A stretch of 54,642 nt of DNA from Egibacteraceae bacterium (GCA_035540635.1 DATLGH010000107.1:1-54642); one strand, 5' to 3'; shown: positions 1-54,642, counted from the first letter of the stretch. Translations and numbers: made by a program. The notes: generated by a model from the letters alone, not told the origin.

Positions 1-61
1 CCCGGGTCCCGCATGGGCGCCCGCCGCCGAGCCCGCGCCGGGCGCCCATGCGGGACCCGGG
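1..61. repeat. Perfect 23-bp inverted repeat at the window edge
   Basis: Bases 1-23 are exactly complementary to bases 39-61, with a 15-base loop. The palindrome reads cccgggtcccgcatgggc on the left arm. It lies inside the open frame of the partial gene, where the arms encode Pro-Gly-Pro-Ala-Trp and Ala-His-Ala-Gly-Pro-Gly. It could extend or recur outside the window. Confidence 0.7.
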
Positions 62-727
62 CAGGGCCCTGAGCCGGCGCCGGCACCCGAGCGGAAGTCA
101 GCACGCGAGCCAGAGCCGGAACCCGAGCCCGAACCCGTGACGGCCGCCGAACCCGACGAGGGAGCGGTGCTCCCCGGGCCCGCCGGACGCGCCGACACGG
201 CGCCGCGCGGCGGCGCTGCGCCGGCCGGTGGCGGTGGGCAGGACGGTGGTCGGCAGGGCGGGCGGGTCGTTGCGAGCGGTGGCGCGCCGAGCCTCGTGGA
301 GGCCCCGGGCGTCCACGGCGTCGGGCCTGGCGAGGCGCTCGCCGCCGGAGGCGTCGCGCCGCGCCCGGCAAGCCTCGACGCGACGGCGCCGGCCCCGCGC
401 CCGTTGGTCGCCGAGCGACGAGCGTGGGGGATCTCCCCGCAGGAGCGCGACGTCGCCCTCGCACCGCAGATCGCCCCGCCGGAGGCCTCCCTGCCCGGGC
501 TGCCCTCCTCTCGCGCCCGGGCGCGTACCTCCGCGCCGGCAGACGGGACCGCAGCGGACGGCGTGCCGGCAGGTCCCCACACGGCCGACTGGATGCTCGC
601 CAGCGGCCTTGCCCTGCTCGTGCTGAGCGGGGCGGGCTGCGCGGGGCAGATCGCCGCGCGACGGCGCCGTCCGGCGGCCGCGTCGGCGTCCCCCCGTCAG
701 CCCGAACGCCGGGACGGCCGCGGGTAG
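2..727 (+). CDS. C-terminal part of a Pro/Ala-rich, membrane-anchored protein
   Basis: The reading frame is open from the window edge (frame starting at base 2) to TAG at 725-727, so the N-terminus lies outside. The visible 241 residues are low-complexity, rich in Pro, Ala, Arg and Gly, with a run of Glu-Pro dipeptides near residue 35. One hydrophobic segment begins at DWMLASGLALLVLSG, about residue 198, and is followed by a basic tail (AARRRRP). This suggests a long extracytoplasmic or disordered region held by one C-terminal transmembrane helix. It is convergent with hspR and overlaps its 3' end by 31 bp. I recognise no family. Pro-rich frames are common by chance in DNA this GC-rich, so only the C-terminal anchor argues strongly for a real gene. 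Confidence 0.5.
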   Translation, partial: PGPAWAPAAEPAPGAHAGPGQGPEPAPAPERKSAREPEPEPEPEPVTAAEPDEGAVLPGPAGRADTAPRGGAAPAGGGGQDGGRQGGRVVASGGAPSLVEAPGVHGVGPGEALAAGGVAPRPASLDATAPAPRPLVAERRAWGISPQERDVALAPQIAPPEASLPGLPSSRARARTSAPADGTAADGVPAGPHTADWMLASGLALLVLSGAGCAGQIAARRRRPAAASASPRQPERRDGRG

Positions 728-1110
728 CGCTCGATCGCCGTCGGTCGGTAGAGCGTGAGCTCGGCGCCGGAGCGCTGGGCGGCCCGGCGGACGGCGCGAC
801 GGGCTTCCTCCCGGACCCGTTCCGCCTCGGCGCGGGCGCGCAGCAGGCGGCGTTCGGCGAGCTCGAGGCGGTCCTGGAGCTCGAGGATGCGCAGCACCCC
901 GGCGAGGTTCACCCCCTCGCCCCGGGTCAGCTCCTGGATGAGGCGGACCCGGTCGACGTCGCGCTGGGAGTACCGGCGCGTTCCACCGGCGGTCCGCTCC
1001 GGCTCGATGAGGCCCTTGCGCTCGTAGGTCCGAAGCGTCTGCGGGTGCACGCCCGCGAGCTCGGCGGCCACCGAGATGATGTAGACGGCGTGCCCGTCGT
1101 CCGACATCAC
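697..1110 (-). CDS. hspR: HspR, MerR-family heat-shock repressor
   Basis: This 137-residue protein is a MerR-type DNA-binding regulator. The N-terminal winged helix (about residues 9-75) contains VAAELAGVHPQTLRTYERKG, the helix-turn-helix and first wing typical of HspR. A coiled-coil dimerisation region rich in Leu, Arg and Glu follows to about residue 115. It is the last gene of dnaK-grpE-dnaJ-hspR, 43 bp after dnaJ, the standard actinobacterial position. HspR normally represses this operon with DnaK as co-repressor. The frame opens with GTG at 1110 followed at once by ATG at 1107; either may be the start. The last 31 bp overlap the convergent upstream gene. Confidence 0.95.
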   Translation of the reverse strand: MMSDDGHAVYIISVAAELAGVHPQTLRTYERKGLIEPERTAGGTRRYSQRDVDRVRLIQELTRGEGVNLAGVLRILELQDRLELAERRLLRARAEAERVREEARRAVRRAAQRSGAELTLYRPTAIERYPRPSRRSG

Positions 1111-1153
1111 GCCACGCTCCGTCCGTAGAGGAGCCCCCTATCGTCGGCGCTCA

Positions 1154-2344
1154 TCACCCGACCCCCGTGCTCATCGCGGCCTCGAGGTGGTCGCGCACAC
1201 CGGCGTCCTCGGTCTCCGCGAACTCCTCGAGGAGCTTGCGCTGGGTCCGGGTGAGCTTGCGCGGCACGACGACGTCGACGGTCACGAGCAGGTCACCCCG
1301 CCCGCCACCGGACTTCGGGACGCCTCGCCCCTTCACCCGGAACGTCCGGCCGGACTCCGTGCCGGCCGGGATCCGCAGGGTGACCGGCCCCTCGAGGGTG
1401 GGCACGCGCAGCTTCGTGCCGAGCGCGGCTTCGGCGAAGGTGATCGGCACGCGCAGGGTGAGGTTGTCGCCCTGACGCCCGAACAGCGGATCGGACTCGA
1501 CGTGGACACGCACGTAGAGGTCGCCCGGGGGTCCCCCGTGCAGGCCCGCCTCGCCCCTGCCCTTCAGCCGGATGCGCGCGCCGTCGCGGACTCCGGCGGG
1601 GATCCGCGCCCGGATGTCGCGCACCCGCTGCTCCACGCCGCTGCCACGACACGTCGGACAAGGGTCGGGGATCTGCACGCCACGCCCGTGGCACGAGGGG
1701 CAAGGCTCGGAGAACCCGAACAGCCCCTGGTCCTGGGTGACGGAGCCCGTGCCGTTGCACGTCGGGCACTGCACGGGGCTCGTGCCGGGTCTCGCCCCCG
1801 ACCCGAAGCAGGTCGAGCAGCTCGCCTGGCCGGTGACCCGCAGGGTGGTCGTCACGCCGGCCATGGCGTCGCCGAACGACAGCCGGAGGTCCGTCTCCAC
1901 GTCGCGCCCGCGCTGGGGACCGGTGCCCCGCCGGGTCGTGCGCGTGCCGGCGAACGGGCTGCCCCCCGGCGCCCCACCCTGGCCGAACAGCCCGCCGAGG
2001 AGGTCGCCGAGGTCGAAGACCTGGGAGCTGTCACCCCCGGGGAAACCACCGCCGGGGAAACCACCGCCGGGGAAGTCGCCGCGTCCGCCCTGGAAGAAGG
2101 CGCCGGACCCGACCATCTCGCGGACCTCGTCGTACTCCTTGCGCTTGTCGGGGTTGGACAGGACCGAGTGCGCCTCGCTGACCTCCTTGAACCGGCTCTC
2201 CGCCCGGGGGTCGTCAGGCCGCGCGTCGGGGTGCAGCTCCCGGGCGAGCTTGCGGTAGGCCTTGCTGATCTCGGCCTGCGTGGCGTCCTTGGACACGCCG
2301 AGCGTCGCGTAGTAGTCCTTCTCGAAGTAGTCGCGCTGGGCCAT
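1154..2344 (-). CDS. dnaJ: Chaperone DnaJ (Hsp40), zinc-finger type
   Basis: Type I DnaJ of 396 residues, the co-chaperone that stimulates DnaK ATPase and delivers unfolded clients. The J domain (about residues 10-75) carries the HPD motif in ARELHPDARPDD. A Gly/Phe-rich linker with GGGFPGG repeats follows. Next come four CxxCxGxG zinc repeats (CSTCFGSG, CPTCNGTG, CPSCHGRG, CPTCRGSG, about residues 160-235), then the C-terminal client-binding domains. The ATG at 2344 has a strong ribosome binding site (AGGAGG, 7 bases upstream). The gene lies 15 bp after grpE in the same operon. Its FEKDYYATLGV start matches the actinobacterial DnaJ1 that is linked to dnaK. Confidence 0.97.
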   Translation of the reverse strand: MAQRDYFEKDYYATLGVSKDATQAEISKAYRKLARELHPDARPDDPRAESRFKEVSEAHSVLSNPDKRKEYDEVREMVGSGAFFQGGRGDFPGGGFPGGGFPGGDSSQVFDLGDLLGGLFGQGGAPGGSPFAGTRTTRRGTGPQRGRDVETDLRLSFGDAMAGVTTTLRVTGQASCSTCFGSGARPGTSPVQCPTCNGTGSVTQDQGLFGFSEPCPSCHGRGVQIPDPCPTCRGSGVEQRVRDIRARIPAGVRDGARIRLKGRGEAGLHGGPPGDLYVRVHVESDPLFGRQGDNLTLRVPITFAEAALGTKLRVPTLEGPVTLRIPAGTESGRTFRVKGRGVPKSGGGRGDLLVTVDVVVPRKLTRTQRKLLEEFAETEDAGVRDHLEAAMSTGVG

Positions 2345-2359
2345 CCCGGATCCTCCTAC

Positions 2360-2965
2360 CTACCGCGCGACCTTCACCGACGCCGGACGCAGCACCCGGC
2401 CCTTGAAGCGGTACCCGCGGCGCAGCACCTCGGCGACGACCGGCTCGTCCACCTCGCGACCGAGCTCCCCGGCGGCGTCGACCTGCATGAGCGCCTCGTG
2501 CTGCTCGGGGTCGAACGGCAGGCCGACCCCGGGGATCTCCTCCAGTCCGGCGTTCGTGAGCGCGGCGAGCAGCTCGGTGTGGACCATCTGTACGCCCTTG
2601 GCCAGCGCCTCGTCGGGGCTGGACTCGGCGGCGTCGAGCGCGAGGGCGAAGTTGTCGAGCACGCCGAGCAGTGAGCCGGCGAGCTGCTCCGCCCCGCGAT
2701 CGAGCGTCTCGAGGCGCTCGCGGGCGGAGCGCTTGCGGTAGTTCTCGAACTCCGCTCGCTCGCGGCGCAGGTAGTCGACGAACTCGTCGCGTTCCCGCTC
2801 CGTGTCGGCGAGCGCGGCGAGCAGCTCCTCCCGGGACGGGCTGTCCGCGGGCCGGGGTCCCTCCACCTCGCTCGCCGCCCGCGCCGCCGCGTCGTCGGCG
2901 GACAGGGGCGGCGAGGCCGCCGCGTCGGCGGCCTCGCCCTGTCGGACCTCCTGGGGGTCGGTCAT
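2360..2965 (-). CDS. grpE: Nucleotide exchange factor GrpE
   Basis: GrpE of 201 residues, which releases ADP from DnaK and closes the chaperone cycle. An acidic, disordered N-terminus (residues 1-55) leads into the long dimerisation helix (DEFVDYLRRERAEFENYRKR). A C-terminal beta domain follows with the signature VAEVLRRGYRFKGRVLRPA near residues 177-196. Length is normal. It sits between dnaK (39 bp upstream) and dnaJ (15 bp downstream), so all four heat-shock genes are probably one transcript. Confidence 0.96.
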   Translation of the reverse strand: MTDPQEVRQGEAADAAASPPLSADDAAARAASEVEGPRPADSPSREELLAALADTERERDEFVDYLRRERAEFENYRKRSARERLETLDRGAEQLAGSLLGVLDNFALALDAAESSPDEALAKGVQMVHTELLAALTNAGLEEIPGVGLPFDPEQHEALMQVDAAGELGREVDEPVVAEVLRRGYRFKGRVLRPASVKVAR

Positions 2966-3004
2966 CGCGCCTCGATTCGTGCGTCCGTCCGCGGGCCGAT
3001 GGCG

Positions 3005-4864
<1,860 letters not shown>

Positions 4865-4993
4865 CGTGTTGCCACCTCCACGCCCGCGGGGGCGTCCTCG
4901 AGTGTGCGACGTCGTCGCTCGTGCCTGCTGCTTGGCCACAGGGTACATGCTGCACATGGCAGCAGCAACATGCCTGAGCGTTATGCGCGCAGG
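4865..4993 (-). promoter_or_regulatory. Upstream region of the dnaK operon
   Basis: This 129-bp gap between the upstream small membrane-protein gene and dnaK must carry the heat-shock promoter if dnaK is not read from upstream. A short inverted repeat TGCTGC-5-GCAGCA lies at 4948-4964. I searched by eye for the HspR operator (CTTGAGT-N7-ACTCAAG) and for CIRCE. I found only single half-site-like pieces (for example ACTCGAG around 4896) and no convincing full copy. Confidence 0.35.
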
Positions 4994-5167
4994 TTATTCG
5001 GCCCCAGAAGGTGTGTGCGCACTCAGCGACGAGCAAGTCACTCGCCACGTGCGGTTCGTTCGCCGGCCGCGGCTATCGGCCCGGTCCGCACCGTTGAACG
5101 CGACCATGAGCACCAGCGGCAGCACGGCCACGCCCAGCCCCACCAGCCACAGCGTCCAGGAGTTCAT
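4994..5167 (-). CDS. Small single-pass membrane protein (57 aa), paralogue of the one at 15114-15347
   Basis: Reading the minus strand from ATG at 5167 gives 57 residues ending in TAA at 4994-4996. An N-terminal transmembrane helix (MNSWTLWLVGLGVAVLPLVL) is followed by a basic cytoplasmic tail with SRGRRTNRTWRV. The product of 15114-15347 is nearly identical over the first 43 residues, including GADxADSRGRRTxRTWRV, so the frame is real despite its size. The start lies 4 bp after the stop of the EssC-like gene, so it is probably the last gene of the type VII-like operon. I know no function. Conservation of both the helix and the basic motif suggests a small subunit or regulator of the neighbouring machinery. 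Confidence 0.8.
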   Translation of the reverse strand: MNSWTLWLVGLGVAVLPLVLMVAFNGADRADSRGRRTNRTWRVTCSSLSAHTPSGAE

Positions 5168-5171
5168 CAGG

Positions 5172-8100
5172 TCACCGGGCGGCCTGGACGAGCTCGACGT
5201 GGCCGCCCGACACGAGGTAGCCGCGACCCACGGTGATCGCGGCCGGCGCCTGTCGCGGCAGGCGGGCGCCGAGCAGGTCGCCGTCGAGGTCGACGTCGGG
5301 CACGAGCAGCACCCCGACCTTGGCGGCGCGCAGGGTCTTGGTCCAGTGGGAGAACAGGGTGCGCAGCGCGTCCGCGCGCGCGGCGGCGACCACGTGCAGG
5401 CCGGGGCGCTGTGAGGACATCAGCGCGCTCAGCGCCGGGCTGTCGTCCACGAGCTCGGCGTCGTCGATCAGGACGAGGTGCGGACGGTCGTCGTCGCCGA
5501 CGCCGGTGAGCAGCTCCACGGCCTGCGCGGGGGTGCCGTGGGCGTCCAGGTGGGGGCTCTGGTCGAGGTGGGACCGCGGCCCGGACACGCCGATGACGGT
5601 GATCCCGGGTCGGGCCTGCTTGGCCACCCGGGCGATGGTCCGCAGCACGGTCGTGCGTCCCGAACGCGCTGGCCCGGCGACCAGGCCGTGCTCACCGGGA
5701 TAGAGCTCGAGGCAGGCGGGCGCCAGCGTCTGCTCGCCGATGCCGAGCGGCAGCCGCCACGGTGCGGTGTCGAGTCGGGCGGCGGCGGCGATCGTGGCGA
5801 CGTCGACGCGGGTCGGCAGCGCGCCGACCGGTGCGGGGGGCCGCTCGGGCTCGGGCGCGGCGGCGGCGACCCGGGCGACCGCGCCGGCGAGGTCGCCGCC
5901 CGGCGGGCGAGCGACCTGGACGAGCTGGCCGGTGTCGGCGAGGATGCCCCGCCCTGGCGGCAGGTCGGGCACGGTGGCCGACTTCACGCCGAAGATGCTG
6001 TAGTCGGCGGCGTCGGCCAGGCGCAGCAGCAGCTTTTGGCGCACGAGCGACGCGATCGCTGCGGGCACCGCCCCGCTGCGGTCGGCGCCCACGAGCAGGT
6101 TGAGGCGCAGATCCGGCCCGTCGCTGACCAGGCGCGCCACGTCGTCGAGGAGGGCCAGGCCCGCGGCGTCGTTGTCGAAGTCCGCGCGCAACGCGGCGTA
6201 GCCGTCCAGCGCCACGACGATGCGGGGCTGAGCGGCGCGGGCGGCGGCGTCGAGCCCGCGACGGCGGGCGACTTCGGCGACGAGCTGGCGGACGAGGCGC
6301 AGCTGGCGCTCGCGCTCGGTGGCGGTGACCACCGCGCCGGTGTGCGGCAGCCCGGCGAGCGGCGCGAGCTCGCCCGCCCCGAAGTCCAGCGCGTAGAGGT
6401 GCAGCTCGTCGGGTCGGTGGATGCGCGCCAGCGCGAGCGCGATGCTCGCGAGCGCCGTCGTCGTCCCGGCCCCGGGGATGCCGTAGACGATCAGGTTGCC
6501 GTCGGCGGGTCGCCACCCGACGGGGTACTGCGACTGGCGCTCGGGGTCGTCGGCCAGCGCGAATCCCACGACCCCGGCCTGGCCGGTGTCGACGACGTCG
6601 TAGAGGTCGACGTGGCCGGGCAGCGGCTCGGGCCACGGTTTGCGGGGCTCGCGCAGGCTGGACGACGCGAACGCGTCACGGATCGCGTCGACGAGGCGCT
6701 CCAGGTCGGTCGGCGCATCGTCGCCGGGCCCGCCGGCGCCCGCCCGCCGCGCCGGCGCGGGCCCGTAGCGGAAGGGGGCCACCTCGAGCGGGCGCACCGC
6801 GTCCGCGCGGGTCACCGCCGTCGACAGCGCGGTCTGGATCGGGACGATCTCACCTGGGCCGAGACGCACGTAGGCCCGGCCCGCCTGGCCGCGCGCGATG
6901 TGCGCCGCGTCACCGACGCCGATCACGTCGCTGGAGTCGGCGGCGTCCTGGACCCGGAGGGCGACGCGCAGGTTGGTGTTGGCCTTGATGTTCTCGTTGA
7001 CCGCGCCGGACGGCCGCTGTGTGGCGAGGATCATGTGCACGCCGAGGCTGCGTCCCCGCTGCGCGATCCCGACCAGCGCGTCGATGAAGTCCGGCAGCTC
7101 GGCGGCCATCGTGGCGAACTCGTCGATGACCACGACCAGGCGCGGCATCGGTTCGGTGTTGGACGGGTCGGCGAGGTAGGCGAGAAGGTCCTGCGCGCCG
7201 GCGGCGCGCAGGACCTTCTCGCGGTGGTGCAGCTCGGCCTCCAGGCAGCGCAGCGCGCGCTCGCCGAGGTGGGCGTCGAGGTCGGTGACCATGCCGACGG
7301 TGTGGGGCAGCCGGGCGCACTGGTCGAAGGCGGCTCCGCCCTTGTAGTCGACGAGCACGAACGTGAGGTGGTCGGGGTCGACGTTGGTGGCCAGACCGGC
7401 CACGAGCGACCGCAGCAGCTCGCTCTTGCCCGACCCGGTCGTGCCGGCGACGAGGCCGTGGGGGCCGTCACGGACGAGGTCGACGACGAACACGCCGTCC
7501 TCGTCGACGCCCACGGGCGCGGCGATCGGGGGCGCACGCCCACCGTCCTTCCAGCGCGCCGCGACCGCCTCCGCGGAGAGCTCGCCGAGGCCGAGCAGCG
7601 GCAGCAGCCGCACCGCCGGGGGCAGGCCGGCGCCGGCGATCTCCAGCTCGGGGTCCTCGAAGCGCGCGAGCGCGCGGGCGGTCTCCCGCGCGACGGCGTC
7701 GGCCAGGCCCGCGGCCAGGAACCCGGCGAGGTGGTCACCGGTCAGCGGCAGGTGTCGCGACGCGAGCCCGTCGGCGTCGTCGAGGCGCACCACCGCGGTG
7801 CACACCGCGGGCAGGCGGTCCTCGGCGCTCGCGAGCACGATCCCGGCGACGGGCCCCGCCTTGCCGCGCAGCACCGACCGGGCGGGCGCCCGCCGCCCGT
7901 GGGTCAGCGACTCGTCGTCGAGGACGACCAGCAGCACGCTGGCGTCCTCGGAGAGCCCCTCGCCCCTTCCCCGCGAGGGGCGGTCGCGGTCCTCGCCGGC
8001 GTGGCTGGCGAGGAGCGCGTCGAGCAGGGCCTCGCTGGTCTCGCGGTCACCGGACAGCAACCGGCTCGTGCCGCCGGCGGGATCGCGCGTGTGCGGCAGC

Positions 8101-9431
8101 CACTTCGCCCAGTCCCAATCGTCGGCGCGCTCCTCGGACGCGAGGACGGCGACCGGGAGGTTCGCGGGTCCGTGATGCACGGCGGCCTGCACGACCAGTG
8201 CGCGCGCGAGCGCGAGCGCGGCGGTGCGCTCCCCGACGATGCCGACGACGCCGCCGTCTGCGAGCGACACGTCCACCGGACAGCGCGGCAGGACCGCATG
8301 AGCGGCCAGCGCGGCCTCGACCTGTTCGGGGACGGCGTCGCGCGCGGCTCGCCCTCCCACCACGGGTGTCGGGGGTCGCCAGGGCACGTCGCCCGTGCCG
8401 AGGCGCAACGCGAGGAAGTCCGCGTGGCTCGGACGCCGCTCCCACAGGTGGGTACTCGGTTGGCTGGCCCGGCGGGCGACCTCGGCGAGGTCGGGGTAGG
8501 CGCCGCGGCGGCGTGACACCTCATGGGCGTGGGCGTCGCTGAGCGCAGCGGTGAACGCCGCGAGCTCGCGGGCGAAGCGCTTCGCGTCCTCGCGAGCCTT
8601 GCGCTTGTCCGTGCGCTTTCCCTGCAGCCAGTTGCCCACGACCATCATCGGGGTCAGGATCGCGAACATCGCGAACAGCCAGCTGCCGAGCACCATGACC
8701 ATCACCACGCCGAAGATGATCGGCGTGACCAGCATGGCGACGTTGAACGGCGCCTTGGGCCCGGCCCTGTCGGGCGGCGCCGGCGGGTGGATCTCCAGGG
8801 GCGGGCCGAGCAGGGCGGAACGGGGCGGGCGGTTGAACGGGATGGTGCCTGCCGGGGTGGCGTGCCGGCGCGGGTCGACCGCCAGCGGCCGGTCGTCGTC
8901 GCGGGGCGCGCGCACGGTCGCCTGCACGGCGCCGAGCTGCAGCAGCGCGCCCGGGTCGAGTGCGCGCTCGCCGGTGACGACCTCGCCGTCGACCCACGTG
9001 CCGTTGTGCGAGCCGAGGTCACGCACCGCGACCCGCATGCCATCGACCTCGACCGCGAGGTGGCGCCCCGACACGGTGTCGCTGGTCAGCACGGCGTCGC
9101 AGTCGGGGTGGCGCCCGACCGTGGCCTCGCCGGTTGTCAGGGGCCAGCGGTGACCGGCGTCGACTCCGCCGACGACCTCGAACATGGCGACCGGGTCGCT
9201 GGCGGATGCGGGCTCGACGCAGGGGAGGGTGACGACGGCGCCCTCGTGGAGGCCGGCTTCCTCCAGCGACAGGGTCAGGCCGGCAAGGCGACCACCCACC
9301 ACGAGACCCTCGAGACGGTCGGCCGCGTCGGGAGCGAGCGCGCGTACGAGGTCCGCGACGGTCGCGTCGGGGTCGTTGACGGTCAGGTCGAGCTCGTGAC
9401 GCCTGCCGTTGCCCTCATAGACGATCTGCAC
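5172..9431 (-). CDS. EssC/EccC-like type VII secretion ATPase with ubiquitin-like and FHA domains
   Basis: A 1419-residue FtsK/SpoIIIE-class protein, the motor of WXG100 (type VII) secretion. Order: a ubiquitin-like fold (residues 1-70); one FHA domain (about 80-180, with GRHPDCDAVL and SGRH..SHNGTWVDG); two transmembrane helices (about 230-285); then three ATPase modules. Module 1 is canonical (Walker A GTTGSGKSE near 663, Walker B VVVIDEF near 768). Module 2 has GIPGAGTTT near 987, without the Walker lysine. Module 3 has GPARSGRTT near 1255, with Arg in its place, and a Walker B-like LVLIDDAE. This degeneracy is typical of EssC-type motors, where downstream modules bind substrate. The fusion of ATPase parts in one chain resembles Firmicute EssC more than split actinobacterial EccCa/EccCb. 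GTG start at 9431; it overlaps the preceding gene by 17 bp. Confidence 0.9.
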   Translation of the reverse strand: MQIVYEGNGRRHELDLTVNDPDATVADLVRALAPDAADRLEGLVVGGRLAGLTLSLEEAGLHEGAVVTLPCVEPASASDPVAMFEVVGGVDAGHRWPLTTGEATVGRHPDCDAVLTSDTVSGRHLAVEVDGMRVAVRDLGSHNGTWVDGEVVTGERALDPGALLQLGAVQATVRAPRDDDRPLAVDPRRHATPAGTIPFNRPPRSALLGPPLEIHPPAPPDRAGPKAPFNVAMLVTPIIFGVVMVMVLGSWLFAMFAILTPMMVVGNWLQGKRTDKRKAREDAKRFARELAAFTAALSDAHAHEVSRRRGAYPDLAEVARRASQPSTHLWERRPSHADFLALRLGTGDVPWRPPTPVVGGRAARDAVPEQVEAALAAHAVLPRCPVDVSLADGGVVGIVGERTAALALARALVVQAAVHHGPANLPVAVLASEERADDWDWAKWLPHTRDPAGGTSRLLSGDRETSEALLDALLASHAGEDRDRPSRGRGEGLSEDASVLLVVLDDESLTHGRRAPARSVLRGKAGPVAGIVLASAEDRLPAVCTAVVRLDDADGLASRHLPLTGDHLAGFLAAGLADAVARETARALARFEDPELEIAGAGLPPAVRLLPLLGLGELSAEAVAARWKDGGRAPPIAAPVGVDEDGVFVVDLVRDGPHGLVAGTTGSGKSELLRSLVAGLATNVDPDHLTFVLVDYKGGAAFDQCARLPHTVGMVTDLDAHLGERALRCLEAELHHREKVLRAAGAQDLLAYLADPSNTEPMPRLVVVIDEFATMAAELPDFIDALVGIAQRGRSLGVHMILATQRPSGAVNENIKANTNLRVALRVQDAADSSDVIGVGDAAHIARGQAGRAYVRLGPGEIVPIQTALSTAVTRADAVRPLEVAPFRYGPAPARRAGAGGPGDDAPTDLERLVDAIRDAFASSSLREPRKPWPEPLPGHVDLYDVVDTGQAGVVGFALADDPERQSQYPVGWRPADGNLIVYGIPGAGTTTALASIALALARIHRPDELHLYALDFGAGELAPLAGLPHTGAVVTATERERQLRLVRQLVAEVARRRGLDAAARAAQPRIVVALDGYAALRADFDNDAAGLALLDDVARLVSDGPDLRLNLLVGADRSGAVPAAIASLVRQKLLLRLADAADYSIFGVKSATVPDLPPGRGILADTGQLVQVARPPGGDLAGAVARVAAAAPEPERPPAPVGALPTRVDVATIAAAARLDTAPWRLPLGIGEQTLAPACLELYPGEHGLVAGPARSGRTTVLRTIARVAKQARPGITVIGVSGPRSHLDQSPHLDAHGTPAQAVELLTGVGDDDRPHLVLIDDAELVDDSPALSALMSSQRPGLHVVAAARADALRTLFSHWTKTLRAAKVGVLLVPDVDLDGDLLGARLPRQAPAAITVGRGYLVSGGHVELVQAAR

Positions 9432-10281
9432 GCCCTACCCCCTCCGTTGCGCCACCGGGAGTATCGGACCCATGGTCAGGGCCTCGGTCGCCGGCTGCCC
9501 GCAGGTCGTCGTCGGTGGGCAGGAGCATCTCGATCGCCTGCCAGACCAGGCGGGGCGGGCACGGCGTCAGCGTGACCACGTCGCCGTCGTCGCTGGCGTC
9601 GGCGGGCTCGTGGAGCCAGAACCCCGCACGCCCGGCGTCGAGGAAGTGGTAGCGCCGATGCTCGAGGGTGTCACGCGCGGTCGGCCAGCTGCTCCACAGC
9701 GTCCAGCGGGCCCGGTAGTGCGCGGCGGCGTCACACACGACCGCACGCCAGTGCGGGTCGGTCACGCCGAGCGCATCAAGGATCTCCACCGCGGTCGAGC
9801 GGTTGGTCTCCCCCGTGTCGCGCACCAGGTGGTCAAGCGCCATCTTCGGCAGGTGCATCCGTCCGGACACCCGCGTTGGCGGGCGGTAGGAGACGTCGAG
9901 GAGCGCCGCGATCTGTGCGGGCACGGCCGTGGGATGCAGCAGTGTGACCTGTGGCGGGCCGATCGGGTCGTCAGGTAGGGGAGCCGCCAGCACCGCGTGC
10001 TCACCTGATACCCATCCCCTGGCGTCCACCTGCGCCTCGCCGAGGCGCACCTGCACACCGAGCTGCACGAAGTGATCCGCCATGACGACGGCGAGGTCCG
10101 CCAGCATCGGGTGGAGTCCCAGACCGGGCTGGTAGGCGCCCGCCTCCCCCAAGGCATCCCGCAGCGGCTGGTGGCGCGGACCCCCGTGATCGTTGCGGGC
10201 GAGATCCGGAAGGGCCGCAAGCTCCGCGGGGTGCAGGCGCAGGAGACCGTCGTCGGCGTCGAAGACGACGTGCGCGTTCAC
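9415..10281 (-). CDS. Type VII cluster protein of unknown function (possibly EspG-like chaperone)
   Basis: A 288-residue soluble protein without signal peptide or transmembrane segment. Its place, between the LpqN-like gene (GTGA overlap at 10278-10281) and the EssC-like ATPase (17-bp overlap), ties it to secretion. EspG chaperones have comparable size and position in ESX loci and an N-terminal beta region followed by helices. I see a compatible pattern (VSGEHAVLAAPLPDDP, then HPTAVPAQIAALLDV) but no diagnostic motif. The last 40 residues are Asp/Gly-rich and probably disordered. A structure-based search would settle the assignment; I treat it as an unknown component. Confidence 0.6.
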   Translation of the reverse strand: MNAHVVFDADDGLLRLHPAELAALPDLARNDHGGPRHQPLRDALGEAGAYQPGLGLHPMLADLAVVMADHFVQLGVQVRLGEAQVDARGWVSGEHAVLAAPLPDDPIGPPQVTLLHPTAVPAQIAALLDVSYRPPTRVSGRMHLPKMALDHLVRDTGETNRSTAVEILDALGVTDPHWRAVVCDAAAHYRARWTLWSSWPTARDTLEHRRYHFLDAGRAGFWLHEPADASDDGDVVTLTPCPPRLVWQAIEMLLPTDDDLRAAGDRGPDHGSDTPGGATEGVGRADRL

Positions 10282-10808
10282 GCTGCGCTCCGGTCTGCTC
10301 GCAGCAGCACACGGCCGGCGACCTGCTCCCAGACCGACACCATGGCGCGGCGCTCGAGCGCGTCGCTGGCCGCGGACAGGCAGAACCCCCGGCCCGCCTC
10401 CACGGCAAGCCAGGTATCCATCGTGATGGCGTGCACCCCGACCCTGGCTGTCGACAGCAGCCGCATCCCAGCGGTCTTGTCCAGGACCGTCTCGCTGAGG
10501 TCGATCACCCGGAAGTCGGTCAGGATCAGCTCGAAGCCGGCCAGCTGCCCGGCGACGAATCCCTCCAGGTCTCCCTCAGGGAACTTTCGGGCGGGTTCCA
10601 CCAGGGCGGAGAGGCTGTTCATGAAACGGCCGTCGGCATGCGCCGGTGTGGGCGGCACCTGCGAGACGATGACGCCGAGCTGCTCAGGAAGCGTCCGCAG
10701 CGACCACCCGCGGGGGTAATCGATCGCGAACGGCGCTCCCGGCACACCCCAGCGCGCCCAGGCCGGCATCGGCGCCGGCGTCGGGCCCTGGGCGTCTGTG
10801 TCATCCAC
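10278..10808 (-). CDS. LpqN/PsbP-like protein without lipobox
   Basis: A 176-residue protein with a fold hint in PFAIDYPRGWSLRTLPEQLG and VPPTPAHADGRFMNSLSALVE. This is the pattern of LpqN/LpqT and PsbP-like domains, in which a short beta strand with a Pro-x-Gly-Trp turn starts the sheet. Unlike LpqN it has no signal peptide or lipobox, so it is probably cytosolic. Such domains occur next to type VII genes in actinobacteria. The start overlaps nothing upstream (3 bp after the membrane protein gene) and the stop overlaps the next start by 4 bp, so translation is probably coupled. GTG start at 10808. Confidence 0.6.
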   Translation of the reverse strand: MDDTDAQGPTPAPMPAWARWGVPGAPFAIDYPRGWSLRTLPEQLGVIVSQVPPTPAHADGRFMNSLSALVEPARKFPEGDLEGFVAGQLAGFELILTDFRVIDLSETVLDKTAGMRLLSTARVGVHAITMDTWLAVEAGRGFCLSAASDALERRAMVSVWEQVAGRVLLRADRSAA

Positions 10809-10811
10809 GCA

Positions 10812-11288
10812 TCAGCCGAGGCGTTGGTGGTGGGGGCTGAAGTGCTCCTCGAGGAAGCGGTGGATCCAGGGCACCAGGAACAACCGGGTGATGCGTGTGC
10901 CGCCGGGGTGGCGCCCGAAGATCCTCTCCAGGTTGCGGGGAGTGACGAGCACGTACCCCAGCAACGCGAAGAAGAGGCAGCCGAAGCCGGCCAGGGACAC
11001 CGCAGCGTTCACGAGACTGGAGAGACGGGGGTAGAGCCCGACCACGATCAGCAGCAGGCCGAACCCGATGCAGACGTACGGGGTGGGTAGGAGGACGGAC
11101 GCGGTCGCCGGCGGTCTCCCGGCGCTGGGCACGTTGGCGGTGAGCCACCGCCGCCAACGCCCGGCCCACATCATCGCCCCGCAGACGACCAGCACGGCGC
11201 CGCCGACCGCGATCAGCTCAGGGGGGAAGCCGACCTGCTCGGCCCACTCCGCCCGCGTGGGGGTGAGCACGACCGGTGTCAGATCCAC
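10812..11288 (-). CDS. Multi-pass membrane protein, copy 2 of a tandem pair
   Basis: 158 residues with four predicted hydrophobic segments. It is about as long as its neighbour at 11291-11782 and strongly similar to it: both contain VGFPPELIAVGGAVL, MMWAGRWRRW and RLFLVPWIHRFLEEHFSP. GTG at 11288 follows the neighbour's stop by 2 bp, so the pair is translationally coupled and arose by tandem duplication. A longer open frame upstream is only the antisense-frame shadow of copy 1. The conserved C-terminal block with Trp, His and Glu is probably cytoplasmic. The family is unknown to me. Placement next to an EssC-like motor makes a role as membrane-channel subunit plausible, since no EccB/EccD/EccE homologue is visible. 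Confidence 0.75.
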   Translation of the reverse strand: MDLTPVVLTPTRAEWAEQVGFPPELIAVGGAVLVVCGAMMWAGRWRRWLTANVPSAGRPPATASVLLPTPYVCIGFGLLLIVVGLYPRLSSLVNAAVSLAGFGCLFFALLGYVLVTPRNLERIFGRHPGGTRITRLFLVPWIHRFLEEHFSPHHQRLG

Positions 11289-11290
11289 GG

Positions 11291-11782
11291 TCAGCTGACG
11301 CGGTGGTGCTGGGGGCTGAAGTGTTCCTCGAGGAAGCGGTGGATCCAGGGCACCAGGAACAAGCGGGTGACCCGCGTGCCGTGGGGATGACGCCCGAAGA
11401 GCTTCTCCAGGTTGCGCGCCGTGACGAACACCCACTCGAGTATGGAGAAGAAGACGCAGGCGATGCAGGCGACGAAAAGTACCCCGAACACCACACCGGG
11501 GAGATGGACGTAAAGGCCGGTTGCGACCAGGAGAAAGCCGATCCCGGTGCAGACGTAGGGAGCGGACATGAGGTAGTAGGCGGTGATCGGCAGGTCCCCG
11601 CTGCTGGGCAGGTTGAAGGTGAACCATCGCCGCCACCGCCCGGCCCACATCATCACGCCGCAGACGAGCAGCACGGCGCCACCGACCGCGATCAGCTCAG
11701 GGGGGAAGCCGACCTCTTCGGCGAGTTCCGCCCGCGTGGTGGCGAGCACAGCCGCTGCGAAGTCCGCCGGTCCTATCCGCAC
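11291..11782 (-). CDS. Multi-pass membrane protein, copy 1 of a tandem pair
   Basis: 163 residues from GTG at 11782, chosen because AAGGAG lies 6 bases upstream and similarity to copy 2 starts right after it. Hydrophobic helices lie around residues 25-45, 65-85, 85-110 and near 115, followed by a conserved soluble end (GRHPHGTRVTRLFLVPWIHR). Copy 2 follows directly. The upstream extension of this frame (Thr-Ser-Pro-Gly repeats) is the shadow of the Trp-repeat gene and should be ignored. Probable inner-membrane partner of the secretion ATPase by context only. Confidence 0.75.
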   Translation of the reverse strand: MRIGPADFAAAVLATTRAELAEEVGFPPELIAVGGAVLLVCGVMMWAGRWRRWFTFNLPSSGDLPITAYYLMSAPYVCTGIGFLLVATGLYVHLPGVVFGVLFVACIACVFFSILEWVFVTARNLEKLFGRHPHGTRVTRLFLVPWIHRFLEEHFSPQHHRVS

Positions 11783-11834
11783 GTTGCGCTCCTTGGCGTC
11801 GGATGCTCCAGCGCATGAGTGCCTGGATGCTAGC

Positions 11835-13178
11835 TCAGGGGCGCCATCCCGTGACGGATGCCCAGGTGTCGGTGGTCCAGTCGGTGACGTCGTCCCACGT
11901 GTCGCCGCTCCAGTCGGTGAGGTCGTCCCACGTGCCCCCGCTCCAGTCAGTGACGGATTCCCAGGTGCCGCTGGTCCAGGTGGTGAGGTCGTCCCAGGTG
12001 TCGGTGGTCCAGGTGGTGAGGTCGTTCCAGGTGTCGGTGATCCAGTCGGTGACGCCGTTCCAGGTGTTGCTGGTCCAGGTGGTGAGCTCGTCCCAGGTGT
12101 CGCTGGTCCAGGTGGTGAGGTCGTTCCAGGTGTCGCTGGCCCAGTCGGTGACGCTGCCCCACTGGTCACCGAACCAGCGGCCGAGGTCGTCGACCTGGTC
12201 GGCGACCCAGCGGATCTGGTCCTTCGCCCAGTCGTCGATCACCTTGGTGAGCACCCAGTCAAGGCCGGCGTCGACCAGGGCCGCGAGCGCGATACCGCCG
12301 GCGAGGATGGCGGGCGCGGCCAGCAGGCCGACACCGGTCAGGCTGATACCGCCGGCGATCGCCACCGTTGCGGCAGTGATACCCAGGGCAAAGACGCCTC
12401 GGATGCCACCTTGCAGCCCGGTTCGCAGGACCCGTTCGGTCGGGGACACGTCGGCGCGGTGGGCGTCGCGGTTCCATTGGTCCCAGCCGGCGAGCACGAA
12501 GGCGAGGGGCTTGAACGCGTTGCCGAGCGGCCTTGCGACACGCCCGAGTCGCGCCAGCCATCCGCCCAGCCGCCGCTGCCACCGTGCGGGTTCCAGAACC
12601 CAGTGCGTGGTGCGGCGGAATACCTCGACGGTGGCGGTCCGCAGGTAGGCGACGGTGACGCGCCCCAGCCGCGCGACGGTCGCCTGCAGCGCGCGGTACC
12701 GGTCGACGAGCTGGGTGGTCACGACCACGGTCATCTTGAACGCCCGGCGCAGCGCCTCGCCCAGCGACTTCTCGAGGTTGTCGACGAACTCGACGACACG
12801 CTCCGGCCAGGCCGTCCAACGATCCAGCCAGTCGCGCAGGCGCTCACCGAACGAGGGTTCGCTCTCCCCGTCGAGCTGCTGCTGGATACGCTGGTCCTCG
12901 ACGCTGACCAGGCTGCCCGCGCGGGAGCCGCCGGCCTGCTCGAACGCGCGACCGACCGCACGGGTCCGTTCGGACACCGCCCTGGCAGCGTGCACCAGGG
13001 AACCGAGCTCCTGCTCCAACGCCGGCACGGCCGGCATGTACTCGCTGCCGCTGTTGCGGAAACGGTCCAGCGCGTCAGCGAGCGGGCCCTGGTCCGCCGC
13101 CATGCCGTCGTTCAGCTCGGTGGTGCCGTCGGCGTAGCGGGCCAGGTGCTCGGGGACTGCTGAGCTCGTGCGTCCCAT
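11835..13178 (-). CDS. Type VII-associated protein with C-terminal Trp-rich 11-residue repeats
   Basis: 447 residues from ATG at 13178 (AGGAGG 8 bases upstream). Residues 1-90 form a helical region of WXG/ESX-effector type (SSAVPEHLARYADG, ALDRFRNSGSEYMP). A long amphipathic middle region (100-250) carries several Trp residues. A hydrophobic stretch follows (about 265-315, FALGITAATVAIAGGISLTG then LLAAPAILAGGIALAAL), able to form two membrane hairpins. Residues 341-447 are nine and a half copies of an 11-residue unit of form (N/D)xLTxWxxxTW. No toxin motif is seen. Likely secreted or membrane-inserting substrate of the cluster. A frameshifted relative lies at 14164-14871. Confidence 0.8.
   Translation of the reverse strand: MGRTSSAVPEHLARYADGTTELNDGMAADQGPLADALDRFRNSGSEYMPAVPALEQELGSLVHAARAVSERTRAVGRAFEQAGGSRAGSLVSVEDQRIQQQLDGESEPSFGERLRDWLDRWTAWPERVVEFVDNLEKSLGEALRRAFKMTVVVTTQLVDRYRALQATVARLGRVTVAYLRTATVEVFRRTTHWVLEPARWQRRLGGWLARLGRVARPLGNAFKPLAFVLAGWDQWNRDAHRADVSPTERVLRTGLQGGIRGVFALGITAATVAIAGGISLTGVGLLAAPAILAGGIALAALVDAGLDWVLTKVIDDWAKDQIRWVADQVDDLGRWFGDQWGSVTDWASDTWNDLTTWTSDTWDELTTWTSNTWNGVTDWITDTWNDLTTWTTDTWDDLTTWTSGTWESVTDWSGGTWDDLTDWSGDTWDDVTDWTTDTWASVTGWRP
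11838..12158 (-). repeat. 33-bp tandem repeats encoding a Trp-rich 11-mer (about 9.7 units)
   Basis: The DNA repeats with 33-bp period, for example gaggtcgttccaggtgtcg on the plus strand. It encodes units such as DDLTTWTSGTW and NDLTTWTTDTW. Trp recurs at positions 6 and 11 of each unit, spaced for one face of an 11/3 helix or a layered beta structure. The copies differ at single codons, so the array is not a recent perfect expansion. Confidence 0.9.
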
Positions 13179-13190
13179 CGAAGGCTCCTC

Positions 13191-13589
13191 CTACGACCCG
13201 CCGGTCGGTTGGGCCGCGGCCTGCGCGGCTGCGGCCTCCTCGGCGCGACGCTGGTCGGCGGCGGCCTTCTCGCGGTGCCAGCGCGCGCGTTCGGCCTCGC
13301 GGCGGTCCTGCTCGGCGCGGGCGGCGCGGGCGGCGTCGCCGGTCGCGCCCGCCAGGTTGCGCAGGGCCACGACCAGCCGCTCGGTGCGCGTGTCCACCGC
13401 GGCGTCCTCGCGGTCGAACTCCTCGCCGTAGCGGCCCTCCCAACGCTCGGCGGCCAGGCGGGCGAGCTGACCGCGGCGGGAGCGTGCGGAGACGAGCCGG
13501 TTGGCGACTGCCTGGCACTGGGCTGCCGCCGCCTGCGCCGCGGCGTGGTCGAAGTCCACGTCAGCCCAGTTGGGCTGCCACCCCGGCAT
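13191..13589 (-). CDS. WXG-like type VII protein with a charged coiled-coil tail
   Basis: 132 residues from ATG at 13589 (MPGWQPNWADVDFDHAAAQ). An all-helical N-terminal half contains AAERWEGRYGEEFDRED, with a W-E-G tripeptide in the helix turn as in WXG100 proteins. The second half is a charged helix rich in Ala, Arg and Glu (RREAERARWHREKAAA), longer than usual for WXG100. It lies between the canonical WXG100 gene (32 bp upstream) and the Trp-repeat gene (12 bp downstream). Probably a heterodimer partner of one of them, and a substrate or substrate chaperone of the ATPase. A longer frame running back to 13913 is antisense noise. Confidence 0.75.
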   Translation of the reverse strand: MPGWQPNWADVDFDHAAAQAAAAQCQAVANRLVSARSRRGQLARLAAERWEGRYGEEFDREDAAVDTRTERLVVALRNLAGATGDAARAARAEQDRREAERARWHREKAAADQRRAEEAAAAQAAAQPTGGS

Positions 13590-13621
13590 CCGCCGGTCAC
13601 CCCCGCCCTGGCCGTGTGCGG

Positions 13622-13900
13622 CTAGACGCCTCCGGCGGCCATGATGTTGTCGTTGATGCGCTGGACCTGCACGCGCAGCTGCTCGAGGTCCTCTTTCATC
13701 TGCACCAGCCGCGAGTGGGTCTCGGGCCACGAGGCCTGGAACTGCTTGGCCAGCGGTCCGTCCCAGTTGTTTGGGTCCGACAGCACGTCGCCCTGGGCGC
13801 GTAGCTGGTTGAGCTGGTCCTGGATGCCGGAGTTGATGGTGGTCTGCATCTGCTGGATGGCTTGCAGGGCTTGCGGTGTGGACTTGACGGTCACGGCCAT
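13622..13900 (-). CDS. WXG100-family (ESAT-6-like) protein
   Basis: 92 residues, the canonical WXG100 length. Two amphipathic helices (IQQMQTTINSGIQDQLNQL and TH SRLVQMKEDLEQL) are separated by the turn NNWDGPLAKQF, where W-D-G is the family motif at residues 46-48. No signal peptide, as expected for type VII substrates. Homologues are exported as helical hairpin dimers by the FtsK-like ATPase encoded downstream in the same strand. GGGGG lies about 6 bases before the ATG. First intact gene of the probable operon; the 126 bp upstream has room for a promoter. Confidence 0.9.
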   Translation of the reverse strand: MAVTVKSTPQALQAIQQMQTTINSGIQDQLNQLRAQGDVLSDPNNWDGPLAKQFQASWPETHSRLVQMKEDLEQLRVQVQRINDNIMAAGGV

Positions 13901-14026
13901 GGCGTACCCCCATCTTGGGTCAGTATCGGGTGCCTATTGTCTTGCGTGGACAGACACGAAACGACATCATTGACCATCTCAATCACGAGCACAACCCCCC
14001 CTGTTGCGCGCTAGGCGGCCGGCCGG

Positions 14027-14167
14027 CTAGTCCCGCCGCGGGGGTCGGGCGGCCTGCCACACCACCGCCAGGCTGGCTGCCCCGGCCACCACCAGCCACC
14101 ACGGCACCGCCTGCACCTCGCCGTGGCGCACCCGCGCCGGGTCGGGGCGCACCGGCCAGTCCCTCAC
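14027..14167 (-). CDS. Small single-pass membrane protein (46 aa)
   Basis: GTG at 14167 overlaps by four bases (GTGA) the stop of the frame that ends at 14164. The product starts RDWPVRPDPARVRHGEV and has one transmembrane helix (PWWLVVAGAASLAVVWQAA) and a basic end (RPPRRD). The overlap is the usual coupling signal in this genome, which is why I accept so small a frame. No family recognised. It is linked to the broken Trp-repeat paralogue just upstream, so it may be a membrane partner of that protein. Confidence 0.55.
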   Translation of the reverse strand: MRDWPVRPDPARVRHGEVQAVPWWLVVAGAASLAVVWQAARPPRRD

Positions 14168-14871
14168 CGCGCGGCCTCGTCGCCGACCTGGCCCAGCAGC
14201 GCCAACGCCACGCTGGCCAGCATCTCCCGCGACACCGGGGTGGCACGCCGGCCCGGTCGCCCGTCGTCGGACCGCGCCGCGCCCAGCAGCCACAGGCCCG
14301 ACTCGGTCGTGGCGGCCAGCAACCGTGCCGGCGATCGCCACGACCCCCGCCGCGGTCAGCAGCACCGGCGCGACAGCCACCACGCCGGCAGAGGCGACCG
14401 CGGTAGCACCCGCCACGATACGGTCGATGGTCTCTCGTGCCCCGTCGTAGGGGCTGCCCGCGAACAGGGCGATGTACGCGTTGGCCCCGACGCCGATCGG
14501 ACCGGCGAACCGCCTCACCCGCCCCAGCCGCCCGGTCGCGGTGTGGATGCGCCTGGTCGCGCCGGCGATGCGCCCTTGGGCGGCGGCGACCCGCTGGCGG
14601 AACACCTCCTTGGTGGCCCGCACGTGCTCGCGGGCCTCGCGCCACTGGGGGGAGTTGCGCCCGAACTGGGCCCGGGCCTCGAACCGGCTGAGCCGTGCGC
14701 CCGCCCGCGCGAAGAAGCCCTGCACGCTGGCGACGCGCTGCCGGAGGAGCGCAAGCGGTCCAGCGCGTCGCCCAGCGTCCCGGCGTCGCGGCGCATCCCG
14801 TCGGAGAGCTCGCCTGCGCCTTGCGCGTAGGCGGCCAGGTGATCGGGCACCGCCGAACTCACACGGCTCAC
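14164..14871 (-). pseudogene. Frameshifted paralogue of the 11835-13178 protein
   Basis: The first 44 residues from GTG at 14871 (SSAVPDHLAAYAQGAGELSD, ALDRLRSSGS) match the start of the Trp-repeat protein (SSAVPEHLARYADGTTELND, ALDRFRNSGS). Around 14735 the coding potential jumps to another frame (FFARAGARLSRFEARAQFG ... FAGPIGVGANAYIALFAG, VLLTAAGVVAIAGTV). Near 14330 it jumps again (LLAATTESGLWLLGAARSDD ... ALALLGQVGDEAAR) and ends at TGA 14164-14166. Two indels therefore break it, by decay or sequence error. The C-terminal Trp repeats are absent. GGAGG lies 4 bases before the GTG. Confidence 0.7.
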
Positions 14872-14921
14872 GGCGCCTCCGGGAGCCGGCGCGGCGGGCG
14901 ATTAGTGGGCGGTTCGGCCAT
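14868..14921 (-). CDS. 17-residue proline-rich micro-ORF before the broken paralogue
   Basis: ATG at 14921 has an excellent ribosome binding site (GGAGG, 7 bases upstream) and encodes MAEPPTNRPPRRLPEAP. Its TGA overlaps the GTG start of the next gene by four bases. This could be a leader peptide, a translation-coupling device, or chance. It is too short to assign further. Confidence 0.35.
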   Translation of the reverse strand: MAEPPTNRPPRRLPEAP

Positions 14922-15113
14922 ACCCCTACCTCCAGCTGATGGACCGTAGCCTGCCGTGCCAGCCTCGGGGTGAACGTGCACGAGAAACAGCACTATGGGT
15001 CTCAGGGGGCTGTCCTCCACAATGATGCAGCGGGACCGGCCCACTCGTAGTTGCTCGTGGGCGGCGGCCGGCGCCGCCAGCCCGGCGGCCACGGGCGACG
15101 ATGAGCGCAGCGC

Positions 15114-15347
15114 TCACCCCGGTTCATCGCACGTCGACCCCCTTCGGCCCACGTCGGTGCCATCCCGACCGGACGTGTACGACTCATGTTTTCGAGTGCG
15201 TCCCCTGGAAGGGTTGCGGACCCGCCAGGTCCGATCGGTCCGCCGGCCGCGGCTGTCGGCGGCGTCCGCGCCGTGGAACGCAACCATGAGCACGAACGGC
15301 AGCGCTGCCACACCCAGGCCGACGACCCACATCACCCACGGCTCCAT
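15114..15347 (-). CDS. Small single-pass membrane protein (77 aa), paralogue of 4994-5167
   Basis: MEPWVMWVVGLGVAALPFVL forms an N-terminal membrane helix, then GADAADSRGRRTDRTWRV, then about 34 extra basic residues. The first 43 residues match the 57-residue protein at the other end of the type VII-like cluster, with the same WV.G.GVA.LP.VLMVAF pattern. The gene follows the lipoprotein gene by 31 bp on the same strand and ends before the micro-ORF and WXG genes. The C-terminal extension after residue 43 has no counterpart and may be read-through past an ancestral stop. Confidence 0.7.
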   Translation of the reverse strand: MEPWVMWVVGLGVAALPFVLMVAFHGADAADSRGRRTDRTWRVRNPSRGRTRKHESYTSGRDGTDVGRRGSTCDEPG

Positions 15348-15378
15348 GGGAGCGATGCTAGTGCCCGGGCGCGGGACG

Positions 15379-16017
15379 TCACACGCAGGGGTTTTCGGGC
15401 TCGGCGCCCTCGGCGTAGGTCGATCGCCGAACGAACCACCACGGGGTGGGGTTGCGCGCGGGGTCGGCCTCGCCGTGGTGGGGCACGAGCCCGACGTGGA
15501 TGGGCTCCCACTCGGGCTCGCCCGTGAGGATGGCCCCGCTGCGGTACGTGGCCTCGACGAAGACGCAGTCGGGACCGGCGCTGATCACCTGCGTGATCTC
15601 CCCCACGGTGATGTCCTCCATCTCCTCGACGGGGCGGAAGAGATGCCAGTTTTGTTCGAGCTGGTCGAAGAAGCCGATCTGGAAGTCGCGACCCTCCGGG
15701 TTGAACAGCGCGGCCAACCAGGCGTGCCATTCGTCGTCGCGCCTGCGGGTCGTGAGCTGGTGGCGGGTGCGGTCGCTCTCGGCGGCGAACAGGGCGTTGA
15801 GGACGCCGAGCAGGTAGGCGGCGTCGATGGCGGCGGGGTCGTCGGGGATCGCCAGCGGGTCAGGCTCGGGTGTGGCCTCCGGGGACGGATCGGCGGTGGG
15901 CGTGGCGGTGGGCGTCGGCGTGGCGAGCGACTCGACCTCCGGCTCTGGCGCCCCCCGGCAGGACGCCAGGGCGACTACGAGTGCCACGACCGCCGAGAAT
16001 GTTCCAAAGCGCCTCAT
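15379..16017 (-). CDS. Secreted lipoprotein, paralogue of 27901-28560
   Basis: 212 residues. A type II signal peptide (MRRFGTFSAVVALVVALASC, lipobox LASC with Cys20) is followed by a Pro/Thr/Glu-rich spacer with TPTPTATPTADPSPEATPE and a conserved globular domain. That domain (IPDDPAAIDAAYL, RRRDDEWHAWLAALF, NPTPWWFV) is shared block by block with the lipoprotein at 27901-28560, so the two are duplicates on either side of the first Tad locus. Function unknown. It should sit on the outer face of the membrane with the domain held away by the spacer, for instance as a sensor or wall-interacting protein. Confidence 0.8.
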   Translation of the reverse strand: MRRFGTFSAVVALVVALASCRGAPEPEVESLATPTPTATPTADPSPEATPEPDPLAIPDDPAAIDAAYLLGVLNALFAAESDRTRHQLTTRRRDDEWHAWLAALFNPEGRDFQIGFFDQLEQNWHLFRPVEEMEDITVGEITQVISAGPDCVFVEATYRSGAILTGEPEWEPIHVGLVPHHGEADPARNPTPWWFVRRSTYAEGAEPENPCV

Positions 16018-16030
16018 GCCGTCTCCGCAC

Positions 16031-16102
16031 CTAGCGATAGCGGACCGCCTGGACCTCGACCACCCGATAGTCGACGATCGTCGTCTCGTCCTCGAAGGTC
16101 TC
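16031..16102 (-). pseudogene. C-terminal remnant of a second copy of the 28565-29383 secreted protein
   Basis: Reading the minus strand to TAG at 16031-16033 gives TFEDETTIVDYRVVEVQAV then RYR. This aligns with the last 22 residues of the 28565-29383 protein (FTSEATIDDYPVREVQAV then RHR). A TGA at 16103-16105 interrupts the frame just upstream, and nothing similar is seen beyond it. The remnant sits 13 bp before the lipoprotein gene, exactly where its intact counterpart sits relative to the other lipoprotein (4 bp). Confidence 0.75.
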
Positions 16103-16149
16103 TCAGAAGAGCCGCGAGTCCATCCCCCGCTTTCTCACGGTACGTCACC

Positions 16150-16611
16150 TCACTCGGGTCCGGCCATGACGGCGTCGGTGACCGCCCGGGCGGTCACCGT
16201 GCGCTCTGACAGCCCGCCGGGCAGGGCGGGGGCGAACAACCGCGGCACACGGGCCTCGACGGCGACTACCACGCGGTCCCGCCCGGGTCCGACGTCGACG
16301 GAGAAGTCGGTGATCGTGAAGAACTCGCTGCCGCGGGCGTCGAGCGAGCGCAAGGCGACCTCCTCGGCACGCTGGGTATCGAGTGCGAAGCGGCTCTTCT
16401 CGTAGAGAGCCTGCTCGTCGACGGCCTCGCCGGCCGCGTCGTTGGCGGCCGCCGCGGCGATGTCGCCGAGCTGGCGCTGGGCCAGGAACGCGATGGCGGT
16501 GTCCACCGCGATCGCTGCGAGCACCATCATGATCAGGATCGCCGCGGGCATGAGCATGAGCGCGCTGCCCGCCTGCCCGTCGCGCCGGTCAGCCACCCCA
16601 GGCCGTCTCAC
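16150..16611 (-). CDS. TadE/TadG-like minor pilin or assembly protein
   Basis: 153 residues. A short basic N-terminus with DGQAGSA precedes a single transmembrane helix (LMLMPAAILIMMVLAAIAVD) and then AFLAQRQLGDIAAAAANDAA, the TadE/TadG signature in which the helix is followed by an Ala-rich amphipathic stretch. The rest is a beta-rich extracytoplasmic domain. Last gene of the first Tad locus. It overlaps the preceding TadE-like gene by 23 bp from GTG at 16611; a GTG at 16596 is an equally good start. In Tad systems such proteins are pseudopilins processed and assembled with Flp. Confidence 0.75.
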   Translation of the reverse strand: MRRPGVADRRDGQAGSALMLMPAAILIMMVLAAIAVDTAIAFLAQRQLGDIAAAAANDAAGEAVDEQALYEKSRFALDTQRAEEVALRSLDARGSEFFTITDFSVDVGPGRDRVVVAVEARVPRLFAPALPGGLSERTVTARAVTDAVMAGPE

Positions 16612-17065
16612 AGGCCACCCCCCTGTCGACGTCGAGGCCCGAGCGGTAGGGGTCCACGATCTCCGAATGCGTCGCGTTCACGGTGATGGTGGGCGCTGCG
16701 AATCCCCCGATGAACGGCAGGGTGATGGTGGGCACGTCGTACGAGGCGGTGAACGTCGCCCGCACGCAGCGCCCGAAGGGGTCGCCGGCCGGCGGGGGCA
16801 GGGTGAAGCGCTCCACGCTGCGCCCGTACCCGCGGATCACCTCATGCGCGGCGGCCACGGCCGCGTCCTCGGCTGTGGCGGCGTCCGGCGCCGTGGCGTA
16901 CGCGCGGGCGGCCTCGCGCGCCGCCGCGGCGGTCGTGAACTTGGCGTCCACGACCGCCCAGGTGTTGGCGATCAGCAGCCCGCCGATCATGCACGTGAGC
17001 AAGCCGAATGCCAGTGCCTCCAGTCCCCCCACAACTCCTGACTCCCCCGCGAGCCGCACTGGCAT
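16589..17065 (-). CDS. TadE-like pseudopilin
   Basis: 158 residues from ATG at 17065. GESGVVGGLEALAFGLLTCM resembles a processing site followed by the hydrophobic helix of a TadE protein, then TWAVVDAKFTTAAAAREAAR, the typical Ala-rich helix. The extracellular remainder holds two Cys residues (GRCVRA near 115, VACETA near the end) that could form a disulfide. The start is 2 bp after the preceding TadE-like stop, within a run of overlapping genes. A longer frame upstream to 17155 lacks a plausible start and is not used. Confidence 0.75.
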   Translation of the reverse strand: MPVRLAGESGVVGGLEALAFGLLTCMIGGLLIANTWAVVDAKFTTAAAAREAARAYATAPDAATAEDAAVAAAHEVIRGYGRSVERFTLPPPAGDPFGRCVRATFTASYDVPTITLPFIGGFAAPTITVNATHSEIVDPYRSGLDVDRGVACETAWGG

Positions 17066-17067
17066 CG

Positions 17068-17463
17068 CTAGCCGCTCTCTACCAGGGTCTCCCGGCGGAC
17101 GCGCACCGTGCGCTCCACCGTTTCCACCCCCACCGCACGCATCAGCCCGGGCCACAGCAGGCGGGGCGCCTGGGCGACGACCGTCACCGCCACGAAGTCA
17201 CCGTCGTCAGCCGCGGTCACGCGCACGTCGCCGCCGTAGGAGCCGAGCAGACCCAGGACGTGCGCCTGCGCGTCCGTCCCCTCGCCCCCGGACCCGGCGA
17301 CGATCCGCGCCGCGTCGTTGGTGGCGGCCGTCACGACCGAGTTGAAGTACAGACCGATCAGCAGGTGGGTGGCAAAGAACAGCAAGGCCAGAAAGACCGT
17401 GAGGCCGGCGAGTGCGGGCACGAGCCCGGTGCCGTCCTCACCGCTGACCGGCACCCGGGCCAT
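17068..17463 (-). CDS. TadE-like pseudopilin
   Basis: 131 residues from ATG at 17463, which overlaps the flp stop by one base (TGATG). ARVPVSGEDGTGLVPALAGL leads into a single helix (VFLALLFFATHLLIGLYFNS) and VVTAATNDAARIVAG, the same plan as the two genes that follow. The C-terminal domain is small and beta-rich. Three TadE-like proteins in a row suggests a heteromeric pilus tip or initiation complex. Confidence 0.75.
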   Translation of the reverse strand: MARVPVSGEDGTGLVPALAGLTVFLALLFFATHLLIGLYFNSVVTAATNDAARIVAGSGGEGTDAQAHVLGLLGSYGGDVRVTAADDGDFVAVTVVAQAPRLLWPGLMRAVGVETVERTVRVRRETLVESG

Positions 17464-17684
17464 CAGCCACCGATCTGCTCGATGTTGGTCTCGATCCTGC
17501 CCTCGGCGTTGCCCCAGATCCGCTCGAAGGCCAACCACATGAGCAGGCCCAGGCCCGCCATGATGAGCACGGCGATCGCCGTGGAGATGACGCCCTCGCC
17601 CGCCTCGTCGCGCGCGATCCGTTGAGCGAGGGTGGTGGGCAGCAGCTTGACGGTGAGGTAGGCGGACAGCAGCGCGTCGGACAT
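17463..17684 (-). CDS. flp: Flp-type pilin (type IVb pilin-like)
   Basis: 73 residues from ATG at 17684 (GGAGG about 7 bases upstream). RIARDEAGEGVISTAIAVLI is a Flp/TadE-like site with Glu after Gly, followed by a single hydrophobic helix (MAGLGLLMWLAFERIW). The short length and position after tadC match Flp. The 54352-54573 gene in the island has the same length and plan. It is the likely major pilin and would need a prepilin peptidase, which is not in this window. Confidence 0.75.
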   Translation of the reverse strand: MSDALLSAYLTVKLLPTTLAQRIARDEAGEGVISTAIAVLIMAGLGLLMWLAFERIWGNAEGRIETNIEQIGG

Positions 17685-17799
17685 CGGCGTTCCTCCCGTT
17701 GCTGTGAGTCGCCCGCTGGGCAACCGTGGGTTTCCGTGACGATTCATGGACGCAGCGTCACAACGCTAGCGGGTGGGCTTGGGTCAAGCCAGTGTCTCT

Positions 17800-18705
17800 T
17801 TAGCCAGCAAACCGGGACATCGCGACGGCGAACGGCACCGCGAGGAAGATCACCCCGGGGATCAAGGTTGCGATCGTCACCGGCACCCATACCTTCTGCG
17901 CGCGCTGCTCGACCGTCTCGATGAGCTCGCGTTGGACGTCGCGACGGATGGCGCGGGCTTCCTCGGTGATGAGCCGACCCAGGTCGGTGGCCTGGCGGTT
18001 GAGCGCGAGCACCGGCACGAGACGCGTCAGCGCCGGCACGTCGGCCAGCGCCGCCCACTCCTCGAGGGCCTCGACGTCGCTGAGTCCCTGGCGGATCCGC
18101 GTGTTGACCCTGGCGAGGTCGTGCTGGATCGCGCCGTGCCCCCGCCCGGCGATACGCCCCAGCGCTGCGCTGAGGGAGAACCCCGCCGACACCAGCATCG
18201 CGAGCTGCTCGCTGACGACCGGCAGCTCGAGGAAGATGCGCCGCTTCCAGCGCTCGGACGCGGCCACCACGTGCTGCTCGAGGAGGAGGAAGGCCAGGAG
18301 TGGCAAACCGGCGATCATCGCGAGCCCCACGAGCAGCGGAGGGCGCAGCGCGACCGCGCCCGCGGCGGCAACCCCGAAGGCCACCAGCGCCCATGCGGAC
18401 TGACGCACCCGAAAGGCCGTGACGCCCATCGGGGAATGGATGCGCTCGAGGCGCCGCTCGAGGTCCTCGCTCACACCGAAAAGTGCCGATACCCGCCCCC
18501 CGATCGCGCTCGCCAGCGGGCCGACCACCTCGTTGAAGGACTCGACCGAGAGCAGGCCGCTGCGCTCCCGCCTGGCCATCCCGCCGGGGGCGTACAGCGC
18601 CACCCGGTCGGCCAGGGACCGGCGGGAGAACCAGCGAAGCTGTGACAGCAGCAGGGTCACGCCGACCCACAGGAGCAATCCGGACACGACCATCGGCCAG
18701 CTCAT
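17800..18705 (-). CDS. tadC: TadC, inner-membrane platform protein of the Tad pilus
   Basis: 301 residues from ATG at 18705, overlapping the tadB stop by four bases. Type II secretion F-domain protein: two N-terminal helices (SWPMVVSGLLLWVGVTLLLS and a pair near residue 115), a cytoplasmic four-helix F domain (FLELPVVSEQLAMLVSAGFS, ARVNTRIRQGLSDVEALEEW), and C-terminal helices (VTIATLIPGVIFLAVPFAVA). It works with TadB as the membrane base on which CpaF turns. A frame extending back to 19110 is antisense noise. Confidence 0.9.
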   Translation of the reverse strand: MSWPMVVSGLLLWVGVTLLLSQLRWFSRRSLADRVALYAPGGMARRERSGLLSVESFNEVVGPLASAIGGRVSALFGVSEDLERRLERIHSPMGVTAFRVRQSAWALVAFGVAAAGAVALRPPLLVGLAMIAGLPLLAFLLLEQHVVAASERWKRRIFLELPVVSEQLAMLVSAGFSLSAALGRIAGRGHGAIQHDLARVNTRIRQGLSDVEALEEWAALADVPALTRLVPVLALNRQATDLGRLITEEARAIRRDVQRELIETVEQRAQKVWVPVTIATLIPGVIFLAVPFAVAMSRFAG

Positions 18706-19586
18706 GCGGTGAACACCCGCTCCTCGTCGGGCAGGCGCAGCATCCGGCTCGCCCACCCCCAACAGCCGAGCAGGATCAGCAGCCCGACCACGACCGCCAG
18801 CTGCGCCCCGGAGGAGGCGTAGGCGGCGCGCCCCTCGCCGATCGACAACCCCACCCCGGCCATCCCGGCGGGCACGATCAGCACGAACAGGCGGGCGAAG
18901 CGCACGCCCGCCTGTCGAGCCTGTGCGTCCTTGCGGCCCTGAAGGTCGGCGATGCGGTCCTCGATCAGCGCGGCGAGCCGCTTGTCGACGTCGCTGCCGC
19001 CAACCTGGTGGGCGATGAGCAGGGTCTCGCAGACGGAGTCGGCCGTCGGGTCGGCCAGGCGCTGCTTCAGCACCCCCACCGTCCCCTCGAAGTCGGTCGA
19101 GATGAGCCACTCACGGTGCGCCGCCTCGAACGCGGGCCGGATCTCCTCCGGCGCGCGCGTGCCGACCGAGAACAGCGCCTGCGGGATCGACTGGCCCGCC
19201 GAGGTCGCGAGCAGGCGGACCTCCTCGATCATCCGCGGCCAGGCCTCGCGGGCCCGCTCCAGGCGTCCACGGCGGCGGGCGGCCGCCGACGTCAGCGGGA
19301 CGGAGGCGGCGAAGAGGCCGACGAGCAGCGGCGGCAGCACGCCGCCGAAGACGGCGTAGGCCAGGCCGGCGCCGACCAGGGCGAGCACGGCGCAGATCCC
19401 CACCAGCTCGGCCGGTCGGGCCTGATCGAGCCCGGCCTGCACCAGGAAGTCCCCGATCCGGTCCCGGCGCATCCGCGCCCCGAGGGCGGAGGGAGCGAAC
19501 GCGATGCCCTCCCAGCCGAACGCGACGCTCGTGTACACGAGGTAGACGCCGTAGCCAGCGCTGACGGCGAGCAGCAGACCGATCAC
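18702..19586 (-). CDS. tadB: TadB, inner-membrane platform protein of the Tad pilus
   Basis: 294 residues from GTG at 19586, which overlaps the cpaF stop by four bases (GTGA). N-terminal helix (IGLLLAVSAGYGVYLVYTS), a helix pair near residue 70, the cytoplasmic F domain (AWPRMIEEVRLLATSAGQSI, SDVDKRLAALIEDRIADLQ), then two C-terminal helices. F-domain protein paired with TadC. The start choice rests on the overlap and on the loss of membrane character in the longer frame. Confidence 0.9.
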   Translation of the reverse strand: MIGLLLAVSAGYGVYLVYTSVAFGWEGIAFAPSALGARMRRDRIGDFLVQAGLDQARPAELVGICAVLALVGAGLAYAVFGGVLPPLLVGLFAASVPLTSAAARRRGRLERAREAWPRMIEEVRLLATSAGQSIPQALFSVGTRAPEEIRPAFEAAHREWLISTDFEGTVGVLKQRLADPTADSVCETLLIAHQVGGSDVDKRLAALIEDRIADLQGRKDAQARQAGVRFARLFVLIVPAGMAGVGLSIGEGRAAYASSGAQLAVVVGLLILLGCWGWASRMLRLPDEERVFTA

Positions 19587-20926
19587 TTCTGCGACACCCG
19601 TCGCTTGGCCGCGGTCGTCTTGGCTGGGGTGCGGGTCGGCCGGTCGCCGAGCAGGCGGCGCACGTCGACGCCCGCGTCCGCCAGCGCCTCGGCGACCCTG
19701 ACGGGCACGTGGCCGCTCCAGTGCAGCGGCGCGTCCCACCCCTCGCGCGTGAAGACCGACGTGGTCGTGAACTGCGTGCTGTCGGCCCCACCCTGCTGGT
19801 CCTCCACCGCGAGGACCTCGGTCACCTGGACCCTGCCGCGCAGCCGGGCGCAGTGCACGACCACGTCGACGGCCTCGGTCACCAGGCTGTTCAGCGCGGC
19901 GATTGGCAGCTCGCTGCGCGTGTCGGACAGCTGGCAGATGAACCGCAGCCGGGTCAGGGCCTGGCGCGCCGAGCCGGCGTGGATGGTCGTGAAGCCCTTG
20001 ACCCCGCTCGACAGGGTGAGCAGCAGCGGCAGCGCCTCGCGGTCACGGACCTCACCGACGATCGCGATGTCGGGAGCCATGCGCAGGAAGCCGGCGACAA
20101 GCCGGCGCAGGTCGATCTCGGCCCGGTCGGGGCGGGCTGCACGCGTCTGCATGGACGCCACGTTCGGCAGCGGAACGTCGGCCTCGAACACCTCCTCTGC
20201 GACCACCACCCGCAGGCTGGGGTCGAGCTCGGCGGCACAGCACGACATCATGGTCGTCTTTCCTGAGCCGGGCGGGCCGGCGAAGACGATCGACTGCCGG
20301 GCCTGCACGCAGGCGCGCAGGAAATCGGCGACCTCGCGTTCGAGCATCCCCCGGTCCACCAGCTCGTCGAGGGAGCGGAACGCGACCCCGGTGAACTTGC
20401 GGATGTTCACCAGCGTGTGCCCGTCCTGGCCGATGTCGCCGTGGACGATGTGCAGCCGCGCCCCGGTCTCCAGCTGCGCGTCCTGCAACCCTTCTGCGGG
20501 GTCGAGCTTGCGGTGCGAGGCAGCGGCGTCGTCGAGGATCCGGGTCAGCGTGCGCAGCACGTGCTCGTCGTCGTGGAACACCTCGTCGTGGTAGCCGCTC
20601 GGCCCCTGGTGGCGCTTGACGAAGATCGCGTCGGGGGCGTTGATCATGATCTCCCACACGTCGTCGTCGCGCAGCAGCGGCTCCAACGGCCCGTACCCAG
20701 CGAGGTTGCGGTACGCGCGGTCGGCGACCCCTCGCGGGTCGGCGAGGTCGAACGGCCGGGCGCCGCGCTTGTGCTCGACGCTCCAGCGCGCGATCTCCTC
20801 GGTGATGAGCGCGCGCAGCTTCGCGTCGCCCTCGGCGCCTTCGAAGACCTGGCCCTTGCCGCGCGCCTGCACCGCGTGCTCGATCTCGAGCAGCGGCGAC
20901 ACCGGCACCTCCAGGGGCGCGCTCAT
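19583..20926 (-). CDS. cpaF: CpaF/TadA secretion ATPase of the Tad pilus
   Basis: 447 residues from ATG at 20926, overlapping the cpaE stop (ATGA). A VirB11/GspE-type hexameric ATPase. N-terminal domain with YGPLEPLLRDDDVWEIMINA, then the catalytic core: Walker A FAGPPGSGKTTMMSC (about residue 222), Asp box with VAEEVFEADVP, Walker B-type APDIAIVGEVRDREALPLLL and the His-box region GFTTIHAGSARQAL. The final 30 residues are basic (TTAAKRRVSQK). It powers pilus extension from the cytoplasm. Confidence 0.95.
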   Translation of the reverse strand: MSAPLEVPVSPLLEIEHAVQARGKGQVFEGAEGDAKLRALITEEIARWSVEHKRGARPFDLADPRGVADRAYRNLAGYGPLEPLLRDDDVWEIMINAPDAIFVKRHQGPSGYHDEVFHDDEHVLRTLTRILDDAAASHRKLDPAEGLQDAQLETGARLHIVHGDIGQDGHTLVNIRKFTGVAFRSLDELVDRGMLEREVADFLRACVQARQSIVFAGPPGSGKTTMMSCCAAELDPSLRVVVAEEVFEADVPLPNVASMQTRAARPDRAEIDLRRLVAGFLRMAPDIAIVGEVRDREALPLLLTLSSGVKGFTTIHAGSARQALTRLRFICQLSDTRSELPIAALNSLVTEAVDVVVHCARLRGRVQVTEVLAVEDQQGGADSTQFTTTSVFTREGWDAPLHWSGHVPVRVAEALADAGVDVRRLLGDRPTRTPAKTTAAKRRVSQK

Positions 20927-22215
20927 CCTTCCGCCTTCCCGACGACCCCGAGCGAGCCGGGACGCACCCGTATCGGCTGGGTCGACGGCGTGCTCAGCCG
21001 CCCGGGTTCGGCCAGGCGGCGGAGCGCCGCCTCGCACGCCCCGGCGAGCAGGGCCGGCAGGGGAGCGGGCAGGGCCACCCCGTCGCGCAGCGCCTGCTCG
21101 ACCCTGGCTTCGGGCAGGAACAGTGGCCCGGGGGGCTCGGGGACACCGGCTCGCGGCAGCAGCCGGGCGAGCGAGCGGGCGAGCTCGGCGCGTTGCTTGA
21201 CCTTGCGCGGCGCCTGGTTGACCACCAGCCCGATGCGGTTCGGCTGCACGCCAGCCGCGACCAGGTCGGCGACCACGTGGACCAGTGAGTGCAGGCCCTT
21301 CATGGACGCTGATCCCACGACGAGCACGAGCTCGGCCCGCTGCGCGGGCCGGCGGCTGAGCAGGTTGCGCTCCTCGACGTCGGACGAGCCGGCCTGGTCC
21401 TCGCCCTCGAGGTCGCTGTCGATGTCGCACACCACGGCGTTGAAGCCTCGCACCAGGGAGTCGAGCGCGGCATCCAGCGCCCGCGGCCGCAGGGTCGCCC
21501 AGTAGCGGGACTGGCGCAGCCCGAGCAGCAGGTGGTAGCCGCGTTCGGCGACGTGGAAGGTCGACGCCCGCACGTCGGCCAGACCCGGCACGCCGTTGCG
21601 GTGGGCGTCGACGAGCTCTTGGATGCCGGGGAAGACGTCACGCGCGTCGTGCAGCATCACCTGTTCGGCACGCCGGCAGCAGTCGGCGAGCACGACGCTG
21701 GTGTCGGCTTGGGCCGCGATGCCCTGGGCCAGCGCGATCGCCACCGTGGACGCCCCGGTGCCGCCCGGACCGCACACGGCGAGGATCCGACCCGGCATCG
21801 CCGCGGGCACCTCCATGGACCCGTCGAGCCCGGTGCCTTCCACCTCGCCGAAGGCGACGAGCTCGGCGTGGCTTGCGAGCACGTCGAGCAGCTCGGCACG
21901 CCCGAATCCTGGTGGCAGCACCGCGAGCGCGCCCAGGGCCGCCCAGTCCCGAGTCCCCGCGTCGACGACGATCGGCGCCGCTCCCGCGTCGCGGACGTCG
22001 GCGATCAGGTCCCGCTCGACCGCGGCGAGGCTCCCGTCGAGGAGCACCGCCGAGCATGCCTGACCGGTGCGGAGGCGTGTGCGCAGCTCCTCGGCGGACA
22101 CGCACTTGCCGAACTCGGCGGGGACGGCGGCGGTCGTCGCCCACTGGCCCACCGCGCGGAACCAGTCGGCACGGGGCCGCCCGAGTCCCAGCAGGACGTA
22201 GCGTTCGCTCGGCAC
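20923..22215 (-). CDS. cpaE: CpaE/TadZ, ParA-like localisation ATPase of the Tad pilus
   Basis: 430 residues. An atypical receiver-like N-terminal domain (residues 1-130) is followed by a MinD/ParA-type domain with a deviant Walker A (AVCGPGGTGASTVAIALAQG, Ala where the signature lysine is expected), and VVCDIDSDLEGED as a Walker B equivalent. The final part is an Arg/Leu-rich helical region (RKVKQRAELARSLARLLPRA). TadZ/CpaE proteins place the pilus at a defined site, often a cell pole. The start lies 8 bp after the cpaB stop. Confidence 0.85.
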   Translation of the reverse strand: MPSERYVLLGLGRPRADWFRAVGQWATTAAVPAEFGKCVSAEELRTRLRTGQACSAVLLDGSLAAVERDLIADVRDAGAAPIVVDAGTRDWAALGALAVLPPGFGRAELLDVLASHAELVAFGEVEGTGLDGSMEVPAAMPGRILAVCGPGGTGASTVAIALAQGIAAQADTSVVLADCCRRAEQVMLHDARDVFPGIQELVDAHRNGVPGLADVRASTFHVAERGYHLLLGLRQSRYWATLRPRALDAALDSLVRGFNAVVCDIDSDLEGEDQAGSSDVEERNLLSRRPAQRAELVLVVGSASMKGLHSLVHVVADLVAAGVQPNRIGLVVNQAPRKVKQRAELARSLARLLPRAGVPEPPGPLFLPEARVEQALRDGVALPAPLPALLAGACEAALRRLAEPGRLSTPSTQPIRVRPGSLGVVGKAEG

Positions 22216-22223
22216 GATCTTCT

Positions 22224-22973
22224 CTAGGGCCGATCCGGCGTCAGCGGGCGGAAGGTCCGAGGGGGATCGGCGTCGGAGGCCTGACCGGTGACGCGCGCGA
22301 CCGCGACCTCGGCGACCGCGAGCGCGTGCGTCAACGCCATCACCTGCGTCTCGTCGGCCAGCCCGACGGTGATGGATCGGCGCCCCCGCTCGGCCAGCCC
22401 GTCGCCGCCAGAGCCGCCGACGGTCAGCACCAGCGCCCCGCGGACGATCTCGGTGGTGAACGCCTCGGGCCCGTCGGTGTAGGTGGCGAGCAGGTCGATG
22501 CGCTCACCGACCCGCAGCGGGTTGCCGTCGGCGAAGACCCGGTCGGCGGGCAGGGACAGGGAGACCTCCTGGAGGCCGTCGGTCACCCGTTCGGCGAGCA
22601 TCCCCTGCTGGATGAGCTGGCCCGCGCGGATCGGGGCGAGTGCCACGGTGCCGACCACGTCGTCGGGCCGGCGGTAGGTGGTGGACGCGAGCGGCTCAGG
22701 CAGATGCACCGCGATACGCCCGAGGTGGCGCTCCTGGACGGTCGAGCCCTGCTGCACGTCGGCGGTGGCGACCAGGTAGGCGGTCCGCGGCGGCGCGGTC
22801 GCCTGCGTGTACGCACCGAAGGTCCCGACGGCGGCGACGGCGATCAGGAACCCGCCGACGACCGCTCGCCCGCTCGGCAGACCCCCCCGGCGGCGCAGGC
22901 TGCGCGCGCTGGTGGGCGCCTTCGAGGTCCCGGCGGCGGACTCCCGGCGTGGCGCTGTGTCGAGTTCGGTCAT
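22224..22973 (-). CDS. cpaB: CpaB/RcpC-like protein with SAF domain
   Basis: 249 residues. A basic cytoplasmic start with RSLRRRGGLPSG, one transmembrane helix (VVGGFLIAVAAVGTFGAYTQ), then a SAF domain (TAYLVATADVQQGSTVQ, VGTVALAPIRAGQLIQ) and a C-terminal domain with VGERIDLLATYTDGPEAF and an Ala-rich end. Periplasmic/wall-side Tad component, thought to guide the pilus through the envelope. The order cpaB-cpaE-cpaF-tadB-tadC-flp is identical to the second copy at 49103-54573. Confidence 0.88.
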   Translation of the reverse strand: MTELDTAPRRESAAGTSKAPTSARSLRRRGGLPSGRAVVGGFLIAVAAVGTFGAYTQATAPPRTAYLVATADVQQGSTVQERHLGRIAVHLPEPLASTTYRRPDDVVGTVALAPIRAGQLIQQGMLAERVTDGLQEVSLSLPADRVFADGNPLRVGERIDLLATYTDGPEAFTTEIVRGALVLTVGGSGGDGLAERGRRSITVGLADETQVMALTHALAVAEVAVARVTGQASDADPPRTFRPLTPDRP

Positions 22974-23077
22974 CGCCCCACCTCACTTCCGCTGCATCCG
23001 TGCACGGTCGAGGCCCTGGAGCGGGAGCCTAGCCCAGGGGATCGGGGGGTGTCGCCCGCGGATGCCGGACGAGGCGG

Positions 23078-23677
23078 TCACGATCCCCAACCCGACACGT
23101 CGGCCACGGCCAGCTCCGTCACGGCCCGCACCGGCACGTAGACGACCGCGCGCGTGGCTGCTTCCACACGAAGGGTCAGGACGTCGGTGCCCACGGCGCG
23201 CAGCTCGCCCAGCAGCGGCTGACCGTGGCCGGCGGGCACGACGACGACCTGTGGGCGGTGTTCGGCCAGCAGGGCCAGGAGCTCGGCGAAGCGCAGGTCG
23301 CCGGGCGCGCGGCGGTCGCCGGCGGCGTCGGAATGGGCGACGCCGGGGTGGGGTCGCACGGCCGTGACGGCGTGGAGGGGAAGGTAGATGTCGGTGCGCG
23401 CGGCGGTGCGCAGCACACAGCAGTCGCTGCTCAAGCCGTGGAGGCTTCCCTGGTGGGAGCGGCCCGCGGTGGTGTGCAGGGTCAGGCCCGTCCCGGTCTC
23501 GAGGAGGTCGCGCAGCAGGCCGGCCACGGTGGCCGACTCGGTGTCGATGTGGCGCAGGTGTCGCTGGCGGATGCGCGTCTCGGCGTCGGCGTCACCACGC
23601 GCACGGTCGACCAGGTCGGTGACCGGATCGGGTGTGCGCCCGGGAGGTTCGCGGTGCGGTGGACCGGGTCCGCTCAC
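23078..23677 (-). CDS. Tad-associated protein with two LSm/SH3-like barrels (unknown function)
   Basis: 199 residues. An Arg/Glu-rich N-terminus, then ESATVAGLLRDLLETGTGLT and two small beta repeats: TTAGRSHQGSLHGLSSDCCV with LRTAARTDIYLPL, and LLGELRAVGTDVLTLRV with ATRAVVYVPVRAVTELAV. Each reads like a five-strand barrel with a Gly before strand 2 and an Asp before strand 3, as in LSm folds. ATG at 23677 overlaps the LysM gene stop (ATGA). A similarly built protein lies at 47755-48378 near the second Tad set. Nucleic acid or ligand binding is possible but unproven. Confidence 0.6.
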   Translation of the reverse strand: MSGPGPPHREPPGRTPDPVTDLVDRARGDADAETRIRQRHLRHIDTESATVAGLLRDLLETGTGLTLHTTAGRSHQGSLHGLSSDCCVLRTAARTDIYLPLHAVTAVRPHPGVAHSDAAGDRRAPGDLRFAELLALLAEHRPQVVVVPAGHGQPLLGELRAVGTDVLTLRVEAATRAVVYVPVRAVTELAVADVSGWGS

Positions 23678-24477
23678 GCGCTTGCGCCGGCGGGGTCGGG
23701 TGGCGGGTCGTGCAGCTGGAAGACCTGCCCCGGGTAGACCAGGTCGGGGTTGGCCGGGTCCGCCAGCGCGGGGCGGTTGCGTTCGATGAGCGCCTGCCAG
23801 TAGGGCACGAGCTCGGCGTCGGTCGGGGGCCGGCCCCAGGCGCGGGCCAGGACCGCCTCGGCGATGGCCCAGAGGTGGTCCCCCGGAGCGGTGGTCCAGG
23901 TCGGCACGGCGGCCTCCACCCCGGCGGTGATGCGCATCTCGACGCGCTCGTCGCCGGTGCCGCCGACGAAGCGCATCGCGGCGTGCTCGCCGTCACCGTG
24001 CGCGGGCCCCTGCAGGGAGGCGACGTCGGCCACGGCCACGCTGGCCACGGCATGCGGGACGCCGGGCCCCTGGGGGGTGTGGACGGAGGTCAGCGCGGCC
24101 GTCGCGAGCCCGACGCCGAGCGCTGTCTGCAGCAGCCGGCGGGCCCAGGGCAGGGTCAGCACATCGGCTACCGTGCCCAGGCGCCCCCAGCGCATGAGCT
24201 GGGCGATCGTGGCGATGACGGTGACGCCGAGGAGGTACCAGGCGACCGCGATCACAACGAGCCGCCCGGCGGCGAAAGCGACCTCGACGGGCCCGGCGAC
24301 CTCGAGCCACCCACCCCAACCCGACAAGTCCGTCAGAGCGGGGGTTGCCAGCGGCCCGCCGCCGAGGGCGCTGAACACCACGATGACGGTGGCGAGCGTC
24401 GCGATCCATCCCGCCAGCAGCAGAGGGCGGGCGATGCGCCTGCCACGGCGCGCCGGTTGCGCGATCGTCGCCTCCAC
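23674..24477 (-). CDS. Membrane protein with C-terminal LysM-like domain
   Basis: 267 residues from GTG at 24477 (AAGGGGG upstream). Three hydrophobic helices (RPLLLAGWIATLATVIVVFS, about 65-90 and 110-130) are followed by an extracytoplasmic region. The end (TAPGDHLWAIAEAVLARAWG ... DLVYPGQVFQLHDPP) matches a LysM peptidoglycan-binding domain, spaced like BON/LysM proteins near actinobacterial Tad loci. First gene of the Tad operon on the minus strand. It probably anchors or gates the pilus at the cell wall. The 72-bp gap to the divergent HTH gene should hold promoters for both. Confidence 0.75.
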   Translation of the reverse strand: MEATIAQPARRGRRIARPLLLAGWIATLATVIVVFSALGGGPLATPALTDLSGWGGWLEVAGPVEVAFAAGRLVVIAVAWYLLGVTVIATIAQLMRWGRLGTVADVLTLPWARRLLQTALGVGLATAALTSVHTPQGPGVPHAVASVAVADVASLQGPAHGDGEHAAMRFVGGTGDERVEMRITAGVEAAVPTWTTAPGDHLWAIAEAVLARAWGRPPTDAELVPYWQALIERNRPALADPANPDLVYPGQVFQLHDPPPDPAGASA

Positions 24478-24549
24478 AGGTGTCCCCCTTGATGGGTGGG
24501 TCGCTGCACTCTAGCGTTGCACCAACGACTATGAAAGGGATGGGGATAC

Positions 24550-24795
24550 ATGACGGCAGAGACGTCAGATGCGAGCGGGTGGATCAGCACCGCCGAGGCG
24601 TCTCGGCGGCTCGGCGTCGGACTGCGCACCCTGTACCGCATGATCGACGGCGGCGAGCTGCCCGCCTACAAGCTCGGGCGCGTGATCCGCATCCGTGAGC
24701 AGGACCTGGAGGCTTTCGTCGAGGGCTGCCGCATCGAGCCGGGGGCGCTGAGCCACCTCTACCCGCCTTCGGCCGGGCACGACGAGGGGAGCTGA
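24550..24795 (+). CDS. Small HTH (excisionase-type, MerR-like) DNA-binding protein
   Basis: 81 residues. ISTAEASRRLGVGLRTLYRM followed by IDGGELPAYKLGRVIRIREQ is the helix-turn-helix plus wing of the AlpA/excisionase-like family (often annotated DNA-binding protein excisionase family), which in actinobacteria are usually regulators rather than true excisionases. It is divergent from the Tad operon across a 72-bp gap and upstream of a Ser/Thr kinase, so it probably regulates the pilus genes or the kinase. Confidence 0.8.
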   Translation: MTAETSDASGWISTAEASRRLGVGLRTLYRMIDGGELPAYKLGRVIRIREQDLEAFVEGCRIEPGALSHLYPPSAGHDEGS

Positions 24796-24799
24796 TCCG

Positions 24800-26314
24800 C
24801 TGGCCGGCGACCTTCCTGGGTACGAGCTCGTCGAGCGCATCGGCGCGGGGGCGATGGGCACGGTTTGGCGGGCACACCAGTTGAGCTCCGCGGGGCGGGT
24901 CGTCGCGGTGAAGCGGGTCCACCCCGGCGATCCGGGGTTGGTGCAGCGCATTCGCCGCGAGGCCGAAGCCCTGCTGGGCCTCGACCATCCGCACGTGGTC
25001 AGCGTCCACGAGCTGGTGCCGGATGGCGAGGGTGTCGCCATCGTCATGGCGTACGCGCCGGGGGGGTCCCTGGCTGACCTGCTCGGCGACCTGGGCCGCC
25101 TGGAGCCGCAACGCGCGTTGCGGATCGCGTTGCCCCTGGCTGAGGCGCTCGCCTCGGTGCACCGCTGCGGGGTTCTGCACCGCGACGTCACGCCCGGCAA
25201 CGTCCTGTTCACCTCCGACGGGCAGCCGCTCCTCGGCGACTTCGGTCTGGCCTTCGTGCCGGGTGGGCGGCGTCTCAGCGGCGGTGGCATCGCCGGCACG
25301 GCCGAGTACCTCGACCCGGACGTGGCCGGAGGCGCCGAGCCCGACCCGAGCAGCGATGTCTACGGCCTGGCCGTGCTGACCTACGAGATGCTGGCGGGGG
25401 GACCGCCCTTCACCGGCCCGACGCCCCTTGCCGTGCTGCGCGCCGCGGACCTCGCGGTGTACACGCCGTTGGTCGAAGCGGTGCCCGGCGTACCACGCGC
25501 CCTGGCGGGGGCCGTGGAGCGCGGGTTCGCGCGCGACCGCGCCCAGCGGTTCGCCTCCGCCGAGGAGTTCGCCGCGGCGCTGCGGGGGGCTGCCGGTCAG
25601 ACCGGGCCCGAGCCCCGGCCGGCGCCGCCCGTCACCGCGGACGCCTCGAAGCCAGCCACGGTGGGGGCGCCCCGGCAGACGCGGACGTTCGGGCCCAAGC
25701 CCGTCGTCCGCGAGCAGCCGCCCGCGCGTGAGCGCACCGCCTGGCGCAAGCCGGTCGTGGTCGTGACGGCGCTGTTCCTGCTCGCGAGCCCGGTCGCGCT
25801 GATGGTCCTGCTGACGTCCGGTGACGGCAACGCCGACACCGTGCAGCTCGCCCCGGTCGCGCCGACCGCGCCGCTGCCGCTCGGAGCGCAGCCCCGGACA
25901 CCGGCGGTCGACTGCCGCCCGCCTGCCGCCGTGGACGGCGACGCCGTCGACCAGCACGCGGTCGGCCTCGTGGAGCTCGGCGGCTGCCCGGTGACGATCA
26001 CCACGCGGCGCAACACGGTGACGGTGCACTTCGAACCGGACGAACCGCCGGTCGAGCTGGTCGTGGGCGACGACGGCGACCGGGCCGTGGTCGGGGACTG
26101 GAACTGCGACGGCACCTACACGCCAGGGGTGTACCGGCCCGACACCGGCCAGGTGTTCCTGTTCGCCGGCTGGGCGACGGTCGACAGTCCCCGGGTCTAC
26201 AGCGCGCCGGCCTTCGACTCCGACCGGCGGGGCGGCGAGCCGCGGGTGCGTGACACGTCCGGGGACGGCTGCGACGACGTCGACGTCGCGGGGGCCGCGC
26301 CGGGTGACGCCTGA
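24800..26314 (+). CDS. PknB-type Ser/Thr protein kinase with extracellular FG-GAP-like domain
   Basis: The glycine loop G-A-G-A-M-G-T-V starts upstream of the first ATG (24854), so the true start is probably CTG at 24800, 8 bases after GAGGGGAG, giving 504 residues. Motifs: VVAVKRVH (Lys38), HRDVTPGNV (Asp129, with Thr in place of the catalytic-loop Lys), DFG at 147-149 and a GTAEYLDPD activation end. A linker leads to a transmembrane helix (about 317-337, VVVVTALFLLASPVALMVLL). The external part contains VVGDWNCDGTYTPGVYRPDT, like FG-GAP/VCBS repeats. A membrane sensor kinase, perhaps controlling the divergent Tad operon. The start is 4 bp after the HTH gene stop, so they are co-transcribed. 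Confidence 0.85.
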   Translation: MAGDLPGYELVERIGAGAMGTVWRAHQLSSAGRVVAVKRVHPGDPGLVQRIRREAEALLGLDHPHVVSVHELVPDGEGVAIVMAYAPGGSLADLLGDLGRLEPQRALRIALPLAEALASVHRCGVLHRDVTPGNVLFTSDGQPLLGDFGLAFVPGGRRLSGGGIAGTAEYLDPDVAGGAEPDPSSDVYGLAVLTYEMLAGGPPFTGPTPLAVLRAADLAVYTPLVEAVPGVPRALAGAVERGFARDRAQRFASAEEFAAALRGAAGQTGPEPRPAPPVTADASKPATVGAPRQTRTFGPKPVVREQPPARERTAWRKPVVVVTALFLLASPVALMVLLTSGDGNADTVQLAPVAPTAPLPLGAQPRTPAVDCRPPAAVDGDAVDQHAVGLVELGGCPVTITTRRNTVTVHFEPDEPPVELVVGDDGDRAVVGDWNCDGTYTPGVYRPDTGQVFLFAGWATVDSPRVYSAPAFDSDRRGGEPRVRDTSGDGCDDVDVAGAAPGDA

Positions 26315-26320
26315 GGGACC

Positions 26321-26382
26321 TGGCGGGTCGAGCCCCGTCACCGCGCCCGGTCCGCGAGGGCGGACGGCAGCTCGACCCGCCA
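26321..26382. terminator. 12-bp inverted repeat between convergent genes
   Basis: tggcgggtcgag at 26321-26332 is perfectly complementary to 26371-26382, with 38 bases between. It spans the junction between the kinase stop and the 3' end of the convergent DUF192 gene. It may act as a bidirectional terminator, though it has no T-run and the loop is long. Confidence 0.35.
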
Positions 26383-26868
26383 GCCGGTGTCCAGGCCGAT
26401 CTCGTCGAAGTGGCCCTGGTTGACCTCCAGGGCGCCCCGATAGGTGACGCCGGGGTCGTAGATCGGGCACGGGTCGGCCTCGCAGGGCTCCATGTCGAGC
26501 ACCGCCAGGACGGCGCCGTCCGCGGCGAAGAACGCGATCGACAGGGGTATGAGGGTGTTCTTCATCCAGAAGCCGCCGCCGCGGTCCTCGGGGGAGAGGA
26601 AGACCATGCCGGCGTCTCGTGGCAGGTCGGTCACACCCATGAGGCCCTGCTGGCGAGTGGCCGGCTGGTCGGCGACGTACACCGCCATCTCGACCTGGCC
26701 GCCGTCCGGGTCGAGCAAGGTGAGCGAGGCGACGTCGAACGGCGGCATCGCGGGCACGTCGGGCGTCGGGCTGGTGGCGGGCGACTCTCCCGCCACGCCC
26801 GGGTCCTGGCCGGTCAGCCCGCAGCCGGCCAGCAGCAGAACCACGCACAGGGCAGCGAGCACGCGCAC
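26338..26868 (-). CDS. DUF192-domain lipoprotein
   Basis: 176 residues. Lipoprotein signal (RVLAALCVVLLLAGC, Cys at about residue 16), a Pro/Ser/Thr linker, then a DUF192 domain: VYVADQPATRQQGLMGVTDL, GFWMKNTLIPLSIAFFAADG and DEIGLDTGWRVELP are the conserved blocks. Biochemical function of DUF192 is unknown. Convergent with the kinase. Confidence 0.85.
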   Translation of the reverse strand: MRVLAALCVVLLLAGCGLTGQDPGVAGESPATSPTPDVPAMPPFDVASLTLLDPDGGQVEMAVYVADQPATRQQGLMGVTDLPRDAGMVFLSPEDRGGGFWMKNTLIPLSIAFFAADGAVLAVLDMEPCEADPCPIYDPGVTYRGALEVNQGHFDEIGLDTGWRVELPSALADRAR

Positions 26869-26929
26869 TCCGCCAGCATATGGGCCAGGGGGGTGGGTGG
26901 GCCGTGCCGGGCCCCTACCCTTGAAGGCG

Positions 26930-27580
26930 ATGGCAGATGAGGATCTCGCGGTGGCCTACACGTACGCCTGGTGGTTGACCGGCGACGAGGGGGCCGCCGT
27001 CGCGGCCGCGCGCAGCGCCACCGCCAGCCAGGCCGTGGCCGCTGCCGAACCCGGGCGGCGCCTCGAGATCCTGCTGCGCGAGGTGCGGGCGACGGCGGCA
27101 CCCACGCCGACGATGTGCCCCGCTTCGGAGGTCGCGCTCCTGCACGACGCGCACGGGCTGGCTCTGGAGGACGCGGCCGCGGTGGTCGCTGTGGACGCCG
27201 CCGACGCCCGCACCGAGTTGGCCCACGGGCGCCTGGAGGCCCTGTCCGAGACGGTCATCGACCCCTTCACCCACCCCGAGCGTCTCGGCGGCCTGGCGGT
27301 CGGCAACCCTGCCGACGTCGCCCACGCCCGTCAGTGCGACAACTGCGCACAGGCACGAGACCTGCTCGGGCGGGGCCGTGCCGAGCTGCGCCTCCTTCCG
27401 ACGCCGCCGGTCCCCGCGGCCCTCGCCGCGGCCGACGACCCGGCCGGAGACCTCGGTCCGCCGGCGACCGGGGCCCGCCGCGCCACCGCCCGCCCAGGCC
27501 ACGGTCGACCACTGGTGGCGCTGGCGCTGGCCGTCGTGGCGGTCGTGGCGGTCGTGCTGCTGACCCTCGGGGGGCGTTAG
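26930..27580 (+). CDS. Tail-anchored protein of unknown function with sigma-region-4-like segment
   Basis: 216 residues from ATG at 26930 (GAAGG just upstream). Helical N-terminus (VAYTYAWWLTGDEGAAVAAA), then a segment with SEVALLHDAHGLALEDAAAV and a following helix that resembles the DNA-binding part of sigma region 4. QCDNCAQARDLLG gives a Cys-x-x-Cys. A C-terminal transmembrane helix (LVALALAVVAVVAVVLLTLG) ends the protein. It could be a membrane-held sigma-like or anti-sigma-type protein, but this is weak. It is divergent from the DUF192 gene across 61 bp. Confidence 0.6.
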   Translation: MADEDLAVAYTYAWWLTGDEGAAVAAARSATASQAVAAAEPGRRLEILLREVRATAAPTPTMCPASEVALLHDAHGLALEDAAAVVAVDAADARTELAHGRLEALSETVIDPFTHPERLGGLAVGNPADVAHARQCDNCAQARDLLGRGRAELRLLPTPPVPAALAAADDPAGDLGPPATGARRATARPGHGRPLVALALAVVAVVAVVLLTLGGR

Positions 27581-27611
27581 GCAGCCGGCGGCGCCGGGTA
27601 GCCCAGAACCG

Positions 27612-27818
27612 ATGCTGCCCATGTCGCCCCTGGCCGTCGCCGTCCCCCTGATCGGGGGGCTGGTCGTCGTCGTGGCGCTGCTGGCGCTGATCATCTGGTA
27701 CCGCTCCTACCGCCTGCGTGACGAGCCCCCGCCTCCCGAGCTGCGCGACGACGGTCCCGGACCCCCGCCCGACCGGGACGACACGTGGGACCCGCGCCGG
27801 CGCCGGCAGGGCACCTGA
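27612..27818 (+). CDS. Small N-terminally anchored membrane protein (68 aa)
   Basis: One transmembrane helix at the N-terminus (VAVPLIGGLVVVVALLALII), then a polar Pro/Asp/Arg tail with RLRDEPPPPELRDDG. It follows the tail-anchored protein by 31 bp on the same strand. No family recognised. Alternative start at the internal ATG four codons later. Confidence 0.55.
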   Translation: MLPMSPLAVAVPLIGGLVVVVALLALIIWYRSYRLRDEPPPPELRDDGPGPPPDRDDTWDPRRRRQGT

Positions 27819-27900
27819 CCAGCCCCGCATCGACCTCGGCCCACGCCTCGCCGGTGTCACGCTCGCACCGCCGGGTCTCACAGCTCAGGGGTTGGCGTCC

Positions 27901-28560
27901 CTACGCGCAGCGGTTGACGGGCTCTTCCCCCTCGTACGTCAGCCAGTCCACGAACCACCACGGGGTGGGGTTGCGGGCGGGGTCGGCCTGGCCGTGGTGG
28001 GGCACGATCGTCACGTGGGCGGGAGCCCACTCGGCGTGGTCTGCCAGGAACCCCCCTTGGCGGTAGACGACCTCGAGGAACACGCAGTCGAGGCGGGCGG
28101 TGATCACCTCGTTCACCTCGCGCACCGTCAGCTCCTGGACCTCCTCAGGAGGAAGGTAGACGTCCCAGTTCTGGGAGATGACGTCATCGAAGAAGCTGAT
28201 CCTGAACTCGTGCTCCTCGGGGGCGTAGAGGGCGGCGAGCCAGGCGTGCCACTCCTCGTCACGCTGCCGAGTGGTGATCTGGTGGCGCAAGAGCTGGGTG
28301 TCGGCGGCGAACAGGGCCTGGACCACGCGGTGCAGGTAGGCCACGTCCAGGCCGGCTGGGTCGGCGGGGATGGCCAGCGGATCCGCCTGCGGCTCCGGCT
28401 CGGGGTCGGGCTCCGGCTCGGGCTCCGGCTCGGGGTCGGGAGTGGCCTCGCCGGCGGTGACCGGTTCGACCTCAGGGTCGGGGGCGTCCCGGCAGCCTGC
28501 GAGCACCAGCACGAGAGCCAGGATCCCACCGAGGGCGGCGTAGCGTCGGGTCGGGTTCAT
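27901..28560 (-). CDS. Secreted lipoprotein, paralogue of 15379-16017
   Basis: 219 residues. Lipoprotein signal (GILALVLVLAGC, Cys23), a long Pro-Glu/Pro-Asp spacer (EPEPEPEPDPEPEPQ), then the same globular domain as at 15379-16017: DPLAIPADPAGLDVAYL, RQRDEEWHAWLAALY, DPARNPTPWWFVDWLTY. It lies 4 bp after the secreted protein gene, so both are made together. Function unknown; the acidic spacer points to a wall-spanning tether. Confidence 0.8.
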   Translation of the reverse strand: MNPTRRYAALGGILALVLVLAGCRDAPDPEVEPVTAGEATPDPEPEPEPEPDPEPEPQADPLAIPADPAGLDVAYLHRVVQALFAADTQLLRHQITTRQRDEEWHAWLAALYAPEEHEFRISFFDDVISQNWDVYLPPEEVQELTVREVNEVITARLDCVFLEVVYRQGGFLADHAEWAPAHVTIVPHHGQADPARNPTPWWFVDWLTYEGEEPVNRCA

Positions 28561-28564
28561 CGGA

Positions 28565-29383
28565 TCAGCGGTGGCGAACCGCTTGCACCTCTCGCACCGG
28601 GTAGTCGTCGATCGTGGCCTCCGACGTGAACACCGGCAGGGTCTCGCGCACCCCGTCGGTGGTCAGCGTCGCGTTCCAGCGGGTGACCACCCGGATGGTG
28701 ACCACCGCCCGGTCACGGTAGCGGTGGGTGATCTCGCCGGGCCCCCCGGGCCAGGGCCGACCGGTGTCGCTGGTGGGGGTGACGGCACCGTCACCCCAGT
28801 GCACGGTGAACTCCGGGACGGCGCGGATCTCGAAGGTCGTGCCCCACGGGCTCACCCGGGTCACCGTGACCGGGTGCGCGTCGTCGATCATCAGGTACAC
28901 CGCCGCGCCGGTGATGGCGTAGTCGCGCGGCTGCACCCGGGCCTGGGGGTCGGGCAGGGTCACCATGTCCCACCACTCCTCACCCGGTCTCGGCGGGCCC
29001 GGCCCGTCAACGCAGCGGGGCATACCCATCGTGGCGCCGACCGCCTCGGCCTCGGCCGCGGTCATGCCCGTGTTCCGCAGCCCGCCGATGACCCGCCAGC
29101 ACGGCTGACCGTCGGGGCCCGTGTCGGCCACCGCCTCCCAGACCCGTGAACTGCCCGGCGGGCCGCCCGGGGCCGGAGCGCGTGGGGCCGGTGCCGGCGG
29201 GCTGCCGGGGTTGCCAGGGTTGCTGTCCCGCAGCGGGATGCAGCCCCCGTGCCGATGCCCCCCGCCACCGGGACAGTGGCCCGCCATGGCGGCAGGGACC
29301 GCAACCACCACGACCCCGGCCGCCAAGGCCAGGACGAGCCCCACGCCTGCCCAGCGTCGCGCCACGCTTGCGGTCCCCCTCAT
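28565..29383 (-). CDS. Secreted protein with PKD-like domain
   Basis: 272 residues. N-terminal signal peptide (WAGVGLVLALAAGVVVVAVP, probable cleavage after AMA), then a Gly/His/Pro-rich segment and a domain with EFTVHWGDGAVTPTSDTG and ITHRYRDRAVVTIRVVTRW. This is the W-x-D/F-G-D-G and H-x-Y pattern of PKD-like folds. Such proteins are common beside actinobacterial Tad loci and may be pilus-associated surface proteins. A 22-residue C-terminal remnant of a second copy lies at 16031-16102. The start is divergent from the ACT-domain gene across 150 bp. Confidence 0.75.
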   Translation of the reverse strand: MRGTASVARRWAGVGLVLALAAGVVVVAVPAAMAGHCPGGGGHRHGGCIPLRDSNPGNPGSPPAPAPRAPAPGGPPGSSRVWEAVADTGPDGQPCWRVIGGLRNTGMTAAEAEAVGATMGMPRCVDGPGPPRPGEEWWDMVTLPDPQARVQPRDYAITGAAVYLMIDDAHPVTVTRVSPWGTTFEIRAVPEFTVHWGDGAVTPTSDTGRPWPGGPGEITHRYRDRAVVTIRVVTRWNATLTTDGVRETLPVFTSEATIDDYPVREVQAVRHR

Positions 29384-29533
29384 GACATTTCAGCTGCGGT
29401 CATTCTCGGGCCGGCCGGGAGCCTATCGGATACCGACCCCGGTGCAACAGGCCCTTCGTATTCGCCATCACCGTCCCGTCGGGTGCCGGCCGCCACCTAG
29501 ACTCTCCGCATCGACCAGGAAGGAGGCGCCACC

Positions 29534-30049
29534 GTGGGGGAGCTCGCCGTCACGGCTATCGGAGCCGACCGGCCGGGGATCATCGCCCGGGTGACCGGCG
29601 TGCTACGCGAGCGTGGGGGCAACCTCGAGGACTCCTCGATGACCGTGCTCGGCGGGCACTTCGCGATCATGCTCCTCGTGTCGACCGACGCCGACCCCCG
29701 TGAGCTGGAGTCGGTGCTGGCGGCCGCGACGGACGACCTCGGCCTCACCGTCACGGTGCGGGAGGTGGGTGCGGGCACCCCGACGGCTCCCCCGACCCAC
29801 GTCCTCAGCGTGTACGGCAGTGACCGTCCCGGCATCGTGCACGCGGTGGCGCGGCGGCTGGCCGAACGCGGGGTCAACGTGACCGACCTGACCACCCGGG
29901 TCCTCGAGGGGGAGCGGCCGGTCTACGCCATGATGATGGAGATCAGCCTCGCCGAGCCCGACGACGCCGACGCGCTGGCGAGGCTGCTCGCCACCGAGGT
30001 CGACGGGGTCGACGTGAGCATCCACCCCCTCGACGTGGCCACGTTCTGA
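29534..30049 (+). CDS. Tandem ACT-domain protein (GcvR-like)
   Basis: 171 residues from GTG at 29534 (AGGAAGGAGG upstream). Two ACT domains: VTAIGADRPGIIARVTGVLR with LEDSSMTVLGGHFAIMLLV, and LSVYGSDRPGIVHAVARRLA with LTTRVLEGERPVYAMMMEI. Double-ACT proteins of this size resemble GcvR, the glycine-cleavage regulator, and bind amino acids. The stop is 4 bp before def. A role as small-molecule-responsive regulator is expected; glycine is a guess. Confidence 0.85.
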   Translation: MGELAVTAIGADRPGIIARVTGVLRERGGNLEDSSMTVLGGHFAIMLLVSTDADPRELESVLAAATDDLGLTVTVREVGAGTPTAPPTHVLSVYGSDRPGIVHAVARRLAERGVNVTDLTTRVLEGERPVYAMMMEISLAEPDDADALARLLATEVDGVDVSIHPLDVATF

Positions 30050-30053
30050 CCCG

Positions 30054-30560
30054 ATGCCCGTCCGTCCGGTCGTGGCCATCCCCAACCCCGTCCTCAAGCG
30101 GCGAGCCGCACCCGCCGGCCGCCCCGACGAGGAGCTCGCCGCCGACCTCCTCGACACGATGCGGGTGTCCCCGGGCTGCGTGGGGCTCGCCGCCCCGCAG
30201 ATCGGCGTGAGCCGGCGGGTGTTCTGCCTCGACGTGTCGGGCCATCCGAAGGGCAAGCCCAACCACGGCCTCGTCGTGCTGTTCGACCCGGAGCTGCTCC
30301 ACGTCGACGGCAGCGAGCTGCGCCGGGAGGGCTGCATGAGCGTGCCGGACTTCACCGCCGACGTGCGCCGCGCGCTGCGGGTCGTGGTCCGGGGGACCGA
30401 CCCGGACGGTCGTGAGCGGGTCTACGAGGCGGAGGGCTTCGAGGCCCGCGCCTTCCAGCACGAGCTCGACCATCTCGACGGCATGATCATCCTCGACCGG
30501 GTGGCCTCCCTCACCACCGACGTGTTCCGCCGCAAGACCTACCAGCCGCGCCGCGACTGA
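30054..30560 (+). CDS. def: Peptide deformylase
   Basis: 168 residues, normal length. The three metal-site motifs are present: VGLAAPQIG (residues 43-51), EGCMSVPDF (about 92) and QHELDHLDG (about 135), supplying Cys and two His for the metal and the catalytic Glu. It removes the formyl group from new N-terminal Met. It is 4 bp downstream of the ACT-domain gene. The start follows GPD and resembles other actinobacterial Def2 proteins. Confidence 0.96.
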   Translation: MPVRPVVAIPNPVLKRRAAPAGRPDEELAADLLDTMRVSPGCVGLAAPQIGVSRRVFCLDVSGHPKGKPNHGLVVLFDPELLHVDGSELRREGCMSVPDFTADVRRALRVVVRGTDPDGRERVYEAEGFEARAFQHELDHLDGMIILDRVASLTTDVFRRKTYQPRRD

Positions 30561-30671
30561 AGGCGCAGCCGGCGCGGGGGTTCGCCCGATGACGGCGCGG
30601 CCCGTTACCCTTCGGTGACGCTGAGCAGCCGCCCGCCGGGCGACGCCCCCCAGGCAGGGAGCAGCAGCCGG

Positions 30672-32819
30672 ATGGACACCCTCGACCTCGTCCGTCTCAC
30701 CGCGGGCCTGGCGACGCTGGCGGTCTTCGGCGCGCGGGCCGGCCGGCGGGCGTGGTTCCTGCTGCGGCTGCTGATGCGGGCCCAGCCGATGCCCGAGCGC
30801 ATGGGCGGGTGGGGCACGAAGCTGCGCTACCAGCTCACCCACGTGCTCGGGCAGCGCAAGCTGTTGAAGTGGACCGCCCCCGGCGTGTTCCACGCCTTCA
30901 TCTTCTGGGGTTTCCTCGTCGTGCAGACCACCCTCGTCGAGACCATCGGCGAGGTCTTCGACCCCGAGTTCCACATCCCGCTGATCGGTAGGAGCCCATG
31001 GCTCGGGTTCGTCCAGGATCTGTTCAGCGTCCTCGTGCTCGCCGCGATCGTGGGGTTCGTGCTCATCCGTCTCGTGCAGGACCCGAGGCGCCTCGGACGC
31101 GGCTCGCGCTTCGCCGGGTCCAACCTCGACCAGGGCTGGTACGTGCTGCTGTTCGAGTTCGGGGTCCTCTACACCCTCCAGGTGCTCCGCGCCGCGCGGG
31201 CCGCCCTGGGCACGCTGCCCTACCCCGACGGCGCATTCGTGTCGACGTGGCTCGGCGGCTACATGGCCGGTCTCGGCGAGACGTCGCTGGGGATCATCGT
31301 CACGGCCTTCCTCGTCGCCCACCTCGTCGTGGTGATGGGCTTCCTCGTCTTCACCCTGCACTCCAAGCACCTGCACATCGTCACGATCTTCCCCAACGCC
31401 GCGTTCGCCCGCCGGCCGAAGGCGCTCGGCAAGCTCGAGACGAAGCACATCGACGTGGAGGACATGAGCGAGGACGAGGTGCTCGGCGTCGGCTCGATCG
31501 AGCACTTCGGGTTCAAGCGCTACCTCGACATGTACACCTGTACCGAGTGCGGGCGGTGCCAGAGCCAGTGCCCGGCGTGGAACACGGGTAAGCCGCTCAA
31601 CCCCAAGCTGCTCATCATGGACCTGCGCGACCACCTCTTCGAGAAGGGGCCCTACCTGCTCGACCCGGGCCTCGCCAAGGGGGACGGCATCGACGCCGAC
31701 GGCCAGCGGCCGAGCGTGCTCGACCTCCAACTCGTCGGGGACGTGCCGGGCCAGCCCGACGCGGTCATCGACTTCGACGTGCTGTGGACGTGCACGACGT
31801 GCGGGGCCTGCGTGGAGGAGTGCCCGGTCGACATCGAGCACGTCGACCACATCATGGACCTGCGCCAGTACAAGGCACAGATGGAGTCGAGCTTCCCGCA
31901 GGAGGCGGGCGGGATGCTCCGCAACCTCGAGAACGCCGGCGACCCGTGGGGGGTCGGCGCGGCCCGCCGCATGGACTGGGCCGAGGGCCTCGACGTGCCG
32001 GTCGTCGACGGCGAGATCGCCGAGGAGGTGGAGTACCTGTTCTGGGTCGGCTGCGCCGGCGCCCTCGAGGACCGTTCGAAGAAGGTGACCCGCACGGTGG
32101 CCGAGCTGCTCAACGCGGCGGGGGTGCGCTACGCGGTGCTGGGGTCCGCGGAGACCTGCACCGGCGACCCGGCCCGGCGCCTCGGCATGGAGTACCTCTA
32201 CCAGGTGATGGCCCGCACGAACGTCGAGACCCTGAAGGCCGCCGGCGCGCAGCGGGTGAAGATCGTGGCGTGGTGCCCGCACTGCTTCAACACGCTGCGC
32301 AACGAGTACCCCGACTTCGACGGGCGCTTCGAGGTCATCCACCACACGCAGCTGCTCGCCCGGCTCGTCGCGGAGGGCCGCCTGGCGCCGCGGAGCGCGG
32401 TGAACAAGACGGTGACCTACCACGACCCGTGCTATCTCGGCCGCCACAACGCGGTGTACGACGAGCCGCGCGCCGTCGTGGACGCGGTGGAGGGCCTCGA
32501 GAAGGTCGAGATGCGCCGCTGCCGCAACCACGGCTTCTGCTGCGGAGCCGGCGGCGCACGCTTCTACATGGAGGAGGACATCGGCAAGCGGGTCAACCAC
32601 GAGCGCGTCGACGAGGCGCTCGAACTCGGCCCCGACCTCGTGTCGACCGCGTGCCCGTTCTGCTTCGTGATGCTCGACGACGCCGTCGCGGACAAGGTCG
32701 GCCGGGGCGACCTCGCGGAGGGCCAGGTCCGCGTCGTGGACGTGTCGCAGATCCTCGCCGAGTCGCTCCTGCCCGGGGCCGAGGTCAACGGCCAGCCCCT
32801 GGAGAAGCCGGCGGGTTGA
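30672..32819 (+). CDS. Membrane-bound (Fe-S) oxidoreductase, heterodisulfide-reductase-like
   Basis: 715 residues from ATG at 30672. N-terminal helices (WFLLRLLMRA, APGVFHAFIFWGFLVVQTTL, LFSVLVLAAIVGFVLIRLV, near 225-240) form a NarI/DsrM-like membrane domain with several His. Two 4Fe-4S motifs follow (CTECGRCQSQCP near 290, CTTCGACVEECP near 375). Two CCG cysteine domains come next (VGCAGALED, then YHDPCYLGRHN and HGFCCGAGGARFYMEE). This is the layout of FadF/EtfQO-associated and HdrD-type oxidoreductases in actinobacteria, which pass electrons from flavoproteins such as ETF to the quinone pool. A longer frame begins 57 bp upstream but without start support. Single gene, 112 bp after def. 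Confidence 0.9.
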   Translation: MDTLDLVRLTAGLATLAVFGARAGRRAWFLLRLLMRAQPMPERMGGWGTKLRYQLTHVLGQRKLLKWTAPGVFHAFIFWGFLVVQTTLVETIGEVFDPEFHIPLIGRSPWLGFVQDLFSVLVLAAIVGFVLIRLVQDPRRLGRGSRFAGSNLDQGWYVLLFEFGVLYTLQVLRAARAALGTLPYPDGAFVSTWLGGYMAGLGETSLGIIVTAFLVAHLVVVMGFLVFTLHSKHLHIVTIFPNAAFARRPKALGKLETKHIDVEDMSEDEVLGVGSIEHFGFKRYLDMYTCTECGRCQSQCPAWNTGKPLNPKLLIMDLRDHLFEKGPYLLDPGLAKGDGIDADGQRPSVLDLQLVGDVPGQPDAVIDFDVLWTCTTCGACVEECPVDIEHVDHIMDLRQYKAQMESSFPQEAGGMLRNLENAGDPWGVGAARRMDWAEGLDVPVVDGEIAEEVEYLFWVGCAGALEDRSKKVTRTVAELLNAAGVRYAVLGSAETCTGDPARRLGMEYLYQVMARTNVETLKAAGAQRVKIVAWCPHCFNTLRNEYPDFDGRFEVIHHTQLLARLVAEGRLAPRSAVNKTVTYHDPCYLGRHNAVYDEPRAVVDAVEGLEKVEMRRCRNHGFCCGAGGARFYMEEDIGKRVNHERVDEALELGPDLVSTACPFCFVMLDDAVADKVGRGDLAEGQVRVVDVSQILAESLLPGAEVNGQPLEKPAG

Positions 32820-32986
32820 GGCCGGCGCGTCGGGCGCGCGTGGTGCCCTACCCGCCGGCGGGGGCTGTGCTAGCGCTGCAGCTTGGTGAAGGTCGACCCC
32901 TTACGGGATCGTCGGCGCTCGTCGCGCACCCTTGATACCTTGGTCCCCTCGGGGAGCGAGGCCTGTCTCGAGGGAACGGAAGAGCC

Positions 32987-34750
32987 ATGGGGCAGAGCGG
33001 CCGGAGGGTGTCGCGCCGGGCGTTGCTGAGGGGGGCGGGGATCACCCTCGGTGCGGTGGCGCTCGGCGGGCCGGTCGGGGCACGCGGCCTCGTCGGCGGG
33101 GTGAGCGGTGCGGTGGGCGGGGCGACCGGGGTGTCCCACGCCGTGGCCGCCGGCGACGTGCTGCGCCTCGCGCGGGTGTGGCCCGGCGGCCTCGAGGGCG
33201 CGGCGCTCCTGGCCGGGTTCGACGACACGCACCGCATGTTCGACGACGGCTCCGTCGAGGTGCTGCTCTGGCCTGGTGACCTGGAGCGGCTCGTCGCGAG
33301 CGGCCTGCGCTTCGACGTCACCGTCGAGGACGTCATCGCCCGCGACGTGGGCGCCCTGCAGGCCACGGATGCTCAGGTGGGCGCGCCGACGGGGCGCCTG
33401 CCGGGGCAGCGCGACACGTACCGGACCCTGCGCGACTACGAGGACGACCTGCTCGGCCTCGTGACCCGCTTCCCGCTCCAGGCCCGGCTCATCGTCCTGC
33501 CCGAGCGCACCCTCGAGGGGCGGCGGGTCGTCGGCATCGAGATCGCCGACGACGTCCACCTCCGCGACGGGCGTCCCGTGTGGTACATGGACGGGCTCCA
33601 CCACGCCCGCGAGTGGCCGGCGGGCGAGCTCACGCTCATGTTCGGTTTCGAGCTGCTCGAGAACCCGCAGGGCGACGAGCGCGTCACCGCGCTGCGCCGC
33701 GACACCCGCACCATTCTCGTGCCCGTCGTCAACCCCGACGGGTTCAGCTGGTCCCGCGACGCGCTCGTGCAGACGTCCGACCCGACCGTGAGCCTGCCCT
33801 TCGCCGCACTCGGGCTCGAGGCCTACTGGCGCAAGAACCGCCGGGGCGTGCTCGACGAGGCGGTCATCGACCGCTTCGAGCGCAACCTCACCTCCTACGG
33901 GGTGGACCCCAACCGCAACTACTCGGTGCGCTGGGGTGGGCCGGGCGCGTCGCCGGTCCCCGTCGACCAGACCCACCGGGGAGCCGGGCCCTTCAGCGAG
34001 CCGGAGGTCCGCAACGTCGCCGGCCTGCTGCGCGAGCGCCAGCCGGTGACCCTGAACTCCAACCACACCTACACCGGCCTCGTGCTGCGGCCGTGGGGCC
34101 ACGCCGGCGGCGGCCTGCAGTACAGCCCCGACGAGCCGCTGCTGCGCGACCTCGGCGCCGCCATGTGCGCGCACAACGGCTACAACAACTGGCATGGCAT
34201 CGAGCTGTACGCCACGACGGGCACGACCTCGGACTGGGCGTACGCGGCGCTCGGCTCGCTGTCCTACACCTACGAGATCGGGTTCACGAACTTCCACCCG
34301 CCCTACGGCGGTGAGGACGGTCCCCTCCACCACTACCGGCTCAACCGCGAGTCGTTCCTCCTGCTCGGCGAGGCCGCGCGCCTGACGGCCGTCGAGCTCA
34401 CGGACCCGCGGGGGGCGCCGGTCCTCCACGCCACCCACGGCATCGTGAGCGGGCGGGTGGTCGACGGCGGCGGCAACCCGGTGGCGGCGGATTTGGCCGT
34501 CGCCCGGACCGCGCGCGTCCCGCTCGGCGACGGCACCCTGTACCCCGAGCCGTCGCGGGCGACGATGGCCACCCCCGCCGACGGGGCGTTCGCGTGGCAC
34601 CTGCCCCCCTCGACCACCCCGATGGCGAGGGAGCGCGGGGAGGAGGAGGCCTGGACGCTCACCGTCGCCGCCGGCGGGAGGAGTGTGACCCGGCAGGTGC
34701 GGCTCGACCGAGGGCAGACCGCCGACCTCGGCGAGATCCGCCTCACGTAG
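32987..34750 (+). CDS. Secreted M14 zinc carboxypeptidase, Tat exported
   Basis: 587 residues. Tat signal (VSRRALLRGAGITLGAVALG), a propeptide-like segment, then the catalytic domain: HHAREWPAGE gives zinc ligands His206 and Glu209. PVVNPDGFSW, WRKNRRG and VDPNRNYSVRW supply substrate-binding residues. NSNHTYTGL supplies the third zinc ligand and YTYEIGF the general-base Glu (about 430). A C-terminal carboxypeptidase-regulatory-like fold follows (GRVVDGGGNPVAADLAVART). It trims C-terminal residues from peptides outside the cell. Free-standing gene with 167 bp upstream. Confidence 0.93.
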   Translation: MGQSGRRVSRRALLRGAGITLGAVALGGPVGARGLVGGVSGAVGGATGVSHAVAAGDVLRLARVWPGGLEGAALLAGFDDTHRMFDDGSVEVLLWPGDLERLVASGLRFDVTVEDVIARDVGALQATDAQVGAPTGRLPGQRDTYRTLRDYEDDLLGLVTRFPLQARLIVLPERTLEGRRVVGIEIADDVHLRDGRPVWYMDGLHHAREWPAGELTLMFGFELLENPQGDERVTALRRDTRTILVPVVNPDGFSWSRDALVQTSDPTVSLPFAALGLEAYWRKNRRGVLDEAVIDRFERNLTSYGVDPNRNYSVRWGGPGASPVPVDQTHRGAGPFSEPEVRNVAGLLRERQPVTLNSNHTYTGLVLRPWGHAGGGLQYSPDEPLLRDLGAAMCAHNGYNNWHGIELYATTGTTSDWAYAALGSLSYTYEIGFTNFHPPYGGEDGPLHHYRLNRESFLLLGEAARLTAVELTDPRGAPVLHATHGIVSGRVVDGGGNPVAADLAVARTARVPLGDGTLYPEPSRATMATPADGAFAWHLPPSTTPMARERGEEEAWTLTVAAGGRSVTRQVRLDRGQTADLGEIRLT

Positions 34751-34798
34751 CACGCCGGCCGCTCGGTCGGTCGGGACCGGCGCGCCGCCGACTCCGGG

Positions 34799-35239
34799 TC
34801 ACGGCACGTACAGCCAGTCGTCGTAGCGGTCGAAGGTCCCGTCGGCGCGGCCGACCTCGGCGAACAGCGCGTAGTGGGCGCCGGCCTCGTCGGGCAGGGT
34901 CATCGTCTCGGCGGGCGCGCCGCCGGCGGTGACGGTGACCGCCGCCATGTCAAGGGTCTGTAGCGTCGTGCCGTCGGCCTCGACGCGGTCGAGGTGGAAC
35001 ACGATCTCGGTCGGGCCCTCGCCGGGTCCCGGCACGTCCTCGTCGGGGACGGCGAGCGTGAACGTCCCGCCGCCGTGGGCGAGGACCCCGCTGCCGGTGA
35101 CCTCCCAGCCCTGGGCACTCGCGAGCGCGGGGATGCTGTCGGGGACGGCCCGGGGCGGCAGGCCGGCGAACGGGTCCGCGCCTTCTCCGCATGCGGCGAG
35201 CACGAAGGCGGTGACCGCGACGAGCAGTGCGACGCGCAT
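34799..35239 (-). CDS. Small lipoprotein of unknown function
   Basis: 146 residues from ATG at 35239. Signal peptide RVALLVAVTAFVLAAC with lipobox LAAC (Cys17) and a beta-rich domain (GWEVTGSGVLAHGGGTFTLA, TEIVFHLDRVEADGTTL). No family recognised. It is 2 bp after the dcd stop, probably co-transcribed with dcd. A much longer frame in this register is an artefact. Confidence 0.75.
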   Translation of the reverse strand: MRVALLVAVTAFVLAACGEGADPFAGLPPRAVPDSIPALASAQGWEVTGSGVLAHGGGTFTLAVPDEDVPGPGEGPTEIVFHLDRVEADGTTLQTLDMAAVTVTAGGAPAETMTLPDEAGAHYALFAEVGRADGTFDRYDDWLYVP

Positions 35240-35241
35240 GC

Positions 35242-35814
35242 CTACTCGCGGGCCGGGAAGTTCATGAAGAACTTGCTCGCCGTCGGCCCGCGCTGCCCCT
35301 GGTACTTGCTGCCGAGCGCGTCGGAGCCGTAGGGCCGATCGGCGGGTGTGGACAGCTCGAAGAAGGCGATCTGGCCGATCTTCATGCCGGGGTAGAGCGC
35401 GATCGGCAGGGTTGAGACGTTCGACAGCTCGAGGGTGAGCCACCCGTCCCAACCGGGGTCCACGAAACCGGCCGTCGCGTGCGTCAGCAGACCGAGGCGC
35501 CCGAGGCTCGACTTGCCCTCGATGCGCGCGACGATGTCGTCGGCCAGGACGATGCGCTCGAACGTCGCGGCGAGCACGAACTCCCCGGGGTGGAGGATGA
35601 AGGGGGCGTCCTCGCCGGCCTTGACCTCCTCGGTGAGGTCGGGCATCGCCTGGCGCACGTCGATGTAGGGGTGGCGGTGATTGTGGAAAACCCGGAACCG
35701 GTCGTCGAGGCGCACGTCTACGCTCGATGGCTGGATCGCGTTGTCGCTCAGCGGTTCGACGGTGATGCGCCCCGCCGCGATGGCTTCGCGGATGCTGCGA
35801 TCGGAGAGGATCAT
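35242..35814 (-). CDS. dcd: dCTP deaminase (probably dUMP-forming)
   Basis: 190 residues. [17 protein letters not shown] start, [28 protein letters not shown], then the catalytic region [20 protein letters not shown] with [20 protein letters not shown]. The C-terminal [15 protein letters not shown] matches the dUMP-forming (dCTP deaminase/dUTPase) form known from mycobacteria. Supplies dUMP for thymidylate synthesis. Start ATG at 35814; the lipoprotein follows 2 bp downstream. Confidence 0.95.
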
Positions 35815-35886
35815 AGGCGGGGATCGTACCCGCGCGTCCGCTGGGGAGATGGCGCACACGCTGGCGAGTCGACGAAAGGCGGACGG

Positions 35887-36684
35887 GTGGCGGTACTCGG
35901 ACAGGCCGGTCTCACCGACGGGCAGCTCTTCTGGCTGGCGCTGGCCGGCAGCCTTTTCCCGGCACTCGGGTGGCTGTGGTTCTTCTACACCCGCGACCGC
36001 TACGACCGTGAGCCCAAGCGCCTCGTCGCGAAGCTGTTCCTGATCGGCGCGTTTCCCGTGGCGATCGTGGCGGGGCTCGTCAACGTCACGTTCGCGGGGG
36101 TGCTCGGCATCGCTCTCACCGCGGTCGTCGTCGCCCCGGTCGGGGAGGAGGCCTTCAAGTACCTCGGCGCTCGCGTCGGGGCGGGCCGCCATCTCGCCTT
36201 CGACGAGCCCGTCGACGGGATGGTGTACGGCTGCTCGGTGGGCCTGGGGTTCGCCGCCGTGGAGAGCATCGACTACCTCACCGCCGCCTACATCGGCACG
36301 GACCTCTGGACGGGCGAGCCGCTCGGCTGCGCCGGCTTCGGCTGCTTCGCGGCGGTCGCGGTGCTGCGCGGCGTCGGGAGCGCGCTTGTCCACGCCCTCT
36401 GCTCGGGCATCGCCGGCTACTTCCTCGCCCGCCGGGTGCTCGACGGGGCACCGCGCATCGTGGGGGTCGCCGGCGTCGGGCTCGCCGCCCTGTTCCACGC
36501 GGCGTGGAACGGCACGGGGATCGTGGCCGGCTTCCTCGCCCTCGCGGTTGCCGGGGTCGTGTTCGCCCGGCTGCTGCGGCGCGCGCTCGCGCGCTCGCCG
36601 TTCCACGGGCGCCAGCTGCTGCCGCACGCCCCCGAGCGGTGGTTCCCTCTCGTGCCGCCGGCGCCCCCGGAGACCCGGGGGTAG
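35887..36684 (+). CDS. PrsW-family intramembrane protease
   Basis: 265 residues from GTG at 35887. About eight hydrophobic segments. The family motifs are present: [14 protein letters not shown] (EExxK type), [15 protein letters not shown] (F-x-x-x-E), [13 protein letters not shown] and [12 protein letters not shown] (paired His). PrsW members cut anti-sigma factors or act as CAAX-like proteases. Divergent from dcd across 72 bp. Confidence 0.88.
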
Positions 36685-36694
36685 CCGGCGCGGG

Positions 36695-37340
36695 TCAGAC
36701 CTTCGGCAGGCTGCGGGGGTCCCAGGCGCCCTGCGCGACGGGGGGCACGTACCCGTCGAGGTCGGCGGCGGGCAGGGGGATCGTCTCGCCCGAGCTCGGC
36801 GGACAGGTAGCTCGCCATGAGCAACTCGGTGATGAGCAGGCCGTCGTCGAGGTCCTCGGCGGGCTGGCGCCCGTCGAGGAACGCGGCGACCATGTGCCGG
36901 CTCCCGTCGGTGTAGCCGTAGGTGAAGGCCTCGTCGGCGACGACCGGCATGAGCCCCTGCTCGGCGTTCTGCTTCTCGACGAGGTCCTCGCCCTCGACGC
37001 CCTGCAGGCGGCGGGACAGGAAGATCTTCGCCTCGGTGTCGAGCGTGTTCACCGCCAATCGAGTACTCGGGTCCGAACAGCTCGAACGACAGCCGCAGGC
37101 CGGGCGCCGACGAAGCTCCACGACGTCGCGGCCTCGACGACGACGAGCTGGCCGTCGCGGTTGGCGAAGGTCACGGTCGCACGGGCGTAGTCCAGCGGTG
37201 ATAAGTCGACCTCGCCGGGGTAGCGCTTGCGCGAGCTCGTCGGCGTAGGCGGGCCCCGACCACTTCAGCGACGCGATGCTCGCCGTGACCGACTTCGGCG
37301 TGAGCCAGTCGGCGACCCAGATCGCGTCGACGTTCCGTGG
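36695..37340 (-). pseudogene. Decayed Gfo/Idh/MocA-family oxidoreductase (C-terminal part)
   Basis: Minus-strand pieces in several frames, read in order: [107 protein letters not shown], and [17 protein letters not shown] ending LPKV at TGA 36695-36697. Together they make the C-terminal domain of an NAD-dependent sugar-type dehydrogenase. At least four indels break it, near 36800, 37058, 37105 and 37210. The NAD-binding N-terminal half is missing, cut where cupin sequence begins. Confidence 0.75.
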
Positions 37341-37740
37341 GCCGCGCGGCGCCGGCGGCGAACGAGGCGAGCTCGGCGAAGAGGTCCTCGCGCGGCACCG
37401 CCGGCGTGCTCATCTGATGAGCGTCGCAGGCTCGGGCGCGCGTTGCGGAACCCGCGGATGCCGCCGGGCGGCACGAAGAGGTGGTCGCCTTCGCGCCCGT
37501 CACCCACTGCCGGCCGTCGTGGAGCAGGACGGCCCCTCCCACCACCTGGAACGACTCCGCGAACGTGCGGTGAAAGTGCGGGCTCGCCCCGCCGGCGCTG
37601 GGCGCGAGGTCGATCCGGTGGAGGCTGTAGCGGGCCCTCGGTGAGCCGCGCGGGGGCGAGCACGGTGACGGTCGTCGACCCCGGCTCCAGGCGCGCGTGG
37701 CCGGCGGCGCCCGCCAGCACCGCACTCGCCTCCCCGCCCC
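37341..37740 (-). pseudogene. Decayed cupin-domain protein
   Basis: Fragments in alternating frames: VTVLAPARLTEG, YSLHRIDLAPSAGGASPHFH, FAESFQVVGGAVLLHDGRQW, EGDHLFVPPGGIRGFRNA, then MSTPAVPREDLFAELASFAA. The order matches a small cupin with the metal-binding H-F-H and E of motif 1 and the P-x-G of motif 2. At least three frame changes interrupt it. It runs into the oxidoreductase remnant, so a deletion may have joined the two. Confidence 0.7.
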
Positions 37741-37874
37741 CCGTGTTACGTCATCGCCCACAGGATGCTCCCGCGGTCGGCACGGGGCCAAGGAGGCCCG
37801 GGGCGTCGGGCCTGGACCGCAGCCCGCCCGCGATTGCCCGGGGGCCCGGGTGGGCCTATCATCGGACCCACCCC

Positions 37875-37945
37875 GCGGGTGTAGTTCAATGGTAGAACAC
37901 GAGCTTCCCAAGCTCGCAATGGGGGTTCGATTCCCCTCACCCGCT
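37875..37945 (+). tRNA. tRNA-Gly, anticodon CCC
   Basis: A 71-nt cloverleaf: acceptor GCGGGTG pairs with CACCCGC (37938-37944); D arm GTTC/GAAC; anticodon stem CGAGC/GCTCG with loop TTCCCAA, so the anticodon is CCC at 37907-37909; T arm GGGGG/CCCCT with TTCGATT. The discriminator base is T; CCA is not encoded (CTC follows). It is a frequent integration site for mobile elements and marks the left edge of the accessory island here. Confidence 0.96.
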
Positions 37946-37952
37946 CTCCACA

Positions 37953-37998
37953 AAAGCCCAGGTCAGAAGCGGTTTCCGCAGACCTGGGCTTTCTTGTT
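37953..37998 (+). terminator. Rho-independent-type terminator after tRNA-Gly
   Basis: aaagcccaggtc at 37953-37964 pairs perfectly with gacctgggcttt at 37981-37992, with a 16-base loop, followed by the T-rich tract TTTCTTGTT. It stands 7 bp after the tRNA and is correctly placed to end its transcript. Confidence 0.75.
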
Positions 37999-38009
37999 GC
38001 CGGGGATCC

Positions 38010-38028
38010 TGATTCCACACTGATTCCA
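38010..38028. repeat. Direct repeat TGATTCCA x2 near the island edge
   Basis: TGATTCCA occurs at 38010-38017 and 38021-38028 (11-bp period), just inside the island next to the tRNA. Short direct repeats beside a tRNA can be arm-type integrase sites, but no integrase gene is in the window to test this. Confidence 0.3.
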
Positions 38029-38110
38029 AACGGCCGCCGCGCCGCCGCTGCGCCGGGATGCCATCCACTGGCACGCAGGCCCCGGCGTTGCAACAGGAGG
38101 GGGGTGGCCG

Positions 38111-38778
38111 ATGGCGCCTGAGCCCCTCCTGCCCCACGAGACTCCCGCGTTCCAGAACGCCGCCGAGTACGTCGTGGCGATCACGTTCACCGTCGCCGGC
38201 GGCGCCCGTGCGCGCACTGCCGATGGCCGGGCGGAGGGCGTCGCGGAGCGGCTGGCCAACGCCGCCGCCAGAGCCGCGGGCGTCGTAAAGGTCGCGGCCG
38301 TCACCGGCCCCGCGAGCGGCGACGGGACGATGCTGGTCCCCCGCCGGGTGCACTTCTCCGCGGCGAACACCGGCCACGCGAACACAGGGGATCCGCACAA
38401 GCTCGACCGCTACCTCGACCCCGAGCACGAGCGGGCGCTGGCGTCGCTGAAGGCAGCCAACGCGGCCTACCGGGCGCGGCAGGAGGCCGACCGCGCGCGC
38501 CGCCTCGAGTCAGCTGCGCGAACGCCCACAGGGTCGGCCTGCCCGGCGAACGCCGGCCGTGCGAGTGCGTCTACTGCCGGCCCGACCACCTCGCCGCGCG
38601 CGAGCTCGCCGCCAGCGGGTCCCGCTGGTTCACCCTGCCGTCGTGCCTGTGCGGCACGCCCACGCCCGCAGGCGAGCCCTGCATGCACCACCGCCACGTC
38701 GCCGTCGTCGTCCTCGACGGCGACCCCGAGGCGCTGCAGCAGCTGGCCGAGGCGATCCGGGGCGGTGGGCGGTCATGA
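38111..38778 (+). pseudogene. Island protein of unknown function, coding split between two frames
   Basis: The first part runs from ATG at 38111 (AGGAGG upstream): YVVAITFTVAGGARART, VPRRVHFSAANTG, and a basic helix (RARQEADRARRLE) to about 38510. Coding then continues in a different frame with CECVYCRPDHLAARELA, LPSCLCGTPTPAGEPCMHHR, HVAVVVLDGDPEALQQLAEA, ending at TGA 38776-38778. Several Cys/His suggest a zinc site. Either one base is missing near 38510 or a second gene starts at a CTG there. The first gene of the island after the tRNA. Confidence 0.5.
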
Positions 38779-38975
38779 CCCGCGCCGCCCGAGGCCCACC
38801 AGCCTGAGCCGGGCGAGCGGCTCCTCCGCCATGCAAGACCGCCGCCGACACGCAGAGGCCCCGGCAACGCGCCGAAACCCCTGACGACAAGCCGGCCCGC
38901 CGGACCAACTCCTCGCCAGGACGTCCGGCGGACCGTCCCCACCTCGGGCCGTTCGGCCTTCGGGAGGGCAGAGCC

Positions 38976-39356
38976 TTGCCTGTTCACGACGATAGCCTCG
39001 CCGTGGGACACCACGGCGCACCGCCAGACGGACGTTCCGGCGAAGCCACGATCCCGCGCCGACCTGCCGCCGCCGCATCCCTGCGACCACGGCACCATCG
39101 TGTCGACGGCCCGCCCCGCAGACCGTGGCTGCCGGCGGAGCCGCTCGGCTCCGCCGTGTCCGCCGCGGGCGGTGTCGGCGTCCTGCTGCGGGGCCGGCGG
39201 CGCACCACCGAGGGCGAGCGCCTGGCCCGCGCCTACTACCGGGCGCTCGAGCGTGGGTGGATCACCGTGGCCGCCGGCGACGAGCTCGCCTGCAGGCTGC
39301 TGGGCGTGCACCCGTCCGCCGTCTGGGGCGAGCAGTTCTGGGCCGGCGCGGCATGA
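38976..39356 (+). CDS. Small island protein, probably DNA-binding partner of the next gene
   Basis: 126 residues from TTG at 38976, supported by GGGAGGG 7 bases upstream. The N-terminal half is Arg/Pro-rich. The C-terminal half is a compact helical unit (RRTTEGERLARAYYRALERG, WITVAAGDELACRLLGVHPS), reminiscent of a small HTH. It overlaps the start of the next gene by four bases (ATGA). Unknown function. Confidence 0.5.
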   Translation: MPVHDDSLAVGHHGAPPDGRSGEATIPRRPAAAASLRPRHHRVDGPPRRPWLPAEPLGSAVSAAGGVGVLLRGRRRTTEGERLARAYYRALERGWITVAAGDELACRLLGVHPSAVWGEQFWAGAA

Positions 39357-41209
39357 CAGCCCGACCAGCGGGCGAGCCGGTGGCCGCGCAGGTCTGGCCC
39401 GAGCAGCCGCTGGGGTTCACGGGACCGCTGGAGCCGCTCGTCGGCAACCCGCGCGACAGGCCGGCCGCCGGCGCGCTCCCGACGGACGTGGATCGCTTCC
39501 GCGAGCTCGTGTGGGAGCCGCTGGCGGCCGCCGACCCCAGCGGCCGGCGTTGGCTCGCGGCGCTCGGTGGTTTCGAGTTGCTGCGCCATGGCGCCGCCGA
39601 GCCTGGCGGCGTCCTGCACGCCACCGGCCGGAGCGTCGCGTCGATGCTCGGTGTCGCCGAGACCACCTGGTGCCGGAGCACCCGGCAAGGCCAGATCGGC
39701 TACGGGCCGCTGCTGGACGCCGCCGGCCTGCTGGTGCGTGTGGACTGGGAGCGCTACCAGCTGCCCGCCTGGGACGCCCTGCAGAACCGGGCGGCCGACG
39801 CCGCGCTGCGCGGCCGGTTCGTCTACACCCACCGACCGTCGTTTCGCGCCACCGTCGTCCGCTGGCGCCTGGAGGGCGTCAGCCTGGCGGCGCTCGGCGC
39901 CTGGTCGCTGCTGCGCTACTGCCACACCCGCTGGGACACCGCCGAGTTGCCGATGTGTGACGCCGCGATCGCCCGCGAGCTCGGCGTCAAGCCGCACACC
40001 TGGGCCGGCTGGGCCGGCGAGCTCGCCGGCTGCGGGGCGCTGCAGCGGCTGCGCCCCACCGCCGGCTCAGGGTGGCGGCTGCCGCTGTACTTCGCCCTTC
40101 GCACCGGCCGAGGCCTCGATCAGGCCGTCGCCGCCACCCGGGGCGAGGATCATGCAGAAGCGGCTGTCCAGGTTCATGCAACTTCGGCAGCCGGGGATGC
40201 AGAACCGGCAGCGGGCGTCTCTGACGTTCGCGCGCGCGAAGACCCGGTTGGAGACGGTGGTGTGAAAGAACATCCCGGCGCCGCCGTCGAGCGAGCGCTT
40301 GAGCGTCTCGCTGCCGTGGCCGGGGATGCTTGGCAGCAGGAGCAGATCCGGACCTCGGCAACCCTGCGGGCACGCTGCGCCGAGTTGCTCGAGCGCACTG
40401 GCTGGTCACCGCAGCGGCTCGCAGCAGAGCTCACCGGCCGTGAGCTGCGCACGGCCCGCGAGCCCGTGCGCGTGCTCGCCTACCGCGCCCGAGTGCTCCT
40501 CGACGCCGCACCCATCGGTGGCAAGGCCGCCCCTACACCGGTCACCGAGGCCGGGGTTCCGCCGCCGCCAGACGACCACGACCACCCCGCCCCGCCCGCG
40601 GACGATCTCCGTCGCCCTGAGCCGAACTTCGGCGAGTTGGACGTCCTCAACGAGCCGGCCCGCCACGGGCTGCTCGAGGCCGCCCGCGCCCGGCTGCGTC
40701 GCATCGGCCTTCCCCGGACCGGCGAGTTCGCCGACGACCACCCGTTGCTGCGCGGCGAGGCACTGAACCTCCTCCGTCAGCGCCACGCGCCGACCGTCGA
40801 GCCGGAGGAGGCTGCTCCGGTCGCGAGCGAGACCACACCCGCCGAGGTGTCACCGGTCTCACGCGGCGCGGCGTCCAACGAACCCAAGGCCGCGCAGCCA
40901 CAGCGCCACACGGGACCCCTCTGGCGCCCGTCTGGACGCATACGGCACCGCCCTCCCCAGCCGCGGTCGGCGCGACGCGACGTCTTCCAGGTGGCGACTC
41001 GCCGGCCACGCGGCCGCGCACCACCGCGGGACGGCCGGGGACTGGCGGAAGGAACGCCGACCGGTCTCGGGCGCCAGCCTGTGGTACACCGTATGGTCCG
41101 CCGTACTCCCCGCCATGGGGTGTGCCCTGGGATGCGCCGTGTTCCACGGCCAGCGGTGCCGGGCAGCGTTCGCTGTGCTCCATGGCACGCGGTGCGCCCG
41201 AGACTTTAA
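39353..41209 (+). CDS. Large island protein with winged-helix-like region (possible replication initiator)
   Basis: 618 residues from ATG at 39353. Residues 50-270 are well-ordered: WLAALGGFELLRHGAAEPGG, VASMLGVAETTWCRSTRQGQ, LPMCDAAIARELGVKPHTWA and AGELAGCGALQRLRPTAGSG look like two winged helix units, as in plasmid Rep or DnaD/DnaT-like proteins. Residues 290-480 are Ala/Glu/Pro-rich. The last 80 or so residues (VHRMVRRTPRHGVCPG) have odd composition and may be read-through past a lost stop or frameshift. Being next to partition genes, a replication role is plausible but unproven. Confidence 0.55.
   Translation: MTARPAGEPVAAQVWPEQPLGFTGPLEPLVGNPRDRPAAGALPTDVDRFRELVWEPLAAADPSGRRWLAALGGFELLRHGAAEPGGVLHATGRSVASMLGVAETTWCRSTRQGQIGYGPLLDAAGLLVRVDWERYQLPAWDALQNRAADAALRGRFVYTHRPSFRATVVRWRLEGVSLAALGAWSLLRYCHTRWDTAELPMCDAAIARELGVKPHTWAGWAGELAGCGALQRLRPTAGSGWRLPLYFALRTGRGLDQAVAATRGEDHAEAAVQVHATSAAGDAEPAAGVSDVRAREDPVGDGGVKEHPGAAVERALERLAAVAGDAWQQEQIRTSATLRARCAELLERTGWSPQRLAAELTGRELRTAREPVRVLAYRARVLLDAAPIGGKAAPTPVTEAGVPPPPDDHDHPAPPADDLRRPEPNFGELDVLNEPARHGLLEAARARLRRIGLPRTGEFADDHPLLRGEALNLLRQRHAPTVEPEEAAPVASETTPAEVSPVSRGAASNEPKAAQPQRHTGPLWRPSGRIRHRPPQPRSARRDVFQVATRRPRGRAPPRDGRGLAEGTPTGLGRQPVVHRMVRRTPRHGVCPGMRRVPRPAVPGSVRCAPWHAVRPRL
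41089..41097 (+). promoter_or_regulatory. CCGTATGGT site 1
   Basis: The 9-mer CCGTATGGT lies in ACACCGTATGGTCCGCC at the 3' end of the large island gene. The same 9-mer recurs at 43252-43260 (minus) and 46257-46265 within the island. It may be an operator or a centromere-like site for the island's ParA/RHH pair. At this site no gene start is near, which fits a partition site better than an operator. Confidence 0.4.
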
Positions 41210-41288
41210 AACATTACGGCACGCCGCCTGGGGCGCGCCGCATTCGTCGTGGTGGGCCGGGCCTCCCTCGCCCCGTCGCAGGCCCCAC

Positions 41289-42503
41289 TCAGCCTTGAGC
41301 GAAACGGAAGGGCCTGAGGAACTGTGAAGCCGGAGCGGCGTACTCGTATACGTCGTAGCCCTCGTCTACGAGCCGAAGTATCTGGTCCTCGTCGCGCAAC
41401 TCGTCGGCGACCCGCTGATGGTCGCCCAGGCAACCGTCTGGACCCGTAAAGAGGACGACGTTCAGACCGTCCTGCCATTGGGCCGACCGGAAGGCAATCC
41501 CATCGACAGGCGCCTCTGGGAGCGGGACCCTGAAGCGCATGTACTCGGTGAAGATCTGGGTGGGGGTGTACTCAAAGTGCACCCGGTCGTCCCGCGCAAT
41601 CGGTCGCGAGATTTCGCGAGCGAATCCAGCCAGGAACCCCAGGAGATGCACGCGCTGTGCGTCGTCCGGGTTGAACACGCTCGCGGTCGGCAGGTCTGCC
41701 AGGTCAACGATGTCGAGCGGGCGGAGCGTCTCGAAGGCCGCCACGGCGGCGTATCGCCGGCCGTCAAAGACCTCTGCGGCCGCGGTCTGCGGATCCGTAG
41801 CGCCGTAAAACATGGAGATCCCTGCAGGGTTCATCCGTCCCTGCCGCGCCTTCTCAGGTGGGGGCGCCGCCAACTCATGCGCGTGATCGAAAGGAGTGTC
41901 CTCGAACGCTCGTGCTCGGTACACCAGCTTGCCGGCCGGCCACTGTGTCACGCAGAACTCATCCACCACCTTCGCGAGTTTCTCCAGCATCTGACCAGGC
42001 GCCCAACCGCTGTCAAGCGCCTCTTCGGAGGAGCCATCATCCGGCGCCAAGAGGAAGCGGCTTCGGTGCTTGACATGCTCGACGAATCGCCTCCAGCCAG
42101 CCGTCAGCATTCCTCCCGGGGGAAGGAAGGGATCTCCCCTGTGGACCCAGGCCTCGTCATGGAAGAGGGGAGGCAGCGCTTCTGCGACTTCGTCGTCGAA
42201 GCCCCCGTCAGAGACAAGTTCGGCGACCACGTCCCATGTGTCCATGGTCGCGGAGGTCCAGCCGCCTTCCCATCCGACACCCGCGTTGCTTGCGGTTTCA
42301 TAATGCAGCAGCAAACCGACCTCCACGGCCTCCAGGAGTTCATCAAGCGGAGCGCCGTCCTGTTCACCGCAGAAGGAGCATGTGTCTCCGTCCTCGGTGG
42401 CTTGCAGGAGCAAGTCGGCGACAAACAAGTCCTCCACGTGCCGGCTGCATACTCGCCGGTCTTCAGGATCGGGCGTATACCAGGAGTCATCTACGTCGCC
42501 CAA
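41289..42503 (-). CDS. RES-domain protein with HEPN/RES N-terminal domain
   Basis: 404 residues from TTG at 42503, with GAGAAGGG 5 bases upstream (longer starts lack coding character). N-terminal domain with DRRVCSRHVEDLF and GDTCSFCGEQDGAPLDELLE (zinc-type Cys) as in RES N-terminal units. The C-terminal RES domain has LVYRARAF, GRMNPAGISMFYGATDPQTA, IFTEYMRFRVPLP and DGIAFRSAQWQDGLN, holding the Arg, Glu and Ser that name it. RES toxins degrade NAD+ in toxin-antitoxin pairs. No Xre/ResA-type antitoxin is adjacent, so it may act alone or with the HTH protein upstream. GC-content and codon use look less biased than neighbours. Confidence 0.8.
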   Translation of the reverse strand: MGDVDDSWYTPDPEDRRVCSRHVEDLFVADLLLQATEDGDTCSFCGEQDGAPLDELLEAVEVGLLLHYETASNAGVGWEGGWTSATMDTWDVVAELVSDGGFDDEVAEALPPLFHDEAWVHRGDPFLPPGGMLTAGWRRFVEHVKHRSRFLLAPDDGSSEEALDSGWAPGQMLEKLAKVVDEFCVTQWPAGKLVYRARAFEDTPFDHAHELAAPPPEKARQGRMNPAGISMFYGATDPQTAAAEVFDGRRYAAVAAFETLRPLDIVDLADLPTASVFNPDDAQRVHLLGFLAGFAREISRPIARDDRVHFEYTPTQIFTEYMRFRVPLPEAPVDGIAFRSAQWQDGLNVVLFTGPDGCLGDHQRVADELRDEDQILRLVDEGYDVYEYAAPASQFLRPFRFAQG

Positions 42504-42749
42504 CGTGCCCTTCTCCCAGTTCGTTGGGACCGAACGCCCCGATCGTAGGCGTGACGTGGTAGGCGGGCTCGCCGCCACTTCTTCCTGCGATGCGCTCGTC
42601 GGCCGCGGTGAGGCCACCGCCGCCGATCTGCGCGAGCCGGACGACCCAAGCACCTGTTGTCGACACTTGTCCCGGGTCCTGACCAGCCGGCAGGCCAAAG
42701 CACAGTCCCACTGCCCCAGCGGGCTGGTCAGCGAGCACGCCGACCGCAG

Positions 42750-43211
42750 TCAGTCGTTGAGCGTGCTGGGAGCCAAGAACTGGGCCAGCGCTTCTGCTTG
42801 CAGCTGGACGACGGCATTCAGGTCGCGCGCAACGGCTTTCAGCTGCTCGACCTCGCCGCGCAACCGTGCGACTTCCGTCTCCAGGTCCGTCTGCGACTGA
42901 ACCGGCCTGTCGGGCCCGGCCGCCGAAGGCCTCGTCTTCTCGGGGTTCCGAGGCGTGCGAGCTTCGCCGGGCAGCAGCCCGTCCTCGTCGACCGGGACAT
43001 ACCACCGCGGCCGCCTGCCAGGCGGCATCTCCTCCCCCTCGATCGTCCCGTCGCGGAGTTGCAGGCGAAGCTTCTCAACGCTGATGTCCAGCAGCCTGGC
43101 GGCATCCCTTGCCGTGAAGCCCGGCGCGCCGCTGGGGCATCGCACCTCGCCACGTCGCGCGTCTGGGTGCGGCCTGCCAGTCAGCGGGTGTGGGCTATCG
43201 ATGCGGGTCAT
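42750..43211 (-). CDS. Helix-turn-helix protein with coiled coil
   Basis: 153 residues from ATG at 43211. A MerR/excisionase-type helix-turn-helix (FTARDAARLLDISVEKLRLQ, RRPRWYVPVDEDGLL) is followed by a linker and a coiled coil (DLETEVARLRGEVEQLKAVA). An ATG at 43256 would add 15 residues and overlaps the CCGTATGGT site, which would then be autoregulatory. 246 bp separate it from the RES gene. Could be the regulator or antitoxin for that gene. Confidence 0.65.
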   Translation of the reverse strand: MTRIDSPHPLTGRPHPDARRGEVRCPSGAPGFTARDAARLLDISVEKLRLQLRDGTIEGEEMPPGRRPRWYVPVDEDGLLPGEARTPRNPEKTRPSAAGPDRPVQSQTDLETEVARLRGEVEQLKAVARDLNAVVQLQAEALAQFLAPSTLND

Positions 43212-43251
43212 GGTGAGAGCCGAGTTGCCGCAGGGGAGCAGTCCGAACGGC

Positions 43252-43260
43252 ACCATACGG
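43252..43260 (-). promoter_or_regulatory. CCGTATGGT site 2
   Basis: On the minus strand TATACCGTATGGTGCC, at the upstream edge of the HTH gene and 64 bp before the divergent gene at 43324. Here it is placed as an operator for one or both. Flanking TACCG...CGGTA (43299-43315) also forms an inverted repeat. Confidence 0.4.
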
Positions 43261-43323
43261 TATACAACCGTACCAGCGGTGGCCCTGCTGTCTTTCTACC
43301 GTAGTGTGCGGTAAATTGCCGCA

Positions 43324-43785
43324 GTGGCCTCACGTGTGGCATTGACCGCCGGCGCGCTCTGTTCCGTCGCTGTGCTCCGGCTTCCGCACCGCTCGATGCC
43401 TCGCTCGACGTGGGCTGGCGAGATCCTCGTGGAGCAGATGGCTCGGGCGTCGCGCCGCCGTGCGGGCACGTCGCCCGGCTTCGAGCGCGCCCTCCGACAG
43501 CTACGAACCAGCGCCGGACAGGTCGACCGGCGGGCCTTAGCCGCGACGATCGACGCCCTCGTCCTTCGTGGGACCCTCGAGCCGCACGGCATCGGCCGTG
43601 ACGCGCGCCTCCGGGTGAGTGAAGCGGCTGCCCCCGCGGTTGCGGCAATCTCGGAGGTGCTCAGCCCCGCAGACGTGCGTGTGTTGCGGTCCGCTGGTCA
43701 GCGGGCGCACGCGATCTGGTCGGCTTGGTCGAACACCGCCGCCGCATCCGCCGAGTACAGGTCCTCGACGTCCGTGTCGGGTTGA
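43324..43785 (+). CDS. Unknown island protein, possible winged helix
   Basis: 153 residues from GTG at 43324. The centre (RALAATIDALVLRGTLEPHG, IGRDARLRVSEAAAPAVAAI) resembles a small winged-helix unit. Divergent from the HTH gene. Its last 88 bp overlap the 3' end of the kinase on the other strand, more than expected, so its C-terminus may be read-through. No family recognised. Confidence 0.4.
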   Translation: MASRVALTAGALCSVAVLRLPHRSMPRSTWAGEILVEQMARASRRRAGTSPGFERALRQLRTSAGQVDRRALAATIDALVLRGTLEPHGIGRDARLRVSEAAAPAVAAISEVLSPADVRVLRSAGQRAHAIWSAWSNTAAASAEYRSSTSVSG

Positions 43786-44804
43786 GCCCGTCGCCACGCG
43801 GACCGGTAGGCAAGGACGCTCAGCCGGATCTTCCCCGAGCGCATCGTCCTGGACTCGACCGCGATCCGGCGGTCCGGCTGATGCAGATACGGCGCCTCCC
43901 AACGGTTGTCGGCGATCTGCTTCCAGTCGATCACTCGAACGTTGGCCAACGCGGCGCTCATGTGCCGGGCGGTCGGGTATCGCTGGCCGGGGTGACGCGC
44001 GGTTGCCTTGGTGATGACTCGCTTCAGGCCTCTGGGAACCCAAGGTGGTAGTTGCCGGTCGACCGTTCGCAGCGGACTGACGCCCGGCATGAGGCGGCTC
44101 ACGATGTGCGTGCGCGTGCACGAGTGGTAGGGGAAGGGTTCGCGCACCAGTTCGACAAAGACGAGCCCGAGGGAGAACAGGTCGGACTGCCTGGTCAGGT
44201 AGCCGTCGGCCACGAGTTCCGGTGGCGAGTACAGCTGCGGGTTGTCGATCATCGCGACTCGGCCCTGTGGATCCATGCGGCCCGCGAGTCCGAGATCGCC
44301 GACCTTGAGGAGCGTGTGGTCGTCGGCCAGTAGCAGGTTCGAGCTCTTGATGTCGCGGTGAACGACCTGGTGCCGCTCATGGATCTCGCCGAGTCCCCGA
44401 AGCGCGGCCTGGATGAGCTGACACGCCTCCCTCATGCTGAACCGCTCGCCCCTGAGCATCGCGTCGGTCAGGCTCCCCCGGGGGTGATGGGGCATGACGA
44501 TCTCGACGACGTCCATGGGGCTGGGGTAGCCGTCGACGCGTGCAGCGCTGAGAATCGGCACGACGTTGTCGTGGGTGATCTGCTGGAGGATCTGCGGCTC
44601 GATGAGGACCTCCGACTCCAGCAACGAGAGGTCCATCCGCTTGCCGGCGAACTCGCCGCCTGTGACGTTGTCCAGCCACGTTCGGACCTCGCGAAGCTGA
44701 CCGGGGAGCGACTCGAGGCACTCGAAGTCGAGTCGGAGCAGCCGCTCAGATGCCCGCTCAGGGCGTTGGCCATCCCCGCCAGCGGCTGACGCTGGCGCTG
44801 GCAC
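43698..44804 (-). CDS. Protein kinase-like protein of the island
   Basis: 368 residues from GTG at 44804, which shares one base with the upstream TAG. Kinase core: ESEVLIEPQILQQITHDNVV (C-helix Glu), VEIVMPHHPRGSLTDAM (hinge), VVHRDIKSSNLLLADD (catalytic loop with Asp, Lys, Asn), KVGDLGLAGRM (DLG instead of DFG), SPPELVADGYL. No clear glycine loop precedes. The C-terminal 110 residues are unlike known kinases (WKQIADNRWEAPYLHQPDRR, SGKIRLSVLAYRSAWRR), a possible target-binding domain. No membrane helix, so cytosolic. Last gene of a four-gene coupled set. Confidence 0.8.
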   Translation of the reverse strand: MPAPASAAGGDGQRPERASERLLRLDFECLESLPGQLREVRTWLDNVTGGEFAGKRMDLSLLESEVLIEPQILQQITHDNVVPILSAARVDGYPSPMDVVEIVMPHHPRGSLTDAMLRGERFSMREACQLIQAALRGLGEIHERHQVVHRDIKSSNLLLADDHTLLKVGDLGLAGRMDPQGRVAMIDNPQLYSPPELVADGYLTRQSDLFSLGLVFVELVREPFPYHSCTRTHIVSRLMPGVSPLRTVDRQLPPWVPRGLKRVITKATARHPGQRYPTARHMSAALANVRVIDWKQIADNRWEAPYLHQPDRRIAVESRTMRSGKIRLSVLAYRSAWRRAQPDTDVEDLYSADAAAVFDQADQIACAR

Positions 44805-45304
44805 TAGCTTGCCTCCCTCTCGGCGGTCTCCTCCAGGAGCGTGAGCGCACACGCGAACGCGGCGGCCCGCCCAGCGCGCCACCCCACGGGTGTTCCGGTC
44901 AGCCCCGCCGCGGATGGCGCGAGCGTCTCGAGCTGGTAGGCCGGGAGTTTCACCGCTCGCGCGATGTCCTCGGTCTTGATCTCCCTGAACGGCATCTGCT
45001 CGAGCTCGCAGGCGAGCATCACGGCAGCGACCAGCGAGATGCGGTCGAAGGCGTGACGGTACTGCCAGTTGGCGTATCGGCGAGTGGCCACGAGCCCGAC
45101 GGCAGTCGGGGCGACAGACCGCAGATCCTGGCGGTACCGGGACTGGAACTCGGCGAGACGAGCAGAGTCGGTGCCTCCCTCGGAGGGGGCAAGATCGGTG
45201 GGCGCCTCCTCGACCGCGCGGCCGTCCTCGGCGCTGTTGCTCTCGACGACGCCGTAGAACAGCTTCCCGTTAGCGACCGCAAGGCCCAAGACGCGCATGT
45301 TCAT
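44804..45304 (-). CDS. RuvC/RNase H-fold-like protein coupled to the kinase
   Basis: 166 residues from ATG at 45304, chosen because its ATG overlaps the preceding stop by one base (TGATG). It starts with strand RVLGLAVANGKLFYGVVES, typical of a RuvC or RNase H first strand although the first acidic residue is not evident. VAPTAVGLVATRRYANWQ and REIKTEDIARAVKLPAY resemble the later strand/helix pattern of RuvC-like folds. An alternative ATG lies 11 codons upstream. Whether nuclease residues are kept needs a structural model. Confidence 0.55.
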   Translation of the reverse strand: MNMRVLGLAVANGKLFYGVVESNSAEDGRAVEEAPTDLAPSEGGTDSARLAEFQSRYRQDLRSVAPTAVGLVATRRYANWQYRHAFDRISLVAAVMLACELEQMPFREIKTEDIARAVKLPAYQLETLAPSAAGLTGTPVGWRAGRAAAFACALTLLEETAEREAS

Positions 45305-45585
45305 CAACCGCCCCAGCGTGACTCCGTTCGCGGCCATGGTAGCCAGAGGTGGCGGAACCCGGCTGTCTCCTGCGCCGTTCGTGGGCCCGCAGCGGGCGCG
45401 ACGCCCCGGCCGGCGAGCAGTCCGGCGCCGGCGTCGACGGCAGCGGCGAGGTCCTCGTAGCGCCACACCCGCCTGCGGATCTCCAGCGCCGGCCACGCCA
45501 GCCAGGGCTCGGCCGCCTGGCATTGCAGCTCGGCGAGCGTGCGCGGGGGCGAAGGGGCAGACAGCTGGCGGTTCTTGGCGCGCAC
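45304..45585 (-). CDS. Small protein (93 aa) of unknown function in the kinase operon
   Basis: From GTG at 45585 (AGGAG just upstream). It contains PSPPRTLAELQCQAAEPWLA, RRRVWRYEDLAAAVDAGAG and ends with a Trp-rich tail (HLWLPWPRTESRWGG). It lies 13 bp after the TenA-like stop and overlaps the RuvC-like start by one base. No family recognised. Confidence 0.5.
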   Translation of the reverse strand: MRAKNRQLSAPSPPRTLAELQCQAAEPWLAWPALEIRRRVWRYEDLAAAVDAGAGLLAGRGVAPAAGPRTAQETAGFRHLWLPWPRTESRWGG

Positions 45586-45598
45586 GTCTCCTGCGGCG

Positions 45599-46227
45599 TC
45601 AAGCCGCCGATCCCGCTTGGTCGAAGAAGCCGTACTCGAGCAGCATGGCCCGGTGGTCGTGCTGCGCGACGGCGTGGCTGCCGTCGTCGTGGGCGTCCAG
45701 CAGCGCCTCCATCCGCTGCGCCAGCGCTCGAAGTCCTCGTCGGCGTATGTGGTGACCCACTCGCGGTAGGGGCTGTCGGCGGCGGTATGGGCCTCAAGCC
45801 CCTGACCCAGGTGGGCGTACAGCCGCATGCACGGCGTCATCGCCGCGAGGATGTGGCCGACGGGCTCGCTCCAGGCGACGCGCAGCAGGAAGTCGGTGTA
45901 GGCCAGCGTGGCTGCGGCGGGTTCAGGGTCCAGGCGCGCACCCCACCTTTGCGCGTACGACTGGTGCAGCCGCAACTCGTCGTCCACTCCTTCGAGTAGG
46001 ACACGGATCTCCGCCATGGCCTCCCGGTCCGGTGCCTTCGCGAGCGCCAGGGCATACGCGCGGGCGAAGCCGTCGAGGAAGAAGGCGTCCTGCTCGACGT
46101 AGAACACGAACCGGTCGCGTGGCAGGTCACCAAGCGCGATGCCCTGCACGAACGGGGGACGCAGGCATGCCGCGGCGAGCTCGGCGTTGTCCTTCCACAG
46201 CACGGCAGCGGGGCTCAAGGCGCTCAC
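45599..46227 (-). pseudogene. TenA-family (thiaminase II-like) protein, frameshifted near the C-terminus
   Basis: GTG at 46227 (GAGG upstream) opens SALSPAAVLWKDNAELAAAC, then PPFVQGIALGDLPRDRFVFY, VEQDAFFLDGFARAYALALA, HQSYAQRWGARLDPEPAA and RLYAHLGQGLEAHTAADSPY. These match the TenA/THI-4 fold with its conserved aromatic and Glu residues. Near 45733 the frame shifts; the continuation is RMEALLDAHDDGSHAVAQHD and LEYGFFDQAGSAA, ending at TGA 45599-45601. One indel only, so it may be functional if the sequence is in error. TenA proteins salvage thiamine pyrimidines, but here a regulatory or scaffold use is possible. Confidence 0.7.
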
Positions 46228-46256
46228 ACATCCTCGGTGGTTCTTCCACCGGCGCG

Positions 46257-46265
46257 CCGTATGGT
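46257..46265 (+). promoter_or_regulatory. CCGTATGGT site 3
   Basis: Lies in the 125-bp divergent region between the TenA-like gene and parA, in GCGCCGTATGGTGCGCC, which is itself nearly palindromic (GCGCC...GTGCGCC). Partition operons are often autoregulated by binding at the promoter, which fits this site. Confidence 0.45.
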
Positions 46266-46352
46266 GCGCCACATGTCCCACCGGGGCGCTTGTCTGGCGG
46301 CATGACCGATGGCGCGCCCGCTGGCCTGCCACACCGAAGCCAGGGAGGCGTC

Positions 46353-47240
46353 GTGCTCGACAACTGCGTCGCTGTCGTCAACGGGAAGGGTGGCGTCGGC
46401 AAGACCTCGATCGTCGCCAACGTGGCCGCCACCGCCGCCCTCGGGGGCTGGCGGACGCTCGCGGTCGATCTCGACCCGCAGGGCAACCTCGCCCGCGACC
46501 TGGGCTACCGCGATCGCAGCGACGAGGGCCGCGGGCTGCTCGAGGCCGTCATGACGGCCACGCCGGCGCGGCCCATGACCGGGGTGCGCCCCGGTCTCGA
46601 CGTGATCACGGGTGGCCGGCACACCCGACGCCTCGGGGATCTGCTCGTCGTCCAGGCCCTCGGCCAGCAGCCCGCCGTCGACTACCACCTCGAGCCGGCG
46701 CTCGCCGCCGTCGCCGGCCGCTACGACCTCGTCCTCCTCGACTGCCCGCCCGCGAGCAACCTGCTCGTCCGCGCCGCTCTCGCCCTCGCCGGCCACGCGG
46801 TCATCCCCACCAAGATCGACGACGCCAGCATCGACGGGCTCGAAGGCCTCGCCGACGTGCTCGGCGAGGTCGTGCGTACCGCCAACCCGCAGCTGCGCGT
46901 CCTCGGCGTGGTGCTGTTCGACGTGGGCGCCGGCGACACCCGCCTGCAGGCCGAGGCCCGCCGCGAGCTCGAGGAGATGCTCGACGGCATCGCCCCCGTC
47001 CTTCGCGCGGCGATCCGCCACACCCGCCGCGCCGCCCGCGACCTGCGCCGCCGCGGGAGCACCGCCGCCGAGTACGAGCAGGCGGCCCTGGACGCCAAGC
47101 CCTGGTACGCCGACCGGGCCGCCCCGGCGCTGTCCCGCGCGGCGGGCGGCCTGGCCGGCGACTACCAACAGCTGACCACCGAGATCCTGGCCGCCCTGTG
47201 CGCCCGCGCGGCCGGCCAGATCGCCGAGGTGACGCCGTGA
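46353..47240 (+). CDS. parA: ParA-family partition ATPase
   Basis: 295 residues from GTG at 46353, chosen for AGGGAGG 4 bases upstream; ATG at 46302 is the alternative. Deviant Walker A VVNGKGGVGKTSIVANVAAT with both lysines, Walker A' LAVDLDPQGNLARDLGY, Walker B YDLVLLDCPPASNLLVRAAL, and IPTKIDDASIDGLEGLADVL. It sits in front of a ribbon-helix-helix partner with a four-base overlap, like plasmid type Ib partition pairs. Provides stable inheritance of the island when excised. Confidence 0.92.
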   Translation: MLDNCVAVVNGKGGVGKTSIVANVAATAALGGWRTLAVDLDPQGNLARDLGYRDRSDEGRGLLEAVMTATPARPMTGVRPGLDVITGGRHTRRLGDLLVVQALGQQPAVDYHLEPALAAVAGRYDLVLLDCPPASNLLVRAALALAGHAVIPTKIDDASIDGLEGLADVLGEVVRTANPQLRVLGVVLFDVGAGDTRLQAEARRELEEMLDGIAPVLRAAIRHTRRAARDLRRRGSTAAEYEQAALDAKPWYADRAAPALSRAAGGLAGDYQQLTTEILAALCARAAGQIAEVTP

Positions 47241-47758
47241 CCAGCGCCCGCCGGCTGCAGGACCTCAATCCCGCCGACCGGCCCGACCGGGCGCCAGCGG
47301 TCGCGCCGCCCGTCCGCCCTGTGGCCCCGCCGCAACCCACGGAGCCCGCCGACGTCGAGGCGTCCACCCTCGGCCCCCCGCCGCCGGCCGGTCGCCCGTC
47401 CGCCGCGCCAGGCAAGGCGACCAAGGTCATCCATTCGGTGCCCGTCGACGTGCTCGACCGGCTCAAGCAGGCCGCCGCCCGCAGCGGCCGCAGCTACACC
47501 GACATCGTCGTCGGCTGCGTCGTCGACCACCGCGACCGCCTCGCTCCCGGCGACGACGACACTGGCGAGGCTGCGCTCAAGGCGCTCGAACGCCGCCGCC
47601 GGCAGGCCGGGCGCACCCGGGCGCGCAGCGCGCAGCTCACCCTGTACCTCACCGCCGACGAGCGCGCCGAGCTCGACCGGCTCGCCGCCGGCCGGGGCAT
47701 GGCCCGGTCCCAGCTGGTCACCGCGGCGCTGCGACGAGGGTTGAATGACCTGCCATGA
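47237..47758 (+). CDS. ParB-like partner with two ribbon-helix-helix motifs
   Basis: 173 residues from GTG at 47237. Pro-rich N-terminus, then two units that each look like ribbon-helix-helix: KVIHSVPVDVLDRLKQAAAR with YTDIVVGCVVDH, and AQLTLYLTADERAELDRLAA with RSQLVTAALRRGL. Between them a basic linker (RRRRQAGRTRARS). Coupled to parA by GTGA. Likely binds the centromere; the CCGTATGGT sites are candidates. Confidence 0.7.
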   Translation: MTSARRLQDLNPADRPDRAPAVAPPVRPVAPPQPTEPADVEASTLGPPPPAGRPSAAPGKATKVIHSVPVDVLDRLKQAAARSGRSYTDIVVGCVVDHRDRLAPGDDDTGEAALKALERRRRQAGRTRARSAQLTLYLTADERAELDRLAAGRGMARSQLVTAALRRGLNDLP

Positions 47759-48378
47759 GCAGCGGCCCGCCACCCGAACCCGACCCGGCCAGCGACCCAG
47801 AGCTCGCCCACGTGCGCGCCGCCATGCGCGCCGAGTGGCGTGCCGAGCGCCGCGCCGCCGAGCTCGAAGCCCTGCGCGATCACCACAGCCGCCGCACCAT
47901 CGCCGACGTGCTCGTCGAGGCCATGCGCCGCGGCGACACCGTCACCCTCCAGCTCGGGCCGCACCGGCGCATCACCGGCACCGTCACCGACGCCGGCCGC
48001 GACTTCGCCGTCGTCGAGAACGCCCACGAACGGCTCGCTGCCCGCGTCGCCGACCGCGACGGCCACCCTTACCTCGGGCCCGAGCTGCTCGTCGAGATCC
48101 GCGGGCGCGCCCACACCGGCGGCGCCCAGCCCACCAAACCCTCGGCGACCTTCCGGTCGGTCCTGCAGCGCTTCGACTTCGACGCCCAAGCCGACCCGCG
48201 CGCCCGCATCGAGATCGGAACGACCCTGCGATGCCAGCCGCTGACCGGACGCGTCCAAGCGCTCGCCGCCGACCACCTGTACCTGATCGACGAGGACGAC
48301 ACCCAGCACTTCGCCCCGCTGTCCACGATCACGTACGTGGCCCGGGCCCAACCGCGACCCACCGATGCGCGATCGTGA
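47755..48378 (+). CDS. LSm/SH3-barrel-like protein, similar in build to 23078-23677
   Basis: 207 residues from ATG at 47755, overlapping the partner stop by four bases. Helical charged N-terminus (RAAMRAEWRAERRAAELEAL), then RTIADVLVEAMRRGDTVTLQ and GPHRRITGTVTDAGRDFAVV, a barrel start; then GTTLRCQPLTGRVQALAADH and LYLIDEDDTQHFAPLSTITY, a second. The layout and the TIADVL/TVAGLL block resemble the Tad-associated protein of the first locus. It may connect partition or DNA with the Tad genes. Confidence 0.55.
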   Translation: MSSGPPPEPDPASDPELAHVRAAMRAEWRAERRAAELEALRDHHSRRTIADVLVEAMRRGDTVTLQLGPHRRITGTVTDAGRDFAVVENAHERLAARVADRDGHPYLGPELLVEIRGRAHTGGAQPTKPSATFRSVLQRFDFDAQADPRARIEIGTTLRCQPLTGRVQALAADHLYLIDEDDTQHFAPLSTITYVARAQPRPTDARS

Positions 48379-48385
48379 TCCGCCG

Positions 48386-48652
48386 CTATACGCTCGTGTC
48401 TTTGTCGCGCGGGCGAGGCTTGACGGCGACCGGCTGGTCGCCGGGGGCCGGGTTGGAGGGCTGCGCGCGGATGAAGTCGAGAAGCTCGTCCTTCAGGACG
48501 TAGTAGCGGCGGCCGCCGGGCAGCCGGTGCGTGGGGATGACACCCTCGCGCGCGTAGCGCTGGGCGGTGTTGAGGTGCACGCCGAGGATCTTGGCCACGT
48601 CGCTCAGCGACAGCATGTCGCCGAAGTCGTCAAGGTCGGCGAACGTGGCCAT
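48386..48652 (-). CDS. Excisionase-like helix-turn-helix protein
   Basis: 88 residues from ATG at 48652 (GAGGAG 9 bases upstream). LSLSDVAKILGVHLNTAQRY followed by AREGVIPTHRLPGGRRYYVL is the AlpA/MerR-like excisionase fold, with a basic tail. Converges with the LSm-like gene with 7 bp between. It faces the origin-like region and the second Tad operon. It could be the excisionase of the island or a regulator of the region. Confidence 0.75.
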   Translation of the reverse strand: MATFADLDDFGDMLSLSDVAKILGVHLNTAQRYAREGVIPTHRLPGGRRYYVLKDELLDFIRAQPSNPAPGDQPVAVKPRPRDKDTSV

Positions 48653-48706
48653 GGGCGTCGTCTCCTCGCTGGGATCGGCCGCGGGGCAAGCCGTTCCTGC
48701 GGGCAT

Positions 48707-48726
48707 GGTGCCATCCTGATGGCACC
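48707..48726. promoter_or_regulatory. 8-bp inverted repeat, candidate operator
   Basis: GGTGCCAT-CCTG-ATGGCACC, perfect, 55 bp upstream of the excisionase-like gene. Size and place suit a dimeric HTH regulator, perhaps that protein itself. Confidence 0.5.
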
Positions 48727-48812
48727 GGTAACAGGATGTAAGGCGATGTGGGCCGTTGCGGGGCGGCATTGGGGTAACGCCTCCACACGGGTCCCGGCGT
48801 CCCGAGCCGGCA

Positions 48813-48839
48813 CGCCGGCGAGTTATCCACAAGCCGGCG
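48813..48839. promoter_or_regulatory. Consensus DnaA box framed by inverted repeats
   Basis: TTATCCACA at 48823-48831 is a perfect DnaA box. It is flanked by CGCCGGC (48813-48819) and GCCGGCG (48833-48839), which are perfectly complementary. Another imperfect box, TGTGGACTA, lies near 48987. A candidate initiation site of the island. Confidence 0.55.
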
Positions 48840-48934
48840 AAATCTTTGCGGCATCTGTCACGCGGGTCGGCTTTGATGATCTCGCCCTTCCCCCTCCGTC
48901 GCGCCGCTGCCTTGGGCCGGGGGCCGCGAATGCC

Positions 48935-48952
48935 CCGGGTTGAGCAACCCGG
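48935..48952. repeat. 7-bp inverted repeat
   Basis: CCGGGTT-GAGC-AACCCGG, perfect. No T-run follows; not clearly a terminator. Part of the origin-like region. Confidence 0.4.
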
Positions 48953-49042
48953 CGAAAGGGAGGAAAGGCGTGACAACGCAACCGGTTGTGGACTAGTGTA
49001 ACCATCCTCAACACGATACCGAATGGCGCAAGGCGATGATCC

Positions 49043-49078
49043 CCTTCACCGAGGGTTGCTAGGCCCTCCGAGTGAAGG
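49043..49078 (+). promoter_or_regulatory. 5'-UTR hairpin before the second cpaB
   Basis: CCTTCAC (49043-49049) pairs with GTGAAGG (49072-49078), and inner GAGGG (49051-49055) with CCCTC (49064-49068). It ends 24 bp before the ATG of cpaB. It might attenuate or protect the Tad mRNA. Confidence 0.4.
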
Positions 49079-49102
49079 TGGCATCGCGCGGAGGCCCCGC
49101 CG

Positions 49103-49920
49103 ATGAGCGTGACGGAGCAGCTGCCAAGCCTGGCGGGCGCGCGCGACACGGCACCGCCGCAGCAGGCCAGCCCGGCACGGGTGCGGCGGCGCCGGCCGGG
49201 CAGCGTGCTCGCGCTGATGCTGGTCGCCGGGCTGCTGCTGGGGCTGGCCACCTACATGGTGCTGCGCGACCGGGACGTCACCTACCGGGTCGCGGTCGCC
49301 GCGACCGACCTGCGCGCCGGCACGGTCGTCTCCGCCGACTCGTTCCGGCTGGTCGACACGAAGGTCGCTGATCAACTGGCCGCCGGCCTGGTGCACGCCG
49401 ACCACGTCGCCGGGGTCACCGGCTGGGTCGCCGCCAACACCGTGGCAGCGGCGAGCTCGTGTCGCGCGGTGACCTGCGCCCGCCCTCGGCGCCAAGCGAG
49501 TTCCGCGCCATGAGCCTGCCCATCGACCGCGAGCGCGCCGCCGGCGGCGATCTGGCGCGCGGTGACCGCGTCGACGTCGTCGCGGTGGTGGAGGGCCGGG
49601 CGCTGTACGTCGCCGCCGACCTCGAGGTGCTGGCCGTCGCGAGCAGCCGCGGCGACGGGGCGCTCGCGGCACCGGGACGGTTCTTCGTCACCGTCGCCGT
49701 CGACGAGCCCACCGCGCTGGCGCTGGCCCGGGCGCTGGAGATCGGCACCGTCAGCGTGCTGCGGTCCACCGGGTCGCTGCCGGCAACCGTCGACCCCGAC
49801 GCCCTGCGCGGCCTCAGCGACCAGCCGGGTCCCCGCGTGTCCCGGGACCCGCCGGCGCAAGACCCGCCAGCCAATGGCCAGGCCGGCCACCCGCAGGAGG
49901 GAGGCGACGATGCCGGGTGA
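49103..49920 (+). pseudogene. cpaB: CpaB/SAF-domain protein of the second Tad set, one frameshift
   Basis: ATG at 49103. N-terminal basic segment and membrane helix (VLALMLVAGLLLGLATYMVL), SAF start (VAVAATDLRAGTVVSADSFR, DHVAGVTGWVAANTVAA). Near 49447 the frame changes and continues ELVSRGDLRPPSAPSEFRAM, ERAAGGDLARGDRVDVVAVV, to TGA 49918-49920. One base seems missing in gcagcggcgagc. The two halves together match the intact copy at 22224-22973 in plan. Either a recent mutation or an error. Confidence 0.75.
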
Positions 49921-51154
49921 GGTCGCGGTCGTGGTCGCCGCGACACACCAGGAGTGGGCGACCCGGCTGACGGGCTGGATCAGCGACCACGGCAGCGAGG
50001 TGCGGCTGCGCGACCACTACGTCCTGGCCCGCGACGACGCGCTCGCCCAGGACTACGACTGCCTCGTCGCCGACGCCGACTCGTCGCTGCTCGACGCGGC
50101 CCTGGTCGCCGAGCTGCACCGCCGCGGCCGCACCGTCGTCGGCGTGTGCGACCCCGACCTGCCCCACACGCGCCGGCGGCTTACCGAGCTCGGCTGCGAC
50201 CGCGTCGTCGACAAGTCCGCACCGCCGGCCGAGCTGCTCGCCGCGGTCGCGGAGGTCGGTCGCAGCGCCCGCGACCTCGAGGGGCTGCTCGCCGGCCTCG
50301 TCGACCTGCCCGCCGACCACCCCGAGGCCCTGCCTGCCCCGCCCGGCCAGCACGCCGCGCAAGCCCGGCCAAGGCGCGGGCGGCTCACCGCCGTCACCGG
50401 CCCCGTCGACGGGCAAGGCGCCACCGAGGTCGCCGTCGAACTGGCCGTCGCGATCCGCCGGTGGGGACGCGGCGTCGTCCTCGTCGATGCCGACCTGTCC
50501 GCCTCGAGCCTCGCGCAGCGCCTCGGCGTCGGCTTCGACCGCAACCTGCACACCGCCGTCGACGCGGTCGTGCACCACAGCGGCACGCTGCCGAACGCGC
50601 TGACCGCCACTCCGGTGGGCGGCTTCGAGCTGCTCGCCGGCCTGCCGCCCCGCAAGTGGGCCGAGGTTGACGCGGGCGACCTCGCCGCCGTCCTCGACGA
50701 GTTGCTGCTCATGCGCCACCACGTGCTGTGCAACATCGCCGCGCCGGTCGAGGACCTGCCCGGCGACCGCAACGCCGTCACCCGCCGAGTGCTCGCCGAC
50801 GCCGACCGCATCGTCCTCGTCGCCGACGCCACTCCGACCGGCTGCGAGCGCGCGTGCCGCTGGCTCGCCGACGTCGCCGACCTCGTCGACGACCTCGCTC
50901 GCGTGCACGTGGTGTTCAACCGCTGCCGGCGTGGGGACGCCGCCGCCCAGCTGGAGGCCGAACTGCGCCGATGCGCCGAGATTGGCGGCGTCACGGCCGT
51001 GCCCTACGACCCGAAGGTCGTGCACGCCTGCTGGGCGGGCGAGGCGGTCGCCCCCGGCCGGTTCACGCGGGCGGTCGGCCAGCTCGCCGACGCCGTCGTC
51101 CTCCGCCAGGTCGCCCGCCGTCGCGGCCTGCTCGCCAGGGTGGCCGCTCAGTGA
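49910..51154 (+). CDS. cpaE: CpaE/TadZ-like ATPase of the second Tad set
   Basis: 414 residues from ATG at 49910 (AGGAGGGAGG upstream), overlapping the cpaB stop. Receiver-like domain (YDCLVADADSSLLDAALVAE) followed by a MinD-like domain with a degenerate P-loop (VTGPVDGQGATEVAVELAVA, no lysine) and VVLVDADLSASSLAQRLGVG. VVFNRCRRGDAAAQLEAEL is like the later part of ParA folds. No nucleotide hydrolysis is likely with this loop. A localisation factor. Confidence 0.8.
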   Translation: MPGEVAVVVAATHQEWATRLTGWISDHGSEVRLRDHYVLARDDALAQDYDCLVADADSSLLDAALVAELHRRGRTVVGVCDPDLPHTRRRLTELGCDRVVDKSAPPAELLAAVAEVGRSARDLEGLLAGLVDLPADHPEALPAPPGQHAAQARPRRGRLTAVTGPVDGQGATEVAVELAVAIRRWGRGVVLVDADLSASSLAQRLGVGFDRNLHTAVDAVVHHSGTLPNALTATPVGGFELLAGLPPRKWAEVDAGDLAAVLDELLLMRHHVLCNIAAPVEDLPGDRNAVTRRVLADADRIVLVADATPTGCERACRWLADVADLVDDLARVHVVFNRCRRGDAAAQLEAELRRCAEIGGVTAVPYDPKVVHACWAGEAVAPGRFTRAVGQLADAVVLRQVARRRGLLARVAAQ

Positions 51155-52464
51155 CCGCGTCCGGGAACGGGCAGCTCGCGCAGGCCTCGGCCTACGAGAC
51201 CGTCAAGGCCATGACGCTCAAGCGCGTCGAGGCCGGGGACATCGATCCGCAGGGCGACGCCGAGGCCGTGCGCGCCCAGATCGGGGAGGTCGTGCGGGCC
51301 TACCAGCGCGAGGCGCACCTCGACGACGCCCTCGTCGCGCTGGCCGACCCTGAGGCCATGGTCGCCCGGGTCATGGCCGCCGTGTGCGACTACGGGCCGC
51401 TGACCGGGCTCCTGCGCCGCGGCGACGTCGAGGAGGTCATGATCCAGGGCGCGCACCTGTCCTACATCACCGCCGACGGGCGCATCCACTTCCCCGCGCA
51501 GGCGGCCAGCGAGAGCGAGTACCGCCAGTACGTCGAGCGGCTGCTGCAGGCCACAGGCCGCCAGCTGGACGCCTCCACCCCGATCGTGGTCGCCGGCGTC
51601 GACGGGCACACCCGCCTGTCGGTCAAGATCCCCCCGGTCGCCGACGAGTTGACCGTGTGCATCCGCCGCCAGGTGCTGCGCCGCCCCACCCTGCGCGACC
51701 TGGTCGCCCAGGGATCATTGAGCCCGCCCGCCGCGGGGCTGCTGTGGGCGTGCATGCAGATCCGCTCCCGCGTCCTGGTCGCCGGCGCGCCGTTCGCCGG
51801 CAAGACCACCCTGCTCAACGCGCTGCTCGCCGCCATCCCCCCACACCGCGTGGTCCGGGTGAACGAGGAGGCCCGCGAGCTGTCCGCCCCGCTGATGCTC
51901 GGCGGGTACTGCCAGGCCAACGACCGGCCTGGCCAGACGCTGCGCGATCTCGTCCGCGCCGACCTCACCTTCCGCCCCGACATGCTCGTCGTCGGCGAGG
52001 TCAAGGGCGCCGAGGCCTACGAGGTCATCCGCCCGCTCAACGCCGGCTGCGGGTTCATGACCAGCGTCCACTGCAACGCCGCCGCCGACGCGATCGACGT
52101 GCTCACCGCCTGCGCCGCCATGGCCGGCGAGCGCATGGACCCCGACCTCATCCGCAGCCTGTTCGCCGGCGCGATCGACTTCGTCGTGTTCGTCGACGCC
52201 GACGAGGCCGCGCTGCGCGACCGCGACCGCGCCGCCCGCCGCCAGGTCACCGAGATCGCCTGGGTCGAGCCGCGGCTGCGCGGCGGCCAGGTTGTGCTCG
52301 AGCCGCTGTTCCGCCGCGAGGCGCTCGGCCGGCCGCTGGCGTGGACCGGCGCCCGGCCCGGCGAGGGCGTGGTCGCACGGCTCGACAAGGGCCTGGCCGC
52401 TGCCGGCGGGCTGACCGTCGACCGGATCCTCGCCGGCGACCAGGTCGTGGGGGCGCTGCGATGA
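51151..52464 (+). CDS. cpaF: CpaF/TadA-like ATPase of the second Tad set
   Basis: 437 residues from GTG at 51151 (GTGA overlap). YGPLTGLLRRGDVEEVMIQG, Walker A VAGAPFAGKTTLLNALLAAI, RVVRVNEEARELSAP (Asp-box region), RPDMLVVGEVKGAEAYEVIR (Walker B type) and GFMTSVHCNAAADAIDVL (His box). All functional motifs of a VirB11/GspE ATPase are intact. It differs substantially from the 19583-20926 copy, so it is an old paralogue or was acquired separately. Confidence 0.93.
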   Translation: MTASGNGQLAQASAYETVKAMTLKRVEAGDIDPQGDAEAVRAQIGEVVRAYQREAHLDDALVALADPEAMVARVMAAVCDYGPLTGLLRRGDVEEVMIQGAHLSYITADGRIHFPAQAASESEYRQYVERLLQATGRQLDASTPIVVAGVDGHTRLSVKIPPVADELTVCIRRQVLRRPTLRDLVAQGSLSPPAAGLLWACMQIRSRVLVAGAPFAGKTTLLNALLAAIPPHRVVRVNEEARELSAPLMLGGYCQANDRPGQTLRDLVRADLTFRPDMLVVGEVKGAEAYEVIRPLNAGCGFMTSVHCNAAADAIDVLTACAAMAGERMDPDLIRSLFAGAIDFVVFVDADEAALRDRDRAARRQVTEIAWVEPRLRGGQVVLEPLFRREALGRPLAWTGARPGEGVVARLDKGLAAAGGLTVDRILAGDQVVGALR

Positions 52465-53363
52465 GGCTCCTGGCCGCGGTGTGCGCCGCCTTCCTCGGCT
52501 TCGCCGGGATGGGCTGGCTGCTCGGCCACCCGGTGGCGCTGCGGGCGCCGCGGGTGCGGGCGCGGGGTGAGGGGTGGGCGCAGCGGCGGCAGCGCTGGCT
52601 GCGGCAGGCCGGCGCCCGCGTCACTCCGCTGCAGTTCTACGGCGCCTCGGCCGCCGCCGGGGCCGGCGCCTTCCTGCTGCTGTGGCTGGCCACGGGCGCG
52701 TGGGTCGTCGCGCTCGTGCCGGCGGCGCTGTGCGGGTTCGCGCCGCAGTTCTACTACACGGCCGCCCGCCGCCGGCGGGTCGCCGCGGTCAACCGGGCGT
52801 GGCCCGACGGGCTGCGCGACCTGGTCGCCAGCGTCCACCAGCAGCTGCCGCTGCACCAGGCCGTCCTCGAGCTGGCGCGCGGCGGGCCGGCGCCGCTGCG
52901 CCAGGCGTTCGCGCACTACCCGGTGCACGCCCGGGCGCTGGGGACCGTCGCCGCGCTCGAGCACGTCAAGGAGGAGCTCGCCGACCCCGCCAGCGACCGG
53001 GTGCTGGAGGTCCTCATCCTCGCCGCCGAGCGCGGCTCGGGCGGCGACCTGCTCGCCCGCCTCCTCGGCGACCTCGCCGAGTCGGTCACCGCCGACCTGC
53101 GCGTCGAGGAGGACATCGAGACCGCCCGCACCGAGCCGCGCATCAACATGGCCGTGGCCGCCGCGCTGCCGTGGCTGCTGCTGCTCGCCATGGTGCTCGG
53201 CGACACCCCCCAGCGCAGCTACTACACCTCCGGCCGAGGCCTCGGCCCGGTCCTGCTGGCGGCGGTGATGACATTCGCCGGCGTGGCGACGGTGCGGGCG
53301 CTGTCACGCGACCCGGTCGAGGCGCGGCTGTTCGTCGGCGAGGACGAGGCGGGCGCCCGGTGA
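52461..53363 (+). CDS. tadB: TadB-like platform protein of the second Tad set
   Basis: 300 residues from ATG at 52461 (ATGA overlap). One N-terminal helix, a helix pair near residue 65-95 (GASAAAGAGAFLLLWLATGA), F domain (GLRDLVASVHQQLPLHQAVL, ESVTADLRVEEDIETARTEP) and two C-terminal helices (MAVAAALPWLLLLAMVLG, VLLAAVMTFAGVATVRAL). Intact. Confidence 0.9.
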   Translation: MRLLAAVCAAFLGFAGMGWLLGHPVALRAPRVRARGEGWAQRRQRWLRQAGARVTPLQFYGASAAAGAGAFLLLWLATGAWVVALVPAALCGFAPQFYYTAARRRRVAAVNRAWPDGLRDLVASVHQQLPLHQAVLELARGGPAPLRQAFAHYPVHARALGTVAALEHVKEELADPASDRVLEVLILAAERGSGGDLLARLLGDLAESVTADLRVEEDIETARTEPRINMAVAAALPWLLLLAMVLGDTPQRSYYTSGRGLGPVLLAAVMTFAGVATVRALSRDPVEARLFVGEDEAGAR

Positions 53364-54322
53364 GCGCGCCGGAGGTCGACGTGGCCGCGCTGGTGCCGGC
53401 GCTGCTCGTCGGGCTGGCCGCCGCGACGCTGGCGACGCTGGTATGGCGGCCGCTGCCCCGCCTGGCGCCGCGGCTGCGCCCGTACAACAGCGCCAACCGG
53501 GTGCGGCTGGGCCGGCCCGCCGACCTCGACCCGCCGCCGGCGGGGACGCCCGCGGGCGCGGCGGCCGCGGTGTTCGGCCCGCTGCTGCGCGCCGCCACCC
53601 GGGGTCTCGGCCGGCTGGTCGACCGCGAGCCCGACGACGAGTTGGCGCTGCGGCTGCGCAACGCCGGGCTGTACGCCGACCTGCCGGCCGAGCAGCGGGT
53701 GGTCGCCTACCGCACCCGGCGGCTTGGTTGGATCGCCGCGGCGGCCGGGGTGGCGTGCCTGCCAGCGTTGATGCTCGGCTCGGCCACCTGACTGGTCCTG
53801 CTCGTCCCCCTCGGCGTGGTGTTCGGCCTGGCCTACCCGCGCGGGCAGCTGGACGCGGCGATCAAGCAGCGACGCGACCGCATGACCATCGACCTGTACA
53901 CGATCAACCAGCACCTCGCCCAGATGCTCGTCACCGGCCGCGGGGTCGACGAGGCGTTGCAGCGGCTGGTGCGCCGCGGCCGCGGCCCCGTGGTCACCGA
54001 GCTCGCCGAAGCGCTGCGCTGGCGCCGTGCCGGCATGCCGCTTCACCGGGCGCTGGAGACTTTCGCCGAGCGCACCCCCGAGCCGCACGCCGCCCGCACC
54101 TACCGCACCCTCGCCAAGGCCGCCACCAGCGGCTCCAGCGTCGCCGACGCCCTGCGTGCCCTTGCCGGCGACGTGCGCAACAGCCGCCGCGACGCGTTGC
54201 AACGCCTCGCCGTCAAACGCCGCGCCACCATGATCGTCCCGATCGTCCTGCTGCTCGTCCCCCCGCTGATCATCCTGGTCGGCGCCCCCCTGCCCGCCGA
54301 GCTGTTCGGGCACCTCCGATGA
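53360..54322 (+). pseudogene. tadC: TadC-like platform protein of the second Tad set, in-frame TGA
   Basis: GTG at 53360 (GTGA overlap). N-terminal helix (ALVPALLVGLAAATLATLVW), LALRLRNAGLYADLPAEQ, a helix starting GWIAAAAGVACLPALMLG, then TGA at 53789-53791. The same frame continues without a shift: LVLLVPLGVVFGLAYPRGQL, then the F domain (YTINQHLAQMLVTGRGVDEA, KAATSGSSVADALRALAGDV) and the last helix (TMIVPIVLLLVPPLIILVGA), ending at 54322. A Trp codon (TGG) to TGA change is the simplest reading, inside a helix. Unless suppressed, the platform would be split. Confidence 0.8.
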
Positions 54323-54351
54323 CCCCGCCACGACCGAAGGGAGTCTTGTCC

Positions 54352-54573
54352 ATGGCTGTTGTCCTGAGTGTGGTGCGCCGGATCGCCGGCGCGGTCGACG
54401 CCCGCATCCAGCAGAAGCCCGGCGGCTGGGCCAACGAGGACGGCCTGGAGATCGCCCAGGCCCTGGCGCTCGCCGCCGCGGCGATCTTCGCCACCATCGC
54501 GATCTTCTCGGTGCTGCAGAGCAACGCGATCAGCCTCGTGGGCGACCTGTTCCGCACGATCGGCGGCGGCTGA
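54352..54573 (+). CDS. flp: Flp-type pilin-like protein of the second Tad set
   Basis: 73 residues from ATG at 54352 (GGGAG 8 bases upstream); another ATG at 54319 overlaps the tadC stop. GWANEDGLEIAQALALAAAA has a Glu-Asp-Gly-Leu-Glu lead before the hydrophobic helix (AIFATIAIFSVLQSNAISLV), the same plan as the 17463-17684 pilin. Ends in DLFRTIGGG. Confidence 0.75.
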   Translation: MAVVLSVVRRIAGAVDARIQQKPGGWANEDGLEIAQALALAAAAIFATIAIFSVLQSNAISLVGDLFRTIGGG

Positions 54574-54642
54574 CCCAGGCATGCCCTGCCGACCCCGCTC
54601 CTGGCCCGGGCGGGACGACGGTGGCCACCCCCCAGCCGACCC
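54574..54642 (+). other. Window end, start of a possible next gene
   Basis: An ATG at 54581 opens a frame to the window edge without a good ribosome site. By analogy with the first locus a TadE-like gene should follow, but the 60 bp visible do not show it. Confidence 0.15.

Follow-up and report, generated by a model that had tools for sequence, protein, structure and literature searches.

A putative degenerate plasmid carrying a chromosomal-type Tad cassette beside tRNA-Gly(CCC) in an Egibacteraceae bacterium

Gene content to the right of tRNA-Gly(CCC)

The window analysed here, a stretch of 54,642 nucleotides from an Egibacteraceae bacterium, an uncultured actinobacterium of high GC (GCA_035540635.1 DATLGH010000107.1:1-54642), is an entire contig (C107) of an assembly of 110 contigs and 3.46 Mb. 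Its left 37 kb are chromosome and carry dnaK-grpE-dnaJ, a Tad gene set at 16-23 kb and dcd, the gene for dCTP deaminase (35242-35814, minus strand). The native neighbour of dcd is tRNA-Gly(CCC) (37875-37946, plus strand), identified by ARAGORN and by Rfam, where it was the sole match. This tRNA gene forms the left boundary of the island, as the preliminary description had it, and is a likely integration hot spot. In eight relatives, dcd likewise adjoins the tRNA, whereas the far side of the tRNA differs among them, indicating a native tRNA with a variable spot to its right. The genes to the right in the window are, in order, a Cys-rich gene, a Rep-like ORF, a block of cargo, the genes for ParA, a ribbon-helix-helix (RHH) protein and a protein termed F4, a BldC-like gene on the opposite strand, and cpaB-cpaE-cpaF-tadB-tadC-flp.

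The small Cys-rich gene (38111-38800, plus strand) is zinc-finger-like, carries a frameshift near 38503 and has a homologue at positions 558-989 of contig G001:C90, from a genome of the same genus. The orphan Rep-like protein that follows (39353-41209, plus strand) has its sole homologue on the same congener contig (69% identical), and the last part of its reading frame enters a repeat array. It has no Pfam, NCBIfam, PHROG or plasmid match, and a search of plasmids, viral contigs and 396 genomes of the phylum found nothing outside the genus. A fold model from the one sequence was unusable (pLDDT 37). The possible Rep protein of the preliminary description is therefore present as an ORF, but it resembles no known Rep and has one relative, in the same genus; its position is what suggests a role in replication.

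The partition genes proposed earlier are both in place. ParA (46353-47240, plus strand) matches Pfam AAA_31 (1.5e-26) and the PHROG ParA-like family (9.4e-41), and its best plasmid matches are ParA proteins of Arthrobacter and Paenarthrobacter plasmids (42-44%). The next gene encodes a double RHH protein (47237-47758, plus strand), with RHH_1 at residues 134-169 and a weaker RHH_5 at 68-86, and this protein is likely to be the putative centromere-binding partner of ParA. A ParA ATPase followed by an RHH protein constitutes the gene pair of type-I RHH partition. Upstream of parA, the window retains a remnant of a direct-repeat array (46251-46318, plus strand; CGTATGGTGCGCC exact at 46258), and a further repeat unit lies at 41090-41102. 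In G001:C90, the array upstream of parA (3569-3654) comprises five TGGTGCG(C/G)C units on one strand within 86 nt, against about 0.03 expected from the shuffle rate. A centromeric-type array is thus present in the congener's copy and split in the window. Arrays of centromeric repeats are the targets of RHH-type partner proteins, and the sole partition type reported on chromosomes is HTH-ParB (PMC13245405). The island resembles type-I RHH systems in its ParA, in the RHH gene directly behind it and, in the congener, in the repeats upstream of parA. It differs in that the window's array is split by cargo.

The cargo, about 5.1 kb between Rep and ParA (41146-46250), is an addition to the gene list of the preliminary description and is absent from G001:C90. 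All of its genes lie on the minus strand: a RES-domain protein with a HEPN/RES N-terminal domain (41289-42698), an HTH protein (42750-43256), a Ser/Thr kinase (43698-44882), a further ORF (44804-45337) and a TenA-like protein (45304-46203). A scan against a defence library returned kinase-domain matches only. Only 10 bases separate the places in G001 that correspond to window positions 41145 and 46251. It follows that the cargo of 5.1 kb either entered within the array or has been lost from G001. The GC3 of the cargo genes is 0.75-0.87 as against 0.90-0.98 for the ParA-to-Tad genes to their right. The latter values resemble those of the chromosome, and by composition this part of the island is therefore not recently foreign.

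The Tad cassette and its chromosomal counterpart

The Tad cassette opens with F4 (47755-48378, plus strand), a protein conserved in the chromosomal cassette described below and predicted to adopt a tandem Sm-like fold. No Pfam, NCBIfam or PHROG family matches F4. In its model, built from 11 sequences (pLDDT 88), a long helix at the N-terminus precedes two small barrels. Among solved structures, 2x4j matches best (Z 11.3; rmsd 2.3 A across 109 residues) and is the only one to span both barrels; the others cover just the second barrel. Hfq proteins match that second barrel at Z 5-6, a score which the common arrangement alone could produce. A part for F4 in RNA-level control of the pilus genes would be a guess from this model. 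The adjacent gene (48386-48652, minus strand) encodes a BldC/HTH_17-like protein. An excisionase had been proposed here, a candidate that is rejected because the protein is BldC-like and a fixed member of the chromosomal cassette, where its position is conserved. A single perfect DnaA box (TTATCCACA, 48823-48831, plus strand) follows, with no iterons found around it. The box reported earlier is real, but the origin-like element is not supported, and a replication origin at this position is rejected on the grounds of one DnaA box only and no iterons.

The six remaining genes lie on the plus strand. They are cpaB (SAF and RcpC; 49103-49920), with a frameshift near 49450, a cpaE/tadZ-like ATPase gene (49910-51154), cpaF/tadA (51151-52464), tadB (52461-53363), tadC (53360-54322) and a flp-like pilin gene (54343-54573). 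The CpaF reading frame is intact, matches T2SSE (6.9e-20) and the solved CpaF structures 9e24 and 8rkd, and keeps the Walker A, Glu, Asp and His boxes. Both T2SSF-type platform proteins, TadB and TadC, are present, with an in-frame TGA in tadC near 53789. The pilin has Gln in place of Glu at position +5 behind the Gly of its likely processing site; the chromosomal Flp reads GFSTAE. The preliminary description of a full cpaB-to-flp set holds for the genes and their order, but not for their intactness, with cpaB frameshifted and tadC interrupted. The contig stops 69 bases past flp, a stretch with no TadE, TadF, TadG or prepilin peptidase, and TadE/TadG genes would lie beyond its end. Extension by end overlap found the last 123 bases on no other contig.

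As assembled, the damage extends over several genes of the island. The Cys-rich gene, cpaB and tadC are broken in the window, and the Rep homologue in G001 is likewise split. On the left-hand chromosome, none of the relatives' proteins is split over two frames, where comparable. This difference points to decay, although part of the damage could be assembly error. Judging by the split array and the damage to cpaB and tadC, it seems that partition and the island pilus have both ceased to work in the present genome.

A cassette of the same type resides on the chromosome. The order F4 - BldC-like - CpaB - CpaE - CpaF - TadB - TadC - Flp - TadE-like - TadG-like is kept in the genus, family, order and class, usually with the BldC-like gene on the opposite strand and mostly adjoining rpsF-ssb-rpsR-rplI-dnaB. 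The genome's own copy lies on contig C106 and matches the window gene by gene, including F4 and the BldC-like gene; the window thus holds the entire front of the chromosomal cassette. Identities between the two copies are 47-49% for CpaF, 41% for CpaE and 30% for F4, and the genomic contexts differ. C106 probably supplies the resident pilus of this type. Copies of the cassette are found elsewhere in the phylum too, and 13 or more additional named MAG contigs carry it, many of them labelled Acidimicrobiia; on these MAG contigs, none of the window's ParA, RHH and Rep genes lies near it. An Sm-like protein and a BldC-like regulator precede the Tad genes in the window, C106, G001:C15, G145:C45 and L173-L187. 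The tandem Sm-like/BldC-like pair, conserved in a widespread Tad type across several Actinomycetota lineages, is apparently undescribed.

The preliminary description compared the island with the Tad set at 16-23 kb and called it a second copy. Its claim that the island CpaF is divergent is borne out, as the CpaF at 19.6 kb is 32% identical. With so low an identity, the set at 16-23 kb belongs to a more distant family, and the true chromosomal counterpart is C106. Nor is the set merely a second one, since the genome has six CpaF-type ATPase matches (C107 at 19.6 kb and 51 kb, C106, C21, C34 and C68). Six Tad-like ATPase genes is an unusual number for one 3.5 Mb genome.

In each of four maximum-likelihood trees, the window CpaF falls outside the cassette's chromosomal copies. 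The largest tree puts it outside 30 of them at 99/98, and only the first copy of G242 is deeper. Grouping it with its own genus or its own family is disfavoured (AU p 0.0495 and 0.026). The window CpaF is a long branch, and its deep position is only moderately secure. A local duplication of either resident Tad set is rejected by these trees, and the copies are accordingly not the sister sequences that the preliminary description had named as evidence against a mobile origin.

A copy of the block in a congener and fragments of the tRNA

Contig G001:C90 carries a decayed version of the block. Window segments 38113-40786, 46251-46592 and 47888-48212 align to it in order at 74-80% nucleotide identity, and the gene order in G001 is Zn-Rep-ParA'-F4', as in the window. 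In the congener, a truncated ParA is fused to F4; ParA and the Tad cassette were therefore adjacent in both lineages. The G001 block sits upstream of cbtB-cbtA-cob, joined to ordinary chromosome, and the matching place in the genome's own cob locus (C48) holds no insert. The same block in the same place in relatives would have spoken for a fixed chromosomal locus; the site in G001 is a different one, and a decayed copy at a different site in a congener supports mobility of the block.

Fragments of the 3' end of tRNA-Gly(CCC) are scattered over several genomes: on C29 and C96 of the same genome, on C103, C23 and C90 of G001, and on G012:C32. The C29 fragment (L080 17905-17965; G000:C29 29905-29965) lies a few kb from a split integrase gene, with a second integrase further on. 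A RES gene with an HTH neighbour lies nearby (L080 18781-19362), and the C29 locus is perhaps a second element of the same tRNA-Gly hot spot. The fragment on G012:C32 (L059 14235-14282) is accompanied by an integrase, and dnaB of the chromosomal Tad/rpsF locus is about 1 kb away. Probably, then, tRNA-Gly(CCC) is a used integration site in this group, and it is a plausible attachment site for the present element. The repeat of the tRNA 3' end that the preliminary description expected as a second border was not recovered as such; the fragments on C29 and C96 are unlinked to the element.

The tRNA fragments also bear on whether the island belongs where the assembly places it. Copies of the tRNA 3' end exist elsewhere in the genome, and a chromosome end at tRNA-Gly could have been joined across it to an unrelated contig. 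Moreover, the G001:C90 fragment is directed away from the element, whereas in the window the tRNA is directed into it, and the stretch between the tRNA and the first gene differs between the two; these differences could stem from an inversion, from independent insertions or from a misjoined contig. Such an assembly artefact is nevertheless very unlikely as an account of the locus, because the congener has the same block joined to ordinary chromosome, so that the island is real whatever the join.

Another account takes the region as an accretion at the tRNA-Gly hot spot, in which unrelated pieces, namely a plasmid remnant, the RES/kinase cargo and a separately acquired Tad cassette, became neighbours by chance, so that no plasmid ever carried the Tad genes. 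The mosaic composition, the several tRNA-Gly fragments in both genomes and the cargo difference from G001 agree with it. The fusion of ParA' to F4', a Tad-cassette gene, argues against chance, as the two were adjacent in both lineages, and accretion appears fairly unlikely.

A putative integrated plasmid among Tad-bearing plasmids

The reading we favour, with confidence somewhat above even, is that the region from tRNA-Gly to the contig end represents a degenerate plasmid integrated in the chromosome and carrying a captured chromosomal-type Tad cassette. The plasmid backbone would comprise the Rep-like gene, the direct-repeat array, ParA and the RHH protein. Rep would start plasmid replication, and the RHH protein would bind the repeats while ParA segregates the plasmid, as in type-I RHH partition. 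The Tad cassette right behind the backbone would have produced Flp-type adhesive pili for surface attachment of the carrier. After an integration possibly directed by the tRNA, the 5.1 kb cargo would have split the repeat array, and several genes would have decayed. The plasmid-like character put forward earlier is upheld by ParA with its RHH partner, by the congener's repeat array, by the differing location and by the scattered tRNA fragments, some of them near integrases, but not by a second attachment site.

Plasmid-borne Tad genes are already known from Cutibacterium, Curtobacterium and Micrococcus. In Cutibacterium acnes, Tad loci reside on linear plasmids together with ParA and transfer genes, and a pilin subunit has been found in the surface-exposed fraction (PMC3666418, PMC5696575). 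On pIMPLE-HL096PA1 and p15.1.R1 of C. acnes, the Tad cluster lies on a ParA-bearing replicon, as in the window. Curtobacterium pC1c has the order ParA - small protein - CpaB - TadZ - CpaF - TadB - TadC - Flp, the same as in the window; however, its Tad genes adjoin VirB4-like (AAA_10), FtsK and conjugal-transfer genes, whereas the window lacks transfer genes. Similar Tad sets occur on Micrococcus pLMV7 and on a Kitasatospora plasmid, but their CpaF clade differs from that of the window, and their cpaF genes, like that of pC1c, have transfer genes nearby. Gene set and order are also those of Tad/Flp clusters in general (cpaBEF-tadBC-flp), from which the window departs in its disrupted cpaB and tadC, a pilin without Glu+5, and F4 and the BldC-like gene at the front. 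For the Tad-bearing plasmids, no BldC-like gene is listed in front of the Tad genes, and the window copy differs from them further in being integrated and decayed. What separates the island from known cases is therefore its Tad type, its F4/BldC pair and its integrated, decayed state.

The CpaF phylogeny with plasmid-borne sequences that the preliminary description had called for leads to the same separation. In a comparison that covered the CpaFs of pC1c, pLMV7 and the Kitasatospora plasmid, these three proteins form a 100/100 clade apart from the window CpaF. Among the best 60 matches in PLSDB, no plasmid CpaF exceeds 37% identity, and no relatives of the window CpaF were found in viral contigs.

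These plasmids also bear on a possible conjugative function. The element could be an integrative and conjugative element or a conjugative plasmid, with its transfer genes beyond the contig end and with mating-pair contact as the task of its Tad pilus, a use that Tad pili of linear plasmids in Actinomycetota may also have. The common order on pC1c beside transfer genes, the similar sets on pLMV7 and the Kitasatospora plasmid, and the transfer genes of the C. acnes Flp plasmid (PMC5696575) are in keeping with this possibility, as is the TrwC relaxase and integrase on contig C32 of the same genome. However, the 16.7 kb of the island hold no transfer genes, the TraG C-terminal domain (PF12696) is absent from both G000 and G001, C32 is unlinked to the window, and the plasmid CpaFs form a separate clade; conjugation is thus an unlikely explanation. 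The preliminary description had suggested a transfer role for the pilus and a search for an integrase, a relaxase or TraG/VirD4. No integrase, relaxase, TraG or coupling protein is present in the window, which ends at flp, and a transfer role is possible only if such genes lie beyond the contig end. Elsewhere in the genome, integrases occur on C29, C32, C49, C109 and other contigs, and TrwC relaxase only on C32 and, as a piece, on C99, both unlinked to the window. C32 is a short contig on which an integrase, an HTH gene, a PIN-like gene and a TrwC relaxase-helicase (L081, G000:C32 3934-10436) probably make up another, mobilisable element of this genome.

If the region is an integrated plasmid, it links plasmid partition genes to a chromosomal Tad type and stands apart from the Tad-bearing plasmids known so far. 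It may even represent a plasmid lineage for which an Sm/BldC-type Tad pilus of its own was part of plasmid biology, for attachment or transfer contact, independently of known Tad plasmids and with F4 as an undescribed regulator; we regard this broader proposal as tentative and on balance doubtful. From the association of this Tad type with partition genes it would seem that, in Actinomycetota, pilus cassettes have passed between chromosome and plasmids on more than one occasion. The Sm-like/BldC-like pair ahead of the Tad genes is testable in any cultured member.
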